This document shows positions 1 to 64,000 of a DNA stretch of 64,000 nt, in pieces. Numbering within the stretch: the first letter of the stretch is position 1; every line of letters begins with the position of its first letter. The notes under the pieces are model-generated. The model was not told the origin of the DNA and searched no databases. It saw only the letters and a list, made by a program, of their open reading frames with translations. This DNA is from Parahoeflea alexandrii (GTDB lineage: Bacteria; Pseudomonadota; Alphaproteobacteria; Rhizobiales; Rhizobiaceae): NCBI RefSeq assembly GCF_024105735.1, contig NZ_JAAAML010000001.1:1311809-1375808 (forward strand), in the 5' to 3' direction. The position numbers were made by a program, and so were the translations under genes.

Positions 1-491
1 TTTGCGTAGAGGCTGGCAATTTCGCCAAACCGGCTGGCGTCAAACCAGGAGGTAGCCGCCGAGATTGGTACGGCGTCGGCGGTCGAGAGCGTCGAGAGCT
101 TGATGACGGGCGCACCGGAAGGCAGGGACAGGGCCTTCGCGATGTGGGGCGGAGCGGGCAGGGTCTCGCTCGAAAGCAGCCTGCCTGACCGGGTCCGGGC
201 CTGATCCTGAAGGCCCGAGGAAAAGCGGGTGCGCTGGCCAATCGGGTAACGCAGGCGCTTGCGGTCGTTGAGGAAGGTGCCGCGGCCCTGCTCGGCGCGC
301 AGGATACCTTCCTTCTCAAGCGCCGCGATCGCCGAGCGAACCGTGTGACGGTTGACCCCGAACCGGCTGGCCAGTTCGGCCTCTGCCGGGAGCCGCTCAT
401 TGGCTGCCAGTCCGGTGAGAACCGACTGGCGGATCTGGTCGGCAACCTGCCGCCAGAGCGCGATCCCGGTCCGTCTCTGCAGTGCTTTCAC
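1..491 (-). CDS. phnF: PhnF-type GntR-family transcriptional regulator (3' part cut by window edge)
   Basis: Reading leftward from a GTG at 489-491, 163 residues are visible before the window ends. The N-terminal part is a GntR winged helix (WRQVADQIR, then RFGVNRHTVRSAIAALEKEGIL, then the wing segment RAEQGRGTFL). It is followed by the start of a UTRA-type ligand-binding domain. AAGGGA lies just upstream of the GTG, which is why this start was chosen. It diverges from phnG across about 100 bases carrying a perfect palindrome, the arrangement expected of the local repressor of the C-P lyase genes. The family is clear; the PhnF assignment rests on context. Confidence 0.85.
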   Translation of the reverse strand, partial: MKALQRRTGIALWRQVADQIRQSVLTGLAANERLPAEAELASRFGVNRHTVRSAIAALEKEGILRAEQGRGTFLNDRKRLRYPIGQRTRFSSGLQDQARTRSGRLLSSETLPAPPHIAKALSLPSGAPVIKLSTLSTADAVPISAATSWFDASRFGEIASLYA

Positions 492-559
492 CGGAGTTTC
501 CCTTCGTGATGTCACAGGCTCGTCACATGAGCGGTTTAAGTGTATCGTAATTGATATGG

Positions 560-579
560 TTGTCTAGATAAATAGACAA
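560..579. promoter_or_regulatory. Perfect inverted repeat, likely PhnF operator
   Basis: TTGTCTA (560-566) and TAGACAA (573-579) are exact inverted repeats around a 6-base spacer. The element lies between the divergent phnF and phnG starts, and its right arm ends just before the phnG ribosome-binding site (AAGGAG, 582-587). GntR/UTRA regulators bind short palindromes of this size. Assignment to PhnF is inferred from position. Confidence 0.6.
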
Positions 580-593
580 ATAAGGAGATTTCG

Positions 594-1088
594 ATGGCGC
601 TTTCAGGGAATGGGCTGGATGAAACGCCGGGTGAGGATTCCGGCATGGGCTTTGCCCAACGGCAGAGGCTGCTGTCAGTGCTCGCAAAGGCGCCAGGCAA
701 GGATCTGCTGTCGTGCTGGAAGCAGACTGGCCTCGACCCCTCCGTTGAATTGCTGCGCGGTCCGGAGTCCGGGCTTGTGGCACTTCAGGGGCGCGCCGGC
801 GGCACCGGTCAGCCGTTTCATGTCGGAGAGGTTTCGGCCACCCGCGTGACCGTCCGGATCGGGTCGGGGCAGGTGGGGCATGCTATGATCAGCGGCCGCG
901 ACGCGCGCAAGGCGCAACTGGTCGCCGTCATCGATGCGCTCGCCCAGGACCCTGGCCATGCCGAACTGGTCGAGCGCGAGATCGTTGCGCCGCTCGAACA
1001 GCTGGTTGGTGCCGGCGACGCCAGGGCCCGCCGCGAAACCGCGGCCACAAGGGTCAACTTTTTCACCATGGTGCGAGGGGAAGACTGA
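594..1088 (+). CDS. phnG: C-P lyase core subunit PhnG
   Basis: The 164-residue protein matches PhnG (about 150 residues in E. coli) by its MISGRDARKAQLVAVIDAL segment, its size and its place as first gene of phnGHIJKL. PhnG, H, I and J form the cytoplasmic complex; PhnI with G, H and L attaches phosphonate to the ATP-derived ribose, displacing adenine. AAGGAG precedes the ATG. The stop codon shares its A with the ATG of phnH, so the two are translationally coupled. The N-terminus is about 20 residues longer than in E. coli. Confidence 0.9.
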   Translation: MALSGNGLDETPGEDSGMGFAQRQRLLSVLAKAPGKDLLSCWKQTGLDPSVELLRGPESGLVALQGRAGGTGQPFHVGEVSATRVTVRIGSGQVGHAMISGRDARKAQLVAVIDALAQDPGHAELVEREIVAPLEQLVGAGDARARRETAATRVNFFTMVRGED

Positions 1089-1708
1089 TGACCGCGATCC
1101 CGCAAACAAACGCTGTCTATGAGGGCGGTTTCTCCGATCCCGTCGGCGCCTCGCAAGTGGTCTTCCGGGCGCTGATGGACGCCATGGCGCGCCCCGGTAC
1201 GATCCAGGTCCTGCCGGATGTGACCGCCCCGCCGGCGCCGTTGTCTGCCTCGGCGTCCGCGCTGATCGCGACCCTTGCCGATGCCGACACGCCGGTCTGG
1301 CTCGATGCGGCGCTGACCAAATCCTCCGCCATCAGGGACTGGATCGTGTTTCACACCGGCGCGCCGGTTGTAAGCAATCCGTCCGATGCGGCATTCGCGC
1401 TGGTCGCCGCACCCCAGAATCTCTCGGCGCTGAACGGCTTCTCGCTCGGCACCCAGGAGTTTCCGGACCGCTCGACGACGATCATCCTGCAGGTCTCGAC
1501 CCTTTCGGACGGTGCCCAGCTGACGCTCGAAGGTCCCGGGATCAAGGACCAGGCGCAATTGGCGCCCGATCCGCTGCCGCAGCATTTCGAAAACCAATGG
1601 CGGGCCAACCGGGCGGCGTTTCCGCGCGGCGTCGACCTGATCCTCGCAGCTCCGGGATGCGTGGCGGCATTGCCGCGCAGCACCCGTCTAGTCCGCAGGG
1701 AGGCGTAA
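1088..1708 (+). CDS. phnH: C-P lyase core subunit PhnH
   Basis: 206 residues, the normal PhnH length (about 190-200). The opening YEGGFSDPVGASQVVFRALMDAMARPG is the conserved PhnH N-terminus, and PRGVDLILAAPGCVAALPR near the end is also typical. PhnH is a catalytically silent PLP-transferase-fold subunit required for assembly of the PhnGHIJ core. Its ATG overlaps the phnG stop, and phnI follows after 3 bases with a GGGAGG ribosome site inside the end of phnH. Confidence 0.92.
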   Translation: MTAIPQTNAVYEGGFSDPVGASQVVFRALMDAMARPGTIQVLPDVTAPPAPLSASASALIATLADADTPVWLDAALTKSSAIRDWIVFHTGAPVVSNPSDAAFALVAAPQNLSALNGFSLGTQEFPDRSTTIILQVSTLSDGAQLTLEGPGIKDQAQLAPDPLPQHFENQWRANRAAFPRGVDLILAAPGCVAALPRSTRLVRREA

Positions 1709-1711
1709 GTC

Positions 1712-2839
1712 ATGTATGTTGCTGTCAAGGGCGGCGAAACCGCCATCGCCAATGCCCACCGCCTGCTCGCCGCGCGCCGCCGCGGCGACGCGGATGTGCC
1801 GGGGCTGACGCTCGAGCAGATCGCCGGGCAATTGTCGCTTGCCGTCGACCGTGTGATGGGCGAGGGCTCGCTCTACGATCCGGAACTGGCCGCGCTGGCG
1901 ATCAAGCAGGCCCGCGGCGATCTGATCGAGGCTGTGTTCCTGCTCCGCGCCTACCGCACCACCCTGCCGCGGTTTGGTCATTCGGAGCCGATGGACACAG
2001 GCGAGATGCTTGTGGAGCGGCGGATCTCGGCGATCTACAAGGATCTGCCCGGCGGCCAGCTGCTCGGTCCGACATTCGACTATACCCACCGGCTGCTCGA
2101 TCCGGTGCTCGCCGGTGACGCGCCGGTGGACGCACCCGAAACCGGTCAGGACAGCAACGAGCGGGTGATCCGCGTTTCAGACATTCTCGGTGACGAGGGG
2201 CTGATTGAGGACGATCCGGTGACGGATGCCTCGCTGCCGGTCGCCGATATCACGCGGACGCCGACCGAATATCCGATGGGCCGGGACGCGCGGCTGCAGA
2301 CGCTTGCGCGGGGCGATGAGGGCTTCCTGCTGGCGCTCGCCTATTCGACCCAGCGCGGCTATGCGCGCACCCACCCGTTTGTGGGCGAAATCCGCATTGG
2401 TGACGTCGATGTCGAGGTGATGATCCCGGAACTCGGCTTCACGGTGGTGATCGGGCGGGTCAAGCTGACCGAGTGCCAGATGGTCAACCAGTTCCAGGGA
2501 TCGGCCAAGGTGCCACCGCAGTTCACCCGCGGCTATGGCCTGGTGTTCGGCCAGGCCGAGCGCAAGGCGATGGCAATGTCGCTGTGCGACCGGGCGCTCA
2601 GGGCGAGCGAACTCGGCGAGGACATCGTTGCGCCCGCCCAGGACGAGGAATTCGTGTTGTCGCATTGTGACAATGTGCAGGCGACCGGCTTCGTCGAGCA
2701 TCTCAAGCTGCCGCATTACGTCGACTTCCAGGCCGAGCTCGACCTGGTGCGGCGCATGCGTGCCGAGCATTTCGCCAATGCGGCAAGGGCCGATGGCGAG
2801 ACATCCGCAACGGACGACACAAAGGAGGCTGCGGAATGA
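1712..2839 (+). CDS. phnI: C-P lyase core subunit PhnI (nucleosidase/transferase)
   Basis: 375 residues, near the usual 350-370. It begins MYVAVKGGETAIANAHRLL, the PhnI signature, and includes KQARGDLIEAVFLLRAYRTT and GYARTHPFVGEIRIGDV, which are strongly conserved. PhnI is the subunit that removes adenine from ATP/GTP and transfers the ribose triphosphate to the phosphonate with PhnG, H and L. The gene overlaps phnJ by four bases (ATGA). A proline- and aspartate-rich linker near residues 135-175 is the least conserved part. Confidence 0.95.
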   Translation: MYVAVKGGETAIANAHRLLAARRRGDADVPGLTLEQIAGQLSLAVDRVMGEGSLYDPELAALAIKQARGDLIEAVFLLRAYRTTLPRFGHSEPMDTGEMLVERRISAIYKDLPGGQLLGPTFDYTHRLLDPVLAGDAPVDAPETGQDSNERVIRVSDILGDEGLIEDDPVTDASLPVADITRTPTEYPMGRDARLQTLARGDEGFLLALAYSTQRGYARTHPFVGEIRIGDVDVEVMIPELGFTVVIGRVKLTECQMVNQFQGSAKVPPQFTRGYGLVFGQAERKAMAMSLCDRALRASELGEDIVAPAQDEEFVLSHCDNVQATGFVEHLKLPHYVDFQAELDLVRRMRAEHFANAARADGETSATDDTKEAAE

Positions 2840-3774
2840 ACGCGCTGGCACAGGACGAGGGTTCGCAGAATCTGGCGACCTACAATTTCGCCTATCTCGA
2901 TGAGCAGACCAAGCGGATGATCCGCCGGGCTATCCTCAAGGGGATCGCCGTGCCCGGCTACCAGGTGCCGTTCGCGTCCCGCGAGATGCCGATGCCCTAT
3001 GGCTGGGGCACCGGCGGAGTGCAGGTGACGGCGGCGATCATAGGTCCTGACGATGTACTCAAGGTCATCGACCAGGGCGCCGACGACACCACCAACGCCG
3101 TGTCGATCCGGGCCTTCTTCGCCAAGACCGCAGGCGTTGCAACGACGACCGCGACGCCGGATGCAACGATCATCCAGACTCGTCACCGCATTCCGGAAAC
3201 GCCGCTGACCCAAGGCCAGGTGCTGGTCTACCAGGTGCCGATCCCGGAGCCGTTGCGGTTCCTCGAGCCGCGCGAGACCGAGACCCGCAAGATGCATGCG
3301 CTCGAGGAGTATGGCCTGATGCACGTCAAGCTCTACGAGGACATCGCCCGCAACGGCCACATCGCCACGACCTATGCCTACCCGGTCAAGGTCGAGGGGC
3401 GCTACGTGATGGACCCGTCGCCGACGCCGAAATTCGACAATCCGAAAATGCACCAGTCCGAGGCGCTGCAGCTGTTCGGCGCAGGCCGCGAGAAGCGGAT
3501 CTACGCGATCCCGCCGCACACCGAGGTTGTGAGCCTCGATTTCGAGGATCATCCTTTCGAGATCCAGCATTTCGATCAGCCCTGCGCCATGTGCGGCGCC
3601 GTCGAGGTCTATCTCGACGAGGTGGTGCTCGACGACAAGGGCGGACGGATGTTCGTCTGCTCCGACACCCACCATTGCGAAAGCCGCCAGGCTGATGGGC
3701 ACCGCGGAGCGCTGCTTGGCGAAAGTCCGGGGGCCGGCGATGACGCGGGCGCCGAAAAGGAGGCAATTCGATGA
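2836..3774 (+). CDS. phnJ: Alpha-D-ribose 1-methylphosphonate 5-phosphate C-P lyase PhnJ (radical SAM)
   Basis: 312 residues with all four PhnJ cysteines: C250 and C253 (CAMC), C275 and C281 (VCSDTHHC). Their spacing of 3, 22 and 6 is identical to E. coli C241, C244, C266 and C272, which hold the [4Fe-4S] cluster and the radical cysteine. The enzyme homolytically cleaves the carbon-phosphorus bond to release the alkane. The tail after C281 is about 30 residues longer than in E. coli and rich in Gly, Ala and Asp. ATG overlaps the phnI stop and phnK overlaps its end, so the core genes are coupled. Confidence 0.96.
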   Translation: MNALAQDEGSQNLATYNFAYLDEQTKRMIRRAILKGIAVPGYQVPFASREMPMPYGWGTGGVQVTAAIIGPDDVLKVIDQGADDTTNAVSIRAFFAKTAGVATTTATPDATIIQTRHRIPETPLTQGQVLVYQVPIPEPLRFLEPRETETRKMHALEEYGLMHVKLYEDIARNGHIATTYAYPVKVEGRYVMDPSPTPKFDNPKMHQSEALQLFGAGREKRIYAIPPHTEVVSLDFEDHPFEIQHFDQPCAMCGAVEVYLDEVVLDDKGGRMFVCSDTHHCESRQADGHRGALLGESPGAGDDAGAEKEAIR

Positions 3775-4595
3775 GCCATTCCGACACACTTGAAGCGCTT
3801 GCCGCGGCCGGCATCGCGGCGCCGGTCAAGCCGCTGCTCAGCGTCGAGGGCCTGACCCGGGTCTACGGCAAGCGCATCGGCTGCGCCGATGTCAGCTTCG
3901 ACCTGTGGCCGGGCGAAGTGCTGGCGATCGTCGGCGAATCCGGCTCCGGCAAGACGACGCTGCTCAACTGCATTTCCTCGCGGCTGACGCCGACCTGCGG
4001 CACGGTCCACTACCGGATGCGCGACGGCGCGACTGCCGACATCTACAAGATGGCCGAGGCCGAGCGGCGCTACCTTATGCGCACCGACTGGGGCTTCGTG
4101 CACCAGAACCCGATCGACGGCTTGCGGATGACGGTCTCGGCCGGCGCCAATGTCGGCGAGCGGCTGATGGCGGTGGGGAACCGGCATTACGGCAACATCC
4201 GCAACACCGCGATTGAATGGCTGTCGCGGGTCGAGATCGACGAGGACCGGGTTGACGACCAGCCGCGCACCTTCTCCGGCGGCATGCGGCAACGGCTGCA
4301 GATCGCCCGCAACCTGGTGACCGAACCGCGGCTGGTGTTCATGGATGAACCCACCGGCGGTCTAGATGTCTCGGTTCAGGCTCGGCTTCTCGACCTGTTG
4401 CGCGGGCTTGTCTCCGATCTCGGCCTCGCCGTCATCGTCGTCACCCACGATCTCGCCGTGGCCCGGCTTCTGTCGGACCGGATGATCGTGATGAAAGAGG
4501 GCCGGGTGATCGAGGCGGGCCTCACCGACCGGGTGCTTGACGATCCGCGCGCGCCCTACACCCAGCTCCTCGTTTCCTCCATCCTGCAGGTCTGA
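3771..4595 (+). CDS. phnK: C-P lyase-associated ABC ATPase PhnK
   Basis: 274 residues. Walker A GESGSGKTT (55-63), signature SGGMRQRLQIARNL and Walker B LVFMDEPTGGLD are intact. An N-terminal tail of about 20 Ala-rich residues precedes the conserved start (PLLSVEGLTRVYG). PhnK is a soluble ABC ATPase that docks on the PhnGHIJ core rather than on a membrane permease. The gene overlaps phnJ by 4 bases and is followed 3 bases later by phnL. Confidence 0.94.
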   Translation: MSHSDTLEALAAAGIAAPVKPLLSVEGLTRVYGKRIGCADVSFDLWPGEVLAIVGESGSGKTTLLNCISSRLTPTCGTVHYRMRDGATADIYKMAEAERRYLMRTDWGFVHQNPIDGLRMTVSAGANVGERLMAVGNRHYGNIRNTAIEWLSRVEIDEDRVDDQPRTFSGGMRQRLQIARNLVTEPRLVFMDEPTGGLDVSVQARLLDLLRGLVSDLGLAVIVVTHDLAVARLLSDRMIVMKEGRVIEAGLTDRVLDDPRAPYTQLLVSSILQV

Positions 4596-4598
4596 CCC

Positions 4599-5306
4599 AT
4601 GACCACGGTTCTCGTAGCTTCGGAAGTCAAAAAAACCTTCATCATGCACATGCGCGGCGGTGTCGAACTGCCTGTCGTTGCCAATGTGTCGTTTTCGCTG
4701 AAAGCCGGCTCCTGCGCGGTGCTGGGCGGCCCGTCGGGCGTCGGCAAGAGCTCGATCCTGAAGATGCTCTACGGCAATTACGGCACCGACAGCGGCCAGA
4801 TCCTGGTTCAACACCATGGCCGCCATGTCGATGTCGCCAGCGCATCCCCGCGCACCGTGCTCGAAATCCGGCGCGACACGATCGGCTATGTCAGCCAGTT
4901 TTTGCGCGCGGTGCCGCGGGTTTCCGCGCTCGACGTGGCAGCCGAGCCGCTGCTGATCCGCGGCGTGAGCCAGGCGATCGCGCATCAGCGGGCGCGGGAG
5001 CTGTTTGCCGAACTCAATCTGCCGGAAAAACTCTGGTCGCTGCCGCCGGCGACGTTTTCGGGCGGCGAGCAGCAGCGGGTCAACATTGCGCGCGGCTTCA
5101 TCACCGACCATCCGATCCTGCTGCTTGACGAGCCGACCGCGTCGCTGGATGCAGCGAACCGGGCCGTGGTCATCGAGCTGATCGCCCGCAAGAAGGCGGA
5201 AGGTACGGCGCTGCTTGGGATTTTCCACGATCATGATGTCCGCAACGCGGTGGCGGATCACGTCATCGACGTCTCGGCCTTTGCCGCCGGGAAGGCCGCG
5301 GCATGA
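4599..5306 (+). CDS. phnL: C-P lyase-associated ABC ATPase PhnL
   Basis: 235 residues, the usual PhnL size. Walker A GGPSGVGKSS, signature FSGGEQQRVNIARG and Walker B ILLLDEPTASLD are complete, and the N-terminal HMRGGVELPVVANVSFSL is PhnL-like. PhnL is needed for formation of ribose 1-phosphonate 5-triphosphate. It ends in a 4-base overlap (ATGA) with the acyltransferase gene, which makes that gene part of the same transcript. Confidence 0.94.
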   Translation: MTTVLVASEVKKTFIMHMRGGVELPVVANVSFSLKAGSCAVLGGPSGVGKSSILKMLYGNYGTDSGQILVQHHGRHVDVASASPRTVLEIRRDTIGYVSQFLRAVPRVSALDVAAEPLLIRGVSQAIAHQRARELFAELNLPEKLWSLPPATFSGGEQQRVNIARGFITDHPILLLDEPTASLDAANRAVVIELIARKKAEGTALLGIFHDHDVRNAVADHVIDVSAFAAGKAAA

Positions 5307-5917
5307 CCCGGCTCTCCGACACGCCGCTGGTCGATCCCACCGCGAAGATCGTCGACTCGACGCTGGGCCGCTACACCGAAGTAGGCGCCCGCTGCACCGT
5401 CGCGCATTCAAGCATGGGCGACTATTCCTATTGCGTCGAGGGAACCCAGATCGCCTATGCGACGATCGGCAAGTTCGCCAACATCGCCGCCCATGTGCGG
5501 ATTTACGCCAGCATGCATCCGATGGAGCGGGCGTCGCTGCATCACTTCAGCTATCGCTCGTCGTGGTATTTCGAAGGCGAGAGCGACGACCAGGATTTCT
5601 TCGACTGGCGCGCCGGGCAGGGGATCACGATCGGCCACGACACCTGGATCGGCCACGGCGCGGTGGTGATGCCCGGAGTAACAATCGGCAACGGCGCCAG
5701 CATCGGCGCCAACGCGGTGGTGACCAAAGACGTTGCCGATTTCGCCATTGCCGTCGGCGTGCCGGCGCGGACGATCCGGCAGCGCTTTTCAGACGCTATC
5801 GCCAGCCGGCTCGATGCACTCGCCTGGTGGGACTGGGAGCATGAGAAGCTGCACGCGGCGCTCAAGGATTTCCGGTCGCTGCCGGCCGAAGAATTTCTCG
5901 AGCGGCACGGCGGCTGA
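5303..5917 (+). CDS. Phosphonate-operon hexapeptide-repeat acyltransferase
   Basis: 204 residues. The left-handed beta-helix repeats are plain: turns such as STLGRYTEVGARCTVA and ATIGKFANIAAHVR, then GHDTWIGHGAVVMPG and the final GVTIGNGASIGANAVV. Proteins of this type (DapD/GlmU-like superfamily) recur in alphaproteobacterial phn operons and are presumed to acylate a phosphonate or intermediate, but the substrate is not established. It overlaps phnL by four bases and is the last gene of the first phn block. Confidence 0.85.
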   Translation: MTRLSDTPLVDPTAKIVDSTLGRYTEVGARCTVAHSSMGDYSYCVEGTQIAYATIGKFANIAAHVRIYASMHPMERASLHHFSYRSSWYFEGESDDQDFFDWRAGQGITIGHDTWIGHGAVVMPGVTIGNGASIGANAVVTKDVADFAIAVGVPARTIRQRFSDAIASRLDALAWWDWEHEKLHAALKDFRSLPAEEFLERHGG

Positions 5918-5971
5918 AGGCGCCGCCATTTCCGGCGCAAGCGGGTTGCCGTCCGGTCGGTCTAGAGGCGG

Positions 5972-6700
5972 CTATTCGGCTGCCACCCGCAATCCGGGAC
6001 GATTGTTCCTGGCCGTCCCGCAGACCTCCGCGTAGCTGCTGGTAATCAACCACCTGGTGAGATTGCGGGCCATGATCTGATGGCCGATCAAGGTGATGTT
6101 GCCTGCAGCGATCTCGTTGTCGAAGCTGGTGTGGCCCATCCAGGCCGAGGTCAAGTTGCGCAACGGGCTGACGATGAACAGGTCGACATTGAAGCCCTGG
6201 TCGGAATAGCACAGGTCCGGCTCCATCCCCGGCTTGAAGACCAGCCAGTAATTGACGGTGTCGTTGGGCGGATCGTTCAGCGTGAACTGAATGACGCTTT
6301 GGCCTGGCGGCAGCTCCAGCCGGTTGATCTTGCGGCGGATGTTCCACATCAGCATCCTGGCGTCGAGACGCTCGAGCGACACCTCGCTGTTGATGTTGCG
6401 GTGGGCCCATTCGCCGAGCTTGCGCACAATCGGTTCCAGCTCGTCGGCAAGTGGCGTGGTGCAATACTCCGAATGCTCCTTGCCGTTGGCGCCGGTCTTG
6501 ACCACGAGGCCCCTTGCTTCCAGGTCACGTAGCCGCTTGGCAAGCAGTCCCGGCGACATTCCGGGAACGCCTCGCTGGATCTGATTGAAACGGGTGGAGC
6601 CCGACCACAACTCGCACAGCACGAGCATGGTCCAGCGTGGTTCGATCATCTCGGCCGCCATGGCGACGGGACAAAACAGCGGATAGGCGGACTGCGGCAT
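5972..6700 (-). CDS. HxlR-family regulator with C-terminal sterol-carrier-like domain
   Basis: 242 residues from the ATG at 6700, chosen because GGAGG sits just upstream; an in-frame ATG at 6727 lacks this. Residues about 10-100 are a HxlR winged helix (WTMLVLCELWSGSTRFNQIQ, MSPGLLAKRLRDLEARGLV). The remaining 130 residues resemble the SCP2-like extension of some HxlR regulators and could bind a hydrophobic or aromatic ligand. It is transcribed away from the tautomerase gene, a layout that suggests control of it. The inducer is unknown. Confidence 0.75.
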   Translation of the reverse strand: MPQSAYPLFCPVAMAAEMIEPRWTMLVLCELWSGSTRFNQIQRGVPGMSPGLLAKRLRDLEARGLVVKTGANGKEHSEYCTTPLADELEPIVRKLGEWAHRNINSEVSLERLDARMLMWNIRRKINRLELPPGQSVIQFTLNDPPNDTVNYWLVFKPGMEPDLCYSDQGFNVDLFIVSPLRNLTSAWMGHTSFDNEIAAGNITLIGHQIMARNLTRWLITSSYAEVCGTARNNRPGLRVAAE

Positions 6701-6839
6701 GATGCACCTCCAAGGTGAGGGTGTCATGGCGGGCCGGTGCGGTCCAGTACAGAATCTGTAGCGGGTCGCTTCACTTTCCGGAGTGGACCGAAGCAGGTTT
6801 CAGGCCCAGCCTGTGCCGGTCAGAAACAGGAGAGAGACA

Positions 6840-7055
6840 ATGCCATTGGTAGACATCGAAGTGATCGAGGGTGTGTTCGATACCGCCCAGAAGGCGCAGA
6901 TGATCGAAAAGGTCACCAACGCCATGGTCGAAGTGGAAGGCGAGGCCATGCGCGGCGTGACATGGGTTCGCGTCAAGGAGATCCGCAGCGGCCAATGGGG
7001 CATCGGCGGCAATACGCCGAGCGCCGCCGACATCAAGGCGATGGCCGCAAAGTGA
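6840..7055 (+). CDS. 4-oxalocrotonate tautomerase family protein
   Basis: 71 residues beginning Met-Pro, so removal of Met exposes Pro1, the general base of the family. The start follows AGGAGAGA closely. The opening PLVDIEVIEGVFDTAQK and the WVRVKEI strand fit the beta-alpha-beta subunit fold of 60-75-residue tautomerases, which act as multimers on 2-hydroxymuconate-like enols. No ring-cleavage gene lies next to it, so the substrate is open. It diverges from the HxlR regulator, and a strong hairpin follows it. Confidence 0.8.
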   Translation: MPLVDIEVIEGVFDTAQKAQMIEKVTNAMVEVEGEAMRGVTWVRVKEIRSGQWGIGGNTPSAADIKAMAAK

Positions 7056-7058
7056 TAC

Positions 7059-7092
7059 TGGCGAGGCAGGTTCGTTAGCGCCTGCCTCGCCA
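7059..7092. terminator. Strong hairpin between convergent tautomerase and bluB genes
   Basis: TGGCGAGGCAGG (7059-7070) and CCTGCCTCGCCA (7081-7092) form a perfect 12-base-pair stem with a 10-base loop. It begins just after the tautomerase stop and ends before the bluB stop, as expected of a bidirectional terminator. There is no long T run on either side. Confidence 0.7.
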
Positions 7093-7103
7093 TTCCGGAG
7101 AGC

Positions 7104-8141
<1,038 letters not shown>

Positions 8142-8195
8142 CTAGTCCAATCCTCGAAAGTCACGAAACCCGCCGTGACCCATGGGGATTTGCTT

Positions 8196-9044
8196 ATGCT
8201 TGAATTGACCGATGTGACCCGCCGCTTTGGCGCCAACACCGCTGTTGACTCAGTGACCCTGTCTATTCCCGAGGGGCAGATGGTCGGTATCATTGGCCGC
8301 TCCGGCGCCGGCAAGTCGACCCTTCTGAGAATGATCAACCGACTGACCGGCGTCAGCGGCGGTGTAATATCCCATCACGGACGTCCGGTCTCGACGCTGA
8401 CCGGGCGCGAACTGCGCAGCTGGCAGCGCGATTGCGCCATGATCTTCCAGCAGTTCAACCTGGTCCCGCGTCTCGATGTGGTGTCCAACGTGCTGCACGG
8501 GACACTCAACATGCGTTCGACGTTCGCAACCATGTTCAACCTGTTTCCACGCGAGGACATCCTCAGGGCGATCTCGATCCTCGAACGGCTCGGCGTCGCC
8601 GAGAACGCGCCGAAGCGGGCCGAGGCGCTTTCTGGTGGCCAGCAGCAGCGGGTGGCGATCGCTCGGGCGCTGATGCAATCGCCGAAGCTTATCCTCGCTG
8701 ACGAACCGATCGCCTCGCTCGATCCGCTCAATGCCCAGATCGTCATGGATGCGCTCAAGGACATCAACGAGCAGGAAGGTATCACGGTGGTCACCAACCT
8801 TCACACGCTCGACACAGCACGCAATTATTGTGAGCGCATCATCGGTATGGCAGCCGGAAAGGTCGTCTTTGACGGCAGGCCGGAGGAGCTGACCACGGAA
8901 GCAGTTCGCGCGATCTATGGAGCGGGTGCCGACGGCGAGGAAATCTCTGAATCGATGACGTCCACCAGCCTGCACGCACGCGGGCGTCCGGCCGACGTCA
9001 AAGCGAAACTCACTCCTTCCGGCGTAGCGCTGGAATCGATCTGA
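8196..9044 (+). CDS. phnC: Phosphonate ABC transporter ATP-binding protein PhnC
   Basis: 282 residues from the ATG at 8196, preceded by GGGGAT; the reading frame continues upstream but only through the promoter region. Walker [10 protein letters not shown] (34-42), signature [16 protein letters not shown] and Walker [13 protein letters not shown] are intact. It energises uptake of phosphonates, and possibly phosphate, with PhnD and two PhnE permeases. The C-terminus is about 20 residues longer than in short PhnC proteins. Confidence 0.93.
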
Positions 9045-9132
9045 CCTCGCGGTTGCCGGGACCATCCTGCGGTTCCGGCCCGAGACGCCAGTTTTCCTAC
9101 CCCACTGTCAACCCTTGTACGGAGACTAGATT

Positions 9133-10038
9133 ATGATGAAGACCATCCTCGTGGCCGCCACGGCAGCCCTCTTGTCCACCAGCGCTTTCGCGCAGGACGC
9201 GATCACCGAATTCCGCATCGGCATCCTCGGCGGCGAAAACGCCCAGGACCGTCTGACCTCGAACGAATGCCTGCGCGCCTATGCCGAGGAAGCCCTTGGC
9301 GTTCCGGTCAAGCTGTTCACGCCGGCCGATTATGATGGCGTGATCCAGGGCATGCTCGGTGGTTCGATCGATATGGCGTGGCTCGGAGCTTCCTCTTATG
9401 CCAAGGCCTTCCTGACCGATCCTGAAGCCGTAGAGCCGGTTCTGGTCAAGACCAACCTCGACGGCTCGTTCAGCTATCACTCGATCGGCTTTGCCCGCAA
9501 GGACCGTAACATCACCTCGCTGGATGATATGAAGGGCAAGGCTTTCGGTTTTGGTGATCCCAACTCGACCTCGGGCTACCTGATCCCATCGATCGAAATT
9601 CCCCAGGCAACCGGTGCCTCCATGGAGAGCGGCGACTATTTCGGTGAAGTCAAGTTCACTGGCGGTCACGAGCAGACCATTGTTGCGGTTGCAAACGGCG
9701 AAATCGACGCCGGCGTGACTTGGGCCGATGGCCAGGGCAACTGGGAAGACGGCTACAATTCGGGTGCACTGCGCAAGGCAGTCGACTCCGGTCTCGTTGA
9801 CATGAATGACATCGTGGAAATCTGGAAGTCGAAGCCGATCCCTGAAGGTCCGGTCACTCTGCGCAAGGCGCTGCCGCAGGATGTCAAGGACAAGATGATC
9901 GAACTCGTCGGCTCGATGCACGAGAAGGACGCACAGTGCGCCTACAACATCGCTGCTGGCGAAACCGCCGGTTTCAAGCCAATCACCCATGACGCTTACG
10001 AGACCATCGTCGCCGTCCGCAAGGCGCAGAGCAACTAA
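9133..10038 (+). CDS. phnD: Phosphonate-binding periplasmic protein PhnD
   Basis: 301 residues. A Sec signal peptide (MMKTILVAATAALLSTSAFA, cleavage before QD) is followed by a type II periplasmic-binding fold with FRIGILGGENAQDRL, MAWLGASSYAKAFL and FGFGDPNSTSGYLIPS, all characteristic of PhnD. GGAG lies 8 bases before the first of two tandem ATGs. It captures phosphonates in the periplasm for PhnE1/E2/C. A strong hairpin follows, as is common after abundant binding proteins. Confidence 0.94.
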   Translation: MMKTILVAATAALLSTSAFAQDAITEFRIGILGGENAQDRLTSNECLRAYAEEALGVPVKLFTPADYDGVIQGMLGGSIDMAWLGASSYAKAFLTDPEAVEPVLVKTNLDGSFSYHSIGFARKDRNITSLDDMKGKAFGFGDPNSTSGYLIPSIEIPQATGASMESGDYFGEVKFTGGHEQTIVAVANGEIDAGVTWADGQGNWEDGYNSGALRKAVDSGLVDMNDIVEIWKSKPIPEGPVTLRKALPQDVKDKMIELVGSMHEKDAQCAYNIAAGETAGFKPITHDAYETIVAVRKAQSN

Positions 10039-10054
10039 GGTTTCCAAAACTATC

Positions 10055-10082
10055 GCGGGGGGCCGTCCGGCTCCCCGCTTTC
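10055..10082 (+). terminator. Hairpin after phnD (attenuator or mRNA-stabilising)
   Basis: GCGGGGGGCC (10055-10064) pairs with GGCTCCCCGC (10069-10078), with one G-U pair and a 4-base loop, followed by TTTCT. It lies between phnD and phnE1 in a co-directional operon. A partial terminator that favours phnD mRNA over permease mRNA is the usual reading. Confidence 0.6.
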
Positions 10083-10104
10083 TATTCAGGAAGGGCGTCC
10101 GCCG

Positions 10105-10977
10105 ATGAGCGATATGACCACACATCATGGCGGCAGCGCCGCCTCGATGGCCATCCGCGAAAATTATCTGGCGATGGCCCGCCAAAAACAGATGTATGGC
10201 GGTATCCTGCTGATCGTCTTCATCGCAATGATGGTGTCAGGCTTTCAGCTTGCGGATGCGCGCAATGCCGGCGGTTTCTGGACCGGCTTTACCCAGGTGT
10301 TTGACTTTCCCTCGGAGGTTCTGGCCGAGGGGATCGAGAAGGCGGCGTTGCTGCCTGCGTTGTTTCTGGAATTCCTTCCGTCGCTCATCGAAACCCTGAA
10401 CATCGCTGCGGTATCCACATTGATCGGAGCCGCCTTTGCCATCGTTCTGGCGCTGCTCTCAACCAGGGGGCTGGCGCGCTGGCCGCGATTGATTCCGCTG
10501 TTCCGGCGGTCAATGGACGGCATGCGCGCGATCCCGGAAATCGTCATTGCGCTGGTGCTGATCTTCATCCTTGGCGGCGGACCTGTCCCGGCGATGATCG
10601 CGATTGCCTTTCACACCGCGGGTGCGCTCGGCAAGCTTTTTTCCGAGGTCTCGGAGAACGCTGATCTCAAGCCGGTCGAGGGCTTGTCGTCGGTGGGAGC
10701 GAGCTGGATCCAGAAAATGTGGCTGGGGGTCATCCCGCAGGTCGCGCCGAACTGGCTGTCCTACGGATTGCTGCGTTTCGAAATCAACATTCGCGCTTCC
10801 GCCATTCTCGGTTTCGTCGGTTCGGGCGGCATTGGTCACGATCTCAGGATCGCCATGCAGTGGGGGCAGGGGCGCTACGACGAAGTGGTGGCGATCTTCA
10901 TCCTGCTTTTCGTGACAATCGTGTTCTTCGACCAGTTGTCGAGCCACTACCGCAACCGTCTGGTCAAAGGACACTGA
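10105..10977 (+). CDS. phnE: Phosphonate ABC transporter permease PhnE1
   Basis: 290 residues. Hydrophobic helices start at about residues 33, 92 and 152 and continue to the C-terminus. The EAA-type cytoplasmic loop SEVSENADLKPVEGLSSVG...GVIPQVAPNW, which contacts PhnC, is well conserved. AGGAAGGGCG precedes the ATG. It is the first of two PhnE permeases and ends one base before phnE2. Confidence 0.93.
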   Translation: MSDMTTHHGGSAASMAIRENYLAMARQKQMYGGILLIVFIAMMVSGFQLADARNAGGFWTGFTQVFDFPSEVLAEGIEKAALLPALFLEFLPSLIETLNIAAVSTLIGAAFAIVLALLSTRGLARWPRLIPLFRRSMDGMRAIPEIVIALVLIFILGGGPVPAMIAIAFHTAGALGKLFSEVSENADLKPVEGLSSVGASWIQKMWLGVIPQVAPNWLSYGLLRFEINIRASAILGFVGSGGIGHDLRIAMQWGQGRYDEVVAIFILLFVTIVFFDQLSSHYRNRLVKGH

Positions 10978-10978
10978 C

Positions 10979-12328
10979 ATGACCACTCTCGATACGGCGA
11001 CGCTCACACCGGACGATTTGCGCCAGCACGTGCTCAAGGGGTTCAGCCGCAAGCAAATGATTGGCTTCGGCGCTCCCGCGCTGATCCTGGCCTACCTGGT
11101 TTACGTGTTCTTCGCGTTTGACATTGCCGGCATCGCGTCGCGTGCAAGGCTCGACAATGCGGCGATCCTGGTTTCGGACTTCTGGTCCCACAAGACCCAT
11201 GTGACGCGCGACAACCGCGTCAACGAAGTGACGGTCGCCATCGAGGGCGAGAATAAGGGCACCTATCCCGAAGGCATGCTGCCTGACTGGGTGACCATGC
11301 AGGACGGCGTGACGCGGATCGACCTCGACCGGGGCCATGAAGTGATATTTGATGCTGATGGCGCGCGCTACACGGTTCCCGGCTACGGCGTGATCGACAT
11401 TTCGCCCCAGGCAGGCAAGCTGCAACTTGTCCTGCCGGAGGGCGGAATCCCCGACTGGATCAATGCATCGGACACCCGCGTGTCGGTGACCACCGAACAG
11501 GGACGCTTCAGCTACACCCGCAACCGCACCGAAGTGTTCAAATACCAGGCCGGGTGGGAGCTGTTCTTCTTCACGCTGGACAGCCCGTTTTACGGAAAGT
11601 CATTCGTCGAGCTCGTCAAGCTTGCAACGATTGGCGAACGGATCACGCCGGATCGCTCGAATCTCTCAGCTATGCTGCATGACTTCTGGACCAATGCGAT
11701 GTGGCGGCATGGCGATGTGGCGTGGGCTTTGTTCGAGACCGTACTGATGGCTTTCCTCGGCACCATGGGTGCGGCCATGATTGCGCTGCCGCTGGCGTTC
11801 TTCGCAGCCACGAACTTTTCGCCGTCGCGTCCGATCCTGTTCACGCTGCGCCGAATCTTCGATTTCCTGCGTGGCGTCGATGGGCTGATCTGGACCATCA
11901 TCCTGTCGCGTGCCTTTGGGCCGGGGCCGATGACAGGCGCGCTGGCCATTTTGCTGACCGACACCGGCACCTTCGGCAAGACCTTCTCCGAGGCCTTGGA
12001 AAACATCGACAACAAGCAGGTGGAAGGCGTCCAGTCGACGGGTGCGTCGCGCATTCAGCAGGCCCGTTTTGGCGTCATCCCGCAAGTCACGCCTGTGTTT
12101 TTGAGTCAGGTTCTGTATTATTTCGAATCGAACACCCGCTCCGCCACAATCATCGGCGCCATCGTTGGCGGCGGCATCGGATTGTTGCTTACCCAGGCCA
12201 TCGCCACCCAGAAGGATTGGGAAGAGGTGAGCTACTACATTATCCTGATCGTGCTGATGGTGATGGCGATGGACACGTTGTCGGGCTGGCTCAGAAGCCG
12301 CCTGATTGGACGAACGGGGCACGCATGA
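10979..12328 (+). CDS. phnE: Phosphonate ABC transporter permease PhnE2 with large extracytoplasmic insert
   Basis: 449 residues, much longer than the usual 260-290. One N-terminal helix (about 30-48) is followed by roughly 190 hydrophilic residues (including YTVPGYGVIDISPQAGKLQL) expected to face the periplasm. A normal PhnE permease core then begins near residue 240, with EAA loop SEALENIDNKQVEGVQSTG...VIPQVTPVF. The two permeases probably form a heterodimer. The stop overlaps the ATG of the next gene (ATGA). Confidence 0.9.
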   Translation: MTTLDTATLTPDDLRQHVLKGFSRKQMIGFGAPALILAYLVYVFFAFDIAGIASRARLDNAAILVSDFWSHKTHVTRDNRVNEVTVAIEGENKGTYPEGMLPDWVTMQDGVTRIDLDRGHEVIFDADGARYTVPGYGVIDISPQAGKLQLVLPEGGIPDWINASDTRVSVTTEQGRFSYTRNRTEVFKYQAGWELFFFTLDSPFYGKSFVELVKLATIGERITPDRSNLSAMLHDFWTNAMWRHGDVAWALFETVLMAFLGTMGAAMIALPLAFFAATNFSPSRPILFTLRRIFDFLRGVDGLIWTIILSRAFGPGPMTGALAILLTDTGTFGKTFSEALENIDNKQVEGVQSTGASRIQQARFGVIPQVTPVFLSQVLYYFESNTRSATIIGAIVGGGIGLLLTQAIATQKDWEEVSYYIILIVLMVMAMDTLSGWLRSRLIGRTGHA

Positions 12329-13032
12329 GATACGCGATCTATTTTGCACCGGAGGCTGCTTCGTCGTTCGAAGCGCTGGCTGCCAGCTGGCTGGGCCGGG
12401 ATGCGGCGATGGGAAAGTCCGTCGAGCATCCCAACCTCGAAGGGCTCGGCGCAACCGAGCTGGCCGAGATCACCGGCCCAGCCCGCCGCTATGGCTTTCA
12501 CGCAACTCTGAAGGCCCCGTTTCGCCTGGCTGAAGGTGCCAGCGAAACGGACCTGACCGACGCTATGGAAGTCTTCGCTGAGCAGACCAGCACGTTCGAG
12601 ATTCCGGCGCTGAAGGTTGGCCGGCTGGAAGGCTTCCTGGCGCTTGTGCCGGCTGGTCCGGCGCCTGCGCTCAATGCATTCGCCAATTCCGTCGTCGAAG
12701 CGTTTGAACCATTGCGTGCACCGCTGACCGACAGGGAGATCGAGCGCCGCAATCCCGTTTCGCTCTCGTCAGAGGAACTGAGAAACCTGATGCGGTGGGG
12801 GTATCCTTACGTTTTTGATCGCTTCCGCTTTCACATGACCCTGACCACGCGGCTTGCGGGGCCGCAGATCACACGTGTCGAGGCCGCCGCCAGTGCCCAT
12901 TTCGCGTCGGTTCTGGCCGGTCCGGTCGCCGTGCGCGAACTTGCCCTGTTTGTCGAGCCGGAACCCGGCGCGCCATTCGTAATCAGACGCCGGACGCCGC
13001 TCGCGCTCGGCCAGCACAGAAAGACTGCCTGA
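12325..13032 (+). CDS. Phosphonate-operon 2H-phosphoesterase-like protein (DUF1045 type)
   Basis: 235 residues from the ATG at 12325, which overlaps the phnE2 stop. Two H-x-T/L motifs stand out: YGFHATLKAPF and FRFHMTLTTRL, the pair of HxT-type motifs that define 2H phosphoesterases such as RNA ligase/cyclic phosphodiesterase folds. The family is confined to alphaproteobacterial phn operons next to phnM and phnN. A role in processing a ribose phosphate intermediate is plausible but unproven. Confidence 0.85.
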   Translation: MRYAIYFAPEAASSFEALAASWLGRDAAMGKSVEHPNLEGLGATELAEITGPARRYGFHATLKAPFRLAEGASETDLTDAMEVFAEQTSTFEIPALKVGRLEGFLALVPAGPAPALNAFANSVVEAFEPLRAPLTDREIERRNPVSLSSEELRNLMRWGYPYVFDRFRFHMTLTTRLAGPQITRVEAAASAHFASVLAGPVAVRELALFVEPEPGAPFVIRRRTPLALGQHRKTA

Positions 13033-14172
13033 ATGACCACCGAAACAGTTTTGACCAATGCCCGGCTTGTTCTCGAGGACCGGATCGTTGCCGGCAGCCT
13101 GGTGTTCAGGGATGGCGTGATTGCCGAGATCGCCGAAGGCAATTCGGCAAGCGGTGTGGACATGGAAGGGGACTACATTCTTCCCGGTTTGGTGGAGTTG
13201 CACACCGATCATCTCGAGGCGCATTATTCGCCACGTCCAGGCGTGCGCTGGAACGCGATTTCGGCAATCCAGTCGCATGATGCACAGATCGCTTCCTCCG
13301 GCATCACCACGGTGTTTGACTGTCTGCGGCTTGGCTCGGATGAGGATGACGGATTCCGGATGGGCGAGATGCGGGCGATTGCCGATGCCATCGCCAAGGC
13401 GAGATCGGAAAACCGGCTGCGGGCCGATCATCTCATTCACCTGCGCTGCGAGGTCTCGGCGTCGGACGTGCTCGACCATTTTGCCGACTTCCAGACCGAT
13501 ACCCAGGTGCGGCTGGCGTCTTTGATGGACCATGCGCCGGGTCAGCGGCAGTTCCAGACGATGGAGCAGTACACGCTCTACTACAAGACCAAGCGTGGTT
13601 TGTCCGACGAGGCGTTTGCCCATTTTGTAAACCGGCGGCAGGAGGCTTCGGCGCAGTATTCCGAGGCGCATCGCAGGGCGATCGCGAGCGCCTGCGCCGA
13701 GCGAGGCATCACGATTGCGAGCCACGATGATGCGACGCTCGATCATGTTGACGAAGCCGTGGGTTTTGGTGTCAGGCTGGCCGAATTCCCGACCAGCATC
13801 GAGGCCGCGAAGGCTTCCCACAAGGCCGGCATGAGTGTTCTGATGGGAGCGCCGAACGTGGTGCGCGGCGGATCGCATTCCGGCAACATCGCCGCCACCG
13901 ATCTCGCACGGTCCGGCGTTCTCGACGTGCTTTCGTCGGACTATGTTCCGTTCAGCCTCATCCACGCGCCGTTCGTGCTGGCCGACGAGATCGATGATCT
14001 CGATCTGCCGACAGCGATCCGGCTGGTGACCGCAACGCCTGCCAGGACAGTCGGTCTCGATGACCGTGGCAGTCTCCAGGCCGGCAAACGCGCGGACCTG
14101 GTCAGGGTGCGCCGTGAGAGTGGGGTTCCGGTGGTGCGTTCGGTCTGGCGTCAGGGCGAGCGGGTGGCGTGA
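13033..14172 (+). CDS. phnM: Alpha-D-ribose 1-methylphosphonate 5-triphosphate diphosphatase PhnM
   Basis: 379 residues, the normal PhnM length. The amidohydrolase metal motif is LPGLVELHTDHLEAH, followed by the PhnM-specific WNAISAIQSHDAQIASSGITT and, near the end, VLSSDYVPFSLIHAPF. It removes pyrophosphate from the triphosphate made by PhnGHIL, giving the PhnJ substrate. The gene starts directly after the preceding stop. Confidence 0.95.
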   Translation: MTTETVLTNARLVLEDRIVAGSLVFRDGVIAEIAEGNSASGVDMEGDYILPGLVELHTDHLEAHYSPRPGVRWNAISAIQSHDAQIASSGITTVFDCLRLGSDEDDGFRMGEMRAIADAIAKARSENRLRADHLIHLRCEVSASDVLDHFADFQTDTQVRLASLMDHAPGQRQFQTMEQYTLYYKTKRGLSDEAFAHFVNRRQEASAQYSEAHRRAIASACAERGITIASHDDATLDHVDEAVGFGVRLAEFPTSIEAAKASHKAGMSVLMGAPNVVRGGSHSGNIAATDLARSGVLDVLSSDYVPFSLIHAPFVLADEIDDLDLPTAIRLVTATPARTVGLDDRGSLQAGKRADLVRVRRESGVPVVRSVWRQGERVA

Positions 14173-14762
14173 TGCAGGCATCCCGGAAACTGACGAGCAC
14201 GGTGCCGGGACCTCTGATCGTGGTGCTCGGGCCGAGCGGCTCGGGCAAGGACACGCTGATGTCCTATGCACGCAACGAGCTTGCCGCGCGCGACGACGTA
14301 TTGTTCGTAAGGCGCACCATCACGCGACCGGCGGATGCGGGCAGTGAAGACCATCTGCCGATGACAGATGTCGAGTTCGACGCGGCGATCGACCGTGGCG
14401 ACTTTTCCCTGACCTGGGCAGCAAACGGTTTGCGCTACGGGCTGCCGCGCACGATCGAAGCTCATCTGGGCCAGGGCAAGCCGGCCGTTGTCAACGGATC
14501 GAGAGGGGCATGGGGTGTTATCCGGCAGGTGTTCCCGACTGCCGTGGCGGTTGAAATCCGGGTGGATAGATCCATTCTGGCACAGCGGCTGCAATCGCGA
14601 GGCAGGGAGAGCGCTCAGGAGATTGAAGCCAGGCTGGTCCGTGCTGCCGCGCTGGAAACGGGCTTCGAGGCTGATGTCGTCATCGACAATTCCGGGACGC
14701 TGGAGCGCGCCGGTCTGGCTCTGGTTGGCTACCTGACGCAAAGGGCGGATGTTCAGTCCTGA
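14172..14762 (+). CDS. phnN: Ribose 1,5-bisphosphate phosphokinase PhnN
   Basis: 196 residues from the ATG that shares its A with the phnM stop; a GTG codon immediately before is an alternative start. Walker A GPSGSGKDT, then VRRTITRPADAG and the guanylate-kinase-like fold identify PhnN. It phosphorylates ribose 1,5-bisphosphate to PRPP, recycling the sugar left by C-P lyase. No phnP is seen in the window, so the cyclic phosphodiesterase step must be elsewhere or done by another enzyme. Confidence 0.93.
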   Translation: MQASRKLTSTVPGPLIVVLGPSGSGKDTLMSYARNELAARDDVLFVRRTITRPADAGSEDHLPMTDVEFDAAIDRGDFSLTWAANGLRYGLPRTIEAHLGQGKPAVVNGSRGAWGVIRQVFPTAVAVEIRVDRSILAQRLQSRGRESAQEIEARLVRAAALETGFEADVVIDNSGTLERAGLALVGYLTQRADVQS

Positions 14763-14788
14763 ACATGGATCAACGGGGCCTGGCGCGC

Positions 14789-15043
14789 TCAGTCGTCATC
14801 CTCGTCACTGTCGGGTCCGCCATCCAGGCGGTGCTTGATCGCCAGCGCATAAATAACATTGAGTACATTGCGGTCCTGGACCTGGGGGTCGCTCAGGGCA
14901 AGAAGGGCGGCACGGACAAGACGCTTGCTCGTTGCCTTGGGACACTGCTCAAAAACATAGTCATGCAGTTCGACATCGCTGAGTCCCTGGTAGGCCCCCT
15001 CGATCAATGCGTCGTAGATTTTGCGGATCTTCTTTTTCGGCAT
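14789..15043 (-). CDS. Small conserved-looking hypothetical protein with acidic tail
   Basis: 84 residues: a basic start (MPKKKIRKIY), a helical middle (ELHDYVFEQCPKATSKRLVRAALLALSD) and a very acidic end (GGPDSDEDDD). AAGAGAAG precedes the ATG. Codon use is normal for the region and the reading is clean, so it is likely real, but no family was recognised. It converges on phnN and diverges from the chemotaxis gene. Confidence 0.6.
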   Translation of the reverse strand: MPKKKIRKIYDALIEGAYQGLSDVELHDYVFEQCPKATSKRLVRAALLALSDPQVQDRNVLNVIYALAIKHRLDGGPDSDEDDD

Positions 15044-15394
15044 CGGCTTCTCTTGCGGTTTAGACGTTCAAGCATCCTCTCCTGAGCTGTACCGACAGCC
15101 TTTGTCACAAACAACCGCGCTTCATTTCGCCGAGCAGGGCTCGCCTGCTGTGATGTTGTCATCAAATTCTCAAGCAAGGTACAGACCAAAGGGCGCAGGT
15201 CCTGCAAAAGAGACAAATTGACCGAAAACGACACATTTTAGCAAGTTATGACCCCCTAACAATTAAGGGTAATTAAACCACTCTCGAACAGATTAGAGAT
15301 CTTGAATGCTAGGCCATTCGGCGGACATGACGTCTGTCGGCCCGCAATGATTGCACAACCGGCAACTGGCTACTGTAATTGTTGAGGGGGTTTC
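15044..15394. other. Intergenic region between the 84-residue protein and the chemotaxis gene
   Basis: About 350 bases, AT-richer than its surroundings around 15220-15300 (runs such as TTAAGGGTAATTAA at 15265-15278). It must hold divergent promoters for both neighbours. A minus-strand frame at 15004-15234 covers part of it but overlaps the next gene and shows no convincing protein. No clear operator or RNA gene was seen. Confidence 0.4.
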
Positions 15395-17311
15395 ATGGGG
15401 TTCAATCCGACAAAGGGCCTGGCTGAAAAAGCCAAGGGGGCAGCGCGAAGCATCACGCAGAAAATTGCAATCACCGTGATTCTGATCAATCTGCTTGGCC
15501 TTGTCGTCATCAGCTTTGCGATCTCGCAGATGTCTGGTGCGAGCCAGATGGCGACTGCAGAACGCAACTGGCTCAAGGACACCGCCCAGATCGGTGCCCA
15601 GGCCGCCGGCGGGGTGAAGTGGGGCAAGACCGAAGCGATCCGCTCGGCCTATGAAATTTTCCAGGATGATCCGAAGCTTGCGCTGATCGGGTTCGCCGCC
15701 TTCAACCAGGCCGGAGACCAGGTCGACGTCTGGTCGCGCTCCGAAACGCCTGATTCGGCCCTTGCGCAGGCGCTGAATGTCAATCCGGGTGAAATGAAGG
15801 AAGCGAGTATCGAGGAGGCGTCCTCCTGGGTCGTGGTTTCTGCACCGTTGCCAGCGGGCAAGGACGGCGTGTCGCTGGGGCAGGTCAAGACTGTCTGGTC
15901 GACAGCCGATATTGCAATGTCGTCGCGCGATTTTGCGCTCAAGGCGATGGCTTCCCAGATCGCCGTGCTGATCATTGCTGTTGCGATCCTGCTGTTTGCC
16001 ATGCGCAAGTTTGTCGGCAGGCCGTTGGCCGATGTCAATCGACGCATAGGCGAGCTGCAAGCCGGTGACATTACAACGCCTGTTCCGCACGCTGAAAAAG
16101 GCGACGAGATCGGTGTCGTGGCGCGCGCCCTGACGGAATTCTGCGACGCCGCGCGGATGAAGCTCGAAGCCGATGCCGAGATGGTCCGGCAACGCGAGCA
16201 GCTTGATGCGGAGCGGCAGGCAAACATGAGTGAGACCGAGCGGTCGTCACAGGCCCAGCGCAAGGTGGTCGAAGAGCTCGGCACCGCACTGGAGAAGCTG
16301 GCTTCGGGAGACCTTACGGCCCGGGTTCCAGACCTTGGTGGCGAGTTCGCCGCGCTGCAGGACAATTTCAACAAGGCGTTGTCGGCGCTGGAGGCAACTG
16401 TCGGCACCATCGACAGCGCCCAGCACGCCGTCAAGCAGGCTTCCGACAGCCTGGGCGGCTCGACAGACGAACTGGCGCGCCGGACCGAACAGCAGGCCGC
16501 TGCGCTCGAACAGACCGCTGCGGCGCTCGACGAGATCACCGCAACCGTCAAGGCCTCGTCCGAACAGGCGACCGAAGCCGGCGATCTTGTCGGCTCGACC
16601 CGCGATGCAGCGACATCGTCTTCGCAGATCGTCCGTTCGGCGATCACGGCGATGGGCGGGATCGAGGAGTCCTCCTCGAAAATCGCGCAGATCCTCAAGG
16701 TGATCGATGACATTGCCTTCCAGACCAACCTGCTGGCGCTCAATGCCGGTGTCGAGGCGGCGCGAGCCGGAGAGGCAGGCAAGGGATTTGCCGTTGTCGC
16801 GCAGGAGGTGCGTGACCTGGCTGGGCGTTCGGCCAATGCGGCCAAGGAGATCAAGGACCTGATCGAGGAGAGCGGCGCCCAGGTGAGCAATGGTGTCGAC
16901 CTGGTCAACAAGACCGGAAAATCCATGGAGCAGATCGAGGAGCAGATCACTGCGGTCGCCCAGAAGATCGATGCCATTTCCCGGGCTTCGCGCGAACAGG
17001 CGACCGGGCTGTCCCAGGTCAATATGGCCATCAACGAGATGGATACCATGACCCAGAAGAACGCGGCCATGGTCCAGGACAGCAACGCATCGTCCCAGAA
17101 TCTTGCGGGTGAATGCGAACGCCTGGCCGATGTTGTGAGGTCTTTCAAGTTGACCGGAACGGCGGCCCAGGCACGAACCGCCGGGACGCCAAGACCCGCT
17201 CCGGCGGCTGCGGCCAAAGCGGCTGCAGCACGACCGTCCGCCCAGCCCCAGTACCAGACCCAGGGCAATGCCGCGCTCGCTCAGAGCACGGAGACATGGG
17301 AAGAGTTTTAA
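15395..17311 (+). CDS. Methyl-accepting chemotaxis protein
   Basis: 638 residues. TM1 about 21-44, a periplasmic sensor region about 45-185, TM2 about 186-207, a HAMP domain, a coiled linker, then the signalling hairpin with [20 protein letters not shown] as the conserved tip. It ends in TWEEF, which resembles the CheR/CheB-tethering pentapeptide. GAGGGGG precedes the ATG. The periplasmic part ([19 protein letters not shown]) looks like a single CACHE-type domain. The ligand is unknown; the next gene may be a partner. Confidence 0.92.
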
Positions 17312-17380
17312 GCCCGCGTACCCAAGCCAACAGCGATCAGAGGTGATCGCAAACCACTTCAAAACGAGGAGAAGACCCCA

Positions 17381-17968
17381 ATGAAAACCAAGCTTTTTGC
17401 ATCTGCCATGCTTGCGGCCGCCACGATCGCGTTTGCACCGGTGACCGTACAGGCCGAAGACGCACATGTGGCACCGGTCAAGGAATTTATCAGCCAGAAC
17501 GTCGAAGCCTGGCTGACCGACCCGGTCGTGGTTGGCGCGATCAAGGAGCAGAACGCCAAGACCAGTGGCCTGGATGAGGCGGCAATCGACAAGCTGGACA
17601 AGGAGTGGCGCGCACAGGCGACGGCTTCGGACAAGCCTTTCGTCAACGAGGTGCTTGCACGCGAACTGTCGAAGTTCCTGATGGAAAAGAAGGATGGCAG
17701 CCAGGGCATGATCACCGAAATGTTCGTGATGGATGCCAAGGGCCTCAATGTCGGCCAGAGCGATGTCACTTCCGACTACTGGCAGGGTGACGAAGCCAAG
17801 TGGCAGAAGACCTACGGCGCCGGCCCCGGCGTGGTCTTTGTCGATGGCGTCGAGGAAGACGAATCCACCCAGGCGCTGCAGTCGCAGGCCAGCGTGACCA
17901 TTTCGGATCCGGAAACCGGTGAGCCGATCGGTGCGATCACCGTCGGGATCAACCTCGACATGCTCTAA
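17381..17968 (+). CDS. Secreted CACHE/PDC-like sensor protein
   Basis: 195 residues with a Sec signal peptide (MKTKLFASAMLAAATIAFAP...VQA, cleaved near residue 26). The mature part runs from WLTDPVVVGAIKEQN to MFVMDAKGLNVGQSDVTSDYWQGDE and ends SDPETGEPIGAITVGINLDML. That is the pattern of an extracellular CACHE sensor but without a membrane anchor or output domain. It lies 69 bases downstream of the chemotaxis gene and may be a soluble ligand-binding partner for it. Function is inferred. Confidence 0.7.
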   Translation: MKTKLFASAMLAAATIAFAPVTVQAEDAHVAPVKEFISQNVEAWLTDPVVVGAIKEQNAKTSGLDEAAIDKLDKEWRAQATASDKPFVNEVLARELSKFLMEKKDGSQGMITEMFVMDAKGLNVGQSDVTSDYWQGDEAKWQKTYGAGPGVVFVDGVEEDESTQALQSQASVTISDPETGEPIGAITVGINLDML

Positions 17969-18272
17969 GGAGCTGTCCGGGCCGGTGTGCCATCCCCGCG
18001 GGGCTGGCACGATGGCCGGGAGTGACTGAATACCAGTCCGACGCCGCGCTTTTCCGTCTTTTACGGGACAGGCGCGGCGTTTTGCGTTTGAACGAAGTCA
18101 AGGCCGTGGTGGTTTGACCGCAGCGCCAGGGCAGCTTTGAAAGCCAAATACCGGGATCAGTATGGAGAGGACTTGCGCAGCGTTTTGCCTCGTGGTCGAT
18201 GGTGCCAAGGCGTCCGTCATAGCGCCGCAACACATTGCCGGTAGTCCTTGCGCCGCCGCAAAGGAGACTTTC
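17969..18272. other. Intergenic region with two hairpins before the phosphodiesterase gene
   Basis: About 300 bases. A GC-rich palindrome at 17987-18010 is followed by a better terminator at 18041-18083. The remainder (18084-18272) should contain the promoter of the phosphodiesterase gene. An in-frame ATG at 18162 would extend that gene, but the encoded stretch looks non-coding. Confidence 0.5.
18041..18083 (+). terminator. Rho-independent terminator after the secreted sensor gene
   Basis: ACGCCGCGC (18041-18049) pairs with GCGCGGCGT (18072-18080), with an inner TCCGT/ACGGGA stem in the loop, and is followed by TTTGCGTTT. It closes the chemotaxis transcript. Confidence 0.7.
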
Positions 18273-19097
18273 ATGAAGCTGGTGCATATTTCCGATATCC
18301 ATATCAACGCCGGGCCCATCCTTGGTCATGATTCAATTGCGAATTTCAAGAAATGCCTGGCCTATGTCGAGGCGCATGACCATGATGCCGACCGGGTGGT
18401 GATCACAGGCGATCTGACCCATTACGGGCTTGAGGAGAGCTACCGTGAGCTCCAGGTCATCCTCGAAGCCAGTTCACTCAAGGGCAAGCTCGCGCCCCGG
18501 CTGATGATCGGCAATCATGACAATCGCGAGATGTTTGCCTCGATGTTTGCGGAAACCAGCCGGGACGCGGCGGGCTTTGTCCAGTGGACGGAGGAAACGC
18601 CGGCCGGATTGTTTGTCTACATGGACACGGTTGATCAGGGAAAGCACAGCGGGCGATATTGCCAGCAGCGGATGGATTGGCTCAGGGCCGTGCTCGACGG
18701 AGCAAGGGCCAAAGGCCAGCGGGCTTACCTGTTCATGCACCACAATCCGGTGCGGGTGCACGTGGCCAATGCCGATATCATCGGGATCATCGACGAGCGG
18801 GCGCTCCAGGCGCTGCTCTCGGAGTACAAAGACACCGTCGCCCATCTGTTTTTCGGTCACTGCCACTATACTCTCAGCGGCGCAGTCTGCGGCATTCCCT
18901 ATTCGGCTCCGCGCTCGACCAATCACACCTGCTGGCCTGAGTTTTCAGGCGAGATCAACCGGATGGGGTACGGTGACCTGGCGCCGAACTACAATGTCTG
19001 TTTCCTCAACGAGAACAGCACGGTGGTGCATTCGATCGACTTTCTCGAGGCTGACAGGGTCAAGTGGCGGATCGATACCGATTTTAACCAGCACTGA
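18273..19097 (+). CDS. GpdQ-like class III metallophosphodiesterase
   Basis: 274 residues from the ATG at 18273, chosen because AAGGAG lies just upstream. The dinuclear-metal motifs are complete: D8-x-H10, GD at 46-47, GNHD at 80-83, MHHNPV and GHCH near the end. Length and motif order match GpdQ-type glycerophosphodiesterases and class III cyclic nucleotide phosphodiesterases. With no signal peptide it is cytoplasmic. It might feed phosphodiesters into phosphate supply near the phn genes, or act on a cyclic nucleotide. Confidence 0.82.
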   Translation: MKLVHISDIHINAGPILGHDSIANFKKCLAYVEAHDHDADRVVITGDLTHYGLEESYRELQVILEASSLKGKLAPRLMIGNHDNREMFASMFAETSRDAAGFVQWTEETPAGLFVYMDTVDQGKHSGRYCQQRMDWLRAVLDGARAKGQRAYLFMHHNPVRVHVANADIIGIIDERALQALLSEYKDTVAHLFFGHCHYTLSGAVCGIPYSAPRSTNHTCWPEFSGEINRMGYGDLAPNYNVCFLNENSTVVHSIDFLEADRVKWRIDTDFNQH

Positions 19098-19133
19098 TAT
19101 CTGCTGACGGGGCAGTCGCCGCGGTTTGTGACG

Positions 19134-19538
19134 TCACGGCTTGTGCTCGGGTGGAAATTCGATGGGGCCCCCCTGGGCTTCCCAGGTCGAGAAACCTTCC
19201 TTGATGTGGGCGGCGTCGAAGCCCATGTCATTGAGCGTTGCCGTTGTCAGCGCCGAGCGCCAGCCCGAGGCGCAATGGAAGACGAATTTCTTGTCCTGTC
19301 CGAATACCTCCTTGTAGTAGGGGCTTTGCGGATCCACCCAGAACTCGACCATGCCGCGCGGGCAGTGGAAGCTGCCGGGAATGAAGCCCGAGCGCTGGCG
19401 TTCGCGAACATCGCGCAGATCGACGATGACGACCTCGGGGTCACTGACCATGGCGATGGCGTCCTCGGTTTCGATCTCCTCGATGCGGGCGCGGGCGGCC
19501 GCGACAAGGTCGGCTACCGGGGTTATGGTCTTGGCCAT
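19134..19538 (-). CDS. Rhodanese-like sulfurtransferase
   Basis: 134 residues, a single rhodanese domain. VVIVDLRDVRERQRSGFIPGSFHCPRG is the conserved front part, and the active-site loop CASGWRS carries the catalytic Cys89. The last part (GFSTWEAQGGPIEF) is also typical. No signal peptide is seen, so it is cytoplasmic. It diverges from the following FAD oxidoreductase gene. Confidence 0.88.
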   Translation of the reverse strand: MAKTITPVADLVAAARARIEEIETEDAIAMVSDPEVVIVDLRDVRERQRSGFIPGSFHCPRGMVEFWVDPQSPYYKEVFGQDKKFVFHCASGWRSALTTATLNDMGFDAAHIKEGFSTWEAQGGPIEFPPEHKP

Positions 19539-19672
19539 GAGGATACCTGTTCAAACGTGAAATGGGTTCGTGCGCATGATTGACGCAACCGGGCGCTTGG
19601 TTCAACAGTCCTGAAGTCGGGGAGGCAGATTATGTCGCCGCCAACAGACGCAAGTAGAATGAAGGAAGCCAG

Positions 19673-20947
19673 GTGATGACAGGTTCGTCGGCAGTGTCCT
19701 TGTGGGACGAGACCTCGGAGGAGGGCTTTCAGGCGTTGCCGATGACGGCTGATATCAAGACCGAAGTGGCGATCGTTGGCGGAGGCTATACCGGTCTTTC
19801 TACGGCGCTGCATGCGGCGGAAAAGGGCCTTGACGCCTGCGTGCTGGAAGCCCGGCAGATCGGTTTTGGCGGGTCCGGACGCAATGTCGGGCTGGTCAAT
19901 GCCGGGCTGTGGCTGCCGCCGCAGGACGTGCGGGCGAAGCTTGGCGGCGAGCGCGGCGCGCGCCTGGTGGATATCCTGGGCGAGGGGCCTGACTGCGTGA
20001 TGTCGCTGGTCGAACGGCACCAGATCCGCTGTGAACTGACCCGGTCCGGCACCATTCATGCGGCCCATTCCCAAAGCGGTTTCAAGGATCTGGCGCGGCG
20101 CGCCGAGGAATGGACCCGGCTCGGCGCGCCGGTGCGGCTTCTGTCGCGGCAGGAGGCCGAGGAGAAAATCGGGTCGAGCGCGTTTCATGGCGGCCTACTG
20201 GACGCCCGTGCCGGAACGATCAACCCGATGGGCTATGTGCGTGGCCTGGCCCGTGCCGCCCACGCCGCCGGCGCGCGCATTCACACGGGCGCAGCGGTGA
20301 CAAAACTGGTCAAGCAGCCGGATGGCTGGCTGCTCGAAACCGGGGCGGGCGTGGTCCGGGCGAAGTCGGTGGTGCTGGCGACCAACGCCTATTCCGATGA
20401 TCTCTGGCCGGGACTGAAACAGAGCTTCGTCCCGATCCACTATTTCCAGGTGGCGACCGTTCCACTGGGCGCCCGGGTTCAGGGCATTCTACCCGAGCGG
20501 CAGGGGATCTGGGACACCGGGCAGATCATGTTCTCGCTCCGGCGCGATGCGGCGGACAGGCTGATCATCGGCTCGATGGGCGCTGTAATCGGCGGCGAGA
20601 AAGGGCTTTCGGAGCGCTGGGCGGCGCGCAAGCTCAAGCGGCTTTTTCCCGGTCTGGGACCGGTGGAATTCGAGAAAAGCTGGCACGGGCAGATCGCCAT
20701 GACGGGTGACCACCTGCCGCGCATTCACCGGCTGGACGAGGGGCTCTACACGCCGATCGGCTACAATGGTCGGGGGATTGCGCCGGGAACGGTGTTCGGC
20801 AAGGCCATGGCCGAGCTGATTGCCGGCGGCAGCGAGGCGGACCTGCCGATGCCGGTGACCGGGGTGAAGCCCGAGACGATGAGGGGCCTGAAAGCCGGCT
20901 TCTACCGGGCCGCGTTCTCGGCGAACCAGCTTATCAAGAGCTTCTAG
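19673..20947 (+). CDS. DadA/PuuB-type FAD-dependent amine or amino acid oxidoreductase
   Basis: 424 residues. The N-terminal FAD-binding fold (VAIVGGGYTGLSTALHAAEKG) is followed by GSGRNVGLVNAGLWL and, near the C-terminus, YTPIGYNGRGIAPGTVFGKAMAELI, both typical of the DAO superfamily. Relatives oxidise D-amino acids, gamma-glutamylputrescine or N-methyl amines; the substrate cannot be told here. It shares the plus strand with the next flavoprotein, 112 bases on. Confidence 0.82.
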   Translation: MMTGSSAVSLWDETSEEGFQALPMTADIKTEVAIVGGGYTGLSTALHAAEKGLDACVLEARQIGFGGSGRNVGLVNAGLWLPPQDVRAKLGGERGARLVDILGEGPDCVMSLVERHQIRCELTRSGTIHAAHSQSGFKDLARRAEEWTRLGAPVRLLSRQEAEEKIGSSAFHGGLLDARAGTINPMGYVRGLARAAHAAGARIHTGAAVTKLVKQPDGWLLETGAGVVRAKSVVLATNAYSDDLWPGLKQSFVPIHYFQVATVPLGARVQGILPERQGIWDTGQIMFSLRRDAADRLIIGSMGAVIGGEKGLSERWAARKLKRLFPGLGPVEFEKSWHGQIAMTGDHLPRIHRLDEGLYTPIGYNGRGIAPGTVFGKAMAELIAGGSEADLPMPVTGVKPETMRGLKAGFYRAAFSANQLIKSF

Positions 20948-21059
20948 CGATTGCTGCGGTGGTTGCCGCTTGGATCAGATGGTTTACTGATATGAGCAGC
21001 CTTGCCTGAGCCAAAGAGATCGGGACAGGGTGCACGGACATGGATCGGGACGAGGGCAA

Positions 21060-22712
21060 ATGGACAGTTGTGATGTGATCTTGGTTGGCGGCGGGCTTGC
21101 CGGGCTTGTGGCGGCGGCAGAGCTCGCTGATCGGGGCAAACGGGTCATCCTTCTCGATCAGGAGCCTGAGAACTTTCTCGGCGGGCAGGCCTTCTGGTCG
21201 CTCGGCGGCCTGTTCCTGGTCGATACGCCCGAGCAGCGGCGGATGGGCATCAAGGACAGCCGTGAGCTGGCGCTTGGCGACTGGATGGGGTCTGCACAGT
21301 TTGACCGCAAGGAAGACTACTGGCCGCGCAAATGGGCCGAGGCCTATGTCAACTTTGCTGCCGGCGAGATGCGGCCGTGGCTCTACGATATGGGCATGCG
21401 CTGGTTCCCGGTCGTGGGATGGGCCGAGCGGGGCGGTTCGTTTGCAAACGGCCATGGCAATTCGGTGCCGCGGTTTCACATCACCTGGGGCGTCGGGCCG
21501 GGTACGGTAGAGCCGTTCGAAAAGCGAGTGCGGGCCCATGTGAAGACCGGCCTGATCGAGCTCAGGTTCCGGCATCGCTGCTCGGCCATCATCACCGAGA
21601 ACAATGCGGTCAAGGGCGTCTCGGGGGAAGTGCTTGTCGATGATATCAAGGAGCGCGGCCAGTCGACCAGCCGCGAGATCAGCGGCGACTTCGAAATCCG
21701 CGCGCCGAGCGTGCTGGTCACATCGGGCGGCATCGGCGGAAACTTCGATCTGGTGCGCAAGGTCTGGCCGCGTGACCGGCTGGGCGAGCCGCCGCGCGAG
21801 ATGATTGCCGGGGTGCCGGCCCATGTCGACGGGCGCATGATCGCGATCACCGAAGCCGCCGGCGGCCGGGTGATCAATGCCGACCGGATGTGGCACTACA
21901 CCGAAGGCGTGAAGAACTGGAACCCGATCTGGCCCAACCATGGAATCCGCATCCTGCCGGGTCCGTCGTCGATGTGGCTCGATGCCGAAGGCAACCGGCT
22001 GAAGCCGCCCTGCATGCCCGGATTTGACACCCTGTCGACACTGAGGGAGATCCTGTCGACGGGTCATGACCATTCCTGGTTCATCATGACGCAGAAGATC
22101 CTCAAGAAGGAGGTGGCGCTTTCGGGGTCGGAGCAGAACCCGGATTTTGCGTCGAAAAGCTGGCTCAAGGTGATCCGGCAGCGGATCCTCAACAAGCAGG
22201 CCATACCGGCGGTCGAAGCCTTCAAGCGGCATGGCGAGGATTTCATCGTTGCCAACACGTTGGAGGAGCTGGTCGAGGGGATGAACCGGAAAGGCGGCGG
22301 CCTCGTCGATCTGGAGAAGATCCGGGCGCAGATCGTGGCGCGGGACAGTCAGGTGGCCAACCCGTTCACCAAGGACGCGCAACTGATGGCAGTGCATGCG
22401 GCGCGCAACTATCGCGGCGACAGGCTGATGCGAACGGCAAAGCCGCATCGTTTCCTCGATCCTGAAAACGGGCCGCTGATTGCGATCAAGCTGCACATCA
22501 TCACCCGCAAGACGCTCGGCGGTTTCGAGACCGACCTCAACGGCCAGGTGCTCAATGCGCGTGGAGAGCGGATCGAGGGATTGTTTGCCGCCGGCGAGGT
22601 CAGCGGTTTCGGCGGTGGCGGCTATCACGGCTACAACGCGCTCGAAGGCAGTTTCCTCGGCGGCTGCATCTTCTCGGGCCGGCAGGCGGGGCGAAGTGAG
22701 GCGATTGCCTGA
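21060..22712 (+). CDS. FAD-binding dehydrogenase, 3-ketosteroid-dehydrogenase/fumarate-reductase-like
   Basis: 550 residues from the ATG at 21060 (GAGGG upstream); an ATG at 21030 is less well placed. FAD motif DVILVGGGLAGLVAAAELA near the start, and IEGLFAAGEVSGFGGGGYHG with EGSFLGGCIFSG at the end, are hallmarks of KstD/fumarate reductase flavoproteins. No steroid genes are nearby, so a steroid substrate should not be assumed. It converges on cbbR. Confidence 0.8.
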   Translation: MDSCDVILVGGGLAGLVAAAELADRGKRVILLDQEPENFLGGQAFWSLGGLFLVDTPEQRRMGIKDSRELALGDWMGSAQFDRKEDYWPRKWAEAYVNFAAGEMRPWLYDMGMRWFPVVGWAERGGSFANGHGNSVPRFHITWGVGPGTVEPFEKRVRAHVKTGLIELRFRHRCSAIITENNAVKGVSGEVLVDDIKERGQSTSREISGDFEIRAPSVLVTSGGIGGNFDLVRKVWPRDRLGEPPREMIAGVPAHVDGRMIAITEAAGGRVINADRMWHYTEGVKNWNPIWPNHGIRILPGPSSMWLDAEGNRLKPPCMPGFDTLSTLREILSTGHDHSWFIMTQKILKKEVALSGSEQNPDFASKSWLKVIRQRILNKQAIPAVEAFKRHGEDFIVANTLEELVEGMNRKGGGLVDLEKIRAQIVARDSQVANPFTKDAQLMAVHAARNYRGDRLMRTAKPHRFLDPENGPLIAIKLHIITRKTLGGFETDLNGQVLNARGERIEGLFAAGEVSGFGGGGYHGYNALEGSFLGGCIFSGRQAGRSEAIA

Positions 22713-22747
22713 GTGTATGCCGAACTCAGGCTTGGGCTGCGGGACGC

Positions 22748-23695
22748 TCAGGTCTGTACGGGCAGCATTGCCTGGTAGGGCTTGCTCATCACCGGCAGCA
22801 GGCTGGGGCCGCGGACTCTGAGGAAATCGTCCAGCGCCTGCAGCGCCGGAGTGGCGGACCGGTTGGCGTGCCGGATCGCGAACCATTGTCGGCGGATCGG
22901 GGTTTCCACCACATCGAGGATGGCGATGCGGCCGGCCTGGCATTCCTGTTCGATGGTGTGGCCGGAGATGAAGGCAATGCCCAGACCGGCAATCACCGCC
23001 TGCTTGATGGTCTCGTTTGAATCCATTTCCGTGGGCACCGTGCGCATGCCCTCGATCGTGTCGGCCATGAAGAATTCGAATGACGAGCGTGTGCCGGAGC
23101 CTCTCTCCCTGACGATGAACTTCTGCTCCGCCAGTTCCTCCCTGCTGATGTCGAGTTTGCCGACCAGCGGGTGATCCGGACTGGCGATGAAGACCAGCGG
23201 ATGGTCGCCGAACAGCGTCGCGTTGACCCTGAACGATGTCGGCGGGCGCCCCATCAGGGCGATATCGATATCGTGATCGTGCAGCTTCTGAATGATTTCG
23301 GAGCGGTTGGCCGCGACCAGCGTCATCGCTATGCCGGGATGGAGAGCCGTGAAGGCCGCGATGACGCGCGGCGCGAAATACTTGCCGGTCGAGACCACGC
23401 CCAGCCGGATCGTGCCTGCAGCAACGCCCTTGTGAGCCTGGACGGTTTCGCCGAGCGAGGTCACCTCGTTGACAATGCGGCGCGCGGTTTGAATGGCGAT
23501 CTCGCCGATCTCGGTCGGTTGTGCACCGGACTTGGAGCGCAGGAACAACTGGCAGCCAAGCTCCTGTTCCAGCTGCTGCAATTGCAGCGTCACGGCCGGC
23601 GAGGTCAGCCCGAGCGACTTCGCCGCGGCGGAAATCTTGCCGTGCTTCTGGATGGCGAGCAGCGTGTGCATCTGGCGGATGGAGATATTGAGCAT
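22748..23695 (-). CDS. cbbR: LysR-type regulator of the Calvin cycle operon CbbR
   Basis: 315 residues from the ATG at 23695; the frame extends 41 codons further through the AT-rich promoter, which is not protein-like. The N-terminal helix-turn-helix (HGKISAAAKSLGLTSPAVTLQLQQLEQELG) and LysR effector domain are complete. It diverges from the cbb operon, the classic CbbR position. CbbR normally activates cbb transcription in response to metabolites such as RuBP or NADPH. No strong ribosome site was seen. Confidence 0.92.
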   Translation of the reverse strand: MLNISIRQMHTLLAIQKHGKISAAAKSLGLTSPAVTLQLQQLEQELGCQLFLRSKSGAQPTEIGEIAIQTARRIVNEVTSLGETVQAHKGVAAGTIRLGVVSTGKYFAPRVIAAFTALHPGIAMTLVAANRSEIIQKLHDHDIDIALMGRPPTSFRVNATLFGDHPLVFIASPDHPLVGKLDISREELAEQKFIVRERGSGTRSSFEFFMADTIEGMRTVPTEMDSNETIKQAVIAGLGIAFISGHTIEQECQAGRIAILDVVETPIRRQWFAIRHANRSATPALQALDDFLRVRGPSLLPVMSKPYQAMLPVQT

Positions 23696-23712
23696 CAATG
23701 AAGTGTAAGAAA

Positions 23713-23737
23713 AACTTATATAAACTGTCAATAAGTT
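23713..23737. promoter_or_regulatory. Inverted repeat in the cbbR-cbbF intergenic region, likely CbbR site
   Basis: AACTTAT (23713-23719) and ATAAGTT (23731-23737) are exact inverted repeats separated by 11 bases in an AT-rich stretch. LysR regulators bind T-N11-A type dyads of this form. It lies about 60-80 bases from the cbbF ATG and just upstream of cbbR, so it could serve activation and autoregulation. Confidence 0.6.
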
Positions 23738-23793
23738 AAAATTTACAAATATGTGGAAGTGCCTATTCATTGTGGCTCGGGAGGAGAACCGCA

Positions 23794-24843
23794 ATGTCAG
23801 GGCAATCTTTACTCGCATTCTTGCGTTCAGGATCGTTCACCCAGAAGCCGCACAGTGAAGCCGTTTCGGCAACCATTGGGGCTCTGGCCAAGGCCGCGCT
23901 TGAGGTCCGCAAGCTGACGACGCAGGGCGCGCTCAATGCAGGCTTTGCGGCCTCGCGCGGCAGCGAAAACACCGATGGCGACATCCAGAAGGATCTTGAT
24001 GTCGTTGCCGACGGCATCTTTCTCCAGGCCATCCGGGAGGTGCCGGTGGCGCTCTACGGCTCGGAGGAAAACACCGGCGCGATCCTGATCGATCCGGCCA
24101 AGCCGCTGGCGCTGGCGATCGATCCGCTCGACGGCTCTTCCAACATCGAGACCAACGTCTCGATCGGCACGATCTTTTCCATCCTACCGGTCACCGGTGA
24201 TCCGAAATCCGATCCGGAGCGGTCCTTTCTGCAGCCCGGGACGACGCAACTGGCCGCCGGTTTCTTCATCTACGGACCACAACTGGCGCTGGTCCTGAGC
24301 GTCGGCACCGGCACCCGGATCTTCATTCATTCGAGCAAATTCGGCGATTTCATCGAGGCTTACGATTCGGTGGCGATCCCGAACAATGCGTCGGAATTCG
24401 CAATCAACGTCTCGAATTACCGGCATTGGGAAGAACCGATCCGGCTCTATGTCGACGATTGTTTCGCCGGCAGCGAGGGGCCGCGGGAGAAAGACTTCAA
24501 CATGCGCTGGATCGCGTCGCTGGTGGCCGATTGTTACCGGATTCTCATCCGCGGCGGCGTGTTTCTCTATCCGGCCGACAAGCGCAAGGGCTACGGCTCG
24601 GGCCGCATCCGGCTGGTCTACGAGGCCAACCCGATCGCCTTTCTGGTCGAGCAGGCCGACGGTGCAGCGACCGATTCCGTCAACCGCATCCTCGATATCC
24701 AGCCCACCAGCCTGCACCAGCGCATTCCGCTGGTCTTCGGTTCGAAATCTAAGGTCGAGCGCATCGCCCGCTATCACGTCGATCCGGAGATGATCAGCGA
24801 GCGCTCGCCCTTGTTCGGTAACCGCGGTCTTTTCAGGGTTTGA
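23794..24843 (+). CDS. cbbF: Class I fructose-1,6-bisphosphatase CbbF
   Basis: 349 residues from the ATG at 23794, closely preceded by GGGAGGAG; a TTG 24 bases earlier is in frame but overlaps the ribosome site. The metal and phosphate motifs LAIDPLDGSSNIETNVSIGT and DKRKGYGSGRIRLVYE identify class I FBPase. It regenerates fructose 6-phosphate (and sedoheptulose 7-phosphate) in the Calvin cycle. First gene of the operon, followed after 6 bases by cbbP. Confidence 0.95.
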   Translation: MSGQSLLAFLRSGSFTQKPHSEAVSATIGALAKAALEVRKLTTQGALNAGFAASRGSENTDGDIQKDLDVVADGIFLQAIREVPVALYGSEENTGAILIDPAKPLALAIDPLDGSSNIETNVSIGTIFSILPVTGDPKSDPERSFLQPGTTQLAAGFFIYGPQLALVLSVGTGTRIFIHSSKFGDFIEAYDSVAIPNNASEFAINVSNYRHWEEPIRLYVDDCFAGSEGPREKDFNMRWIASLVADCYRILIRGGVFLYPADKRKGYGSGRIRLVYEANPIAFLVEQADGAATDSVNRILDIQPTSLHQRIPLVFGSKSKVERIARYHVDPEMISERSPLFGNRGLFRV

Positions 24844-24849
24844 TCCATC

Positions 24850-25719
24850 ATGTCAGCTAAATTTCCCATCATTTCCATCACCGGGTCTTCAGGCGCGGGC
24901 ACCACGACGGTCGAGCAGACCTTCAAGAAGATCTTCGCCCGCGAGAAGGTCACCGCGTCCTTTATCGAGGGCGATGCTTTCCACCGTTTCGACCGCCAGG
25001 CGATGAAGGAGAAGATCGCCGAGGAAAAGGCACAAGGCCGTGACTTCACCCATTTCAACGCCGAAGCCAACGAGCTGAAAATCCTCGAAAGCGTGTTCGA
25101 GGAGTATGGAAGGCGCGGCAAGGGCCGGACCCGGCACTACATCCACGACGACGAGGAGGCCGAGCGCTATGGCACGGCGCCGGGCACCTTCACTGAGTGG
25201 GAGGAATTCGGCGACAGCGACGTGCTGTTCTACGAGGGCCTGCATGGCTGCGTCGTCACCGACGAGGTCAACCTGGCGCAGCATTGCGATCTGAAGATCG
25301 GCGTGGTGCCGGTGATCAATCTCGAATGGATCCAGAAGATCCATCGCGACAAGGCGGCGCGCGGCTATTCCACTGAGGCTGTCACTGACACGATCCTCAG
25401 GCGGATGCCGGACTACGTTCACTATATCTGCCCGCAGTTTTCGCTGACCGATATCAACTTTCAGCGGGTGCCGATCGTCGACACGTCAAATCCCTTCATC
25501 GCGCGCTGGATCCCCACGCCGGCTGAATCGATCCTGGTGATCCGCTTCGCCAATCCGCGCGGCATCGATTTCCCTTACCTGCTGTCGATGATCCAGAACA
25601 GCTACATGTCGCGCGCCAATTCCATCGTCGTGCCGGGCGACAAGCTCGATCTCGCCATGCAGCTCATCTTCACGCCGCTGATCCACAAGCTGGTCGAGCG
25701 CAAGCGCCGCATGTCCTGA
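24850..25719 (+). CDS. cbbP: Phosphoribulokinase CbbP
   Basis: 289 residues, the bacterial octameric type. Walker A is [12 protein letters not shown], with the GTTT variant normal for this family, and the catalytic/substrate region [16 protein letters not shown] follows. It makes ribulose 1,5-bisphosphate, the RuBisCO substrate, and is diagnostic of a complete Calvin cycle. It sits tightly between cbbF and cbbT. Confidence 0.96.
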
Positions 25720-25729
25720 GGAGGCAGAA

Positions 25730-27745
25730 ATGAACATTTCCCAAGCCATCGCAGCTTCCGGCACCACCAGCGAACGCGACATGGCGAACGCCATCCGTTT
25801 CCTGGCCATGGACGCAGTCCAGACGGCCAATTCGGGCCATCCCGGCATGCCGATGGGCATGGCCGATGTCGCCACGGTGCTGTTCAACCGCTTCATCAGC
25901 ATCGACCCGTCGATGCCGGACTGGGCCGACCGCGACCGGTTCGTTCTGTCGGCCGGGCACGGTTCGATGCTGATCTACGCCATCCATCATCTTGTCGGCT
26001 ATTCCGACATGACGATGGACCAGCTGCGGAACTTCCGGCAATGGGGATCGAAAACCCCCGGTCATCCGGAATACGGCCACACGCTCGGCGTGGAGACCAC
26101 CACCGGTCCGCTGGGGCAGGGGATTACGACAGCCGTCGGCATGGCGCTCGGCGAGGAAATGATGGCTGCCCGGTTCGGCCGCAAGCTTGTCGACCATTTC
26201 ACCTATGTGATCGCCGGCGACGGCTGCCTGCAGGAGGGCATCAGCCATGAGGCGATCGATCTCGCAGGGCACCTGAAGCTGAAAAAGCTGATCGTGCTGT
26301 GGGACGACAATGAAATCTCCATCGACGGAGCCACTTCCCTCTCCACGTCGATGAACCAGCCCATGCGGTTCAAGGCCGCGGGCTGGGATGTTCAGAAGGT
26401 CGATGGCCATGACCCCGAGGCCGTTGCCGCCGCCATCGAGACGGCGCGCAAGAGCGCCAGGCCCTCCCTGATTGCCTGCCGGACCACGATCGGCAAGGGC
26501 GCGCCGACAATGCAAGGGTCGCACAAGACCCATGGCGCGCCGCTGGGCAAGGAGGAAATCGCCGGAGCCCGCGAGGCGCTCGGCTGGCCGCATGAGCCGT
26601 TTGCCGTTCCTGCCGGCATCAAATCCGCCTGGGAATCGGTGGCGAACCGTGGTCTTGCCGCCCGCAAGCAATGGCAGGAGCGGCATGCAGCGGCGCGCAA
26701 TGCGGCTGCGTTTGACCGCACGCTGTCGGGAGAGCTGCCGGAGAGCGTGTTCCGCAAGCTGGCCGCCTTCCGCAAGGAGCATCTTGAGAAGGCGACCAAG
26801 GTCGCCACCCGCCAGGCCTCGCAGATGGCGCTCGAGGTGATCAACGGCGCGACGACGCTGACGATCGGCGGATCGGCGGACCTTACCGGTTCCAACCTGA
26901 CCCAGACGTCGCAGACCGAGAGCATCCGGCCGAAACGGTTCAAGGGCCGGTACGTTCACTACGGCATTCGCGAACATGCCATGGCGGCGGTAATGAACGG
27001 GCTGGCGTTGCATGGCGGGTTCATTCCCTATGGCGGCACCTTCCTGGTGTTCTCCGATTACGCGCGCGGCGGCATGCGGCTGTCGGCACTGATGCAGCAG
27101 GGGGTGGTCTATGTGCTGACGCACGATTCCATCGGGCTTGGCGAGGACGGGCCGACGCATCAGCCGGTCGAGCATCTGGCCATGCTTCGGGCGACGCCCA
27201 ACATCAATGTCTATCGGCCCGCGGATATCATCGAGACGGCGGAATGCTGGGAACTGGCGCTCAGGGACCGGTCGACGCCGAGTGTGCTGGCGCTGTCGCG
27301 TCAGGGATTGCCGATGCTGCGCGAGAGCGGGTCGTCCGAAAACCTTTCGGCGCGGGGCGGCTATGTGCTGCACCAGCCGAAAGGCAAGCGCGATGTCACG
27401 CTGCTTGCGACCGGATCGGAAGTCGAGATCGCCCGCAAGGCGGCCGAGCAGTTGCTCGACCTCAACGGGATCAGCGCCGCAGTCGTCTCGATGCCGTGCT
27501 GGGAAAAGTTTGCAGCGCAGGATCAGGGCTACCGCGACGAGGTGCTTGGAACCGCTCCGCGGATTGCGGTCGAAGCCGCGGCCCGGATGGGCTGGGACCG
27601 CTGGATCGGCCCGGAGGGCGCATTCGTCGGCATGGACGGTTTCGGCGCATCCGCGCCCGCCGCGGAACTCTACGAGCATTTCGGCATCACCGCCGAACGG
27701 GTTGCCGGACTGGCGCTTGAACTGACAGGCAGGGCCGGGGCATGA
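25730..27745 (+). CDS. cbbT: Transketolase CbbT
   Basis: 671 residues, full length. [20 protein letters not shown], the thiamine-pyrophosphate motif [26 protein letters not shown], and [19 protein letters not shown] are all present. It transfers two-carbon units in the regenerative phase. Its stop overlaps the ATG of the truncated-PGK-like gene (ATGA), so that gene is translationally coupled to it. Confidence 0.96.
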
Positions 27746-28224
27746 GCGGCGTGACCGACCTTCAGGACCGGACGGTGCTGGTCCGCTGCGACCTGAGCCA
27801 AGGGCTCAATGCCCATTTCGCCGCCGGCCTGCGCGATCTCGCCGTTCGCGGCGCCAGGGTGGCGGTGATCGCCGGCTATGACAATCCGGGTGGGGATGTG
27901 AATCCGACCCTGTCGCTGCGCCATCTGGTTGAACCGCTTGAGCAACTGACTGGACTTCCGGTGCATTTCGTCGGCGACTGTGTCGGTCCGGTGGCCGAAT
28001 CCGGTCTTGCCGCAACACCCGACGGCGCGATCGCGCTTCTCGAGAACCTGCGGTTTCATCCCGAAGCCCAGCGCCGCAGCCGGACCTTCGCCATCCGCCT
28101 GAGCGCGCTCGGCGACTATTTCGCCGTACCGGGCGGCATGCCCGAGAGCGCATCCGTCTGGATCAGGGAGCTTGCGAAACTGCTGCCCGAACCGACGACG
28201 CCGATTTTCGCCCCTTCAGCCTGA
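27742..28224 (+). CDS. Phosphoglycerate-kinase N-domain-like protein (probably non-catalytic)
   Basis: 160 residues that align with only the N-terminal domain of phosphoglycerate kinase: RTVLVRCDL (10-18), [10 protein letters not shown] (74-83), [10 protein letters not shown] (99-108), [12 protein letters not shown], and a final ELAKLLP. The nucleotide-binding C-domain is absent, not frameshifted away. Expected substrate residues are changed: DFN is DLS (17-19), the SHLGRP loop is AGYDNP (44-49), and the DAFGxAHR segment is AVPGGMPE. Only the Arg of ENxRF (R104) is kept. It overlaps cbbT by 4 bases and precedes cbbA by 12. A 3-phosphoglycerate or 1,3-bisphosphoglycerate sensor or scaffold is a guess. 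Confidence 0.75.
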
Positions 28225-28236
28225 CAGGAGATCCCA

Positions 28237-29316
28237 ATGGCCCGTATCACCCTTCGTCAACTGCTCGATCACGCCGCCGACCAAGGCTACGGCGTGCCGG
28301 CTTTCAACATCAACAACATGGAGCAGGGGCTCGCCATCATGGAGGCGGCCAAGGCGTGCAATGCGCCGGTGATCATTCAGGCCTCGCGCGGCGCGCGTTC
28401 CTATGCCGGCGACATCATGCTGTCGAAAATGATCGACGCGCTGACCGAGATGTATCCGGATATCCCGATCTGCATGCACCAGGACCACGGCAACAACGAA
28501 GCCACCTGCATGAGCGCGATCCGCCACGGCTTCACCTCGGTGATGATGGACGGGTCGCTCGAAGCCGACATGAAGACGCCGGCGTCCTACGATTACAACG
28601 TGACGATCACCGAACGGGTGGCGCGGATGGCGCACTGGGTCGGAGCATCGGTGGAAGGCGAGCTGGGTGTTCTGGGATCGCTCGAGACCGGCGAGGCGGA
28701 GGCCGAGGACGGCTCGGGCGCCGAGGGAAAGCTCTCGCATGACCAGCTGCTGACCGATCCGGACCAGGCGCTCGATTTCGTGCTTCGCACCAGGGTAGAC
28801 GCGCTGGCGATCGCCTGCGGCACCTCGCACGGCGCCTACAAGTTCTCGCGCAAGCCCGACGGCGACATCCTGGCGATGGGTGTGATCGAGGCGATCCACC
28901 GCAAGATCCCAAACACCCATCTGGTGATGCACGGTTCTTCCTCTGTGCCGCAGGAGCTGCAGGACATCATCAACGAGTTTGGCGGCGAGATGCCGCAGAC
29001 TTTCGGCGTTCCGGTCGAGGAGATCGTCCGGGGCATCCGGCACGGCGTGCGCAAGGTCAATATCGACACCGATTGCCGCATGGCGATGACCGGGCAGTTC
29101 CGCAAGATCGCCACTTCCAAGGCCAGCGAGTTCGATCCGCGCAAGTTCCTGAAGCCCGCCATGGACGCAATGCGGGATCTCTGCCGCGACCGGTTCGAGG
29201 CGTTTGGTACAGCCGGACAGGCGTCGAAGATCAGGGTGATCGCGATGGACGACATGGCGGCACGCTATGCCAGCGGCGCGCTCGATCCGCAAGCCACCAC
29301 AGCCAAGGCTGCCTGA
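28237..29316 (+). CDS. cbbA: Class II fructose-bisphosphate aldolase CbbA
   Basis: 359 residues. The Zn-dependent class II motifs [33 protein letters not shown] and MHGSSSVP are intact, with [11 protein letters not shown] carrying further ligands. It condenses triose phosphates to fructose 1,6-bisphosphate, and erythrose 4-phosphate to sedoheptulose 1,7-bisphosphate, in the cycle. AGGAGA precedes the ATG. It is followed 51 bases later by the RuBisCO genes. Confidence 0.95.
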
Positions 29317-29337
29317 GAAACCGATTCAAGCTCCTGA

Positions 29338-30831
<1,494 letters not shown>

Positions 30832-30854
30832 GCCCGATCGAGGAGGACACAGAC

Positions 30855-31247
30855 ATGCGTATCACCCAAGGCTGCTTTTCCTTTCTGCCCGACCTCAGCG
30901 ACGAGCAGATTTCCGCCCAGATCGAGTATTGTCTGGGCCGCGAATGGGCCGTCGGCATCGAGTACACCGACGATCCGCATCCCAGGAACACCTACTGGGA
31001 GATGTGGGGGCACCCGATGTTCGATCTCAAGGATCCCAAGGGCGCGATGATGGAACTCGACGAGTGCCGCAAGGCGCATTGCGACAGCTACATAAGGATC
31101 AACGCGTTTGATTCCTCGCGCGGGTTCGAGACGGTGATGATGAGCTTCATCGTCAACCGGCCAAAGGATGAGCCGAAACTGCACATGACCCGCACCGATG
31201 TGCACTCGCGCAGCCAGACCTATGCCTGGGACGTGGCGCGGCGCTGA
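30855..31247 (+). CDS. cbbS: RuBisCO small subunit CbbS
   Basis: 130 residues from the ATG at 30855, preceded by GAGGAGG. RITQGCFSFLPDLSDEQI and GIEYTDDPHPRNTYWEMWG are conserved, and the long C-terminal extension (RPKDEPKLHMTRTDVHSRSQ) is the hairpin feature of red-type small subunits. It caps the CbbL octamer. It follows cbbL by 23 bases. Confidence 0.96.
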   Translation: MRITQGCFSFLPDLSDEQISAQIEYCLGREWAVGIEYTDDPHPRNTYWEMWGHPMFDLKDPKGAMMELDECRKAHCDSYIRINAFDSSRGFETVMMSFIVNRPKDEPKLHMTRTDVHSRSQTYAWDVARR

Positions 31248-31258
31248 TCTGAAATCAC

Positions 31259-31286
31259 CCGCCGGCCCGCATCACGGGGCCGGCGG
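31259..31286 (+). terminator. Hairpin between cbbS and cbbX
   Basis: CCGCCGGCCC (31259-31268) pairs with GGGCCGGCGG (31277-31286) around an 8-base loop. There is no T run. In the middle of an operon it probably sets RuBisCO mRNA stability or reduces read-through to cbbX rather than ending transcription. Confidence 0.5.
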
Positions 31287-31303
31287 CAATCGTTGAGGAG
31301 ACC

Positions 31304-32254
31304 ATGATGGCAGATGCAGCCGACCTGATTGCGCCTGATGAAGCAGAGGCCTTGCCGACTGCAATCGACCTGCGCGAGGAATACAACAAATCCGGTGTCG
31401 CCGAGGTGCTGGCCGAACTCGACCGCGAGCTGATCGGGCTCAAGCCGGTCAAGCAGCGGATCCGCGAGATCGCCGCGATGCTGATCGTCGAGCGGGCCCG
31501 CAAGGCGATGGGGCTCAGCCACGAGACGCCGACGCTGCACATGAATTTCGCCGGCAATCCCGGCACCGGAAAGACCACCGTGGCGCTGAGGATGGCCAAT
31601 ATCCTTCACCGGCTCGGCTATGTCCGCAAGGGCCACCTGGTGTCGGTGACGCGCGATGATCTGGTCGGCCAATATATCGGCCACACCGCGCCGAAGACCA
31701 AGGAGATCCTGAAGAGGGCGATGGGCGGGGTGCTGTTCATCGACGAGGCCTATTATCTCTACCGGCCCGACAACGAGCGTGACTACGGCCAGGAAGCGAT
31801 CGAGATCCTGCTGCAGGTGATGGAGAACAACCGCGAGGACCTGGTGGTGATCCTCGCAGGCTATGCCGACAGGATGGACAAGTTCTTCGAAAGCAATCCC
31901 GGGTTCCGGTCGCGCATCGCCCATCACATCGAATTTCCCGACTACAGCGAGGCGGAACTGCTCCAGATCGCCGACGGCATGCTCAAGCAGCAGACCTATC
32001 ATTTTGACGAGGAAGCCCACGGTCTGATGCAGCGCTATATCCGGCTCAGGCGGCAGCAGCCGCATTTCGCCAATGCCCGCTCGATCCGCAACGCTCTCGA
32101 CCGGGCGCGGCTGAGGCAGGCCAACCGGCTGTTCTCGACCGCCACCGGGCCGGTGACCGCTGAGGAACTGTCGACCATCACGGCGGAGGACCTGAAGGTC
32201 AGCCGGGTGTTCACCATGGGCATCCCGGACGGTCAAGCGGAGGAGGGGGCATGA
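31304..32254 (+). CDS. cbbX: AAA+ RuBisCO activase CbbX
   Basis: 316 residues. Walker [10 protein letters not shown] at about 84-92, Walker [13 protein letters not shown], and an arginine-bearing [17 protein letters not shown] segment mark the CbbX AAA+ family. The ring remodels inhibited red-type RuBisCO by pulling on the CbbL C-terminus to release bound sugar phosphates. Its stop overlaps the start of the epimerase gene by four bases. Two tandem ATGs are possible starts. Confidence 0.95.
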
Positions 32255-32925
32255 CAAAGACCATCATCGCGCCCTCGGTGCTGTCGGCTGATTTTTCGCG
32301 GCTGGGTGACGAGATCGAGGCCGTAGTTGAAGCCGGCGCAGACTGGATCCATCTCGACGTGATGGACGGGCATTATGTGCCCAACATCACCTTCGGTCCT
32401 CCGATCATCAAGGCGGTGCGCAACCGCACCGACAGGATCTTCGACTGCCATTTGATGATCGAGCCGTGCGATCTGTTCCTTGCGGCCTTCGCCGATGCCG
32501 GTTGCGACATCATCACGGTTCATGCCGAGGCGACAAAACATCTCGACCGGTCGCTGCAGGCGATCCGGGATCTCGGCAAGAAGGCCGGGGTCTCGCTTAA
32601 CCCGTCGACGCCGGAAAGCGTGCTTGCCTACGTGCTCGACCGGGTCGACCTGATCCTGTTTATGACGGTCAATCCGGGGTTCGGCGGACAGCAGTTCATC
32701 CCGGCGGTGGTCGACAAGGTGGCGCGGGTGAAGAGCATGATCGGCGACCGGCCGATCGACATCGAGATCGATGGCGGCGTGACGCCCGAAACCGCGCCGC
32801 TGGTGGCTGCTGCCGGCGCCAATGTGCTGGTTGCAGGTTCCGCTGTGTTCAAAGGAGGGACACAAACAGCGTATAAGACCAATATCGAAGCCATTCGCGC
32901 GGCATCCGATGGCGCGCTGCGCTAA
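32251..32925 (+). CDS. cbbE: Ribulose-phosphate 3-epimerase CbbE
   Basis: 224 residues, full length. [52 protein letters not shown] and [13 protein letters not shown] cover all conserved loops with the metal-binding His and Asp residues. It converts xylulose 5-phosphate to ribulose 5-phosphate for CbbP. ATG overlaps cbbX. A second housekeeping copy may exist elsewhere. Confidence 0.95.
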
Positions 32926-32959
32926 GACTTGTTACCGGAACTGATCGAGGAGACGTCCA

Positions 32960-33517
32960 ATGGCCGCAATTCCCCCCTTGTGTGATTTTGGATGGAAACC
33001 GAGTGACGCCCGATTGATCGGCGTCGACGGACAGGCCCGTAATGTTCTTGATCAGGCCGGTGAGAATGGGCTGGTGGTGGCCTTCATCTGCAACCATTGC
33101 CCCTACGTCAAGGCGGTGATCGACCGGATCGTGCGCGACGCCGAGGACCTGGCCGACATCGGCATCGGCTTCGTGGCGATCTCGTCCAATGACGTCGAGG
33201 CCTATCCCGAAGATTCATTTGAAAACATGAAGCTCTTTGCCGGAGCGCATCGATTTTCGTTCCCGTATCTCTATGATGAAGACCAGTCCGTGGCGCTTGC
33301 CTGGGGTGCGGTCTGCACGCCGGATTTTTTCGGCTTCAATGCCCAGATGGAACTGCAATATCGCGGGCGGCTCGACGCGTCGCGCAAGCAGTCCGGACCT
33401 GAGGATCTCAGGCGTGACCTCTACGAGGCGATGCGCCATGTGGCGGAGACCGGCAAGGGGCCGGACGACCAGATCGCCTCGATGGGGTGTTCGATCAAGT
33501 GGAAGGAAAATGCGTGA
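32960..33517 (+). CDS. Thioredoxin-fold (redoxin) protein
   Basis: 185 residues. VVAFICNHCPYVKAVIDRIV carries a CxxC-type active site (CNHC), the FAISSN strand follows, and AVCTPDFFGFN supplies the cis-Pro region. It belongs to the AhpC/TSA-like redoxin group. The gene ends in a GTGA overlap with gph, so the two are coupled, and both trail the cbb operon by 34 bases. It could link Calvin-cycle or photorespiratory enzymes to redox state, but no partner is known. Confidence 0.82.
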   Translation: MAAIPPLCDFGWKPSDARLIGVDGQARNVLDQAGENGLVVAFICNHCPYVKAVIDRIVRDAEDLADIGIGFVAISSNDVEAYPEDSFENMKLFAGAHRFSFPYLYDEDQSVALAWGAVCTPDFFGFNAQMELQYRGRLDASRKQSGPEDLRRDLYEAMRHVAETGKGPDDQIASMGCSIKWKENA

Positions 33518-34236
33518 GTGATGCGTCGGTTAACAAGAGTGTCCCGTCCGGCTGGCCCGAGGCAATCCTTTTCGATCTGGATGGAACGCTGATCGATTCC
33601 GTGCCCGATATTGCCGCTGCGGTGAATGAGCTGCTGTCGGGCGATGACCTGCCGGTGGTCAGCGTGGACGCGGTTCGCGGCATGATCGGCAACGGGGTCA
33701 AGAAGCTTGTAGAGCGGGCCTATGCATCGGTAGGGACGCAGTATGAAGGCGATGCGCTGAATGCTGCAACCGACCGGATGATGGGGATCTACGGCAAGCA
33801 CCTGACCCGGCACACGGTCGCCATGCCAGGCGCGGTGGAACTGATTTCGAGCTATCATCGGGCAGGCGTCAGGATTGGGGTGGTCACCAACAAGCCGGAA
33901 GCCTTTACCCACGAAATCCTGAGGCATTTCGGGATCGACGGGCAGGTGGATGTGGTGGTCGGCGGCGATACCGGGCCGGCGCGCAAGCCCGAGCCCGACA
34001 TGCTGCATCACGCACTTTCGGTTATGGGAGTTGCGGCCAGCCGAGCCTTGATGGTGGGCGACAGTCCGGCCGACATCGGCGCGGCAAAGGCCGCCAACAT
34101 GGCTAGCGTGGCGGTGCATGGCGGCTACACCAATGTGCCCGCCGACGAACTCGGTGCGGACCGAGTGATTTCCAGCCTGCTCGATCTTCCTGCCGCAATC
34201 GAAGCGCTCAGGCCGGCCGCGCTTGCACAGGGCTGA
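33514..34236 (+). CDS. gph: Phosphoglycolate phosphatase (Gph/CbbZ)
   Basis: 240 residues from a GTG overlapping the preceding stop, with AAGGAA at a good distance; a start further upstream is unnecessary. HAD motifs are ILFDLDGTLIDSVPDI near the start, VVTNKPE and MVGDSPADIGAAKAANM. It removes 2-phosphoglycolate made by the RuBisCO oxygenase reaction, which explains its place after cbbE. A broader HAD phosphatase activity remains possible. Confidence 0.88.
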   Translation: MSDASVNKSVPSGWPEAILFDLDGTLIDSVPDIAAAVNELLSGDDLPVVSVDAVRGMIGNGVKKLVERAYASVGTQYEGDALNAATDRMMGIYGKHLTRHTVAMPGAVELISSYHRAGVRIGVVTNKPEAFTHEILRHFGIDGQVDVVVGGDTGPARKPEPDMLHHALSVMGVAASRALMVGDSPADIGAAKAANMASVAVHGGYTNVPADELGADRVISSLLDLPAAIEALRPAALAQG

Positions 34237-34343
34237 TTTTGGGGCGGGCTGCCATTGCGGTCTTGATGGCGGTCAATGGCGGAACGATCTGATGCGCTAT
34301 CCTGCCACGGTTGATGCTCGACTTCACGCGTGGGGAGAAGGCG

Positions 34344-35015
34344 ATGTTTGCGGACCGAAACGACGCCGGTCAGAAACTTGCCCGGGAGCTCGCCCGGCAA
34401 TTGTCCGGTTTCGACCACAAGATGGCGCTCGTGGTGGCGCTGCCGAGTGGCGGGGTGCCGGTGGCTGAGCAGGTTGCCGAGGCACTGGATCTGCCGCTCG
34501 ATATTCTGCTGGTGCGAAAGGTCGGTGCGCCGGGATATCCGGAGGTCGCCATTGGTGCGATCAGCGATGGTGAGACGATGCAAGTGACGATCAACCGGGA
34601 GATTTGTGACCAACTCGGGCTCGATGAAGAAGAGGTTCGCGATCTGGCGCGGGAGGTCCTGCCCGAGCTTGAGCGCCGGAAGCGGCTTTACTTCGCGGTC
34701 CGACCGACCCTTGCAGTCAAAGGCAGACCGGTGATCGTCGTTGACGATGGCGCTGCCACAGGAGCCACATTGCGCATCGCCCTCCGGGTGTTGCGCGAAC
34801 GCGGCGCCATGCGGTTGATCGTTGCACTGCCGGTGGCGCCAGTCGATGTTCTGGAGAAGTTGCATGCACTGGCCGAGGATGTGATTTGTCTGGAAATTCC
34901 GTCTTCCTTTCGGGCCGTTGGGGCGCATTACCGGGATTTCCGGCAGGTCGACGATCAGGAGGTGGTTCGAATTCTCGAACAAGCGAATGGCGCCTGTGAT
35001 CATCGCTTACACTGA
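34344..35015 (+). CDS. Phosphoribosyltransferase-fold protein
   Basis: 223 residues from the ATG at 34344 (MFADRNDAGQ); ATGs further up are less well placed. The PRPP-binding loop VIVVDDGAATGAT is intact, and LVVALPSGGVPVAEQVAEAL with LLVRKVGAPGYPEVAIGAI matches the stand-alone PRTase family often annotated as putative phosphoribosyltransferase. The substrate base is not known. It is isolated between gph and the oxygen regulator. Confidence 0.8.
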   Translation: MFADRNDAGQKLARELARQLSGFDHKMALVVALPSGGVPVAEQVAEALDLPLDILLVRKVGAPGYPEVAIGAISDGETMQVTINREICDQLGLDEEEVRDLAREVLPELERRKRLYFAVRPTLAVKGRPVIVVDDGAATGATLRIALRVLRERGAMRLIVALPVAPVDVLEKLHALAEDVICLEIPSSFRAVGAHYRDFRQVDDQEVVRILEQANGACDHRLH

Positions 35016-35182
35016 TCGGCGTAGTCGCGACGGCGGTTTTTCAATCAAAGGTCGCACGGGTTAGTCCTTGACGCCTTACCGGCAGTGCGATTGACTGCGC
35101 CGCGAACCCCAGGTGGCCCGGTGTTTCTTCATGCGATCAGGCCGCCTGTGGACCTGGGCCCCGGTCGAGCAGGAATGTGCAT

Positions 35183-35944
35183 ATGGACAATGCCGTTGAT
35201 CTTGCCTGTTCGTGCGGCAAATGCACGAATTGCCCGATTCACAACCGGTCTGTCTGCAGCGCTGCGTCAGCAGACGCGATGGCGCAACTCAACCGCATAT
35301 CGCATGTCCGCAAGTTTGTGCGCGGCACCGTCATCCAGGGGCAGGGAGAGGTCAGCGACATTGTCGGCAATATCGTCGAGGGTGTTGTCAAACTCTCGAG
35401 TGCATCGGCCAGTGGCGACGACCATATTGTCGGGCTTCTGTTTCCATCGGACTTTTTCGGGCGCCTTTTTGCCGAGGAATCGCAATTCTCCTACGAGGCG
35501 GTTACAGATGTGACGCTGTGCGCCATGAACCGTTCCGGCTTCGAGCGGTTTCTCGCGGACCATCCCACCGTTGAACACGAGATGCTCAAGGCCAAGCTCG
35601 ACGAACTCGATGCGGTCCGGGAGTGGGCTGCGATCACCAATGGTCACACCACGATGCAACGCGTGGCAACACTGCTCTATGTGTTCTCGCGACGGTCGAG
35701 AAACCAGCATCGGGAAGGCGGCGATGCATCGCCATCGGTCGTGCATATCCCGCTGAGCCGCAGGGATATCGCCGATTATCTCGGAACGACACCCGAGACG
35801 CTCAGTCGCAACATACAGACCCTGGCGCGGGCAAAGGTAATCCGCATCATCAATGCCAAGCATTTCGAACTGATTGACGCCAACGCGCTCATCAGCCACT
35901 CGGGCGAAACCCGGGAAGATCTCAACCGGATCGCCTCTTACTGA
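35183..35944 (+). CDS. fnrN: FnrN-type oxygen-responsive Crp/Fnr regulator
   Basis: 253 residues from the ATG at 35183 (AGGAA upstream). The N-terminus has cysteines at 9, 11, 14, 17 and 25; C14-x2-C17-x7-C25 plus a later Cys (TLCAMNRS) is the FnrN/FnrL pattern for an O2-labile [4Fe-4S] cluster. A cyclic-nucleotide-like fold follows. The recognition helix TPETLSRNIQTL has the E-xx-SR contact residues of FNR, so TTGAT-type half sites are expected. It should activate microaerobic genes, and one candidate site lies just downstream at 36012-36029. Confidence 0.88.
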   Translation: MDNAVDLACSCGKCTNCPIHNRSVCSAASADAMAQLNRISHVRKFVRGTVIQGQGEVSDIVGNIVEGVVKLSSASASGDDHIVGLLFPSDFFGRLFAEESQFSYEAVTDVTLCAMNRSGFERFLADHPTVEHEMLKAKLDELDAVREWAAITNGHTTMQRVATLLYVFSRRSRNQHREGGDASPSVVHIPLSRRDIADYLGTTPETLSRNIQTLARAKVIRIINAKHFELIDANALISHSGETREDLNRIASY

Positions 35945-36011
35945 GCGATACGGATCGAATGTGGCGCGGTTCCGCGCGCTTGCCGTCAAGCATGGACAGG
36001 CGAGGTTCCCG

Positions 36012-36029
36012 CATTGACGAACGTCAATG
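36012..36029 (+). promoter_or_regulatory. FNR/FixK-type box upstream of the arginine-deiminase-like gene
   Basis: CATTGAC (36012-36018), GAAC, GTCAATG (36023-36029) is a perfect dyad with the TTGAC-N4-GTCAA core of FnrN/FixK sites. It lies 70 bases upstream of the ATG at 36099 and directly follows the fnrN gene. That distance allows a class II promoter starting near 36062. Confidence 0.75.
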
Positions 36030-36098
36030 TGCGGGTATCGCTTTAGACGGAGCATGGTTTCATCAACCAGCGCCAATGCGCCTGGAGGTGGGAAAATC

Positions 36099-37304
36099 AT
36101 GACCCGTTCCGGCACACCAGTTTCCGTCATCAATGATATCGGCGTTCTGCGCGACGTTCTGGTCCAGGGACCGATGTGCAGCCCTGAAGCCGGCATGGGC
36201 TGGGGCGGTGAAAGAGGAGTGGATCCGGCTTCACGGCAACATCAGCGAATGGTGCGGGAACTGGAAGCAGCGGGCGTGTCCGTCAGGCGCATGGATGTGC
36301 TCCTGCGCTCGGCCCTGGGCTTTGCGGATGCACGGGACTGGATTCTCGAGCGGCGGATGACCGGAGCCGATCATGAACTGGGCAATGCGGGTTGCGATAT
36401 CATCTCGTGGCTGAGCGAGCAGCCTGCCGAAACACTCACGCGTTGTCTCATGGAGGGGATGAAGACGGGCGATCTGCCTTCGGGATTTGAGCGTGTGGGT
36501 CCAAGCTTTGACGAGAATTCCCACTGGTTGCTGCCGCCACTCGACGGGGTCATGCATTTGCGCGAACGGTTCCGCGTGATTGATGGCGGAGTGGTGCTTG
36601 CCCAACCGAAAGGGCGGAGCGCCAGAGCCAATACGATCACCCTTGCGACCGTGCTCAACTTCGCGCCGCTGTTTGACCAGTCCCGGTTCGAGTTCTGGCT
36701 GAGCGCCGATGGGGCCGACCGGTCGTGCCCGCCGGTCAGTGGCAATGACATCGCCATGCCAGGTGACAGGATCTGGGTCGGAGCGATCACAGCCAACACA
36801 AGCGTGCAGGCGCTGTCGCTGTTGGCAGCATCGCTGTTTCGCCAGGACTGCAGTGGCGCCGTGTTCTGGCTTGATCTGACCGGGACGGATTGCGCGTGTC
36901 TCGATGACTGTTTTTTGCCGCTCAGCCGCGATTGCATGCTGGTCGACGAGAACCTGCTTGGCCGTGCGAACTCGTTTCTGGTCCGATCGGCCAATCCCGG
37001 CGCGCCGCTCGGGATCGAACCTTGCAGATTGCCGTTCCTCGACGCGCTGGCGCAGGGATTGGGCGTCAAGGAACTGGACCTTATTGACGTCCGGCATCAG
37101 CAGCCTCCTGTATCGCAGGGGCTGAGGCGGCTTGCGCCAATTGTCCTGTCTCCGGGCCGCATCATCGCCTTTGAGGAGCATCAAGACGCATTTCGCGTGC
37201 TTGAGCAGCATGGTATCGAGATCGTTGCCGCGATTTCCGGCGGTGCGCTTTCACCCGAAGGAAAAGGCCCGCGCGGGCTGGTAAGCCCGCTGCATGCCAC
37301 CTGA
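36099..37304 (+). CDS. Arginine-deiminase-like protein lacking the catalytic residues
   Basis: 401 residues, the normal ADI length, from an ATG preceded by GGAGGTGGGAA. It aligns along its length with ArcA: INDIGVLRDVLVQGP, DWILERRMTGADH, NSHWLLPPL, LGVKELDLIDV. The active-site positions differ: FTRD is HLRE (153-156), HLDxxF is CLDDCF (267-272) and the nucleophile motif near the end, normally with Cys, reads GKGPRGLVSP (388-397) with Gly. Asp269 is kept. Hydrolysis by the usual mechanism is unlikely. An FNR-type box upstream mirrors the anaerobic control of real arc operons. No arcB, arcC or arcD is nearby. Confidence 0.8.
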   Translation: MTRSGTPVSVINDIGVLRDVLVQGPMCSPEAGMGWGGERGVDPASRQHQRMVRELEAAGVSVRRMDVLLRSALGFADARDWILERRMTGADHELGNAGCDIISWLSEQPAETLTRCLMEGMKTGDLPSGFERVGPSFDENSHWLLPPLDGVMHLRERFRVIDGGVVLAQPKGRSARANTITLATVLNFAPLFDQSRFEFWLSADGADRSCPPVSGNDIAMPGDRIWVGAITANTSVQALSLLAASLFRQDCSGAVFWLDLTGTDCACLDDCFLPLSRDCMLVDENLLGRANSFLVRSANPGAPLGIEPCRLPFLDALAQGLGVKELDLIDVRHQQPPVSQGLRRLAPIVLSPGRIIAFEEHQDAFRVLEQHGIEIVAAISGGALSPEGKGPRGLVSPLHAT

Positions 37305-37454
37305 CAATGCACCGGTGCTGAAAGGAGCAGGCGGAGCAGTTTTGCGTACCTCCATCGGTTCAATCCGTTTTCCACAATCTGCCGCCAAGGCCATTGCGCA
37401 GCGCGGTTCCGGCATGACAGGTTCGAGCCTGTTCAACTGTCGGGGAGACATGTC

Positions 37455-39473
37455 ATGGTGTCATTCATGCCGGAGACCGAAACCGGGTTTGCGCGCGAGA
37501 TCATCGAGATCGAGGACCAGTCGATCGAGATGCCCGACGGCTGCCGGTTGTCGGCCCGGATCTGGATGCCGAAAGATGCGGAAGACGACCCGGTTCCGGT
37601 CATTCTGGAGCATCTTCCTTACCGCAAACGCGACGGCACGATCGTTCGTGACAGCCTGACCCATCCATGGATGGCGGGACAGGGCTATGCCTGTATCCGG
37701 CTCGACATGCGCGGCAACGGCGATTCCGAAGGCGTGATGGAAGATGAATACACGCCGCAGGAATTGCAGGATGCCTGCGACGTGATCGCATGGGCGGTGA
37801 GCCAGCCCTGGTGCTCGGGGACCGCCGGGATGATGGGAATTTCCTGGGGCGGCTTCAATTCGCTGCAGGTTGCGGCACTGAGGCCTCCGGCGCTGAAGGC
37901 GATCATCACCATCTGCTCGACGGCCGACCGCTTTGCCGATGACATCCATTTCAAGGGTGGCTGCCTGCTGGGCGAGAATTTCGGCTGGGCGGCCAACATG
38001 CTGTCCTATTCGTCGCGACCGCCGGACCCGCTGCTGATGGGGCCGGGGTGGCGCGAAATGTGGCTCAACCGTTTGCGGGAAATGCCGTTCCTGGCGCGGG
38101 AATGGATCTCGCGGCAGACGCGGGACGACTACTGGAAACATGGCTCGATCTGCGAGGATTATGCTGCAATCGAGGCGGCGGTGCTGTCGATTGGCGGCTG
38201 GCATGACGGTTACCGCAACACGATCTCGAACCTCGTGGAGAATCTCGAGGCCCCGGTCAAGGGCATCGTCGGTCCGTGGATCCACAAGTATCCCCACTAC
38301 GCCGGACCCGAGCCGCGCATCGGTTTCCTGCAGGAAGCCAGACGCTGGTGGGACCATTGGCTCAAGGGCATCGACAATGGCGCAGAAAACCTGCCGGCCT
38401 ACCGGGCCTGGCTGATGGACAGCATCGCGCCGGAGCGCTGGGTGGATGAACGGCCGGGACGATGGATTGCCGAAGCCGAATGGCCGGCGGCGGGGATCGT
38501 TTCGAAAGAGTTTGCTCTCGGTGACGGCAGCCTCGGGCAGGGCGCCATAAGCAAGGCTGTTGCAATCTGCTCACCGGTGGATTGTGGCAGCCAGACGGGC
38601 GAGTATTTCCCGTTCGCCTATGGGCCGGAACTGCCCGATGAACAAACAGCGGATGATCTGAGATCCGCGTGCTTCGACGGCGCTGTGCTTGAGGAGACGC
38701 TCGACATCGTCGGCGTGCCCCGGCTTGTGATCCGCGCCAGGTCCGACAAGCCGTTGGCGCAAGTGGCGGTGCGGCTTTGCGACCTGCGTCCGGACGGGAC
38801 ATCGGCGCTGATCACCATGGGCGTTCTCAATCTCACGCACCGGACCTCCGCCGAGGCACCGGAACGGCTGACTCCGGGTGAGACTTTCGAGGCGACCGTA
38901 ACGCTCGACCAGATCGCCTACCGCTTGCCTGCCGGGCACCGGTTGCGGATCGCGGTTTCGACCAGCTACTGGCCGTTCATCTGGCCCGCGCCGGAAAACG
39001 CAACGATAACTCTTGAAGCGGGGATGCTTGAACTTCCCTGCCGCAGCGTGCTGGCCGAGAGGGATGAATGCAGCTTTGAAAAGCCGGTTGGCGCCGAACC
39101 CTGGCGGCATGAGAACCTGCGGCCGTCCGCCTCGACGCGGACCACCGAGATCGATCCCGAGACCGGTGTTATCACCACGTCTATCCTCAACGATGCGGGG
39201 GAGAACAGGGATCTGCAGCATGGTCTGATCTCCGGCAGCAAGACGCATGAGCGCTGGTCGATCCAGCCGGACGACCCGCTGTCGGCAACGGCGCATATCC
39301 GCTGGGAGCAGACCGGGGGACGCGACAGCTGGTGGACCAGGACGATCGCGGAAATGGAGATGCGCTGCGACAGCGACTGGTTCCACATAACCGGCAGGCT
39401 GACGGCGACGGAGAACGACACCGTGATGTTCGACAAGGAATGGAACGAACGGATCCCACGCCGGTTTGTCTAA
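37455..39473 (+). CDS. CocE/NonD-family hydrolase (S15 peptidase-like)
   Basis: 672 residues. LEHLPYRKRDGTIVRD and YACIRLDMRGNGDSEGVM lead to the nucleophile elbow GISWGG (Ser130). A C-terminal jelly-roll (VRLCDLRPDGTSALITMGVLN, YRLPAGHRLRIAVSTSYWP) is the X-Pro-peptidase-type domain of this family. Members are serine esterases/acylases acting on esters or small peptides; the substrate is unknown. There is no signal peptide. Confidence 0.85.
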   Translation: MVSFMPETETGFAREIIEIEDQSIEMPDGCRLSARIWMPKDAEDDPVPVILEHLPYRKRDGTIVRDSLTHPWMAGQGYACIRLDMRGNGDSEGVMEDEYTPQELQDACDVIAWAVSQPWCSGTAGMMGISWGGFNSLQVAALRPPALKAIITICSTADRFADDIHFKGGCLLGENFGWAANMLSYSSRPPDPLLMGPGWREMWLNRLREMPFLAREWISRQTRDDYWKHGSICEDYAAIEAAVLSIGGWHDGYRNTISNLVENLEAPVKGIVGPWIHKYPHYAGPEPRIGFLQEARRWWDHWLKGIDNGAENLPAYRAWLMDSIAPERWVDERPGRWIAEAEWPAAGIVSKEFALGDGSLGQGAISKAVAICSPVDCGSQTGEYFPFAYGPELPDEQTADDLRSACFDGAVLEETLDIVGVPRLVIRARSDKPLAQVAVRLCDLRPDGTSALITMGVLNLTHRTSAEAPERLTPGETFEATVTLDQIAYRLPAGHRLRIAVSTSYWPFIWPAPENATITLEAGMLELPCRSVLAERDECSFEKPVGAEPWRHENLRPSASTRTTEIDPETGVITTSILNDAGENRDLQHGLISGSKTHERWSIQPDDPLSATAHIRWEQTGGRDSWWTRTIAEMEMRCDSDWFHITGRLTATENDTVMFDKEWNERIPRRFV

Positions 39474-39496
39474 GCCGGCAGCGCCGTCGACCGTGC

Positions 39497-40459
39497 TCAA
39501 TAGGCCCATTCGCTCGCGGCGAGTGCCTTCAAGCCCGTTATCATCCGGTCGAAACTGTCTCGGGCGCGGCCGACCGAGTGCCGGGCGCGCAGGTAGCCAT
39601 GGACGAGCCCGGTCTCTTCAAAGCAGATCGCCTTGCCTCCAGCTGCGGTCAGGCGGTTGCAATAGTCGGGGCCATCGCCTGCCAGCGGATCGCATTCAGC
39701 GGTGAAGACCAGGGTTGGCGGCATTGCGGTGAAATCGGCCGCGGCGAGCGGGGTGAAGCGGGGATCTCCGGTCGGAGAAGAACCGCCCGAACGCAACTCG
39801 TCATAATAGAGCATGTCGGCGGTGGTCAGCATGGGCGCGTTCATGTGGGTGACAAAGCTGCCCCTGGATGTATCCGCGCCCAGTGCCGGGTAGATCAGGA
39901 GCTGTCCGGCGGGAACATGCGCTTCACCGCGCGTCGCCCAAGAGACCGCAGCAGCCAGATTGCCGCCGGCGCTGTCACCGGCGAGGATCACGGGATGGCG
40001 ACGGTTACGGGCAATGAACCGGAATGCAGCCAGTGAATCCTCGAACTGGGCCGGATGCAGGTGTTCGGGCGCCAGGCGGTAGTCGACGGCCACGACTTCA
40101 TATCCGGTGCGGTCACAGATTTCGGCGCAGATGCTGTCATGGCTCTCCAACCCGCCAAGGATGAAGCCGCCGCCATGAAGATACAGCACGGTTGCTTGCG
40201 GAGTGGCGCTGGCCGGCCTGTATTCGCGTACGAAGATTGGCGAGACCGCCCCCGGGAGGGAATGATCGCGAACCGATACGCCGGAGGGACGGCCCGCATC
40301 GAAGGCCTTGCACAGCGCGTCGTAGACGTCGCGCTGGCCCTGATAATCGAGGCTGGTCGCGTTTTCGGGGTAGAAGGCGACCGATTTGTCGACGAAGGCC
40401 CAGGTCTCTTCGTCAAGCAAGCTGTCGTATGGGGCTGGGCGCAAGGATGTGTCCTTCAT
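39497..40459 (-). CDS. Hormone-sensitive-lipase-type alpha/beta hydrolase
   Basis: 320 residues from the ATG at 40459, chosen for AAGGTGAT upstream; in-frame ATGs at 40489 and 40516 are possible. The oxyanion motif HGGG (95-98) and nucleophile elbow GDSAGG (Ser163) define family IV esterases, and the Asp/His end (ECDPLAGDGPDYCNRL, GLVHGYL) is complete. It converges on the CocE gene and diverges from the HAD gene. Substrate is an ester or amide of unknown nature. Confidence 0.85.
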   Translation of the reverse strand: MKDTSLRPAPYDSLLDEETWAFVDKSVAFYPENATSLDYQGQRDVYDALCKAFDAGRPSGVSVRDHSLPGAVSPIFVREYRPASATPQATVLYLHGGGFILGGLESHDSICAEICDRTGYEVVAVDYRLAPEHLHPAQFEDSLAAFRFIARNRRHPVILAGDSAGGNLAAAVSWATRGEAHVPAGQLLIYPALGADTSRGSFVTHMNAPMLTTADMLYYDELRSGGSSPTGDPRFTPLAAADFTAMPPTLVFTAECDPLAGDGPDYCNRLTAAGGKAICFEETGLVHGYLRARHSVGRARDSFDRMITGLKALAASEWAY

Positions 40460-40530
40460 GTTCGAGATCACCTTGGTGTTGACGTACATGCAATCGCGAG
40501 GCACTGCTCGTGTCAAACAGGAAAAGCATC

Positions 40531-41250
40531 ATGACATTCAAACTGGGACACGAGATCAAGGCAATCCTGTTCGACAAGGATGGCACACTGGTCGATTTTG
40601 ACCGGACCTGGGCCGATACCAACCGCAAGGGCGCGCTGATTGCGGCCGACGGCGACCCAGCGCTGGCTGAACGCCTGCTTGTCGAATGCGGCATGGATCC
40701 GGTGTCCGGCAAGACCAGGGCAGACAGCATGTTTGCTGCCGCCAATGCCAGGGAAATCGCCGCGCACATGGTTGTACACGGCAGCCCCTTCGAGCCCGAA
40801 GAGCTGATGCAGCTTCTCGACAAGACCTTTGTCGAGGGCGCGGAATCGCCCTGGCCGATCTGCGATCTCAAAGCATTGATGCAAAGCCTCGCCGGTTCCG
40901 GCATGGCAATCGGGATTGCCTCGAGCGACGGGGAGGCCAGCATCCGGCGCACCGTCGACGTGCTTGATCTGACCTCCGAAGTTGGGTTTATCGCGGGCTA
41001 TGACAGCGGCCATGGGCCGAAACCCGAACCGGGCATGCTGCTGGCCTTTGCCATGCATCTGGGCTTGCATCCTTCCCAGATCGCCATGGTTGGCGACAAC
41101 GGCCATGACATGGAGATGGCGCGGGCTGCCGCCGCGGGTGCCGCCATCGGGGTGCTCTCGGGAACCGGCACACGCCAGACCCTCGAGGCGCTGGCGGATG
41201 TTCTGATCGGGTCGGTTGCCGATCTTCCTGCACTTATGGCAGCACGCTAA
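40531..41250 (+). CDS. HAD-family phosphatase (phosphoglycolate-phosphatase-like)
   Basis: 239 residues from the ATG at 40531 (AGGAAAAGC upstream). HAD motif I AILFDKDGTLVDFDRTW, motif II IASSDGEAS and motif IV AMVGDNGHDMEMARAA are present. It is distinct from the Gph at 33514-34236. It converges on the dipeptide transporter ATPase gene, and nothing nearby fixes its substrate. Confidence 0.82.
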   Translation: MTFKLGHEIKAILFDKDGTLVDFDRTWADTNRKGALIAADGDPALAERLLVECGMDPVSGKTRADSMFAAANAREIAAHMVVHGSPFEPEELMQLLDKTFVEGAESPWPICDLKALMQSLAGSGMAIGIASSDGEASIRRTVDVLDLTSEVGFIAGYDSGHGPKPEPGMLLAFAMHLGLHPSQIAMVGDNGHDMEMARAAAAGAAIGVLSGTGTRQTLEALADVLIGSVADLPALMAAR

Positions 41251-41268
41251 ACCACGTGCTCAAGCGAA

Positions 41269-42888
41269 TCAGGTGTTGCGATCTGCCAGAAGATTGGTGA
41301 GCCAGTCGGGATCCATTTCCGGGACCGAAGACAGCAGGAGTTCGGTGTAGTCCGGAAACGGCGGCGCGAGGATTTCGCTCTTGAGCCCCTGTTCGACCAC
41401 CTTGCCCTGCAGCATCACCACGATCTCGTCGGAAATCGCCTTCACCGTGGCAATGTCATGGGTGATGAAGAGATAGGTGATGTTGTACTGCTTTTGCAGC
41501 CGCAACAGCAGTTGCAGAATGCCTTCCTGAACGATCTGATCGAGCGCGGAGGTGACTTCGTCGCAGATGATGACTTCCGGGTTTGCAGCAAGTGCACGGG
41601 CAATGCAGATGCGCTGTTTCTGTCCGCCGGACAGTTCCGAAGGCAGCCGGTCCATGAAACTGTCGTCCAGTTCGATCATCTCCAGCAGTTTGATCACCCT
41701 GGCTTCGCGAGCCTTGCCGGTGAGCCCGAGATAGAATTCGAGCGGCCGTCCGATGATTTCCTCGACGGTCTGCCGCGGGTTCATGGCCGTATCCGCCATC
41801 TGGTAGATCATCTGGATCTTCTGCAACTGGTCCTTGCTGCGGTCCTTGAGTGCCGCGGGCAAGGGTTCGCCGTTGAAGACGACTTCTCCGGCCGATGGTG
41901 GCAGCAGTCCTGTAATCACCCGCGCGGTTGTCGATTTGCCCGATCCGGATTCGCCGACCACAGCAACGGTTCGCCCGCGCGGGATCGAAATGTTGACGTC
42001 GTGCAATACCTTGACCGGGCCGTAGGCCGCGTCGACGTGATTGATCGAGAGAACGATGTCCTCTCCCTTGACTTCCGGCTTTTCCAGCGCCCGCACAGAC
42101 CATAGCGATTTTGTGTAGGCTTCTTCGGGCTGGGTCAGCATCTTGCGGGTGGGTGCCTGCTCGACCTCCTCGCCGTAGCGCAACACCTTGATGAAATCAG
42201 CCATCTGGGCAACCACGGCAAGGTCGTGGGTGATGTAGATTGCCGCAGTGTTGAACTCCTCAACGATGTTGCGCATCGCCGAGAGCACTTCGACCTGGGT
42301 GGTCACATCAAGGGCGGTGGTCGGTTCGTCGAATATGATCAGGTCGGGGCGCGGCGACATCGCCATGGCCGTCATGACCCGCTGCAGCTGACCCCCGGAA
42401 ACCTGGTGCGGATAACGGCTGCCGATGGTCTCGGGATTGGGCAATTGCAGGGCCCTGAACAGCTCGACCGCGTCGGTGCGCGAGTCCGCGTCGGGCCTGA
42501 TCCCGCGCCGGTTGGCCGCTTCCACGGTCTGGTCGATCAGGCGATGGGCGGGATTGAAGGAGGCTGCGGCCGATTGGGCGACATAGGCGATGCGCGTGCC
42601 CCAGAGCCTGCGCTTTTCCCTGTCGCTGGCTTTTGCCAGATCGATGCCGTCAAACAGGATCGAACCGCCGGTCAGCTTGCAGCCGGGTTGGGTGTAGCCC
42701 ATCGCGGCCTTGCCAAGCGTCGATTTTCCGGCCCCCGATTCGCCGATCAGTCCCATGATCTCGCCGCGGCGAAGGGTCAGGTCGACGCCCTTGATGATGG
42801 GATGCCACTGCTCGTCGGAAAAGCCATCGATGCGGATGTCGCGCATCTTGAGCAGAATGTCATGATTGGGTTCGTGGTTGTCGGTCAT
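41269..42888 (-). CDS. Dipeptide/oligopeptide-type ABC transporter, fused double ATPase
   Basis: 539 residues containing two ABC domains. Domain 1 has GESGAGKST, signature SGGQLQRVMTAMAM and IIFDEPTTALD. Domain 2 has GESGSGKST, LSGGQKQRICIARAL and IICDEVTSALD. It is a natural DppD-DppF fusion. Domain 2 has Val after DE where DEP is usual. The start overlaps the end of the permease gene, forming an operon with the two permeases upstream. Confidence 0.93.
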   Translation of the reverse strand: MTDNHEPNHDILLKMRDIRIDGFSDEQWHPIIKGVDLTLRRGEIMGLIGESGAGKSTLGKAAMGYTQPGCKLTGGSILFDGIDLAKASDREKRRLWGTRIAYVAQSAAASFNPAHRLIDQTVEAANRRGIRPDADSRTDAVELFRALQLPNPETIGSRYPHQVSGGQLQRVMTAMAMSPRPDLIIFDEPTTALDVTTQVEVLSAMRNIVEEFNTAAIYITHDLAVVAQMADFIKVLRYGEEVEQAPTRKMLTQPEEAYTKSLWSVRALEKPEVKGEDIVLSINHVDAAYGPVKVLHDVNISIPRGRTVAVVGESGSGKSTTARVITGLLPPSAGEVVFNGEPLPAALKDRSKDQLQKIQMIYQMADTAMNPRQTVEEIIGRPLEFYLGLTGKAREARVIKLLEMIELDDSFMDRLPSELSGGQKQRICIARALAANPEVIICDEVTSALDQIVQEGILQLLLRLQKQYNITYLFITHDIATVKAISDEIVVMLQGKVVEQGLKSEILAPPFPDYTELLLSSVPEMDPDWLTNLLADRNT

Positions 42889-43799
42889 TCGCGAAGCCCG
42901 CTGGTTTTCTGCAGGAACCAGTCAACGATGAAGTTGACGGCCACGGTGAGCAGCGCGATGGCGGCTGCCGGCAGCAGTGGCGTGATGGCTGCTGTCATGT
43001 CGTATTTTGCAAACTGGATCAGCGAGGCATTGGCGCGGACCATGGACCCCCAATCCGCGGTCGGCGGCTGAATGCCGACGCCGAGAAACGACAGCGCCGC
43101 GATGGTGAGGAACACGAAGCAGAAGCGCAGGCCGAATTCCGCGACCAGCGGGGGCATGATGTTGGGCAGGATTTCCCGCCGCATCACCCAGCCCAGGCCT
43201 TCGCCGCGCAGGCGCGCGGCCTCGACATAGTCCATCACCGCGACGTTGACGGCGACGGAGCGGGTGAGGCGGAAGACGCGGGTGGAATCGAGAACCGCGA
43301 TGATCAGGATTAGGCTGGTGATGGTCGAGCCGAAGATCGACAGCAGCATCAGCGCGAAGATCAGGCTGGGGATGGCCATCAGCACGTCAACGAACCGGCT
43401 GAGCCCCTGATCGAGCCAGCTGCGGTTGATCGCCGCCACAAGACCAAGGCCGCCGCCGATAAGGAACGACAGGAAGGTGGTGGCCAGCGCAATGCCCATG
43501 GTGTTGCGGGCGCCATAGATCAGCCGCGTGAGCACGTCACGGCCGATCTGGTCGGTTCCGAAGATGAACTCATCGCTCCAGGGGGCGAAGGGAACCGGAT
43601 GGATCTCCGCCTCGCCATAGGGGGCGATGACATCGGCAAAAATGGCCACGAGGATGTAAAGCGCGACCACGATCATGCCGAACCAGGCGCTGGGCGGGGC
43701 CGATTTCATCAGCAAGCTGAACCGCTCAAGACGGGTGCGGCGCTTTCTGACCGCACCGACTTCGGCAGCGGCGGCGTAGGTTTCGGGCTGCTCGCTCAT
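42885..43799 (-). CDS. Dipeptide/oligopeptide-type ABC permease (DppC-like)
   Basis: 304 residues. A cytoplasmic N-terminus is followed by a first helix (FGMIVVALYILVAIFADVIAPYG), the DppC segment HPVPFAPWSDEFIFGTDQIGRDVLTRLIYG, and an EAA loop DYVEAARLRGEGLGWVMRREILPN. It pairs with the DppB-like permease, whose stop it overlaps by four bases. The substrate class is peptide, opine or similar. Confidence 0.92.
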   Translation of the reverse strand: MSEQPETYAAAAEVGAVRKRRTRLERFSLLMKSAPPSAWFGMIVVALYILVAIFADVIAPYGEAEIHPVPFAPWSDEFIFGTDQIGRDVLTRLIYGARNTMGIALATTFLSFLIGGGLGLVAAINRSWLDQGLSRFVDVLMAIPSLIFALMLLSIFGSTITSLILIIAVLDSTRVFRLTRSVAVNVAVMDYVEAARLRGEGLGWVMRREILPNIMPPLVAEFGLRFCFVFLTIAALSFLGVGIQPPTADWGSMVRANASLIQFAKYDMTAAITPLLPAAAIALLTVAVNFIVDWFLQKTSGLRE

Positions 43800-44818
43800 C
43801 TGGGGTGCAACAATCGCGGGTTGGTGACGATGCCGATGATGTCGGCGGTCAGGTTCAGGAGGATATAGGTCGCCGCAAAAATCAGCGCACAGGCCTGCAC
43901 CACTGGAATGTCGCGGCTGGTCACGGCGTCGACCATCAACTGGCCTATGCCCGGATAGACGAAGACCACTTCAACCACGACCACGCCCACCACCAGGTAG
44001 GCGAGGTTGAAGGCAATCACGGTGGCGATCGGTGCCCAGGCGTTAGGCAGGGCATGCTTGAGAATGATTTCGGACCGTGAAGCACCTTTCAGCCTTGCCA
44101 TTTCGATATAGGGGCTGGCCAGCAGGTTGATGATGGCGGCACGGGTCATGCGCATCATGTGTGCGACAATCACCAGCGTCAGCGTCAGCGCCGGAAGCGC
44201 AACCCGGTATAGCCTTTCGCCCAAGGCGGTGGAGGCATCGATATTGGCAAGCGAGGGAAACACGGGCCATAGAGAGGCGAAGAACAGGATCAGGATATAG
44301 GCAACGAAGAATTCCGGTGTCGAGATGGTCGTCAGCGTCGCGGCATTGACAACACGGTCATAGGCGGTGTTGCGGTAAAGCGCGGCTGTCAGGCCAAGGA
44401 AAAGAGCCAGCGGAACCGCGATCAGGGCCGTGACCCCTGCCAGGAACAAGGTGTTCCAAAGGCGCGGCATGACAAGATCGACCACCTGGCGCGAGCGGTC
44501 CTGTCCGGATGCGTTGCGGCCTGAAAAGGACGTTCCGAAATCGCCCTGAAGTACGGAGCCGACCCATTCGAAGTAACGGACGGGCGCGGGCTTGTCCAAG
44601 CCCAGTTCCTTGCGGAATGCGGTCACGGTTTCCTTGGTTGCGGCCTGGCCGAGCACGGCTTCGCTGAAATCGCCGGGCAGCATTGAAATCGAACTGAATA
44701 TGATGGCTGAAACGACGAAAAGCGTGGCGATGCCCAGCCCCAGTCGTTTCAGTATGGTCGACAGCACTGCATTCAAGTGCGCTTTCCTTCCCCGAATTTC
44801 CGATGGTCTTGTTGCCAT
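43796..44818 (-). CDS. Dipeptide/oligopeptide-type ABC permease (DppB-like)
   Basis: 340 residues. The N-terminal helix (LGIATLFVVSAIIFSSISMLPGD) is followed by GDFGTSFSGRNA, the helical core, and the EAA loop SPYIEMARLKGASRSEIILKHALPNAW. The ribosome site before the ATG at 44818 is weak, so the true start may be about 15 codons later. It is the first gene of the minus-strand permease/ATPase operon, divergent from the binding protein at 45199. Confidence 0.9.
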   Translation of the reverse strand: MATRPSEIRGRKAHLNAVLSTILKRLGLGIATLFVVSAIIFSSISMLPGDFSEAVLGQAATKETVTAFRKELGLDKPAPVRYFEWVGSVLQGDFGTSFSGRNASGQDRSRQVVDLVMPRLWNTLFLAGVTALIAVPLALFLGLTAALYRNTAYDRVVNAATLTTISTPEFFVAYILILFFASLWPVFPSLANIDASTALGERLYRVALPALTLTLVIVAHMMRMTRAAIINLLASPYIEMARLKGASRSEIILKHALPNAWAPIATVIAFNLAYLVVGVVVVEVVFVYPGIGQLMVDAVTSRDIPVVQACALIFAATYILLNLTADIIGIVTNPRLLHPR

Positions 44819-45198
44819 CTCGTGAAAGCGACCGGAGTGATGAGCCCCCCTCCGGCCAGCCTTGGTTCACATTGTTGTCCAGTGCAGGGCAGTTGTAAAC
44901 CGGGTCATGGGTTTATGCCGGTGTTACACGCAACCAAGCGGTCGAAACGTGCCACCGGGAGAGCCCGCATAGCGTGTATCGGGTGCGTTGCTTCGCCATG
45001 CGTATTTCCGATGGAGTTGGTTAAGTGCGTCTTTGCCCTACATTTTCCGGTGTCGATGGGGTATAGCAAACTATCACCGAGGCTTGCTGCTCAGTTGACA
45101 ATCCGGTGCAGCAGGGGAGGATAGGCAAAACCTCAGTGGCGGGGCGATCTGTGCCACGCCGCCAATCAAAAATTATGGGAACCAAACGGAGACGTACC
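44819..45198. other. 380-base divergent promoter region of the dipeptide-type transporter
   Basis: It separates the permease operon (minus) from the binding-protein gene (plus) and must hold promoters for both. A TTGACA hexamer at 45095-45100 is a possible -35 element for the plus strand, but the sequence 17-19 bases downstream (AGGATAGG) is a poor -10. No convincing operator palindrome or RNA gene was found. Confidence 0.4.
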
Positions 45199-46806
45199 AT
45201 GAAAGAAGAGTATCTGAAAAAACAGGCCCGCTGGCTCAGCGAAGGTCAGATTGGCCGCCGGCAGTTCATCAGGGCCGCCATTGCAGCCGGCCTTGCTGTT
45301 CCTTCGGCGCTTACGCTTGCGACCGACGTGCTGGCTGCGACGCCGAAGAAGGGTGGCAAGATTCGCATGGGTTCGTCCTATGGCTCGACCACGGATGCTC
45401 TGGATGCAGGCACGTCGGAAAACGGCATGACGCAGGCTATTGTCTATGCGCGCGGCAACCATCTCACGGAAGTCAACAATGACGGCACGCTGATCCCTGA
45501 ACTCGCATCGGGCTTCGAACCCTCGAACGGTGCGAAAACCTGGGCATTCGACCTGCGGCAGGGCGTCGAGTTCCACAATGGCAAGACAATGACCGCCGAC
45601 GATGTGATCGCGACGTTTAATTATCATCGCGACGAAAACTCGAAGTCCGCCGCCAAGGGGCTGCTTTCGGCGATCAAGGAGATCAAGAAGGACGGCGACA
45701 ACCGGGTGATCTTCGAACTCGACGGTGGCAATGCCGACTTCCCCTACATCGTCTCCGACTATCACATCATGATCATGCCATCGGTAGACGGCGCGATCTC
45801 TGATCCGAACAGCCCGGTGGGAACCGGCGGCTACATTGTAGAGAGCTACGAGCCGGGCGTGCGGATCCAGATGAAGCGCAACCCGAACTACTTCAAGGAA
45901 GGCCGTGCCCATTTCGATGAAGTCGAGATGATCACCCTGTCCGACACTACAGCCCGCCAGAACGCGATCATGAACGGCGACGTCGATTTCATCGACAATG
46001 TCGACCCGAAGACCGTGACCCTGCTTGGGCGGGTGCCGACGCTCGATATCCTCAAGACCACCGGCACGCAGCACTACACTTTCCCGATGCGGGTGAATTC
46101 TGCCCCGTTTGACAATTACGACCTGCGCATGGCGCTCAAGTACGCGATCAAGCGCCAGGAACTGGTCGACAAGATCCTGCTTGGCAACGGTGAACCCGGC
46201 AATGACGTGCCGGTTAATGCCTCGATGCCGTTCTTCAACACCGAGTTGCCGGTGCACGAGTTCGACGCTGAAAAGGCCGCGTTCCATTACAAGAAGTCGG
46301 GCCATTCCGGTGCGATCCAGCTCTCGGTCTCCGATGCCGCCTTCCCGGGCGCCGTCGATGCGGCCCAGCTGGTTGCAGCCTCGGCAAAGGAAGCCGGGAT
46401 CGACATCGAACTGGTGCGCGAGCCGAGCGACGGCTACTGGTCCAATGTGTGGAACAAGAAGCCCTGGTGCGCCTGCTACTGGGGCGGTCGCCCGACCCAG
46501 GACTGGATGTATTCGGCAGCCTACACATCGGATACCGAGTGGAACGACACCGCTTGGAAAACCGGCGAGTCGGCCGAGAAGTTCAACGAGCTGGTGGTTA
46601 TGGCCCGCTCCGAAACCGACCAAGCCACGCGCAAGGAGCAGTACTGGGAAGCCCAGAAGCTGCTGCAGGATGATGGCGGTGCCATCGTCGGCATGTGGGC
46701 GAGCTTCATCCACGCCCATGGCAAGGGCCTTGCCCATGATGATGCCGTGGCAGCCAACTGGCAGAGCGATGGCAACAAGGTTGCCGAGCGCTGGTGGTTT
46801 GCCTGA
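45199..46806 (+). CDS. ABC transporter solute-binding protein, family 5 (dipeptide/opine type)
   Basis: 535 residues from the ATG at 45199 (ACGGAGACG upstream). A Tat-type signal (RRQFIRAA at 20-27, then a hydrophobic stretch ending VLAA) precedes a DppA/OppA fold with FEPSNGAKTWAFDLRQGVEFHNGKTMTADDVIATF. It presumably feeds the divergent permeases and double ATPase at 41269-44818. A strong hairpin follows its stop. Confidence 0.92.
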   Translation: MKEEYLKKQARWLSEGQIGRRQFIRAAIAAGLAVPSALTLATDVLAATPKKGGKIRMGSSYGSTTDALDAGTSENGMTQAIVYARGNHLTEVNNDGTLIPELASGFEPSNGAKTWAFDLRQGVEFHNGKTMTADDVIATFNYHRDENSKSAAKGLLSAIKEIKKDGDNRVIFELDGGNADFPYIVSDYHIMIMPSVDGAISDPNSPVGTGGYIVESYEPGVRIQMKRNPNYFKEGRAHFDEVEMITLSDTTARQNAIMNGDVDFIDNVDPKTVTLLGRVPTLDILKTTGTQHYTFPMRVNSAPFDNYDLRMALKYAIKRQELVDKILLGNGEPGNDVPVNASMPFFNTELPVHEFDAEKAAFHYKKSGHSGAIQLSVSDAAFPGAVDAAQLVAASAKEAGIDIELVREPSDGYWSNVWNKKPWCACYWGGRPTQDWMYSAAYTSDTEWNDTAWKTGESAEKFNELVVMARSETDQATRKEQYWEAQKLLQDDGGAIVGMWASFIHAHGKGLAHDDAVAANWQSDGNKVAERWWFA

Positions 46807-46833
46807 TCCCAGGCGTCACCTGACAAAGATGCA

Positions 46834-46861
46834 AACGGCCGCGGAGCAATCCGCGGCCGTT
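46834..46861 (+). terminator. Strong hairpin after the solute-binding protein gene
   Basis: AACGGCCGCGGA (46834-46845) and TCCGCGGCCGTT (46850-46861) form a perfect 12-bp stem with a GCAA loop. It lies between converging genes. The following bases (CTCGTTTGTT) are only moderately T-rich. Confidence 0.7.
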
Positions 46862-46886
46862 CTCGTTTGTTCGGCGGTGCTCGGGT

Positions 46887-47333
46887 TCAGATCCGCGTTT
46901 GCGTATCCTGTGCCGCCGTAGCCCGCGGCAGGGGAAAGACGAGATCGTAAACCCAGTTGAAGACAAAGGCGTAAACCAGGTAGAAAACCGCGAAGGACAC
47001 ATCCATCAGAAAGGCATCTGTCAGACTGACCTGCAGATACCAGGCGATGAAGGGCAGAAGGATCAGAAGCAGTCCCGCTTCAAAGAGCAGCGCATGAATG
47101 ATTCGGATCGGCAGGGACTTCTGCACGCGGCCAACCAGCCGCAGAAGCGCATGATCGAACATCAGATTGTAGAGGTAGTTCCAGATCGTGGCGATGGTGG
47201 CGCTGACGATCGCGACAATGCCGATGCTGCCAAGCGGAACATCGAACACCCGGGCGCCGACCGGTATGACGATGAAAAGAGCTATGATTTCAAAACTCAG
47301 CGCGTGACGAAGTCTGTCCCTGACTGTTCGCAT
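46887..47333 (-). CDS. PACE-family multidrug/chlorhexidine efflux protein
   Basis: 148 residues with four predicted helices in two paired halves (FEIIALFIVIPVGARVFDV, ATIATIWNYLYNLMFDHAL, IRIIHALLFEAGLLLILLPFIAWYL, VFYLVYAFVFNWVYDLVFP). The repeated WNY-x2-N-x-x-FD and FNWVYDLVFP motifs are diagnostic of PACE (bacterial transmembrane pair) transporters. It acts at the inner membrane, probably as a proton-driven exporter; the natural substrate may be a polyamine. Confidence 0.88.
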   Translation of the reverse strand: MRTVRDRLRHALSFEIIALFIVIPVGARVFDVPLGSIGIVAIVSATIATIWNYLYNLMFDHALLRLVGRVQKSLPIRIIHALLFEAGLLLILLPFIAWYLQVSLTDAFLMDVSFAVFYLVYAFVFNWVYDLVFPLPRATAAQDTQTRI

Positions 47334-47511
47334 GGGAGTCCCTCATGGATTGCCGGGTCGTCCCGGCGGTTTTTCCTGAATGGGGAGGTCGTCCTCGCTG
47401 ATGCGGCCTATGTAAGTCCGGGTGTGATTTTCCGCAAGGCCTGCGGTGGCAGGCAAACTTGGCACGGCGTTGATGCAGGGCAAGAAACCGGCCTTTCCCG
47501 GGCCAAAGGGC

Positions 47512-49095
47512 TCAGTTCTGCATTGCGGTTTCTGCCTGGCCCGCAAAGGAGCGTACAGTCTTGAGCGCGCCTTCGAGCTGGTCGCCCTTTTCATCGGCGA
47601 GCGCTGCCTCGCGCAAGAGCCTGCACCAGTGGGCGGCATCGTCCCGGCCGGCGAGCAGGGCCACGCCATCCATCACCCGGTCGAATTTCGACAGGCCGCG
47701 CGCATGGGTGTCGGAGTAGCCCTTGACCAGGCGGCGGTTGCGCAGGGTCTCGACACCGAGCGCATAGTCGATCTTTCGGTAGGTCAGGGCCTTGTCGAGC
47801 CAGGCTTCCATGTGTTCCTTCTCGATGGCGTGACGCAAGGTACCGCGGCGGTATTTGCGCAGGCCGCCAAGCACATAGAGCTGGGCAAAGGGCAGCAGCC
47901 TGTCGGTTCTGAGCCTGCGGCCCCTGTTGAACAGCCGGTCGATCAGACGCATGCCGCCCTGGCTGTTGGACAACCGGCGTCCGAGGCCGGACGGCATCAT
48001 GCCGACGATCTCCTCGGCGCGCGGATGCATGAATTCTGTCAGTTTCATCTGCGCGCCCTTTGCCGGGGCGATCTCGGTGCGAACCCGGGCGAAACGGCTG
48101 CCGCGGGTCTTGAGATCGGCGACGCGGAAGACGTCGTCATAGGCCATTGCCTTGGCAATGTATTTCGCCGCTTCCCGGGTCAGCTCGTGCCCCTTGGCCG
48201 GGTCGTCCTGGGCGAGCACATGCTCGAGCCGGTCGAGATACTCGGCGCCATAATCGAGGTCCTGGAAATCCACCACCGCGCGCAGACCGGTGAGGGCCAT
48301 GTCGCGCGCGGCCTCGGGCATGGCGGCAGCACGTGCCTCGAGCTTTGACCATTGCTCGACGAGATGTTTCGGTCCGGCCGGCGCGTTGGCGGCGGGGAGT
48401 TTTGCCTGGCCGGCCTGGGGACGTTCGATCTTGCCGCCGGCAGCGGCCTCGAAACCGGCTGCGAAGGCGCGAAGACTGGCTTCCACACCACGGCCGGAAG
48501 CCTTGATCGCGGCCTCGAAACTCTCGCGCTCGAAGGGAAGGGCGCCGGAACCGGCGAGCGCGCCGAACAGGCTGGCCGAGATCATCGAGCCTGCGTCGAC
48601 TGCCATCTTTTCCATGTCGAAGGCAATGAAGCGCTGCGCGGCGATTTCTGCTGCAGCGATCACTTCCTCGGAATTGGCGATGCCATCGCCAGGCACGGTC
48701 TTTTCGGAGACGGCCAGCGCGCGATGCGAGGATGCGATCAATGTCGTGCGGTCAGGGGTGACGAAACCGCGCATGATGGCGCGGCCGGCTTCCATCATCT
48801 CGGCGGCGACCAGGATGTCGACGTCGCCGGCAGCCGGCAGAAGCGAGAATACCGGCGCCCGTTCCTGCGCCGGCGCCATCTCCATGTAATAGATCGTCGC
48901 GCCTGTGCGCTGGGCCACACCCGCCACCGAGGTCGCCTGCACCACGTAGCCGTTGCGATGGGCGCAATCCTCGATCCAGTTGGTCAGCACCCCGCCGCCC
49001 TGGCCGCCGACGGCCATGATCGCCAGCTTGATGATCTGATCGAGCGCCGGGTCATGGGCCTTGGATTTGAGTGCTGTCTGGGTTTTGCTTGCCAT
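47512..49095 (-). CDS. iorB: Indolepyruvate ferredoxin oxidoreductase beta-like subunit with long C-terminal extension
   Basis: 527 residues. The first 190 or so match IorB, the gamma-domain subunit of 2-oxoacid:ferredoxin oxidoreductases: AIMAVGGQGGGVLTNWIEDCA, VQATSVAGVAQRTGATIYYMEM, MEAGRAIMRGF. The remaining 300 or more residues (KYIAKAMAYDDVFRVADLKT, RRGTLRHAIEKEHMEAWLD) form a helical extension seen in aerobic alpha- and betaproteobacterial relatives. It follows iorA by 3 bases. The complex should decarboxylate an aryl 2-oxoacid to an acyl-CoA. Confidence 0.88.
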   Translation of the reverse strand: MASKTQTALKSKAHDPALDQIIKLAIMAVGGQGGGVLTNWIEDCAHRNGYVVQATSVAGVAQRTGATIYYMEMAPAQERAPVFSLLPAAGDVDILVAAEMMEAGRAIMRGFVTPDRTTLIASSHRALAVSEKTVPGDGIANSEEVIAAAEIAAQRFIAFDMEKMAVDAGSMISASLFGALAGSGALPFERESFEAAIKASGRGVEASLRAFAAGFEAAAGGKIERPQAGQAKLPAANAPAGPKHLVEQWSKLEARAAAMPEAARDMALTGLRAVVDFQDLDYGAEYLDRLEHVLAQDDPAKGHELTREAAKYIAKAMAYDDVFRVADLKTRGSRFARVRTEIAPAKGAQMKLTEFMHPRAEEIVGMMPSGLGRRLSNSQGGMRLIDRLFNRGRRLRTDRLLPFAQLYVLGGLRKYRRGTLRHAIEKEHMEAWLDKALTYRKIDYALGVETLRNRRLVKGYSDTHARGLSKFDRVMDGVALLAGRDDAAHWCRLLREAALADEKGDQLEGALKTVRSFAGQAETAMQN

Positions 49096-49098
49096 GGT

Positions 49099-51246
49099 TC
49101 AGGTCCGGACGAATTCGATGCGGCCGCGCGAGCGACGATTTTGCAGCCAGGCGATGGTCCGGCTGGTGAAAGAGCCCAGTGTGCGTTCGAACCAGCCCGG
49201 ATTGTGAACCACATCGGCGCGGAAGAACGACGGGCACAGCACGGCGGCATCGGCGACTTCGCCGCAATTGCCGCAGCCGACGCAGCTCTGGTCGATGCTG
49301 GCGACCGGGTCATCCCTGAGCGGATCGTCGAGTTTCTTCAAGGACAGCGACGGGCAGCCCGACAGACGGATGCAGGCGTGATCGCCGGTGCAGATGTCCT
49401 CGTCGACGCCGAAGCGCGGTTTTTCGACCCGGCGGCCTTCCTTGATCGCCTTGTTCATCAACGGCTTTTCGCGGCGCTGCCTGTTGAGCATGCATTCAGA
49501 AGAGGCGACGATGACCTTGGGGCCAACATGGTCGGTTGTTAGCGCCTCTTTCAGGATCTCGCGCATCTTCGGCACGTCATAGGTGCGGTCGAGCTGGCGC
49601 ACCCATTTGACGCCGACGCCCCTGACCGCATCGGCGATCGGGTGGCCGGTGGCCTTGGAGGGGTTGTCGGCGCGTGATGACAGGATGTCCTGGCCGCCGG
49701 TGGCGGCGGAGTAGAAATTGTCGACGATGACGATGACGCCGTCGGACTTGTTGTAGACGGCGTTGCCGATCGAGGAGGACAGGCCGTTGTGCCAGAAGCC
49801 GCCATCGCCAAGAATGGAGATCGAACGTTTCTCGCCGCCGCCGTCAAAAGCCGCGTTCGAGGCCGGGCCCAGACCATAGCCCATGGTCGAACCGCCGATT
49901 TCGAATGGCGGCAGGCTGGCAAACAGGTGGCAGCCGATGTCGCCGGCGATCTGGTGCTTGCCGAATTCCTGCTCGGTCATCTTGAGTGCGGCGAAGATCG
50001 GCCGTTCCGGACAGCCGGTGCAGAACCCGGGCGGGCGGATCGGCACGGTCTTGGAGAGATCGGGAAGTGCCGGCTTCTCTTCGGAGTTGGGCGCGCGCAG
50101 GCGGGCGGGCAGCAGTTCGGGCGCTGCCTTCTTGAGGAAGGCCTCGATGCCGTCGAGCATCACCTGGCCGGTATATTCGCCCGCCATCGGCAGCATGTCC
50201 TTGCCGTGCAGGCTGATGCTCTTTCCGGCCCGGTAGAGCGCCGACCCCAGCGCCTGCTCGATGAACTCCGGTTGGCCTTCCTCGACCACCAGGACTGAGG
50301 ACTTGCCTTCGCAGAACTCAAAGAATTCGTCGTTGACCAGCGGGTAGGTGACGTTGAGCACGTAGAGTGGGATCTCGGTATCGCCATGGATGTCGGCGAG
50401 GCCGAGGCGCTGCAGAGCGCGGATCACGCCATTGTACATGCCGCCCTGCAGGACGATGCCGACGGGGGCTTGCTTCGGGCCGAACATCTCGTTGAGCTTG
50501 TTCTCCACGATGTATTTCTGCGCCGCCGGCCAGCGGTTGTTGATCTTGTCGTGTTCCTGCATGTAGGACATCGGAGGCAGCACGACGCGGGCATAATCGC
50601 TGCGCGGATTGGCCAGCGCGTCCTTGACGGTAAACGGCGGACGCTTGTTGTTCTTCGCCTCGAAACTGCCGGTGACGTGGCAGGAGCGGATGCGGACCAT
50701 CAGCATCACAGGCGTGTTGCTGGCTTCCGACAGCTCGAACCCCTGGTGGACGGACTGGACGATGGAGGGCAGGTTGGGGCGCGGATCAAGCAGCCACATC
50801 TGCGATTTCATCGCGAAGGCATGGCTGCGCTCCTGCATGATAGAGGAGCCTTCGCCGTAATCCTCTCCGATGATCACCAGCGCCCCGCCGGTGACGCCGG
50901 AGGAAGACAGGTTCGCCAGCGCGTCGGAGGCGACATTGACGCCGACCGGTCCCTTGAAGGTGACCGCACCGCGGATCGGATAATGCACCGAGGCTGCAAG
51001 CATTGCCGCCGCGGCAGCCTCGGAGGCATTGGCCTCGTAGCGCACGCCGAGCTCGGTGAGGATCTCCTCGGCATCGGCGAGCACGTCCATCAGATGGCTG
51101 ATCGGCGCGCCCTGGTAGCCGCCGACATAGCCAACCCCGGCTTCAAGAAGCGCTTTGGTCAATGCCAGAATGCCCTCGCCAGAGAAGGTTTCACCTTCAC
51201 CGACCTTGAGTTTCTGCACTTCCTTGGCGAATGAACGTTCAGCCAT
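49099..51246 (-). CDS. iorA: Indolepyruvate ferredoxin oxidoreductase alpha-like subunit
   Basis: 715 residues. The order is pyrimidine domain (YVGGYQGAPISHLMDVLADA), linker and TPP-binding domain (ISILGDGGFWHNGLSSSIGNAVY ... DNFYSAATGG), then a C-terminal ferredoxin domain. The second cluster motif is CVGCGNC (655-661) with CP at 671-672. The first, CTGDHAC (619-625), has Asp622 where the second Cys is expected. It may therefore carry one normal and one altered cluster. It lies in the operon led by the cyclase gene and includes iorB downstream. Confidence 0.9.
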   Translation of the reverse strand: MAERSFAKEVQKLKVGEGETFSGEGILALTKALLEAGVGYVGGYQGAPISHLMDVLADAEEILTELGVRYEANASEAAAAAMLAASVHYPIRGAVTFKGPVGVNVASDALANLSSSGVTGGALVIIGEDYGEGSSIMQERSHAFAMKSQMWLLDPRPNLPSIVQSVHQGFELSEASNTPVMLMVRIRSCHVTGSFEAKNNKRPPFTVKDALANPRSDYARVVLPPMSYMQEHDKINNRWPAAQKYIVENKLNEMFGPKQAPVGIVLQGGMYNGVIRALQRLGLADIHGDTEIPLYVLNVTYPLVNDEFFEFCEGKSSVLVVEEGQPEFIEQALGSALYRAGKSISLHGKDMLPMAGEYTGQVMLDGIEAFLKKAAPELLPARLRAPNSEEKPALPDLSKTVPIRPPGFCTGCPERPIFAALKMTEQEFGKHQIAGDIGCHLFASLPPFEIGGSTMGYGLGPASNAAFDGGGEKRSISILGDGGFWHNGLSSSIGNAVYNKSDGVIVIVDNFYSAATGGQDILSSRADNPSKATGHPIADAVRGVGVKWVRQLDRTYDVPKMREILKEALTTDHVGPKVIVASSECMLNRQRREKPLMNKAIKEGRRVEKPRFGVDEDICTGDHACIRLSGCPSLSLKKLDDPLRDDPVASIDQSCVGCGNCGEVADAAVLCPSFFRADVVHNPGWFERTLGSFTSRTIAWLQNRRSRGRIEFVRT

Positions 51247-51264
51247 GCTGTGTCTTTCCCGTCA

Positions 51265-51756
51265 TTAGAAATCGTGCTTGCGGATGTTCTTGAGCATTTT
51301 CTGCAAGGTGGTGACGAAGGCCTGGCGTTCTTCGTCCGGGATGTCCTTGAACATCTGAGCGTAGATGCGCGCCATTGAGGGCCAGAGCTGATCAAGGGCG
51401 GCACGGCCGGTCTCGGTGATGCCGATGCGTGTAACCCTGCTGTCGCTCGGATCCGGATCACGGCGGACGAGACCATCTGATGCCAGCTGCTCGAGAGAAC
51501 GGCTCAATGTCGACTGCTCCACCACGGCATAGACCGCAAGCTCGCTGATCGGCAGATCATCGATGACCGAGAGAACGGCAAGCGCGCGCATTTTCGGCGT
51601 GGTCAGTCCAAGTCCGGTCATCTCCTGCCGCAGATCCGCATTGTAGCGGCCCATGATGCGGTTCATCAGGTAGGGGGCGAAATTGGACAGGCCGATTTCA
51701 CCAAGCCGCTGCAGCGGCTCGGCCTTGCCGGAGGGGGGCGTCTTGATCTCGTTCAT
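51265..51756 (-). CDS. MarR-family transcriptional regulator
   Basis: 163 residues. The winged helix is LPISELAVYAVVEQSTLSRSLEQLASDGLVRRDPDPSDSRVTRIGIT, a full MarR DNA-binding domain, with dimerisation helices on both sides. MarR regulators in aromatic catabolism usually repress and respond to the substrate or its CoA ester. It overlaps the upstream FAD oxidoreductase gene by four bases, so it is part of the operon it may control. Confidence 0.9.
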   Translation of the reverse strand: MNEIKTPPSGKAEPLQRLGEIGLSNFAPYLMNRIMGRYNADLRQEMTGLGLTTPKMRALAVLSVIDDLPISELAVYAVVEQSTLSRSLEQLASDGLVRRDPDPSDSRVTRIGITETGRAALDQLWPSMARIYAQMFKDIPDEERQAFVTTLQKMLKNIRKHDF

Positions 51757-53330
51757 CCGCCCAACCTCTTGGCAAGCAGGAAGCCCGAGCCGCCGCCGAG
51801 GCCGGGGCCGGGATGGGTCGAAGCGCCGATATGGTGCAGGTTGGCGATCGCCGTTGCGTTGTTCGTCGAGTGCGGGAAAGGCCGCCAGATGAAGAACTGG
51901 TCAAGCGCACATGAACCGCCATAGGGGTCGCCGCCAACCAGATTGATGTTCATGCTTTCCAGATCCACAGGCGAATAGGCCTTGCGCGCGAGGACACTGT
52001 CGGCAAACCCGTCGATGTGGCGTGCGAGAATGGCCTCGATGCGGTTGGCGAAGGCTTCTCGCGTGGCCTCGGTCCAGCCGCCATCGGTTTCGATCTCGCC
52101 TGCGGCATCGCCCTTTATGGTGCGCGGCGCATCGGGGATCTGCAGCCAGAGGATCGACTTGCCCTCGGGGCAACGGGACGGATCGAGGCGATGCGGCTGA
52201 CCGACACAGATTGTCGGGGTGACCGGCAGCATGCCGCGCTCGGCCTCGTTGGAGGATTTGGATACGGAATCGATACTCTCGGCCAGATGGATGAGGGCGA
52301 CATCCTCAAGACCTTCCGACTTCCATTTGATCGGACCGTCAATCGCATAGTGCAGCTGGAAATTGCCGCGGCCGTGGCGAAACTGGTTCAGGCCGGAGGT
52401 GGTGCTGTCCGGGAGATCGGCGGTCTCATCGCGCAGAAGCCGGTTGTAGAGCTGGCCGGGCGCGACGGAACAGATGACATGGGAAGCCGAGAGTTCGCTG
52501 CCGTCGGCAAGCCTGACGCCGCAAGCCTTGCCATTGCGGACAAGGATCCTGTCTACATCGGCGCCGTTGCGCAGTTCGCCGCCGTTTTCCTCGATCAGCC
52601 GCCTGAAGGCTTCAACGGCCTGACCGGCGCCGCCCCGGACCACGGGAGCGCCGGCTGCTTCCAGCGCGAAGGCGATGACCTTGCCCATCTGGCCGCCATA
52701 GGCGGATTCGGTCGTCAGTCCGGTGTGCAGCGCCCAGGGCGCCCAGAGCGCCTGGACGAGATCGGAAGTGTAATTGCTCTCGAGCCAGGCGCGGATCGGG
52801 CGCAGCGCCTCTCCCATCCAGGCGGCGAGGCCACGAAGTCCGCGCTTCCAGGCTTGCTGGATTAGCAATCTGGCGGTTGGCCAGCTCCACAATTCACCGC
52901 CGAGCAGGGCGAAGAGGAAGGGTGCATCGGCCTCGATCGTGCCAACATCAGCGCCGTGCCGGTCGCCATCGCCCGGCGCGAGAGCATTGAATGTCTTGAT
53001 ATTGGCCGCCCGGTCGGTGGTCAGGACCAGAGATGTGCCGTCCGGCCTGAGCACCGCTGTCGGCTGCGGGGTATGGCAGAACTCCAAACCATGCCGCGCC
53101 AGGTCGGATCCGAGCGCGGCATGGGCGGGGGAGGTAAGGAAGAGCACGAAGGTTGCCGCCATGACGTCATGGTGGAACCCCGGCAGGGTGATTTCCTCGG
53201 TGCGCATGCAACCGCCGAAGCGGTCGCCGCGTTCGAGCACCAGCACGCGTTTTCCCTTTGAGGAAAGCATGGCCGCGGCAACGAGCGCGTTGATGCCGCT
53301 GCCCACGATGATGTGGTCATGATCTGCCAT
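51753..53330 (-). CDS. CrtI/PYROXD2-like FAD oxidoreductase (paralogue 1)
   Basis: 525 residues. It opens with the dinucleotide motif HIIVGSGINALVAAAMLSSKGKRVLVLE and closes with GASTHPGPGLGGGSGFLLAKRLGG, the C-terminal FAD signature of phytoene-desaturase-like proteins. No carotenoid gene is present, so a role in the catabolic cluster is more likely. It is clearly paralogous to the gene at 54282-55856 on the opposite strand. The substrate is unknown. Confidence 0.85.
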   Translation of the reverse strand: MADHDHIIVGSGINALVAAAMLSSKGKRVLVLERGDRFGGCMRTEEITLPGFHHDVMAATFVLFLTSPAHAALGSDLARHGLEFCHTPQPTAVLRPDGTSLVLTTDRAANIKTFNALAPGDGDRHGADVGTIEADAPFLFALLGGELWSWPTARLLIQQAWKRGLRGLAAWMGEALRPIRAWLESNYTSDLVQALWAPWALHTGLTTESAYGGQMGKVIAFALEAAGAPVVRGGAGQAVEAFRRLIEENGGELRNGADVDRILVRNGKACGVRLADGSELSASHVICSVAPGQLYNRLLRDETADLPDSTTSGLNQFRHGRGNFQLHYAIDGPIKWKSEGLEDVALIHLAESIDSVSKSSNEAERGMLPVTPTICVGQPHRLDPSRCPEGKSILWLQIPDAPRTIKGDAAGEIETDGGWTEATREAFANRIEAILARHIDGFADSVLARKAYSPVDLESMNINLVGGDPYGGSCALDQFFIWRPFPHSTNNATAIANLHHIGASTHPGPGLGGGSGFLLAKRLGG

Positions 53331-53358
53331 CGTGCTGGTCTCCGGCGTAGGGTTTGCC

Positions 53359-54150
53359 TCAGTTGCGAGCGACCAAAGCCATGGCGCGGATCGGGCTGCC
53401 GGTGCCTTTGACGATCTTGAGTGGCGCAGCGATCAGGATTGCGCCTTTTGGAGGAAGCTTGTCGAGATTGGCGAGCGAGGCGAGGCCGTATTTGTTGGCC
53501 GCATGCAGCAGGTTGTGCGCCGGGTAGGGCGGTTCCATTCCGCCTGCCTGGCCGGCATCGGTCCCGATGCACTGGTTGCCCCAGCCAATGACACCCTTTG
53601 ACAGGATGTACTGGATGCAATCAACGGTCGGGCCAGGTGAGTGCGGTCCGGTTTCATCCGCGTTGAGGTAGGCTGCCTCATCGCCTGCGCGGGAATCCCA
53701 GTCAGAGCGCATTACCACCCATTCCCCGGCTTTGATCTCGCCATGTTTGGCTTCCCATGCCTTGACGCCGGCTGCATCGAGCAGGAAGTCGGGATTCTTG
53801 GCCACTTCAGCTGAGCAATCGATCACGTTGACCGGCGCCACGAAGTTCTGTGGCGGAATGCTGTCGGTGTAGCCGTCGGCAAAGTCCTTGCCGGTGATCC
53901 AGTGATGCGGCGCATCGAAGTGGGTGCCGGAGTGTTCGCCGAGCTTGAGCCAGTTCCAGGCAAAGAAGGGGCCGTCGCTGTCGTATTCGGAGATCTTGTG
54001 GATCTCGATCTTGGGTGTGTTCTTGGCGAAATCTTCGGGCAACTGGAGCAGGGGAGTGTCGGGGCCAAGCCGGCCTGACAGGTCGACGACCTCAACCTTA
54101 CCCTCGATTAGCATTGCGGCGAGATTACCCAGTGTTTCTGCAGCGTTCAT
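53359..54150 (-). CDS. Cyclase-family metal hydrolase (kynurenine formamidase/isatin hydrolase-like)
   Basis: 263 residues from the ATG at 54150, closely preceded by GGAGGG; upstream in-frame ATGs are in the AT-rich promoter. The motif H73-SGT-H77-F-D79-APH-H83-W is the metal-binding signature of the cyclase family, which includes KynB and isatin hydrolases. VDLSGRLGPDTPLLQLP near the start also fits. It would open a formamide or lactam ring. It is the first gene of the minus-strand operon. Confidence 0.87.
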   Translation of the reverse strand: MNAAETLGNLAAMLIEGKVEVVDLSGRLGPDTPLLQLPEDFAKNTPKIEIHKISEYDSDGPFFAWNWLKLGEHSGTHFDAPHHWITGKDFADGYTDSIPPQNFVAPVNVIDCSAEVAKNPDFLLDAAGVKAWEAKHGEIKAGEWVVMRSDWDSRAGDEAAYLNADETGPHSPGPTVDCIQYILSKGVIGWGNQCIGTDAGQAGGMEPPYPAHNLLHAANKYGLASLANLDKLPPKGAILIAAPLKIVKGTGSPIRAMALVARN

Positions 54151-54223
54151 GACTGACCCTCCTCTGGCGGTGCCCTGTTTGTATGTGCGGCCCGGTTGCA
54201 GGCCGCCGTTCTGCGATAAATAG

Positions 54224-54252
54224 ATGCTAGACAAAATAATATGCATTTGCAA
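54224..54252 (-). promoter_or_regulatory. Candidate promoter of the cyclase-ior operon
   Basis: On the minus strand TTGCAA (54252-54247), a 17-base spacer and TAGCAT (54229-54224) resemble a sigma-70 promoter, in an AT-rich gap between divergent genes. A short dyad TGCA-TT-TGCA (54242-54251) overlaps the -35 and could be a MarR site. Both are weak predictions. Confidence 0.35.
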
Positions 54253-54281
54253 TTATAAATCGCGAATGGGGAACGACTGCC

Positions 54282-55856
54282 GTGCAAAGTGACTATGACG
54301 CGATAATTGTTGGCGCTGGGATCAACAGTCTTGCCTGCGCGGTTCACCTGGGCGCCAAAGGCTGGCGGGTCGGTGTGTTCGAGCAGGCGGCGGTACCGGG
54401 TGGCGCGGTCAAGACGCTGGAGCTGACCGAGTCGGGCTTCCGCCATGACTGGGCCGCAATGAACCTCAGCCTCTTTGGCGGATCCGGCTTTTTCAAGGCT
54501 TACGGAGAGGATCTGGTAAGTCGTGGGCTTGAGTTCGCGCCTGCTACGCATTGTTTTGCCAGCGTTTTCGATGATGGCCGGTGGATGGGTGTCAGCACGG
54601 GGGCAGGGGAGACGCGGGCCCGCATCGCCGCTTTCTCCGAGGCTGACGCCAAGGCCTGGGACCGGCTGTGCGCCGAGTTCCCCGGGACGGCGGAATATGT
54701 TTTTGCGCTGCTCGGAAATCCCATGCAAATGCATGTACAAGGCAAACTGCTGGCCAAGGCGCTGTTTCGCAAGGGCTTCGCATGGACGGCCGATCTGGTG
54801 CGCATGCTGCTCTCGTCGCCACGCAAGTGGCTGTCGGAGACCTTTGAGTCCGAGCATGTGCGCGCGACCATGGCAGCGTGGGGCATGCATCTCGATTTCG
54901 CCCCCGACATGGCCGGCGGCGCGGTGTTTCCGTATCTTGAATCGATGGCCAACCAGAATTTCGGCATGGTCATCGGCAAGGGCGGCGCCGACACGGTGAC
55001 GCGGGCGCTGGTGTCGAAGATCGAGGCGTCAGGCGGCGAAGTTCATTGCGGCAGTCAGGTGACGCGGGTCGTTCGGGAAGGCAGCAAGGCGACGGGAATC
55101 GAGCTTGCTGACGGTTCCAGGATCAAGGCCAACAAGGCGGTGATCGCCAATGTGGCGCCCAGCGGGCTGATGTCGCTGATCGATGGCCAATCCGGGGATG
55201 CCGGGTTCGACCGCAAGATGACCGGCTTTGTTCATGCGCCGGGAACCATGATGATCCACCTGGCGCTCGATGGCCTGCCGGACTGGACCGCGAGCGATGA
55301 GCTGAAATCTTTCGCCTATGTGCACATCGCGCCGTCGCTCGACCAGATGGCGCGCACCTACCAGCAGGCGGTCGCAGGCCTTCTGCCCGACGAACCGGTG
55401 CTGGTGGTGGGCCAGCCGACGACGGTCGATCCGAGCCGGGCGCCCGACGGCAAGCACGTGCTGTGGGTTCAGGTGCGCATGGTGCCTGGAGAAATCCGCG
55501 GCGATGCGGCCGGAAAGATCACGGAAACCGACTGGACACGGGTCAAGGAGATCTATGCCGAGCGGGCTCTCGATATCATCGAGCGGCATGCGCCGGGAAT
55601 CCGGCAGAAGATCACTGGCCGTGCGGTGGTGTCCCCGCTCGATCTGGAAGCCGACAACCCGAACCTGGTCGGAGGCGACCAGGTGGCTGGCAGCCATCAT
55701 CTTTCACAGAATTTCCTGTTCCGGCCGGCTCTCGGCCACGCCACGGGAAAAACCCCCGTCGAGGGCCTGCATCTCACCGGCGCCAGTGTCTGGCCGGGTG
55801 CGGGCACCGGGGCGGGTGCAGGCTATATGCTCGCCCAGAAACTGGGCGGGAAATGA
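54282..55856 (+). CDS. CrtI/PYROXD2-like FAD oxidoreductase (paralogue 2)
   Basis: 524 residues, starting at a GTG or the equivalent near 54282. The FAD motif DAIIVGAGINSLACAVHLGAKGWRVGVFE and the terminal GASVWPGAGTGAGAGYMLAQKLGGK match paralogue 1 in position, and both proteins share the middle segment VTRALVSKIEASGGEV / QAVEAFRRLIEENGGEL. The gene diverges from the cyclase gene and leads the transporter operon. Its substrate is unknown. Confidence 0.85.
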   Translation: MQSDYDAIIVGAGINSLACAVHLGAKGWRVGVFEQAAVPGGAVKTLELTESGFRHDWAAMNLSLFGGSGFFKAYGEDLVSRGLEFAPATHCFASVFDDGRWMGVSTGAGETRARIAAFSEADAKAWDRLCAEFPGTAEYVFALLGNPMQMHVQGKLLAKALFRKGFAWTADLVRMLLSSPRKWLSETFESEHVRATMAAWGMHLDFAPDMAGGAVFPYLESMANQNFGMVIGKGGADTVTRALVSKIEASGGEVHCGSQVTRVVREGSKATGIELADGSRIKANKAVIANVAPSGLMSLIDGQSGDAGFDRKMTGFVHAPGTMMIHLALDGLPDWTASDELKSFAYVHIAPSLDQMARTYQQAVAGLLPDEPVLVVGQPTTVDPSRAPDGKHVLWVQVRMVPGEIRGDAAGKITETDWTRVKEIYAERALDIIERHAPGIRQKITGRAVVSPLDLEADNPNLVGGDQVAGSHHLSQNFLFRPALGHATGKTPVEGLHLTGASVWPGAGTGAGAGYMLAQKLGGK

Positions 55857-55881
55857 ACACCCAAAAAACAGGGAGAACAGC

Positions 55882-57414
55882 ATGAAACAGATTTCGCGTC
55901 GCACGGTGCTCAAGGGCACGGCAGCGGCAATGGCGATCACCGCCTTTGCCGGACCGTCGCTTGCCCAGGGCATCGAAGAACTTGTCATTGCCTACAACGT
56001 CAACCTGCCGTCCTGGGATCCGACCGTTGGTCCGTCGGCGGTCAACCCGACCATCCAGGGCATCTACCAGTCGGTCTTCGACCAGTTCATCCTGCAGCAG
56101 CCGGATCTGTCGCCGGCACCCGGCCTGCTGACCGAATGGGGCTGGAACGACGACAAGACCAAGATCATGATGACGGTCCGCGAGGGCGTCACATGGCATG
56201 ACGGTTCGCCGTTCACCGCCGAGGATGTCGCCTGGTCGCTGACCCGCGCTGCCGACGAGAAGACCGGCAACCCGATCCAGTTCATCTGGTCGACGCTCGC
56301 CAATATCAAGGCCGAAGGCAATGTTGTGACGGCTGACGTCGCCCGCTTCGAGCCGACGATCTTCAAGTGGATGTACTTCCTGACCGGCTATGTGCTGCCC
56401 AAGGCCTATTACGAGAAGGTCGGCGCCGAAGGCTTCGAAGCCGCTCCGATCGGCACCGGCCCCTACATGGTCGACAAGTTCGAGCGCAACGCGTTCGTGC
56501 GTCTGAAGGCCAACCCGAATTACTGGGGCGGCAAGCCGGACTTCGAGACGGTGACCATCAAGTTCGTGACCGACGCCGCCTCGCGCGTGGCCGAAATCGA
56601 ATCGGGCAATGCGCATGTCACGCTGGAAATGCCCTACGAGGAATATGACCGTCTCAAGGGCGGCAGCGGTATCGCCGGCACCGATGCTCCGATCTCCGAT
56701 ATTGGCATGATCTTCCTCAACGACATCGATGCGATGCTTGATCCGAACGTGCGCATGGCGGCCGCGATGTCGATCGACAAGCAGCTCATCATCGACCGGT
56801 TGCTGTCGGGCTACGGTGTTGCCATCGACACGCTGCAGACGCCGGAGTACTCGGCCTATGACGCCTCGATCAAGGTTCCTTACGACCCCGAGAAGGCCAA
56901 GGAACTGCTGGCGGCTTCCGGCTATTCGCCGGAAAACCCGGTGAAGTTCAAGATCCAGACGACGCGCGGCTTCAAGCCGAAGGATTATGAAATGATCCAG
57001 GCGATCGTCGGCCTGTGGCGCAAGATCGGCATCGAGGCGGAAATCGAAGTCTACGAGATCGCCAAGCACTACGAGCTGCGCGCAGCCGATCAGTTGGCGC
57101 CCGCCGCGTTCTACAACTGGGGCAACTCGGTTGCTGATCCGACGACGTCGACCGGCTTTGCCATGTTCGGCCCGTCGCCGCACTCGGTGTGGGACGGCGA
57201 GGATCTGATCGGCATGATCGGGCCGCTCTGGGGCGAAGCCGACGAGGAAAAGCGTATCGAAGGCTGGAAGTCCGTCGACAAGTACATTGCCGACAATGCA
57301 CTGGTGATCCCGCTGTTGCAGTATGTACAGCCGATCCTTCACGCCGATGGCGTGGCGGTGACGCCGCATGCCTCGGGCGCGCTGCTGCCGCATCTTATGA
57401 AGCGGGCTTCGTAA
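55882..57414 (+). CDS. ABC transporter solute-binding protein, family 5 (oligopeptide type)
   Basis: 510 residues from the ATG at 55882 (GGGAGAAC upstream). A Tat-like signal (SRRTVLKG at 5-12, hydrophobic stretch, cleavage near SLAQG) is followed by an OppA/DppA fold with LLTEWGWNDDKTKIMMTVREGVTWHDGSPFTAEDV. It lies 25 bases downstream of paralogue 2 and heads a complete transporter. The cluster suggests its cargo is an aromatic or indole-type compound rather than a general peptide. Confidence 0.92.
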   Translation: MKQISRRTVLKGTAAAMAITAFAGPSLAQGIEELVIAYNVNLPSWDPTVGPSAVNPTIQGIYQSVFDQFILQQPDLSPAPGLLTEWGWNDDKTKIMMTVREGVTWHDGSPFTAEDVAWSLTRAADEKTGNPIQFIWSTLANIKAEGNVVTADVARFEPTIFKWMYFLTGYVLPKAYYEKVGAEGFEAAPIGTGPYMVDKFERNAFVRLKANPNYWGGKPDFETVTIKFVTDAASRVAEIESGNAHVTLEMPYEEYDRLKGGSGIAGTDAPISDIGMIFLNDIDAMLDPNVRMAAAMSIDKQLIIDRLLSGYGVAIDTLQTPEYSAYDASIKVPYDPEKAKELLAASGYSPENPVKFKIQTTRGFKPKDYEMIQAIVGLWRKIGIEAEIEVYEIAKHYELRAADQLAPAAFYNWGNSVADPTTSTGFAMFGPSPHSVWDGEDLIGMIGPLWGEADEEKRIEGWKSVDKYIADNALVIPLLQYVQPILHADGVAVTPHASGALLPHLMKRAS

Positions 57415-57431
57415 GCCTCTTTCACATGTAC

Positions 57432-57457
57432 GGGCCGCCGCCTGAGGGTGGCGGCCC
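57432..57457 (+). terminator. Hairpin between binding-protein and permease genes
   Basis: GGGCCGCC (57432-57439) pairs with GGCGGCCC (57450-57457) and the stem extends inward by three pairs. It is followed by CTTCTT. As an intercistronic hairpin it probably raises binding-protein mRNA over permease mRNA. Confidence 0.55.
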
Positions 57458-57478
57458 CTTCTTGCAGGACATCTTCTC

Positions 57479-58489
57479 TTGAAACTGTTGCGCGCAATTC
57501 TCCTACGCCTTGCGACCATGTCGGTTACGCTGATCGGGGCGGCGGTGGTGGTGTTCTTCGTCATCCGCGTGGTGCCGGGAAACCCGATCGCCATGATGCT
57601 GCCTCCCGGCGCATCGGAAGAGGACATTGCCCGTCTGACCGCCCATTACGGGCTCGACAAAACGATTCTTGAGCAATTCTGGATCTGGCTGACCGGGGTC
57701 TTTCACGGCGATTTCGGCACATCGATCTCGCTCAGACAGCCGGTGATGCCGCTGGTGCTCGGACGGCTGCCCGCGACGCTGGAACTGGCGATCTTCGCGC
57801 TTGTCATCGCCGTCGTGATCGGCGGCGCGATGGCGCTGACCGGGGTGCGGCACCGTGAGACCCGCACCGAAACGGCGATCGATGTTGCCAACGGCGTCGG
57901 GCTGTCGATCCCGGATTTCCTCTGGGCGCTGATCCTGATCGTGCTGTTTGGCGTGCTGATGCCGGTGTTTCACATTTCGGGGCGGATCTCGCCGTCGCTC
58001 GATCTGCCGTTCGTCACGCAATTCTATGTGTTTGAAAGCATCGTGCGGCTGCGCTTTGATCTGTGGTGGGACCTGCTCAAGCACATGTTCATGCCGGCCT
58101 TAGCGCTGGCGATCCCGCTTGCGGCAATCATCAGCCAGCTGCTCAAGCAGTCGCTCAAGGAAACCATGCATCTCGATTACGTCACGCTGTCGCGGACCAA
58201 GGGCTATAGCGAGAACCATGTGATCCTGTCCGAAGCGCTGCCCAACGCGGTTCTGCCGACGCTGACGCTGATCGGCGTGCAGTTCACTTTCCTGATCGGC
58301 GGTACGGTGATCATCGAGCGGCTTTTTTCCTACGAGGGGCTCGGCAACATGGCGATCGATGCGGTGATCAACCGCGACCTGCCGCTGATCCAGGGCATCG
58401 TCATCGTCTTCGCGCTGCTGTTCACCATCATCAACCTGGTTGTCGACATGACCTATGCCCTTCTCAATCCGAGGCTTCGTCATGCTTGA
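57479..58489 (+). CDS. Oligopeptide-type ABC permease (DppB-like)
   Basis: 336 residues from a TTG start, supported by AGGAC nine bases upstream and by the DppB N-terminus directly after it (KLLRAILLRLATMSVTLIG, VIRVVPGNP). GDFGTSISLRQPV and the EAA loop TLSRTKGYSENHVILSEALPN are intact. The last bases overlap the ATG of the next permease. Confidence 0.92.
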   Translation: MKLLRAILLRLATMSVTLIGAAVVVFFVIRVVPGNPIAMMLPPGASEEDIARLTAHYGLDKTILEQFWIWLTGVFHGDFGTSISLRQPVMPLVLGRLPATLELAIFALVIAVVIGGAMALTGVRHRETRTETAIDVANGVGLSIPDFLWALILIVLFGVLMPVFHISGRISPSLDLPFVTQFYVFESIVRLRFDLWWDLLKHMFMPALALAIPLAAIISQLLKQSLKETMHLDYVTLSRTKGYSENHVILSEALPNAVLPTLTLIGVQFTFLIGGTVIIERLFSYEGLGNMAIDAVINRDLPLIQGIVIVFALLFTIINLVVDMTYALLNPRLRHA

Positions 58490-59333
58490 CGGCCGCGGTT
58501 CCATCAAGCGGCGGCTCGGCGCGCGACTGTGGCTGTCGGGCACCTGGCTCGGCGTCATGGCGCTGCTCGCGCTGTTCGCACCGATGATCAGCCCGCACGA
58601 TCCTCTGGCGCAGGACCTGTTTGCAGGGCGGCTGCCGCCGTTCTGGATGAACGGCTCGGATCCGGCCTATCTGCTGGGGACCGACAGTCTCGGTCGCGAC
58701 GTGCTCTCGCGCCTCATTCACGGCGCGCGGATTGCTTTTTCCGTGGCGCTGGTGGCCGGCCTTGCGACGGCCATCGTCGGATCGATGCTCGGCCTGCTTG
58801 CGGGATACATGCGCGGCTGGGTCGATGTGTTGATCTCGCGGCTGGTCGACATCTGGATGGCTTTCCCGCCGGTGCTGTTCGCGATCCTGCTGATCGCCGT
58901 GCTCGGCACCGGGCTCACCTCGATCATCATCGCCATCGTGGTCATTGACTGGACCCGGTTCTGCCGGGTGGTGCGGGCGGAGGCGATGAACCAGTCGGCG
59001 ATGGATTATGTCTCGAGCGCCATCGTCGCGGGTCGGCCGCGGCGCGATATCCTGTGGCGCGAAATCCTGCCCAACGTGCTGCCGACCATTGTCGCGCTGC
59101 TGACGCTGGAAATGGGCATCGCCGTGATCGTCGAGGCGATCCTGTCCTTCGTCAATTTGTCGATCTCCACCGATGCGCCGACCTGGGGCGGAATGATCGC
59201 CGAGGGCCGCACCTCGATCTACCAGGCCTGGTGGGTGCTGGCGTTCCCGCTGGCTGTCCTGTTTCTGACCGTCCTTTCCTTCAGCCAGTTCGGCGAAGGG
59301 CTCAAGGACCGCTTCGATCCGGTGCTGCGATGA
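58482..59333 (+). CDS. Oligopeptide-type ABC permease (DppC-like)
   Basis: 283 residues from the ATG at 58482, overlapping the previous gene by 8 bases. It has the DppC features LALFAPMISPHDP, LLGTDSLGRDVLSRLIHGARI and the loop YVSSAIVAGRPRRDILWREILPN. It forms the membrane channel with the gene before it. The stop overlaps the ATPase start (ATGA). Confidence 0.92.
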   Translation: MLDGRGSIKRRLGARLWLSGTWLGVMALLALFAPMISPHDPLAQDLFAGRLPPFWMNGSDPAYLLGTDSLGRDVLSRLIHGARIAFSVALVAGLATAIVGSMLGLLAGYMRGWVDVLISRLVDIWMAFPPVLFAILLIAVLGTGLTSIIIAIVVIDWTRFCRVVRAEAMNQSAMDYVSSAIVAGRPRRDILWREILPNVLPTIVALLTLEMGIAVIVEAILSFVNLSISTDAPTWGGMIAEGRTSIYQAWWVLAFPLAVLFLTVLSFSQFGEGLKDRFDPVLR

Positions 59334-60208
59334 GCGCGTTTCTCACCGTCAAAAATCTGTCCGCGGCACTGCACGGCTTTGACCAGCGGGTGCTCAGATC
59401 GGTCTCGTTCTCCATCGACACCGGCGAGGTGCTCGGCCTGGTTGGCGAGAGCGGCGCCGGCAAGAGCATGATCGGCAAGGCCATTCTCGGCATCCTGCCA
59501 TCGGCCATCTCGATCATCGAGGGCGAGATCCTCATTGACGGGCAGGATCTGCAGAAGATGAAACCGGCGGACCGGCGGCGCTTTATCGGCGCCACCGCGG
59601 CGCTGATCCCGCAGGATCCGCTGACCGCGCTCAATCCGTCGCGGCGGATCGAGCCGCAGATCACCAGCCGGCTGGTGGATATCCTTGGCTGGAGCAAGGC
59701 GGATGCCCGGGTTCGGGCCATGGAACTGCTCAACGAGGTGCATATCGACAATCCCGAGCGGGTGATGGGCAGCTATCCGCATGAATTGTCAGGCGGCATG
59801 CGCCAGCGCGTGCTGATTGCCTCGGCCTTTGCCGCCAACCCGAAGCTGGTCATCGCCGACGAGCCGACAACGGCGCTGGACGTCACCGTGCAGAAGCAGA
59901 TCCTGCGGCTGATCCGCGAGTTGCAGGAACGGCATTCCACCGCGATGGTGTTCGTCACCCATGATCTCGGGGTCGTCTCCAAGGTCTGCCAGCGGCTGTC
60001 GGTGCTTTATGGCGGCAAGATCGTCGAAAACTCGAGCGTTCCGGACTTTTTCAAAGGTCCGAAACATGCCTATTCCCGGGCATTGCTGGCGGCGACGCCG
60101 AAATACACCGATCCGGATGCGTCGCTGCTGCCCGTCGATGAATCCGTGATCGAGGCGGTGGCAGCCGAGGTCCTGGCCGCCGACAAGGAGTGGCGTCATG
60201 GTCGATAA
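59330..60208 (+). CDS. Oligopeptide-type ABC ATPase (DppD-like)
   Basis: 292 residues from the ATG at 59330. Walker A GESGAGKSM (with Met in place of the final Ser/Thr), signature SGGMRQRVLIASAF and Walker B LVIADEPTTALD are present. The Met at the last Walker A position is found in some DppD proteins. It overlaps its neighbours on both sides. Confidence 0.92.
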   Translation: MSAFLTVKNLSAALHGFDQRVLRSVSFSIDTGEVLGLVGESGAGKSMIGKAILGILPSAISIIEGEILIDGQDLQKMKPADRRRFIGATAALIPQDPLTALNPSRRIEPQITSRLVDILGWSKADARVRAMELLNEVHIDNPERVMGSYPHELSGGMRQRVLIASAFAANPKLVIADEPTTALDVTVQKQILRLIRELQERHSTAMVFVTHDLGVVSKVCQRLSVLYGGKIVENSSVPDFFKGPKHAYSRALLAATPKYTDPDASLLPVDESVIEAVAAEVLAADKEWRHGR

Positions 60209-61037
60209 GAACGGCATGGCCAATGCGGCTCCGAAGGATAACATCCTGTTTTCGGCCCGCTCCCTCGAAGTAGCCCTGCCGGACATGGCGGCCAAACCGC
60301 TGTTTGGCAAGGCGCCGATGATCCGCATCCTCAACGGCATCGATCTCGACATCAGCCGCGGTTCGGTTCTCGGCATCGTCGGCGGCTCGGGGTCAGGCAA
60401 GTCGACGCTTGGCCGTGCGCTGCTCAGGTTGATCGAGCCGACGGCGGGCGCAATCGAGTTCGATGGCCGTGACATCACCCATCTCAGCGAGGATGCGCTC
60501 AGGCCGACCCGGCGGCGCATGCAGATGATCTTCCAGGATCCGATGTCGTCGCTCAACCCGCGCCGGCGGGTCGGCGCGATCATCGCCGATCCGCTGCAGA
60601 TGCACGGGTTTGACAATGTAACCGGGCGCGTTGACGATGCGCTCGATCATGTCGGCCTGCCGCGCGGGTTTCGGAGCCGGTATCCGCACGAGTTGTCGGG
60701 TGGACAACGCCAAAGGGTCGGGATCGCGCGCGCCATCGCGCTGAAACCGGAATTCATCCTGGCCGACGAGATCGTCTCGGGGCTGGATGTGTCGTCGCAG
60801 GCGCAGGTGCTCAATGTGCTGGCCAACCTGGTCAAGGAACTGGGACTGACGCTCGCCTTCATCAGCCACGATTTGTCGGTGATCCGGCGGCTGTGCGATC
60901 ATGTGATGGTGCTGCAACGGGGCAATATCGTCGAGTATGGCGATGCCGACAGCGTGTTCGATGCGCCGCAGGCGGCCTATACGCGCGAGTTGCTCGACGC
61001 CATTCCTCTGCCCGATCCGCGGCAGGCAGGCTGGTAG
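60198..61037 (+). CDS. Oligopeptide-type ABC ATPase (DppF-like)
   Basis: 279 residues. Walker A GGSGSGKST, signature LSGGQRQRVGIARAI and Walker B FILADEIVSGLD (DEI rather than DEP) are intact, as is the D-loop region. Together with the DppD-like protein it forms the nucleotide-binding heterodimer. It overlaps the preceding gene by 11 bases. Confidence 0.92.
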   Translation: MVDKNGMANAAPKDNILFSARSLEVALPDMAAKPLFGKAPMIRILNGIDLDISRGSVLGIVGGSGSGKSTLGRALLRLIEPTAGAIEFDGRDITHLSEDALRPTRRRMQMIFQDPMSSLNPRRRVGAIIADPLQMHGFDNVTGRVDDALDHVGLPRGFRSRYPHELSGGQRQRVGIARAIALKPEFILADEIVSGLDVSSQAQVLNVLANLVKELGLTLAFISHDLSVIRRLCDHVMVLQRGNIVEYGDADSVFDAPQAAYTRELLDAIPLPDPRQAGW

Positions 61038-61120
61038 ACCGGCCAGAAGCGAAACATGATGATGCAAACCATCGCAATGGGCCAGGGAACGCCGGGACGG
61101 CGTGGTCCGGGGAGACTGAA

Positions 61121-62275
61121 ATGACAGACCAGACAGGCCGGACAGAGAACGGGCGCGCCGAGGGCGACGGCTATCTGCTTTATCATTCCATCGGGCAGTA
61201 TCCCGGCAAGGCCAGGGATATGGCGGCCTCATTGACTGCTTTTGCCGAATGCTGGGGCGCGCCCAATGACGAGCAGTGGGGCTACGCGCTGGGGCAACGG
61301 CAGCGGTTCATCGATCTGTGGAGTCAACTCCTGAAGGCGCCGTCTGCGTCACTGACAACGACCGAGAACGTGACCTCGGGGCTGGCGGCGCTGATCATGG
61401 CGCTGCCGCGCGAGGATCTTGAGGGCAGGGTAGTGCTGGTGGCGGGCGATTGTTTTCCGAGCTTGCATTTCCTGCTCACAGGTCTTGCCGAACGATATGG
61501 TTTCGAGCTGCGCACCGTGCAACTGCGTGAAGGTGCAAACTGGGTCGAGGATGAGGATGTCATCGCCGCCTGGGGTCCGGAAGTGGGGCTGGCGCTCTTG
61601 ACCTGGGTCAGCTCCACCTCGTCAAACCGCTGCAATCTCGAGGCGCTTGTGGCGCATGGCCGCAAGCAGGGATCGCTCATCGGGGTCGACATCACCCAGG
61701 CTGCGGGACTGTTCGACTATGACTGCATGGCGGTGGCCGCGGATTTTGCGATCTCGACCAGCCTGAAATGGATGTGTGGATCGCCCGGTGGCGGCATCCT
61801 GCAGGTGATGCCCGATGTGATCGCGCGCTGCCAGCCCAGCCTGAGAGGCTGGTTCAGTCAGGACAACATATTCTCCTGGGACATCAACGCGTTTGCCTAT
61901 GCGCCGGATATCCGCCGTTTCGACAATGGTACGCCGTCGGTGATGGCTTGCGTGGCTTCGGTGCCTGCACTTGAATGGCATGCGGCGCAGGACTGGGGCC
62001 AACAGCTTGCAAAGAACCGGGCCCAGTGTGACGCGATCATCGCCGCTGCCGACGCGGCCGGTCTTGAGCTGGCCTCGCCGCGGGATGCAGCCAGGCGCGG
62101 TGGCAGCGTCATGATCCGCTTGTCCGACGCGGACGCTGCGCAGGCGTTGCTTGCGCACCTGCGATCAGTCTCCGTGTTTGCAGACGCGCGCGGCGCCATT
62201 CTGAGATGCTCGCCGGGCTTCCTGACGACCGATGACGGCATCGGACGGCTGACAGCTGCCCTGAGTCAGAGTTGA
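61121..62275 (+). CDS. Kynureninase-like class V PLP enzyme
   Basis: 384 residues from the ATG at 61121 (GGGGAGACTGAA upstream). The PLP lysine is K216 in ISTSLKWMCGSPGGG, equivalent to the kynureninase HKW-CGGPG motif. TTENVTSGLAALIMAL and LIGVDITQAAGLFDYD give the phosphate and pyridine contacts, and FDNGTPSVMACVA lies near the substrate. It is shorter than KynU (about 416) and may cleave kynurenine to anthranilate or act on a related 2-aminobenzoyl compound. It sits between the transporter and the anthraniloyl-CoA-type monooxygenase. Confidence 0.78.
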   Translation: MTDQTGRTENGRAEGDGYLLYHSIGQYPGKARDMAASLTAFAECWGAPNDEQWGYALGQRQRFIDLWSQLLKAPSASLTTTENVTSGLAALIMALPREDLEGRVVLVAGDCFPSLHFLLTGLAERYGFELRTVQLREGANWVEDEDVIAAWGPEVGLALLTWVSSTSSNRCNLEALVAHGRKQGSLIGVDITQAAGLFDYDCMAVAADFAISTSLKWMCGSPGGGILQVMPDVIARCQPSLRGWFSQDNIFSWDINAFAYAPDIRRFDNGTPSVMACVASVPALEWHAAQDWGQQLAKNRAQCDAIIAAADAAGLELASPRDAARRGGSVMIRLSDADAAQALLAHLRSVSVFADARGAILRCSPGFLTTDDGIGRLTAALSQS

Positions 62276-62549
62276 AGTGGCAGCAGGGCAAGGCGTCCGC
62301 TCCATTCGGAGCGCATTGACCTGCCGAAAATTCCCGCTACCTGAATTAAGAGCATGTGGCCCGGCCGGGTCCCGTCCCCCGCTTTCTCGCGAGCGGCGGC
62401 GGAGCCGGCAAAACGGGCGTCCGTTGTTGCGCACGGCCCAGTGAGCTCCCGACATCCCATTTTGTTTCAGTCTTAAAATTTTATGCTTGAAATATAATTC
62501 TTCAGGCGTAGGATTGCTGTCAGTGAAAACCGGTCTGGAGGTGCGAAAA
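62276..62549. other. Intergenic region before the monooxygenase gene
   Basis: About 270 bases. It is GC-rich up to 62460, then AT-rich (62461-62515), where a promoter would be expected. TTTCA at 62465 and TTGAAA near 62487 give an imperfect dyad. GGAGGTG precedes the monooxygenase ATG. No gene or RNA was recognised. Confidence 0.4.
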
Positions 62550-64000
62550 ATGAGAATTGCTTGTCTTGGTGGTGGTCCTGCCGGTCTCTATTTCGCGATC
62601 TCGATGAAGCTGCGCGATCCTTCGCACGAGATTGTTGTCATCGAGCGCAACAAGCCTGATGACACGTTCGGCTGGGGGGTCGTGCTGTCCGACGAGACGC
62701 TCGACAATCTGGCGGAGAATGATGCGGTCAGCGCGGAATCGATCCGGGCGCACTTTGCCTATTGGGATGACATCGCGGTTCTGTTCAAGGATACCAAGAC
62801 GGTATCCACCGGTCACGGTTTTTGCGGAATCGGCCGCAAGCAACTGCTTCTGCTGCTTCAGGCGCGGGCCAGAGAACTGAATGTCGAGCTTCGCTTTGAG
62901 ACCAATGTGGCCAGTGCCTCCGAATATGCCAAGGAGTTCGACCTGGTGGTGGCGTCGGATGGTTTGAACTCGCACACGCGCACCGAATTCGCCGACAAGT
63001 TCCAGCCCGAGATCGATGTGCGAAAGTGCCAGTTCGTCTGGCTGGGCACGCATCAGAAGTTCGATGATGCCTTCACCTTCATCTTCGAGGAAACCGACAA
63101 GGGATGGATCTGGGCGCATGCCTACCAGTTCGACGACGAGACCGCGACATTCATCGTCGAATGCACCGAGGAGACATTCCAGGCTTATGGCTTCGGCGAG
63201 ATGAGCCAGCAGGAAACGATAGCCACCTGCGAGGAGATCTTTGCGAAGCATCTTGGCGGCCACAGCCTGATGACCAATGCCAACCACATCCGCGGGTCGG
63301 CCTGGATCCGGTTCCCGCGGGTGCTGTGCGCGCGCTGGAGCCATGAAAACATCGTGCTGATGGGCGATGCTGCGGCAACGGCGCATTTTTCCATCGGGTC
63401 GGGCACCAAGCTGGCGCTGGAAAGCGCCATCGCGCTGGCCAATTACCTGCACTCCGAACCAACGCTGCAGAAGGCTTTCGACAAATACGAGGACGAGCGG
63501 CGACTGGAAGTGCTGCGGCTGCAGTCGGCGGCGCGCAACTCGATGGAGTGGTTCGAGGAAATCGAGCGCTATTTCCACCTCGATCCGGTGCAGTTCAACT
63601 ATTCGCTTCTGACCCGTTCGCAGCGCATCAGCCACGAAAACCTGCGCATGCGCGATGCGGAATGGCTGGAGGATGCCGAGCGCTGGTTCCAGACCCAGGC
63701 CGAGGTCTCCTCCCAGGCCCCGGTTCGGCGGCCGATGTTCGCACCCTACAAATTGCGCGACATGGAGCTCAAGAACCGGATCGTGGTGTCGCCGATGGCG
63801 CAGTACAAGGCCGTCGACGGATGCCCGACCGACTGGCACCTGGTTCACTACGGCGAGCGCGCCAAGGGCGGCGCAGGCCTGGTCTACACCGAGATGACCT
63901 GCGTATCGCCTGAAGGCCGGATCACGCCGGGCTGTCCCGGGCTTTATGCCCCGGAACATGAAGCAGCCTGGAAGCGGATCGCCGATTTCATCCATGCCGA
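62550..64000 (+). CDS. Anthraniloyl-CoA/salicylyl-CoA monooxygenase-reductase fusion (3' end cut by window)
   Basis: 483 residues are visible before the window edge. The first 390 are a flavin monooxygenase: [34 protein letters not shown], and [22 protein letters not shown] for the second FAD contact. After a short linker an old-yellow-enzyme domain begins ([26 protein letters not shown]). This fusion is the architecture of 2-aminobenzoyl-CoA monooxygenase/reductase and of enzymes annotated salicylyl-CoA 5-hydroxylase. It would oxygenate and reduce the CoA-bound ring in the aerobic hybrid pathway. Later pathway genes probably lie beyond the window. Confidence 0.88.

Follow-up and report, generated by a model that had tools for sequence, protein, structure and literature searches.

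We propose that the divergent gene island at positions 47512-64000 of the analysed stretch of Parahoeflea alexandrii DNA (64,000 nucleotides, here called the window) forms an isatin branch into the aerobic 2-aminobenzoyl-CoA pathway, a reading to which we give a probability of roughly 0.6. It is favoured by comparison across relatives, both by the linkage of IorAB to the hydrolase and by loci in ligase-free genomes. An isatin hydrolase B would open isatin to isatinate, which IorAB, a predicted TPP-dependent 2-oxoacid oxidoreductase, may convert with CoA to 2-aminobenzoyl-CoA by oxidative decarboxylation. ABMR would then hydroxylate and reduce the ring, and an SDR, an enoyl-CoA hydratase (ECH) and an acyl-CoA dehydrogenase (ACAD), as judged from their families, would continue the pathway. 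Isatin entry of this kind would depend neither on free anthranilate nor on a CoA ligase, and ABMR would be the point at which, in the host, a separate route of tryptophan dioxygenase, kynureninase and ligase joins it. MarR1 is the probable regulator of the divergent promoters, acting on a TGCAnnTGCA site, and the DppA-type importer and two flavoproteins probably import and oxidise an indolic precursor of isatin, which is the least certain step of the scheme.

The proposal predicts that an oxidoreductase can form an aryl-CoA with no ligase involved, and names IorAB as a concrete enzyme candidate for the step onward from isatinate, to which the accessible portions of the auxin-degradation literature assign no gene. 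This step would most likely be a direct conversion of isatinate to a CoA-activated aromatic acid, for which no published enzyme was found in the open-access literature. The earlier note knew of no description of such a route; this holds insofar as no open-access paper was found that gives IorA/IorB homologues the reaction from isatinate to 2-aminobenzoyl-CoA, but the homologues themselves are already listed in iad loci in the available text of PMC9613470.

Gene content and regulation

Every gene named in the earlier note was borne out as an open frame (Table 1). The complete ABC importer spans 55882-61037 (+), its gene order is common to many relatives, and the layout of the island recurs in many of them, which excludes a chance assembly. 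The window breaks off inside ABMR, whose full frame in the genome (L009:4359-6653) encodes 764 aa. Past the edge lie genes for an SDR, ECH and ACAD, a benzoate-CoA-ligase-family protein, a true kynureninase (KYN2) and a true tryptophan 2,3-dioxygenase.

Table 1. Features of the island and the basis of their assignment
Feature	Position	Strand	Basis
IorB-like subunit	47512..49095	-	POR domain and DUF6537; NCBIfam NF006179, 676.7 bits, cut-off 348
IorA-like subunit	49099..51246	-	TPP-binding catalytic subunit, Cys-rich C-terminal region
MarR1, MarR-family regulator	51265..51756	-	family match
FAD1, CrtO/CrtI-like flavoprotein	51753..53330	-	family match
Isatin hydrolase B orthologue (cyclase family)	53359..54150	-	4j0n match, HxGTHxDxPxH motif
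Operator-like TGCAnnTGCA site between divergent transcription units	54242..54251	.	function inferred
FAD2, CrtO/CrtI-like flavoprotein, FAD1 paralogue	54282..55856	+	family, fold
Family-5 (DppA-like) solute-binding protein	55882..57414	+	PF00496
Importer permeases	57479-58489, 58482-59333	+	two PF00528
Importer ATPases	59330-60208, 60216-61037	+	two PF00005
KYN1, divergent kynureninase-like PLP enzyme	61121..62275	+	PF00266, KYNU_C
ABMR, 2-aminobenzoyl-CoA/salicylyl-CoA-type monooxygenase/reductase	62550..64000	+	NF006101; runs past window end

FAD1 and FAD2 share 36% identity, and all matches in family and fold searches were carotenoid desaturases, ketolases or amine oxidases, the best fold match of FAD2 being the gamma-carotenoid desaturase 4rep. 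Of 48 non-fused sequences, 33, including that of the window, carry a TGCAnnTGCA-type site upstream of the hydrolase; it was not found there in the ligase-free loci L066 and L077. Since TGCAnnTGCA occurs five times in the whole window, the motif by itself is unspecific. For TGCAAATGCA, two matches were present in the window against 0.22 expected, a number reached by one of 100 shuffles.

Isatin hydrolase and its association with IorAB

The ring-opening hydrolase of the cyclase family could be specified as isatin hydrolase B: it aligns over residues 1-261 with the Labrenzia aggregata enzyme (PDB 4j0n, E 6.7e-142) and shares its metal motif, while the match to the kynurenine formamidase 4cog reached only E 1.2e-4. 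Besides HxGTHxDxPxH it keeps a Gln equivalent to Gln219 of LaIHA, where verified KynB has Glu (for the roles of these ligand residues see the accessible part of PMC6117287). It scored 26.6 bits on the KynB equivalog TIGR03035, below the cut-off of 223.05. In view of the orthology to 4j0n, this low score and the Gln for Glu exchange we reject a kynurenine formamidase, and it is a strong inference from orthology that the hydrolase opens isatin to isatinate, a hydrolysis that is Mn-dependent in isatin hydrolase B. Unlike the Labrenzia aggregata enzyme, the hydrolases of some relatives are fused to a PLP enzyme and carry Met at the Gln position, neither Gln nor Glu, and K, S or A replaces the Gln in three of the four ligase-free genomes described below, which counts against the proposal.

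IorAB contains the POR and TPP enzyme C domains; IorA scores 279.5 bits on the IOR alpha equivalog TIGR03336, below its cut-off of 650.9, and is the single copy in the host genome at E<=1e-150. IorAB is among the most constant neighbours of isatin hydrolase. Both subunits are encoded in 31 of 34 non-fused and two of nine fused hydrolase loci with sufficient flanks, MarR1 and FAD1 in 31 and 21 of the 34 non-fused loci, respectively, and IorA was found genome-wide in 24 of 25 tested hydrolase genomes.

Entry into the lower pathway and competing explanations

ABMR exceeds the cut-off of the salicylyl-CoA 5-hydroxylase/oxidoreductase equivalog NF006101 (1315.6 bits, cut-off 1078) and has the domain order PF01494 plus PF00724. 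Only its gene context, with a tryptophan dioxygenase, a kynureninase and a ligase nearby, bears on whether it would act on 2-aminobenzoyl-CoA rather than salicylyl-CoA. The island shares this type of monooxygenase/reductase with the aerobic 2-aminobenzoyl-CoA pathway, which is entered by a ligase acting on anthranilate, according to the available text of PMC6221969, whereas the island would be entered by oxidative decarboxylation of isatinate. A search past the window for a CoA ligase, suggested earlier, did yield one, the benzoate-CoA-ligase-family protein (368 bits on the benzoate-CoA ligase model, cut-off 375). The postulated ligase bypass is consequently weakened for the host, where both entries probably feed a common lower pathway. 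The bypass gains support from four relatives: no ligase was detected at E<=1e-110 in seven of 44 hydrolase genomes, and in four of the seven (G030, G036, a MAG, G041 and G043) ABMR lies inside the hydrolase-IorAB locus. At this threshold 79 of 80 alphaproteobacterial ABMR genomes possess a ligase, and the exception, G409, has IorA. Ligase-free genomes thus amount to 4/16 with ABMR in a hydrolase-IorAB locus versus 1/79 (Fisher p 0.0026, kinship ignored; 0.0032 with G018 as 17th genome; 0.017 if a weak match in Luminiphilus counts as ligase). In this gammaproteobacterium, ABMR is split over two frames, and the benzoate-CoA ligase model gives 326 bits for its best ligase-like protein. The Ectorhizobium locus encodes the hydrolase, MarR, IorBA, ABMR, SDR, ECH, ACAD and a protein resembling a bifunctional hydratase/3-hydroxyacyl-CoA dehydrogenase, and no ligase. 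Ectorhizobium quercum and Tropicimonas are among the genomes in which this threshold revealed no ligase. Tryptophan dioxygenase was absent at E<=1e-10 from G036, G041 and G043; G030 has a divergent homologue only.

Known iad auxin loci of Variovorax and Bradyrhizobium proceed through dioxindole, isatin and isatinic acid, and contain a MarR regulator, IadA/IadB as IorA/IorB homologues, and IadI, annotated as kynurenine formamidase; in the accessible text their end product is anthranilate and the isatinate step is given no gene (PMC9613470; PMC12633357). The island resembles them in its IorA/IorB homologues, cyclase-family hydrolase and MarR, but differs by two flavoproteins, a peptide-type importer, KYN1 and ABMR. 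The Rieske proteins IadCDE have no counterpart in it, as no CxH-x15-17-CxxH motif was seen in six frames of the window or among the scanned proteins. Elsewhere the host carries an iad-like locus with a reductase, Rieske alpha and beta subunits, an AMP-ligase, a thiolase and an isatin hydrolase A-like protein, without IorA. The anaerobic iaa locus of Aromatoleum likewise ends at 2-aminobenzoyl-CoA, by different enzymes, and we know of no isatin in that route. Its gene list is given in PMC9613470.

It is possible, though rather doubtful, that indole-3-acetate is the source of isatin, by way of the host's iad-like locus, and that the window contributes no more than IorAB and another isatin hydrolase. 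This idea is compatible with the IorAB step and competes only with a separate source of isatin. It agrees with the sole IorA copy lying in the window, and with two relatives: in L033 the hydrolase-MarR-IorAB unit comes directly after a second hydrolase (49% identical to that of the window) that has a thiolase and an SDR next to it, and in L023 a similar group lies 8 kb off. The linked importer, both flavoproteins, KYN1 and the KYN1-hydrolase fusions are left unexplained, however, and TGCAnnTGCA is absent from the fetched iad-like region. Since the host has a ligase in the same stretch and the iad-like locus its own isatin hydrolase, free anthranilate may be the true intermediate. A Variovorax mutant lacking the iad locus formed anthranilate again when given a region of nine genes, iadC to iadK2 (available text of PMC12633357), so that IadAB would be dispensable for making anthranilate from isatinate, provided that the cloned region does not include them.

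We regard it as unlikely that IorAB is an ordinary indolepyruvate or arylpyruvate oxidoreductase which adjoins isatin hydrolase by loose clustering of aromatic genes. IorB does belong to a family named for indolepyruvate (NF006179), and in the independent set of 80 ABMR genomes IorA (50-76% identity) occurs in 26 of 66 without a hydrolase match at E<=1e-55. In G375, G162 and G064, which lack such a match, it lies within 10 kb of ABMR, hence IorAB may serve other aryl-2-oxoacids. From the hydrolase side, however, co-occurrence was 14/14 in this set, in addition to the 24/25 genomes and the 31/34 co-location, and the ligase-free loci show no other entry to ABMR. Still less probable is a kynurenine route in which the cyclase is an N-formylkynurenine formamidase, KYN1 is the kynureninase and the substrate of IorAB is some unrelated 2-oxoacid. 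The cyclase fold is common to KynB, the nearest solved relative of KYN1 is a kynureninase, and a tryptophan dioxygenase lies about 20 kb off. All four PF04199 proteins of the host stay below the arylformamidase cut-off (25.6-54.2 bits vs 223) and none of 11 fetched dioxygenase loci holds a cyclase-motif protein, so another enzyme must perform the N-formylkynurenine step. Against this route stand the orthology and Gln position of the hydrolase, the Met of the fused forms, and the true kynureninase found with the dioxygenase in the host and in the fetched loci of nine of ten relatives (the tenth on an 8.2-kb contig). Moreover, a dioxygenase of at least 50% identity occurs in none of 43 well-flanked hydrolase loci, L058 having a divergent homologue. 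Of the two routes considered in the earlier note, isatin therefore fits best by hydrolase orthology, IorAB linkage and the four ligase-free relatives, while the kynurenine route is real in the host but encoded by separate genes.

KYN1 and oxidised tryptophan

KYN1 resembles the kynureninase 1qz9, its best solved relative (E 1.8e-15; Foldseek TM 0.86), in fold, PLP Lys and a conserved Arg. Lys216 and Arg362, the latter presumably a carboxylate ligand, are kept in 28 of 28 KYN1 sequences. It differs in the residues adjoining the Lys (TYKY to SLKW) and in His/Gln positions of its own subfamily; the kynureninase equivalog TIGR01814 is not among the ten families listed for it, and it is 27% identical to the host's own kynureninase. 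A role of KYN1 as the kynureninase of the dioxygenase route was rejected, since KYN2 (276.9 bits on TIGR01814, cut-off 246.4) adjoins the dioxygenase. Nor does the gene merely mark an alternative route, as had been supposed, because 20 of 70 loci, for instance L043, encode it as a fusion with the hydrolase.

The fusions suggest that isatin derives from an amino acid, and hence that bacteria might recycle tryptophan damaged by oxidation. The accessible part of PMC8228365 counts dioxindolylalanine among the major known products of tryptophan degradation. We suggest that KYN1 may cleave this compound to isatin and L-alanine. PLP aminotransferases carry out the opposite reaction, of isatin with alanine (PMC13397446). 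As a tentative extension, one we hold to be more doubtful than the isatin branch itself, dioxindolylalanine would be imported or made by FAD1/FAD2 oxidation and cleaved by a PLP-dependent retro-aldol reaction of KYN1, and the hydrolase (one polypeptide with KYN1 in the fusions) and IorAB would lead to 2-aminobenzoyl-CoA without a ligase.

In Tropicimonas, a divergent tryptophan-dioxygenase homologue adjoins KYN1 (L058:2434-3258; one locus only) and could make dioxindolylalanine from tryptophan. Genes for a lactonase-like metallo-hydrolase (c35) and for PLP enzymes resembling GntC/capreomycidine synthase (c13, c20) were also seen near KYN1, but are confined to 4, 8 and 5 of the 70 loci, respectively. 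One c13 locus, L077, belongs to a genome without KYN1, and, searched with representatives of the three families, neither the window nor L009 or L084 gave a match (E<=1e-8). Where present, they would suggest an amino acid with a gamma-hydroxyl group that forms a lactone.

Island content and the putative isatin hydrolase

The catabolic island is real and conserved. The gene set listed for it in the earlier note lies in open frames at the positions proposed, and family scans concur (see table). The 2-aminobenzoyl-CoA-type monooxygenase/reductase (ABMR) is cut by the window end, but full-length in the DNA past the edge.

Features of the island and related loci (window positions unless a locus or genome is named)
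Feature	Position	Strand
Window in host genome (G000, 4.9 Mb)	G000:C1:1311809-1375808	
Parts of second peptide-type importer (permease, solute-binding protein)	43796-46806	
IorB	47512-49095	-
IorA	49099-51246	-
MarR1, regulator	51265-51756	-
FAD1, flavoprotein	51753-53330	-
Cyclase-family hydrolase	53359-54150	-
FAD2, flavoprotein	54282-55856	+
Family-5 solute-binding protein, two permeases, two ATPases		+
KYN1, kynureninase-like PLP enzyme	61121-62275	+
ABMR	from 62550	+
Host, past the window: SDR to dioxygenase	L009:6656-13999	
Host iad-like auxin locus (L084)	G000:C1:1067000-1086999	
KYN1-hydrolase fusion	L043:8804-10804	
Tropicimonas dioxygenase homologue	L058:2434-3258	

Among solved structures the hydrolase matched isatin hydrolase B of Labrenzia aggregata best (4j0n, E 6.7e-142), while kynurenine formamidase 4cog reached E 1.2e-4 only. 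The HxGTHxDxPxH motif is kept and, in the alignment, so is Gln at the metal-ligand site; the accessible part of one report gives a metal-ligating Gln for isatin hydrolase A and Glu for verified formamidases (PMC6117287). Together, the similarity to 4j0n, the motif and Gln argue that an isatin route would begin at a well-supported enzyme, the putative isatin hydrolase, and we favour this route for the island.

Searching named genomes with the hydrolase turned up 70 loci; as 12 of these carry Hoeflea in their title, locus counts are not independent. The closest named loci are from Hoeflea (97% hydrolase identity). At least 7.5 kb on either side was available for 43 loci, 34 unfused and 9 with KYN1 and hydrolase fused. 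In the 34 unfused loci IorA, IorB and MarR1 each occurred 31 times, FAD1 21, FAD2 and the solute-binding protein 20, ABMR and KYN1 16 times, a benzoate-CoA-ligase-family protein (ligase, at least 50% identity) once, and a canonical dioxygenase or true kynureninase in none. The fused loci carried IorA in 2/9 and ABMR in 0/9. Genome-wide, IorA was present in 24 of 25 hydrolase genomes (25 of 45 covered; G035 is the exception), and among 80 ABMR genomes in 14/14 with a hydrolase match (E<=1e-55) versus 26/66 without. An operator-like TGCAnnTGCA lies upstream of 33 of 48 unfused hydrolases (>60% identity, sufficient upstream DNA), the window's included; it occurs five times across the window and is absent from the fetched iad-like (auxin-degradation) region.

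This iad-like locus, ~0.3 Mb from the window in the same genome, codes for a reductase, Rieske alpha and beta, an AMP-ligase and a thiolase, and for another isatin hydrolase with 52% identity to the window's. Its Rieske alpha is, among solved structures, closest to 9o71 (E 2.7e-174) and 7yls/8h2t (E 3.1e-173), which we take to be the iad oxygenase. The fetched 20 kb holds no IorA, and the window IorA is the sole genome copy at E<=1e-150. IorA/IorB homologues are listed for iad loci in the accessible part of PMC9613470.

Two proposed entries into one lower pathway

Downstream of ABMR lie genes for an SDR, a second MarR, enoyl-CoA hydratase, acyl-CoA dehydrogenase, ligase and a Rid protein, as well as a true kynureninase (TIGR01814) and tryptophan 2,3-dioxygenase (TIGR03036), both above cut-off. 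A cupin and an importer of the branched-chain type are encoded there too. The CoA ligase and beta-oxidation genes that the earlier note sought past the window were found; the ligase (367.7 bits) stays below the TIGR02262 cut-off of 375.25. The usual route from tryptophan via kynurenine and anthranilate to 2-aminobenzoyl-CoA is thus encoded past the edge, where it has a dedicated kynureninase and, by inference, a dedicated ligase. None of the four PF04199 proteins of the host reached the arylformamidase cut-off, though tryptophan dioxygenase and kynureninase are present.

In a class-wide draw ABMR (E<=1e-190) was found in 84 of 389 genomes, and 79 of the 80 tested (the four lowest were left out) have a ligase at E<=1e-110; the remaining one, G409, has IorA and no hydrolase at E<=1e-55. 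On the hydrolase side (45 of 70 loci, 44 genomes; L051 left out) seven genomes lack a ligase at this threshold. In four of them, G030 (Tropicimonas), G036 (an Aestuariivirga MAG), G041 (Luminiphilus) and G043 (Ectorhizobium), ABMR lies inside the hydrolase-IorAB locus, while ABMR is distant in G031, missing in G034 and fragmented in G044. The best ligase-like matches reach 36% identity in Luminiphilus and 38%, partial, in G044. Of the 16 genomes with ABMR and IorA within the fetched hydrolase stretch (host and 15 others) 4 are ligase-free versus 1/79 others (Fisher p 0.0026, kinship ignored, as in all variants). Adding G018, with ABMR just past the fetched edge, gives 4/17 (p 0.0032), leaving out Hoeflea 4/8 (p 1.5e-4), and taking the Luminiphilus match as a ligase 3/17 (p 0.017). 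Among 23 genomes searched, tryptophan dioxygenase (E<=1e-10) is absent from G036, G041 and G043, and G030 has a divergent one only. The ligase lies in 4/11 fetched dioxygenase loci (L089, L096, L098, L099), and in Mesorhizobium G037 ABMR with hydrolase-IorAB lies on a different contig from the ligase-dioxygenase pair. In our reading, one lower pathway would have two entries, the ligase serving the kynurenine route and IorAB the isatin route. A ligase-free step to 2-aminobenzoyl-CoA has moderate support; the accessible open-access literature gave no recognisable account of an Ior enzyme converting isatinate to it. Beside KYN1 in Tropicimonas lies a divergent tryptophan-dioxygenase homologue (TIGR03036 131.9 bits, cut-off 390.7), in which other residues take the place of the GTGG of 2nw7.

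Several points speak against the ligase-free step. Luminiphilus falls outside the class of the ABMR comparison set, its ABMR is split over two frames, and its best ligase-like protein scores 326 bits on TIGR02262 versus 368 for the host ligase (G030 237, G036 199, G043 237). G036 is a MAG, and the hydrolases of G030, G036 and G043 have K, S and A, respectively, at the Gln site. IorA scores below the IOR alpha equivalog cut-off, and lies <10 kb from ABMR in G375, G162 and G064 without a hydrolase match. In a Variovorax iad-deletion mutant anthranilate was restored by the nine-gene region iadC to iadK2, according to the accessible part of PMC12633357; another route from isatinate to anthranilate is therefore possible, provided that iadAB lie outside that region.

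KYN1 and a possible source of isatin

Of the 44 hydrolase genomes, 32 have KYN1 at E<=1e-30 (Luminiphilus at 32% only), and the 12 without it include ligase-free G036 and G043. A single frame of 419-717 aa unites KYN1 and hydrolase in 20 of the 70 loci, two of these frames being cut by a contig end; the order in L043 and L057 is KYN1-hydrolase, IorA, IorB. The predicted KYN1 fold (pLDDT 91.8) is nearest to kynureninase 1qz9 (TM 0.86), then to cysteine desulfurases. Lys216 (Lys227 of 1qz9) and Arg362 are kept in 28/28 aligned proteins, and the residues beside the lysine differ from true kynureninase. The fusions could alternatively be formamidase-kynureninases; Met at the ligand site in 19/19 aligned fusions suits neither formamidase nor isatin hydrolase. 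A dioxygenase is coded elsewhere in 10 of 11 fused genomes searched, and of the 9 of these 10 dioxygenase loci that were fetched, 8 contain a true kynureninase (the other one sits on a contig of 8.2 kb); KYN1 is therefore probably not the kynureninase of the dioxygenase route.

A PLP enzyme points to an amino acid substrate, and the fused partner uses up isatin; we therefore propose that KYN1 would cleave dioxindolylalanine to isatin and alanine. That the isatin comes from oxidised tryptophan is a bold reading, though a testable one. As far as the respective sources are accessible, dioxindolylalanine counts among the main known degradation products of tryptophan (PMC8228365), PLP aminotransferases run the reverse reaction from isatin and L-alanine to a gamma-hydroxy amino acid (m/z 237), and the same nucleophilic aminoacrylate is ascribed to kynureninase (PMC13397446). 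The accessible open-access literature held no recognisable account of a catabolic enzyme cleaving dioxindolylalanine. A lactonase-like metallo-hydrolase gene (c35) lies near KYN1 or KYN1-hydrolase genes in L055, L063, L072 and L038.

FAD1 and FAD2 are similar to CrtO and CrtI, FAD2 with a predicted fold like gamma-carotenoid desaturase; that they oxidise an indolic precursor is a guess. In hydrolase loci both go together with the peptide-type importer and not with the fusions. The parts of a second such importer adjoining the island are seen again in Hoeflea loci.
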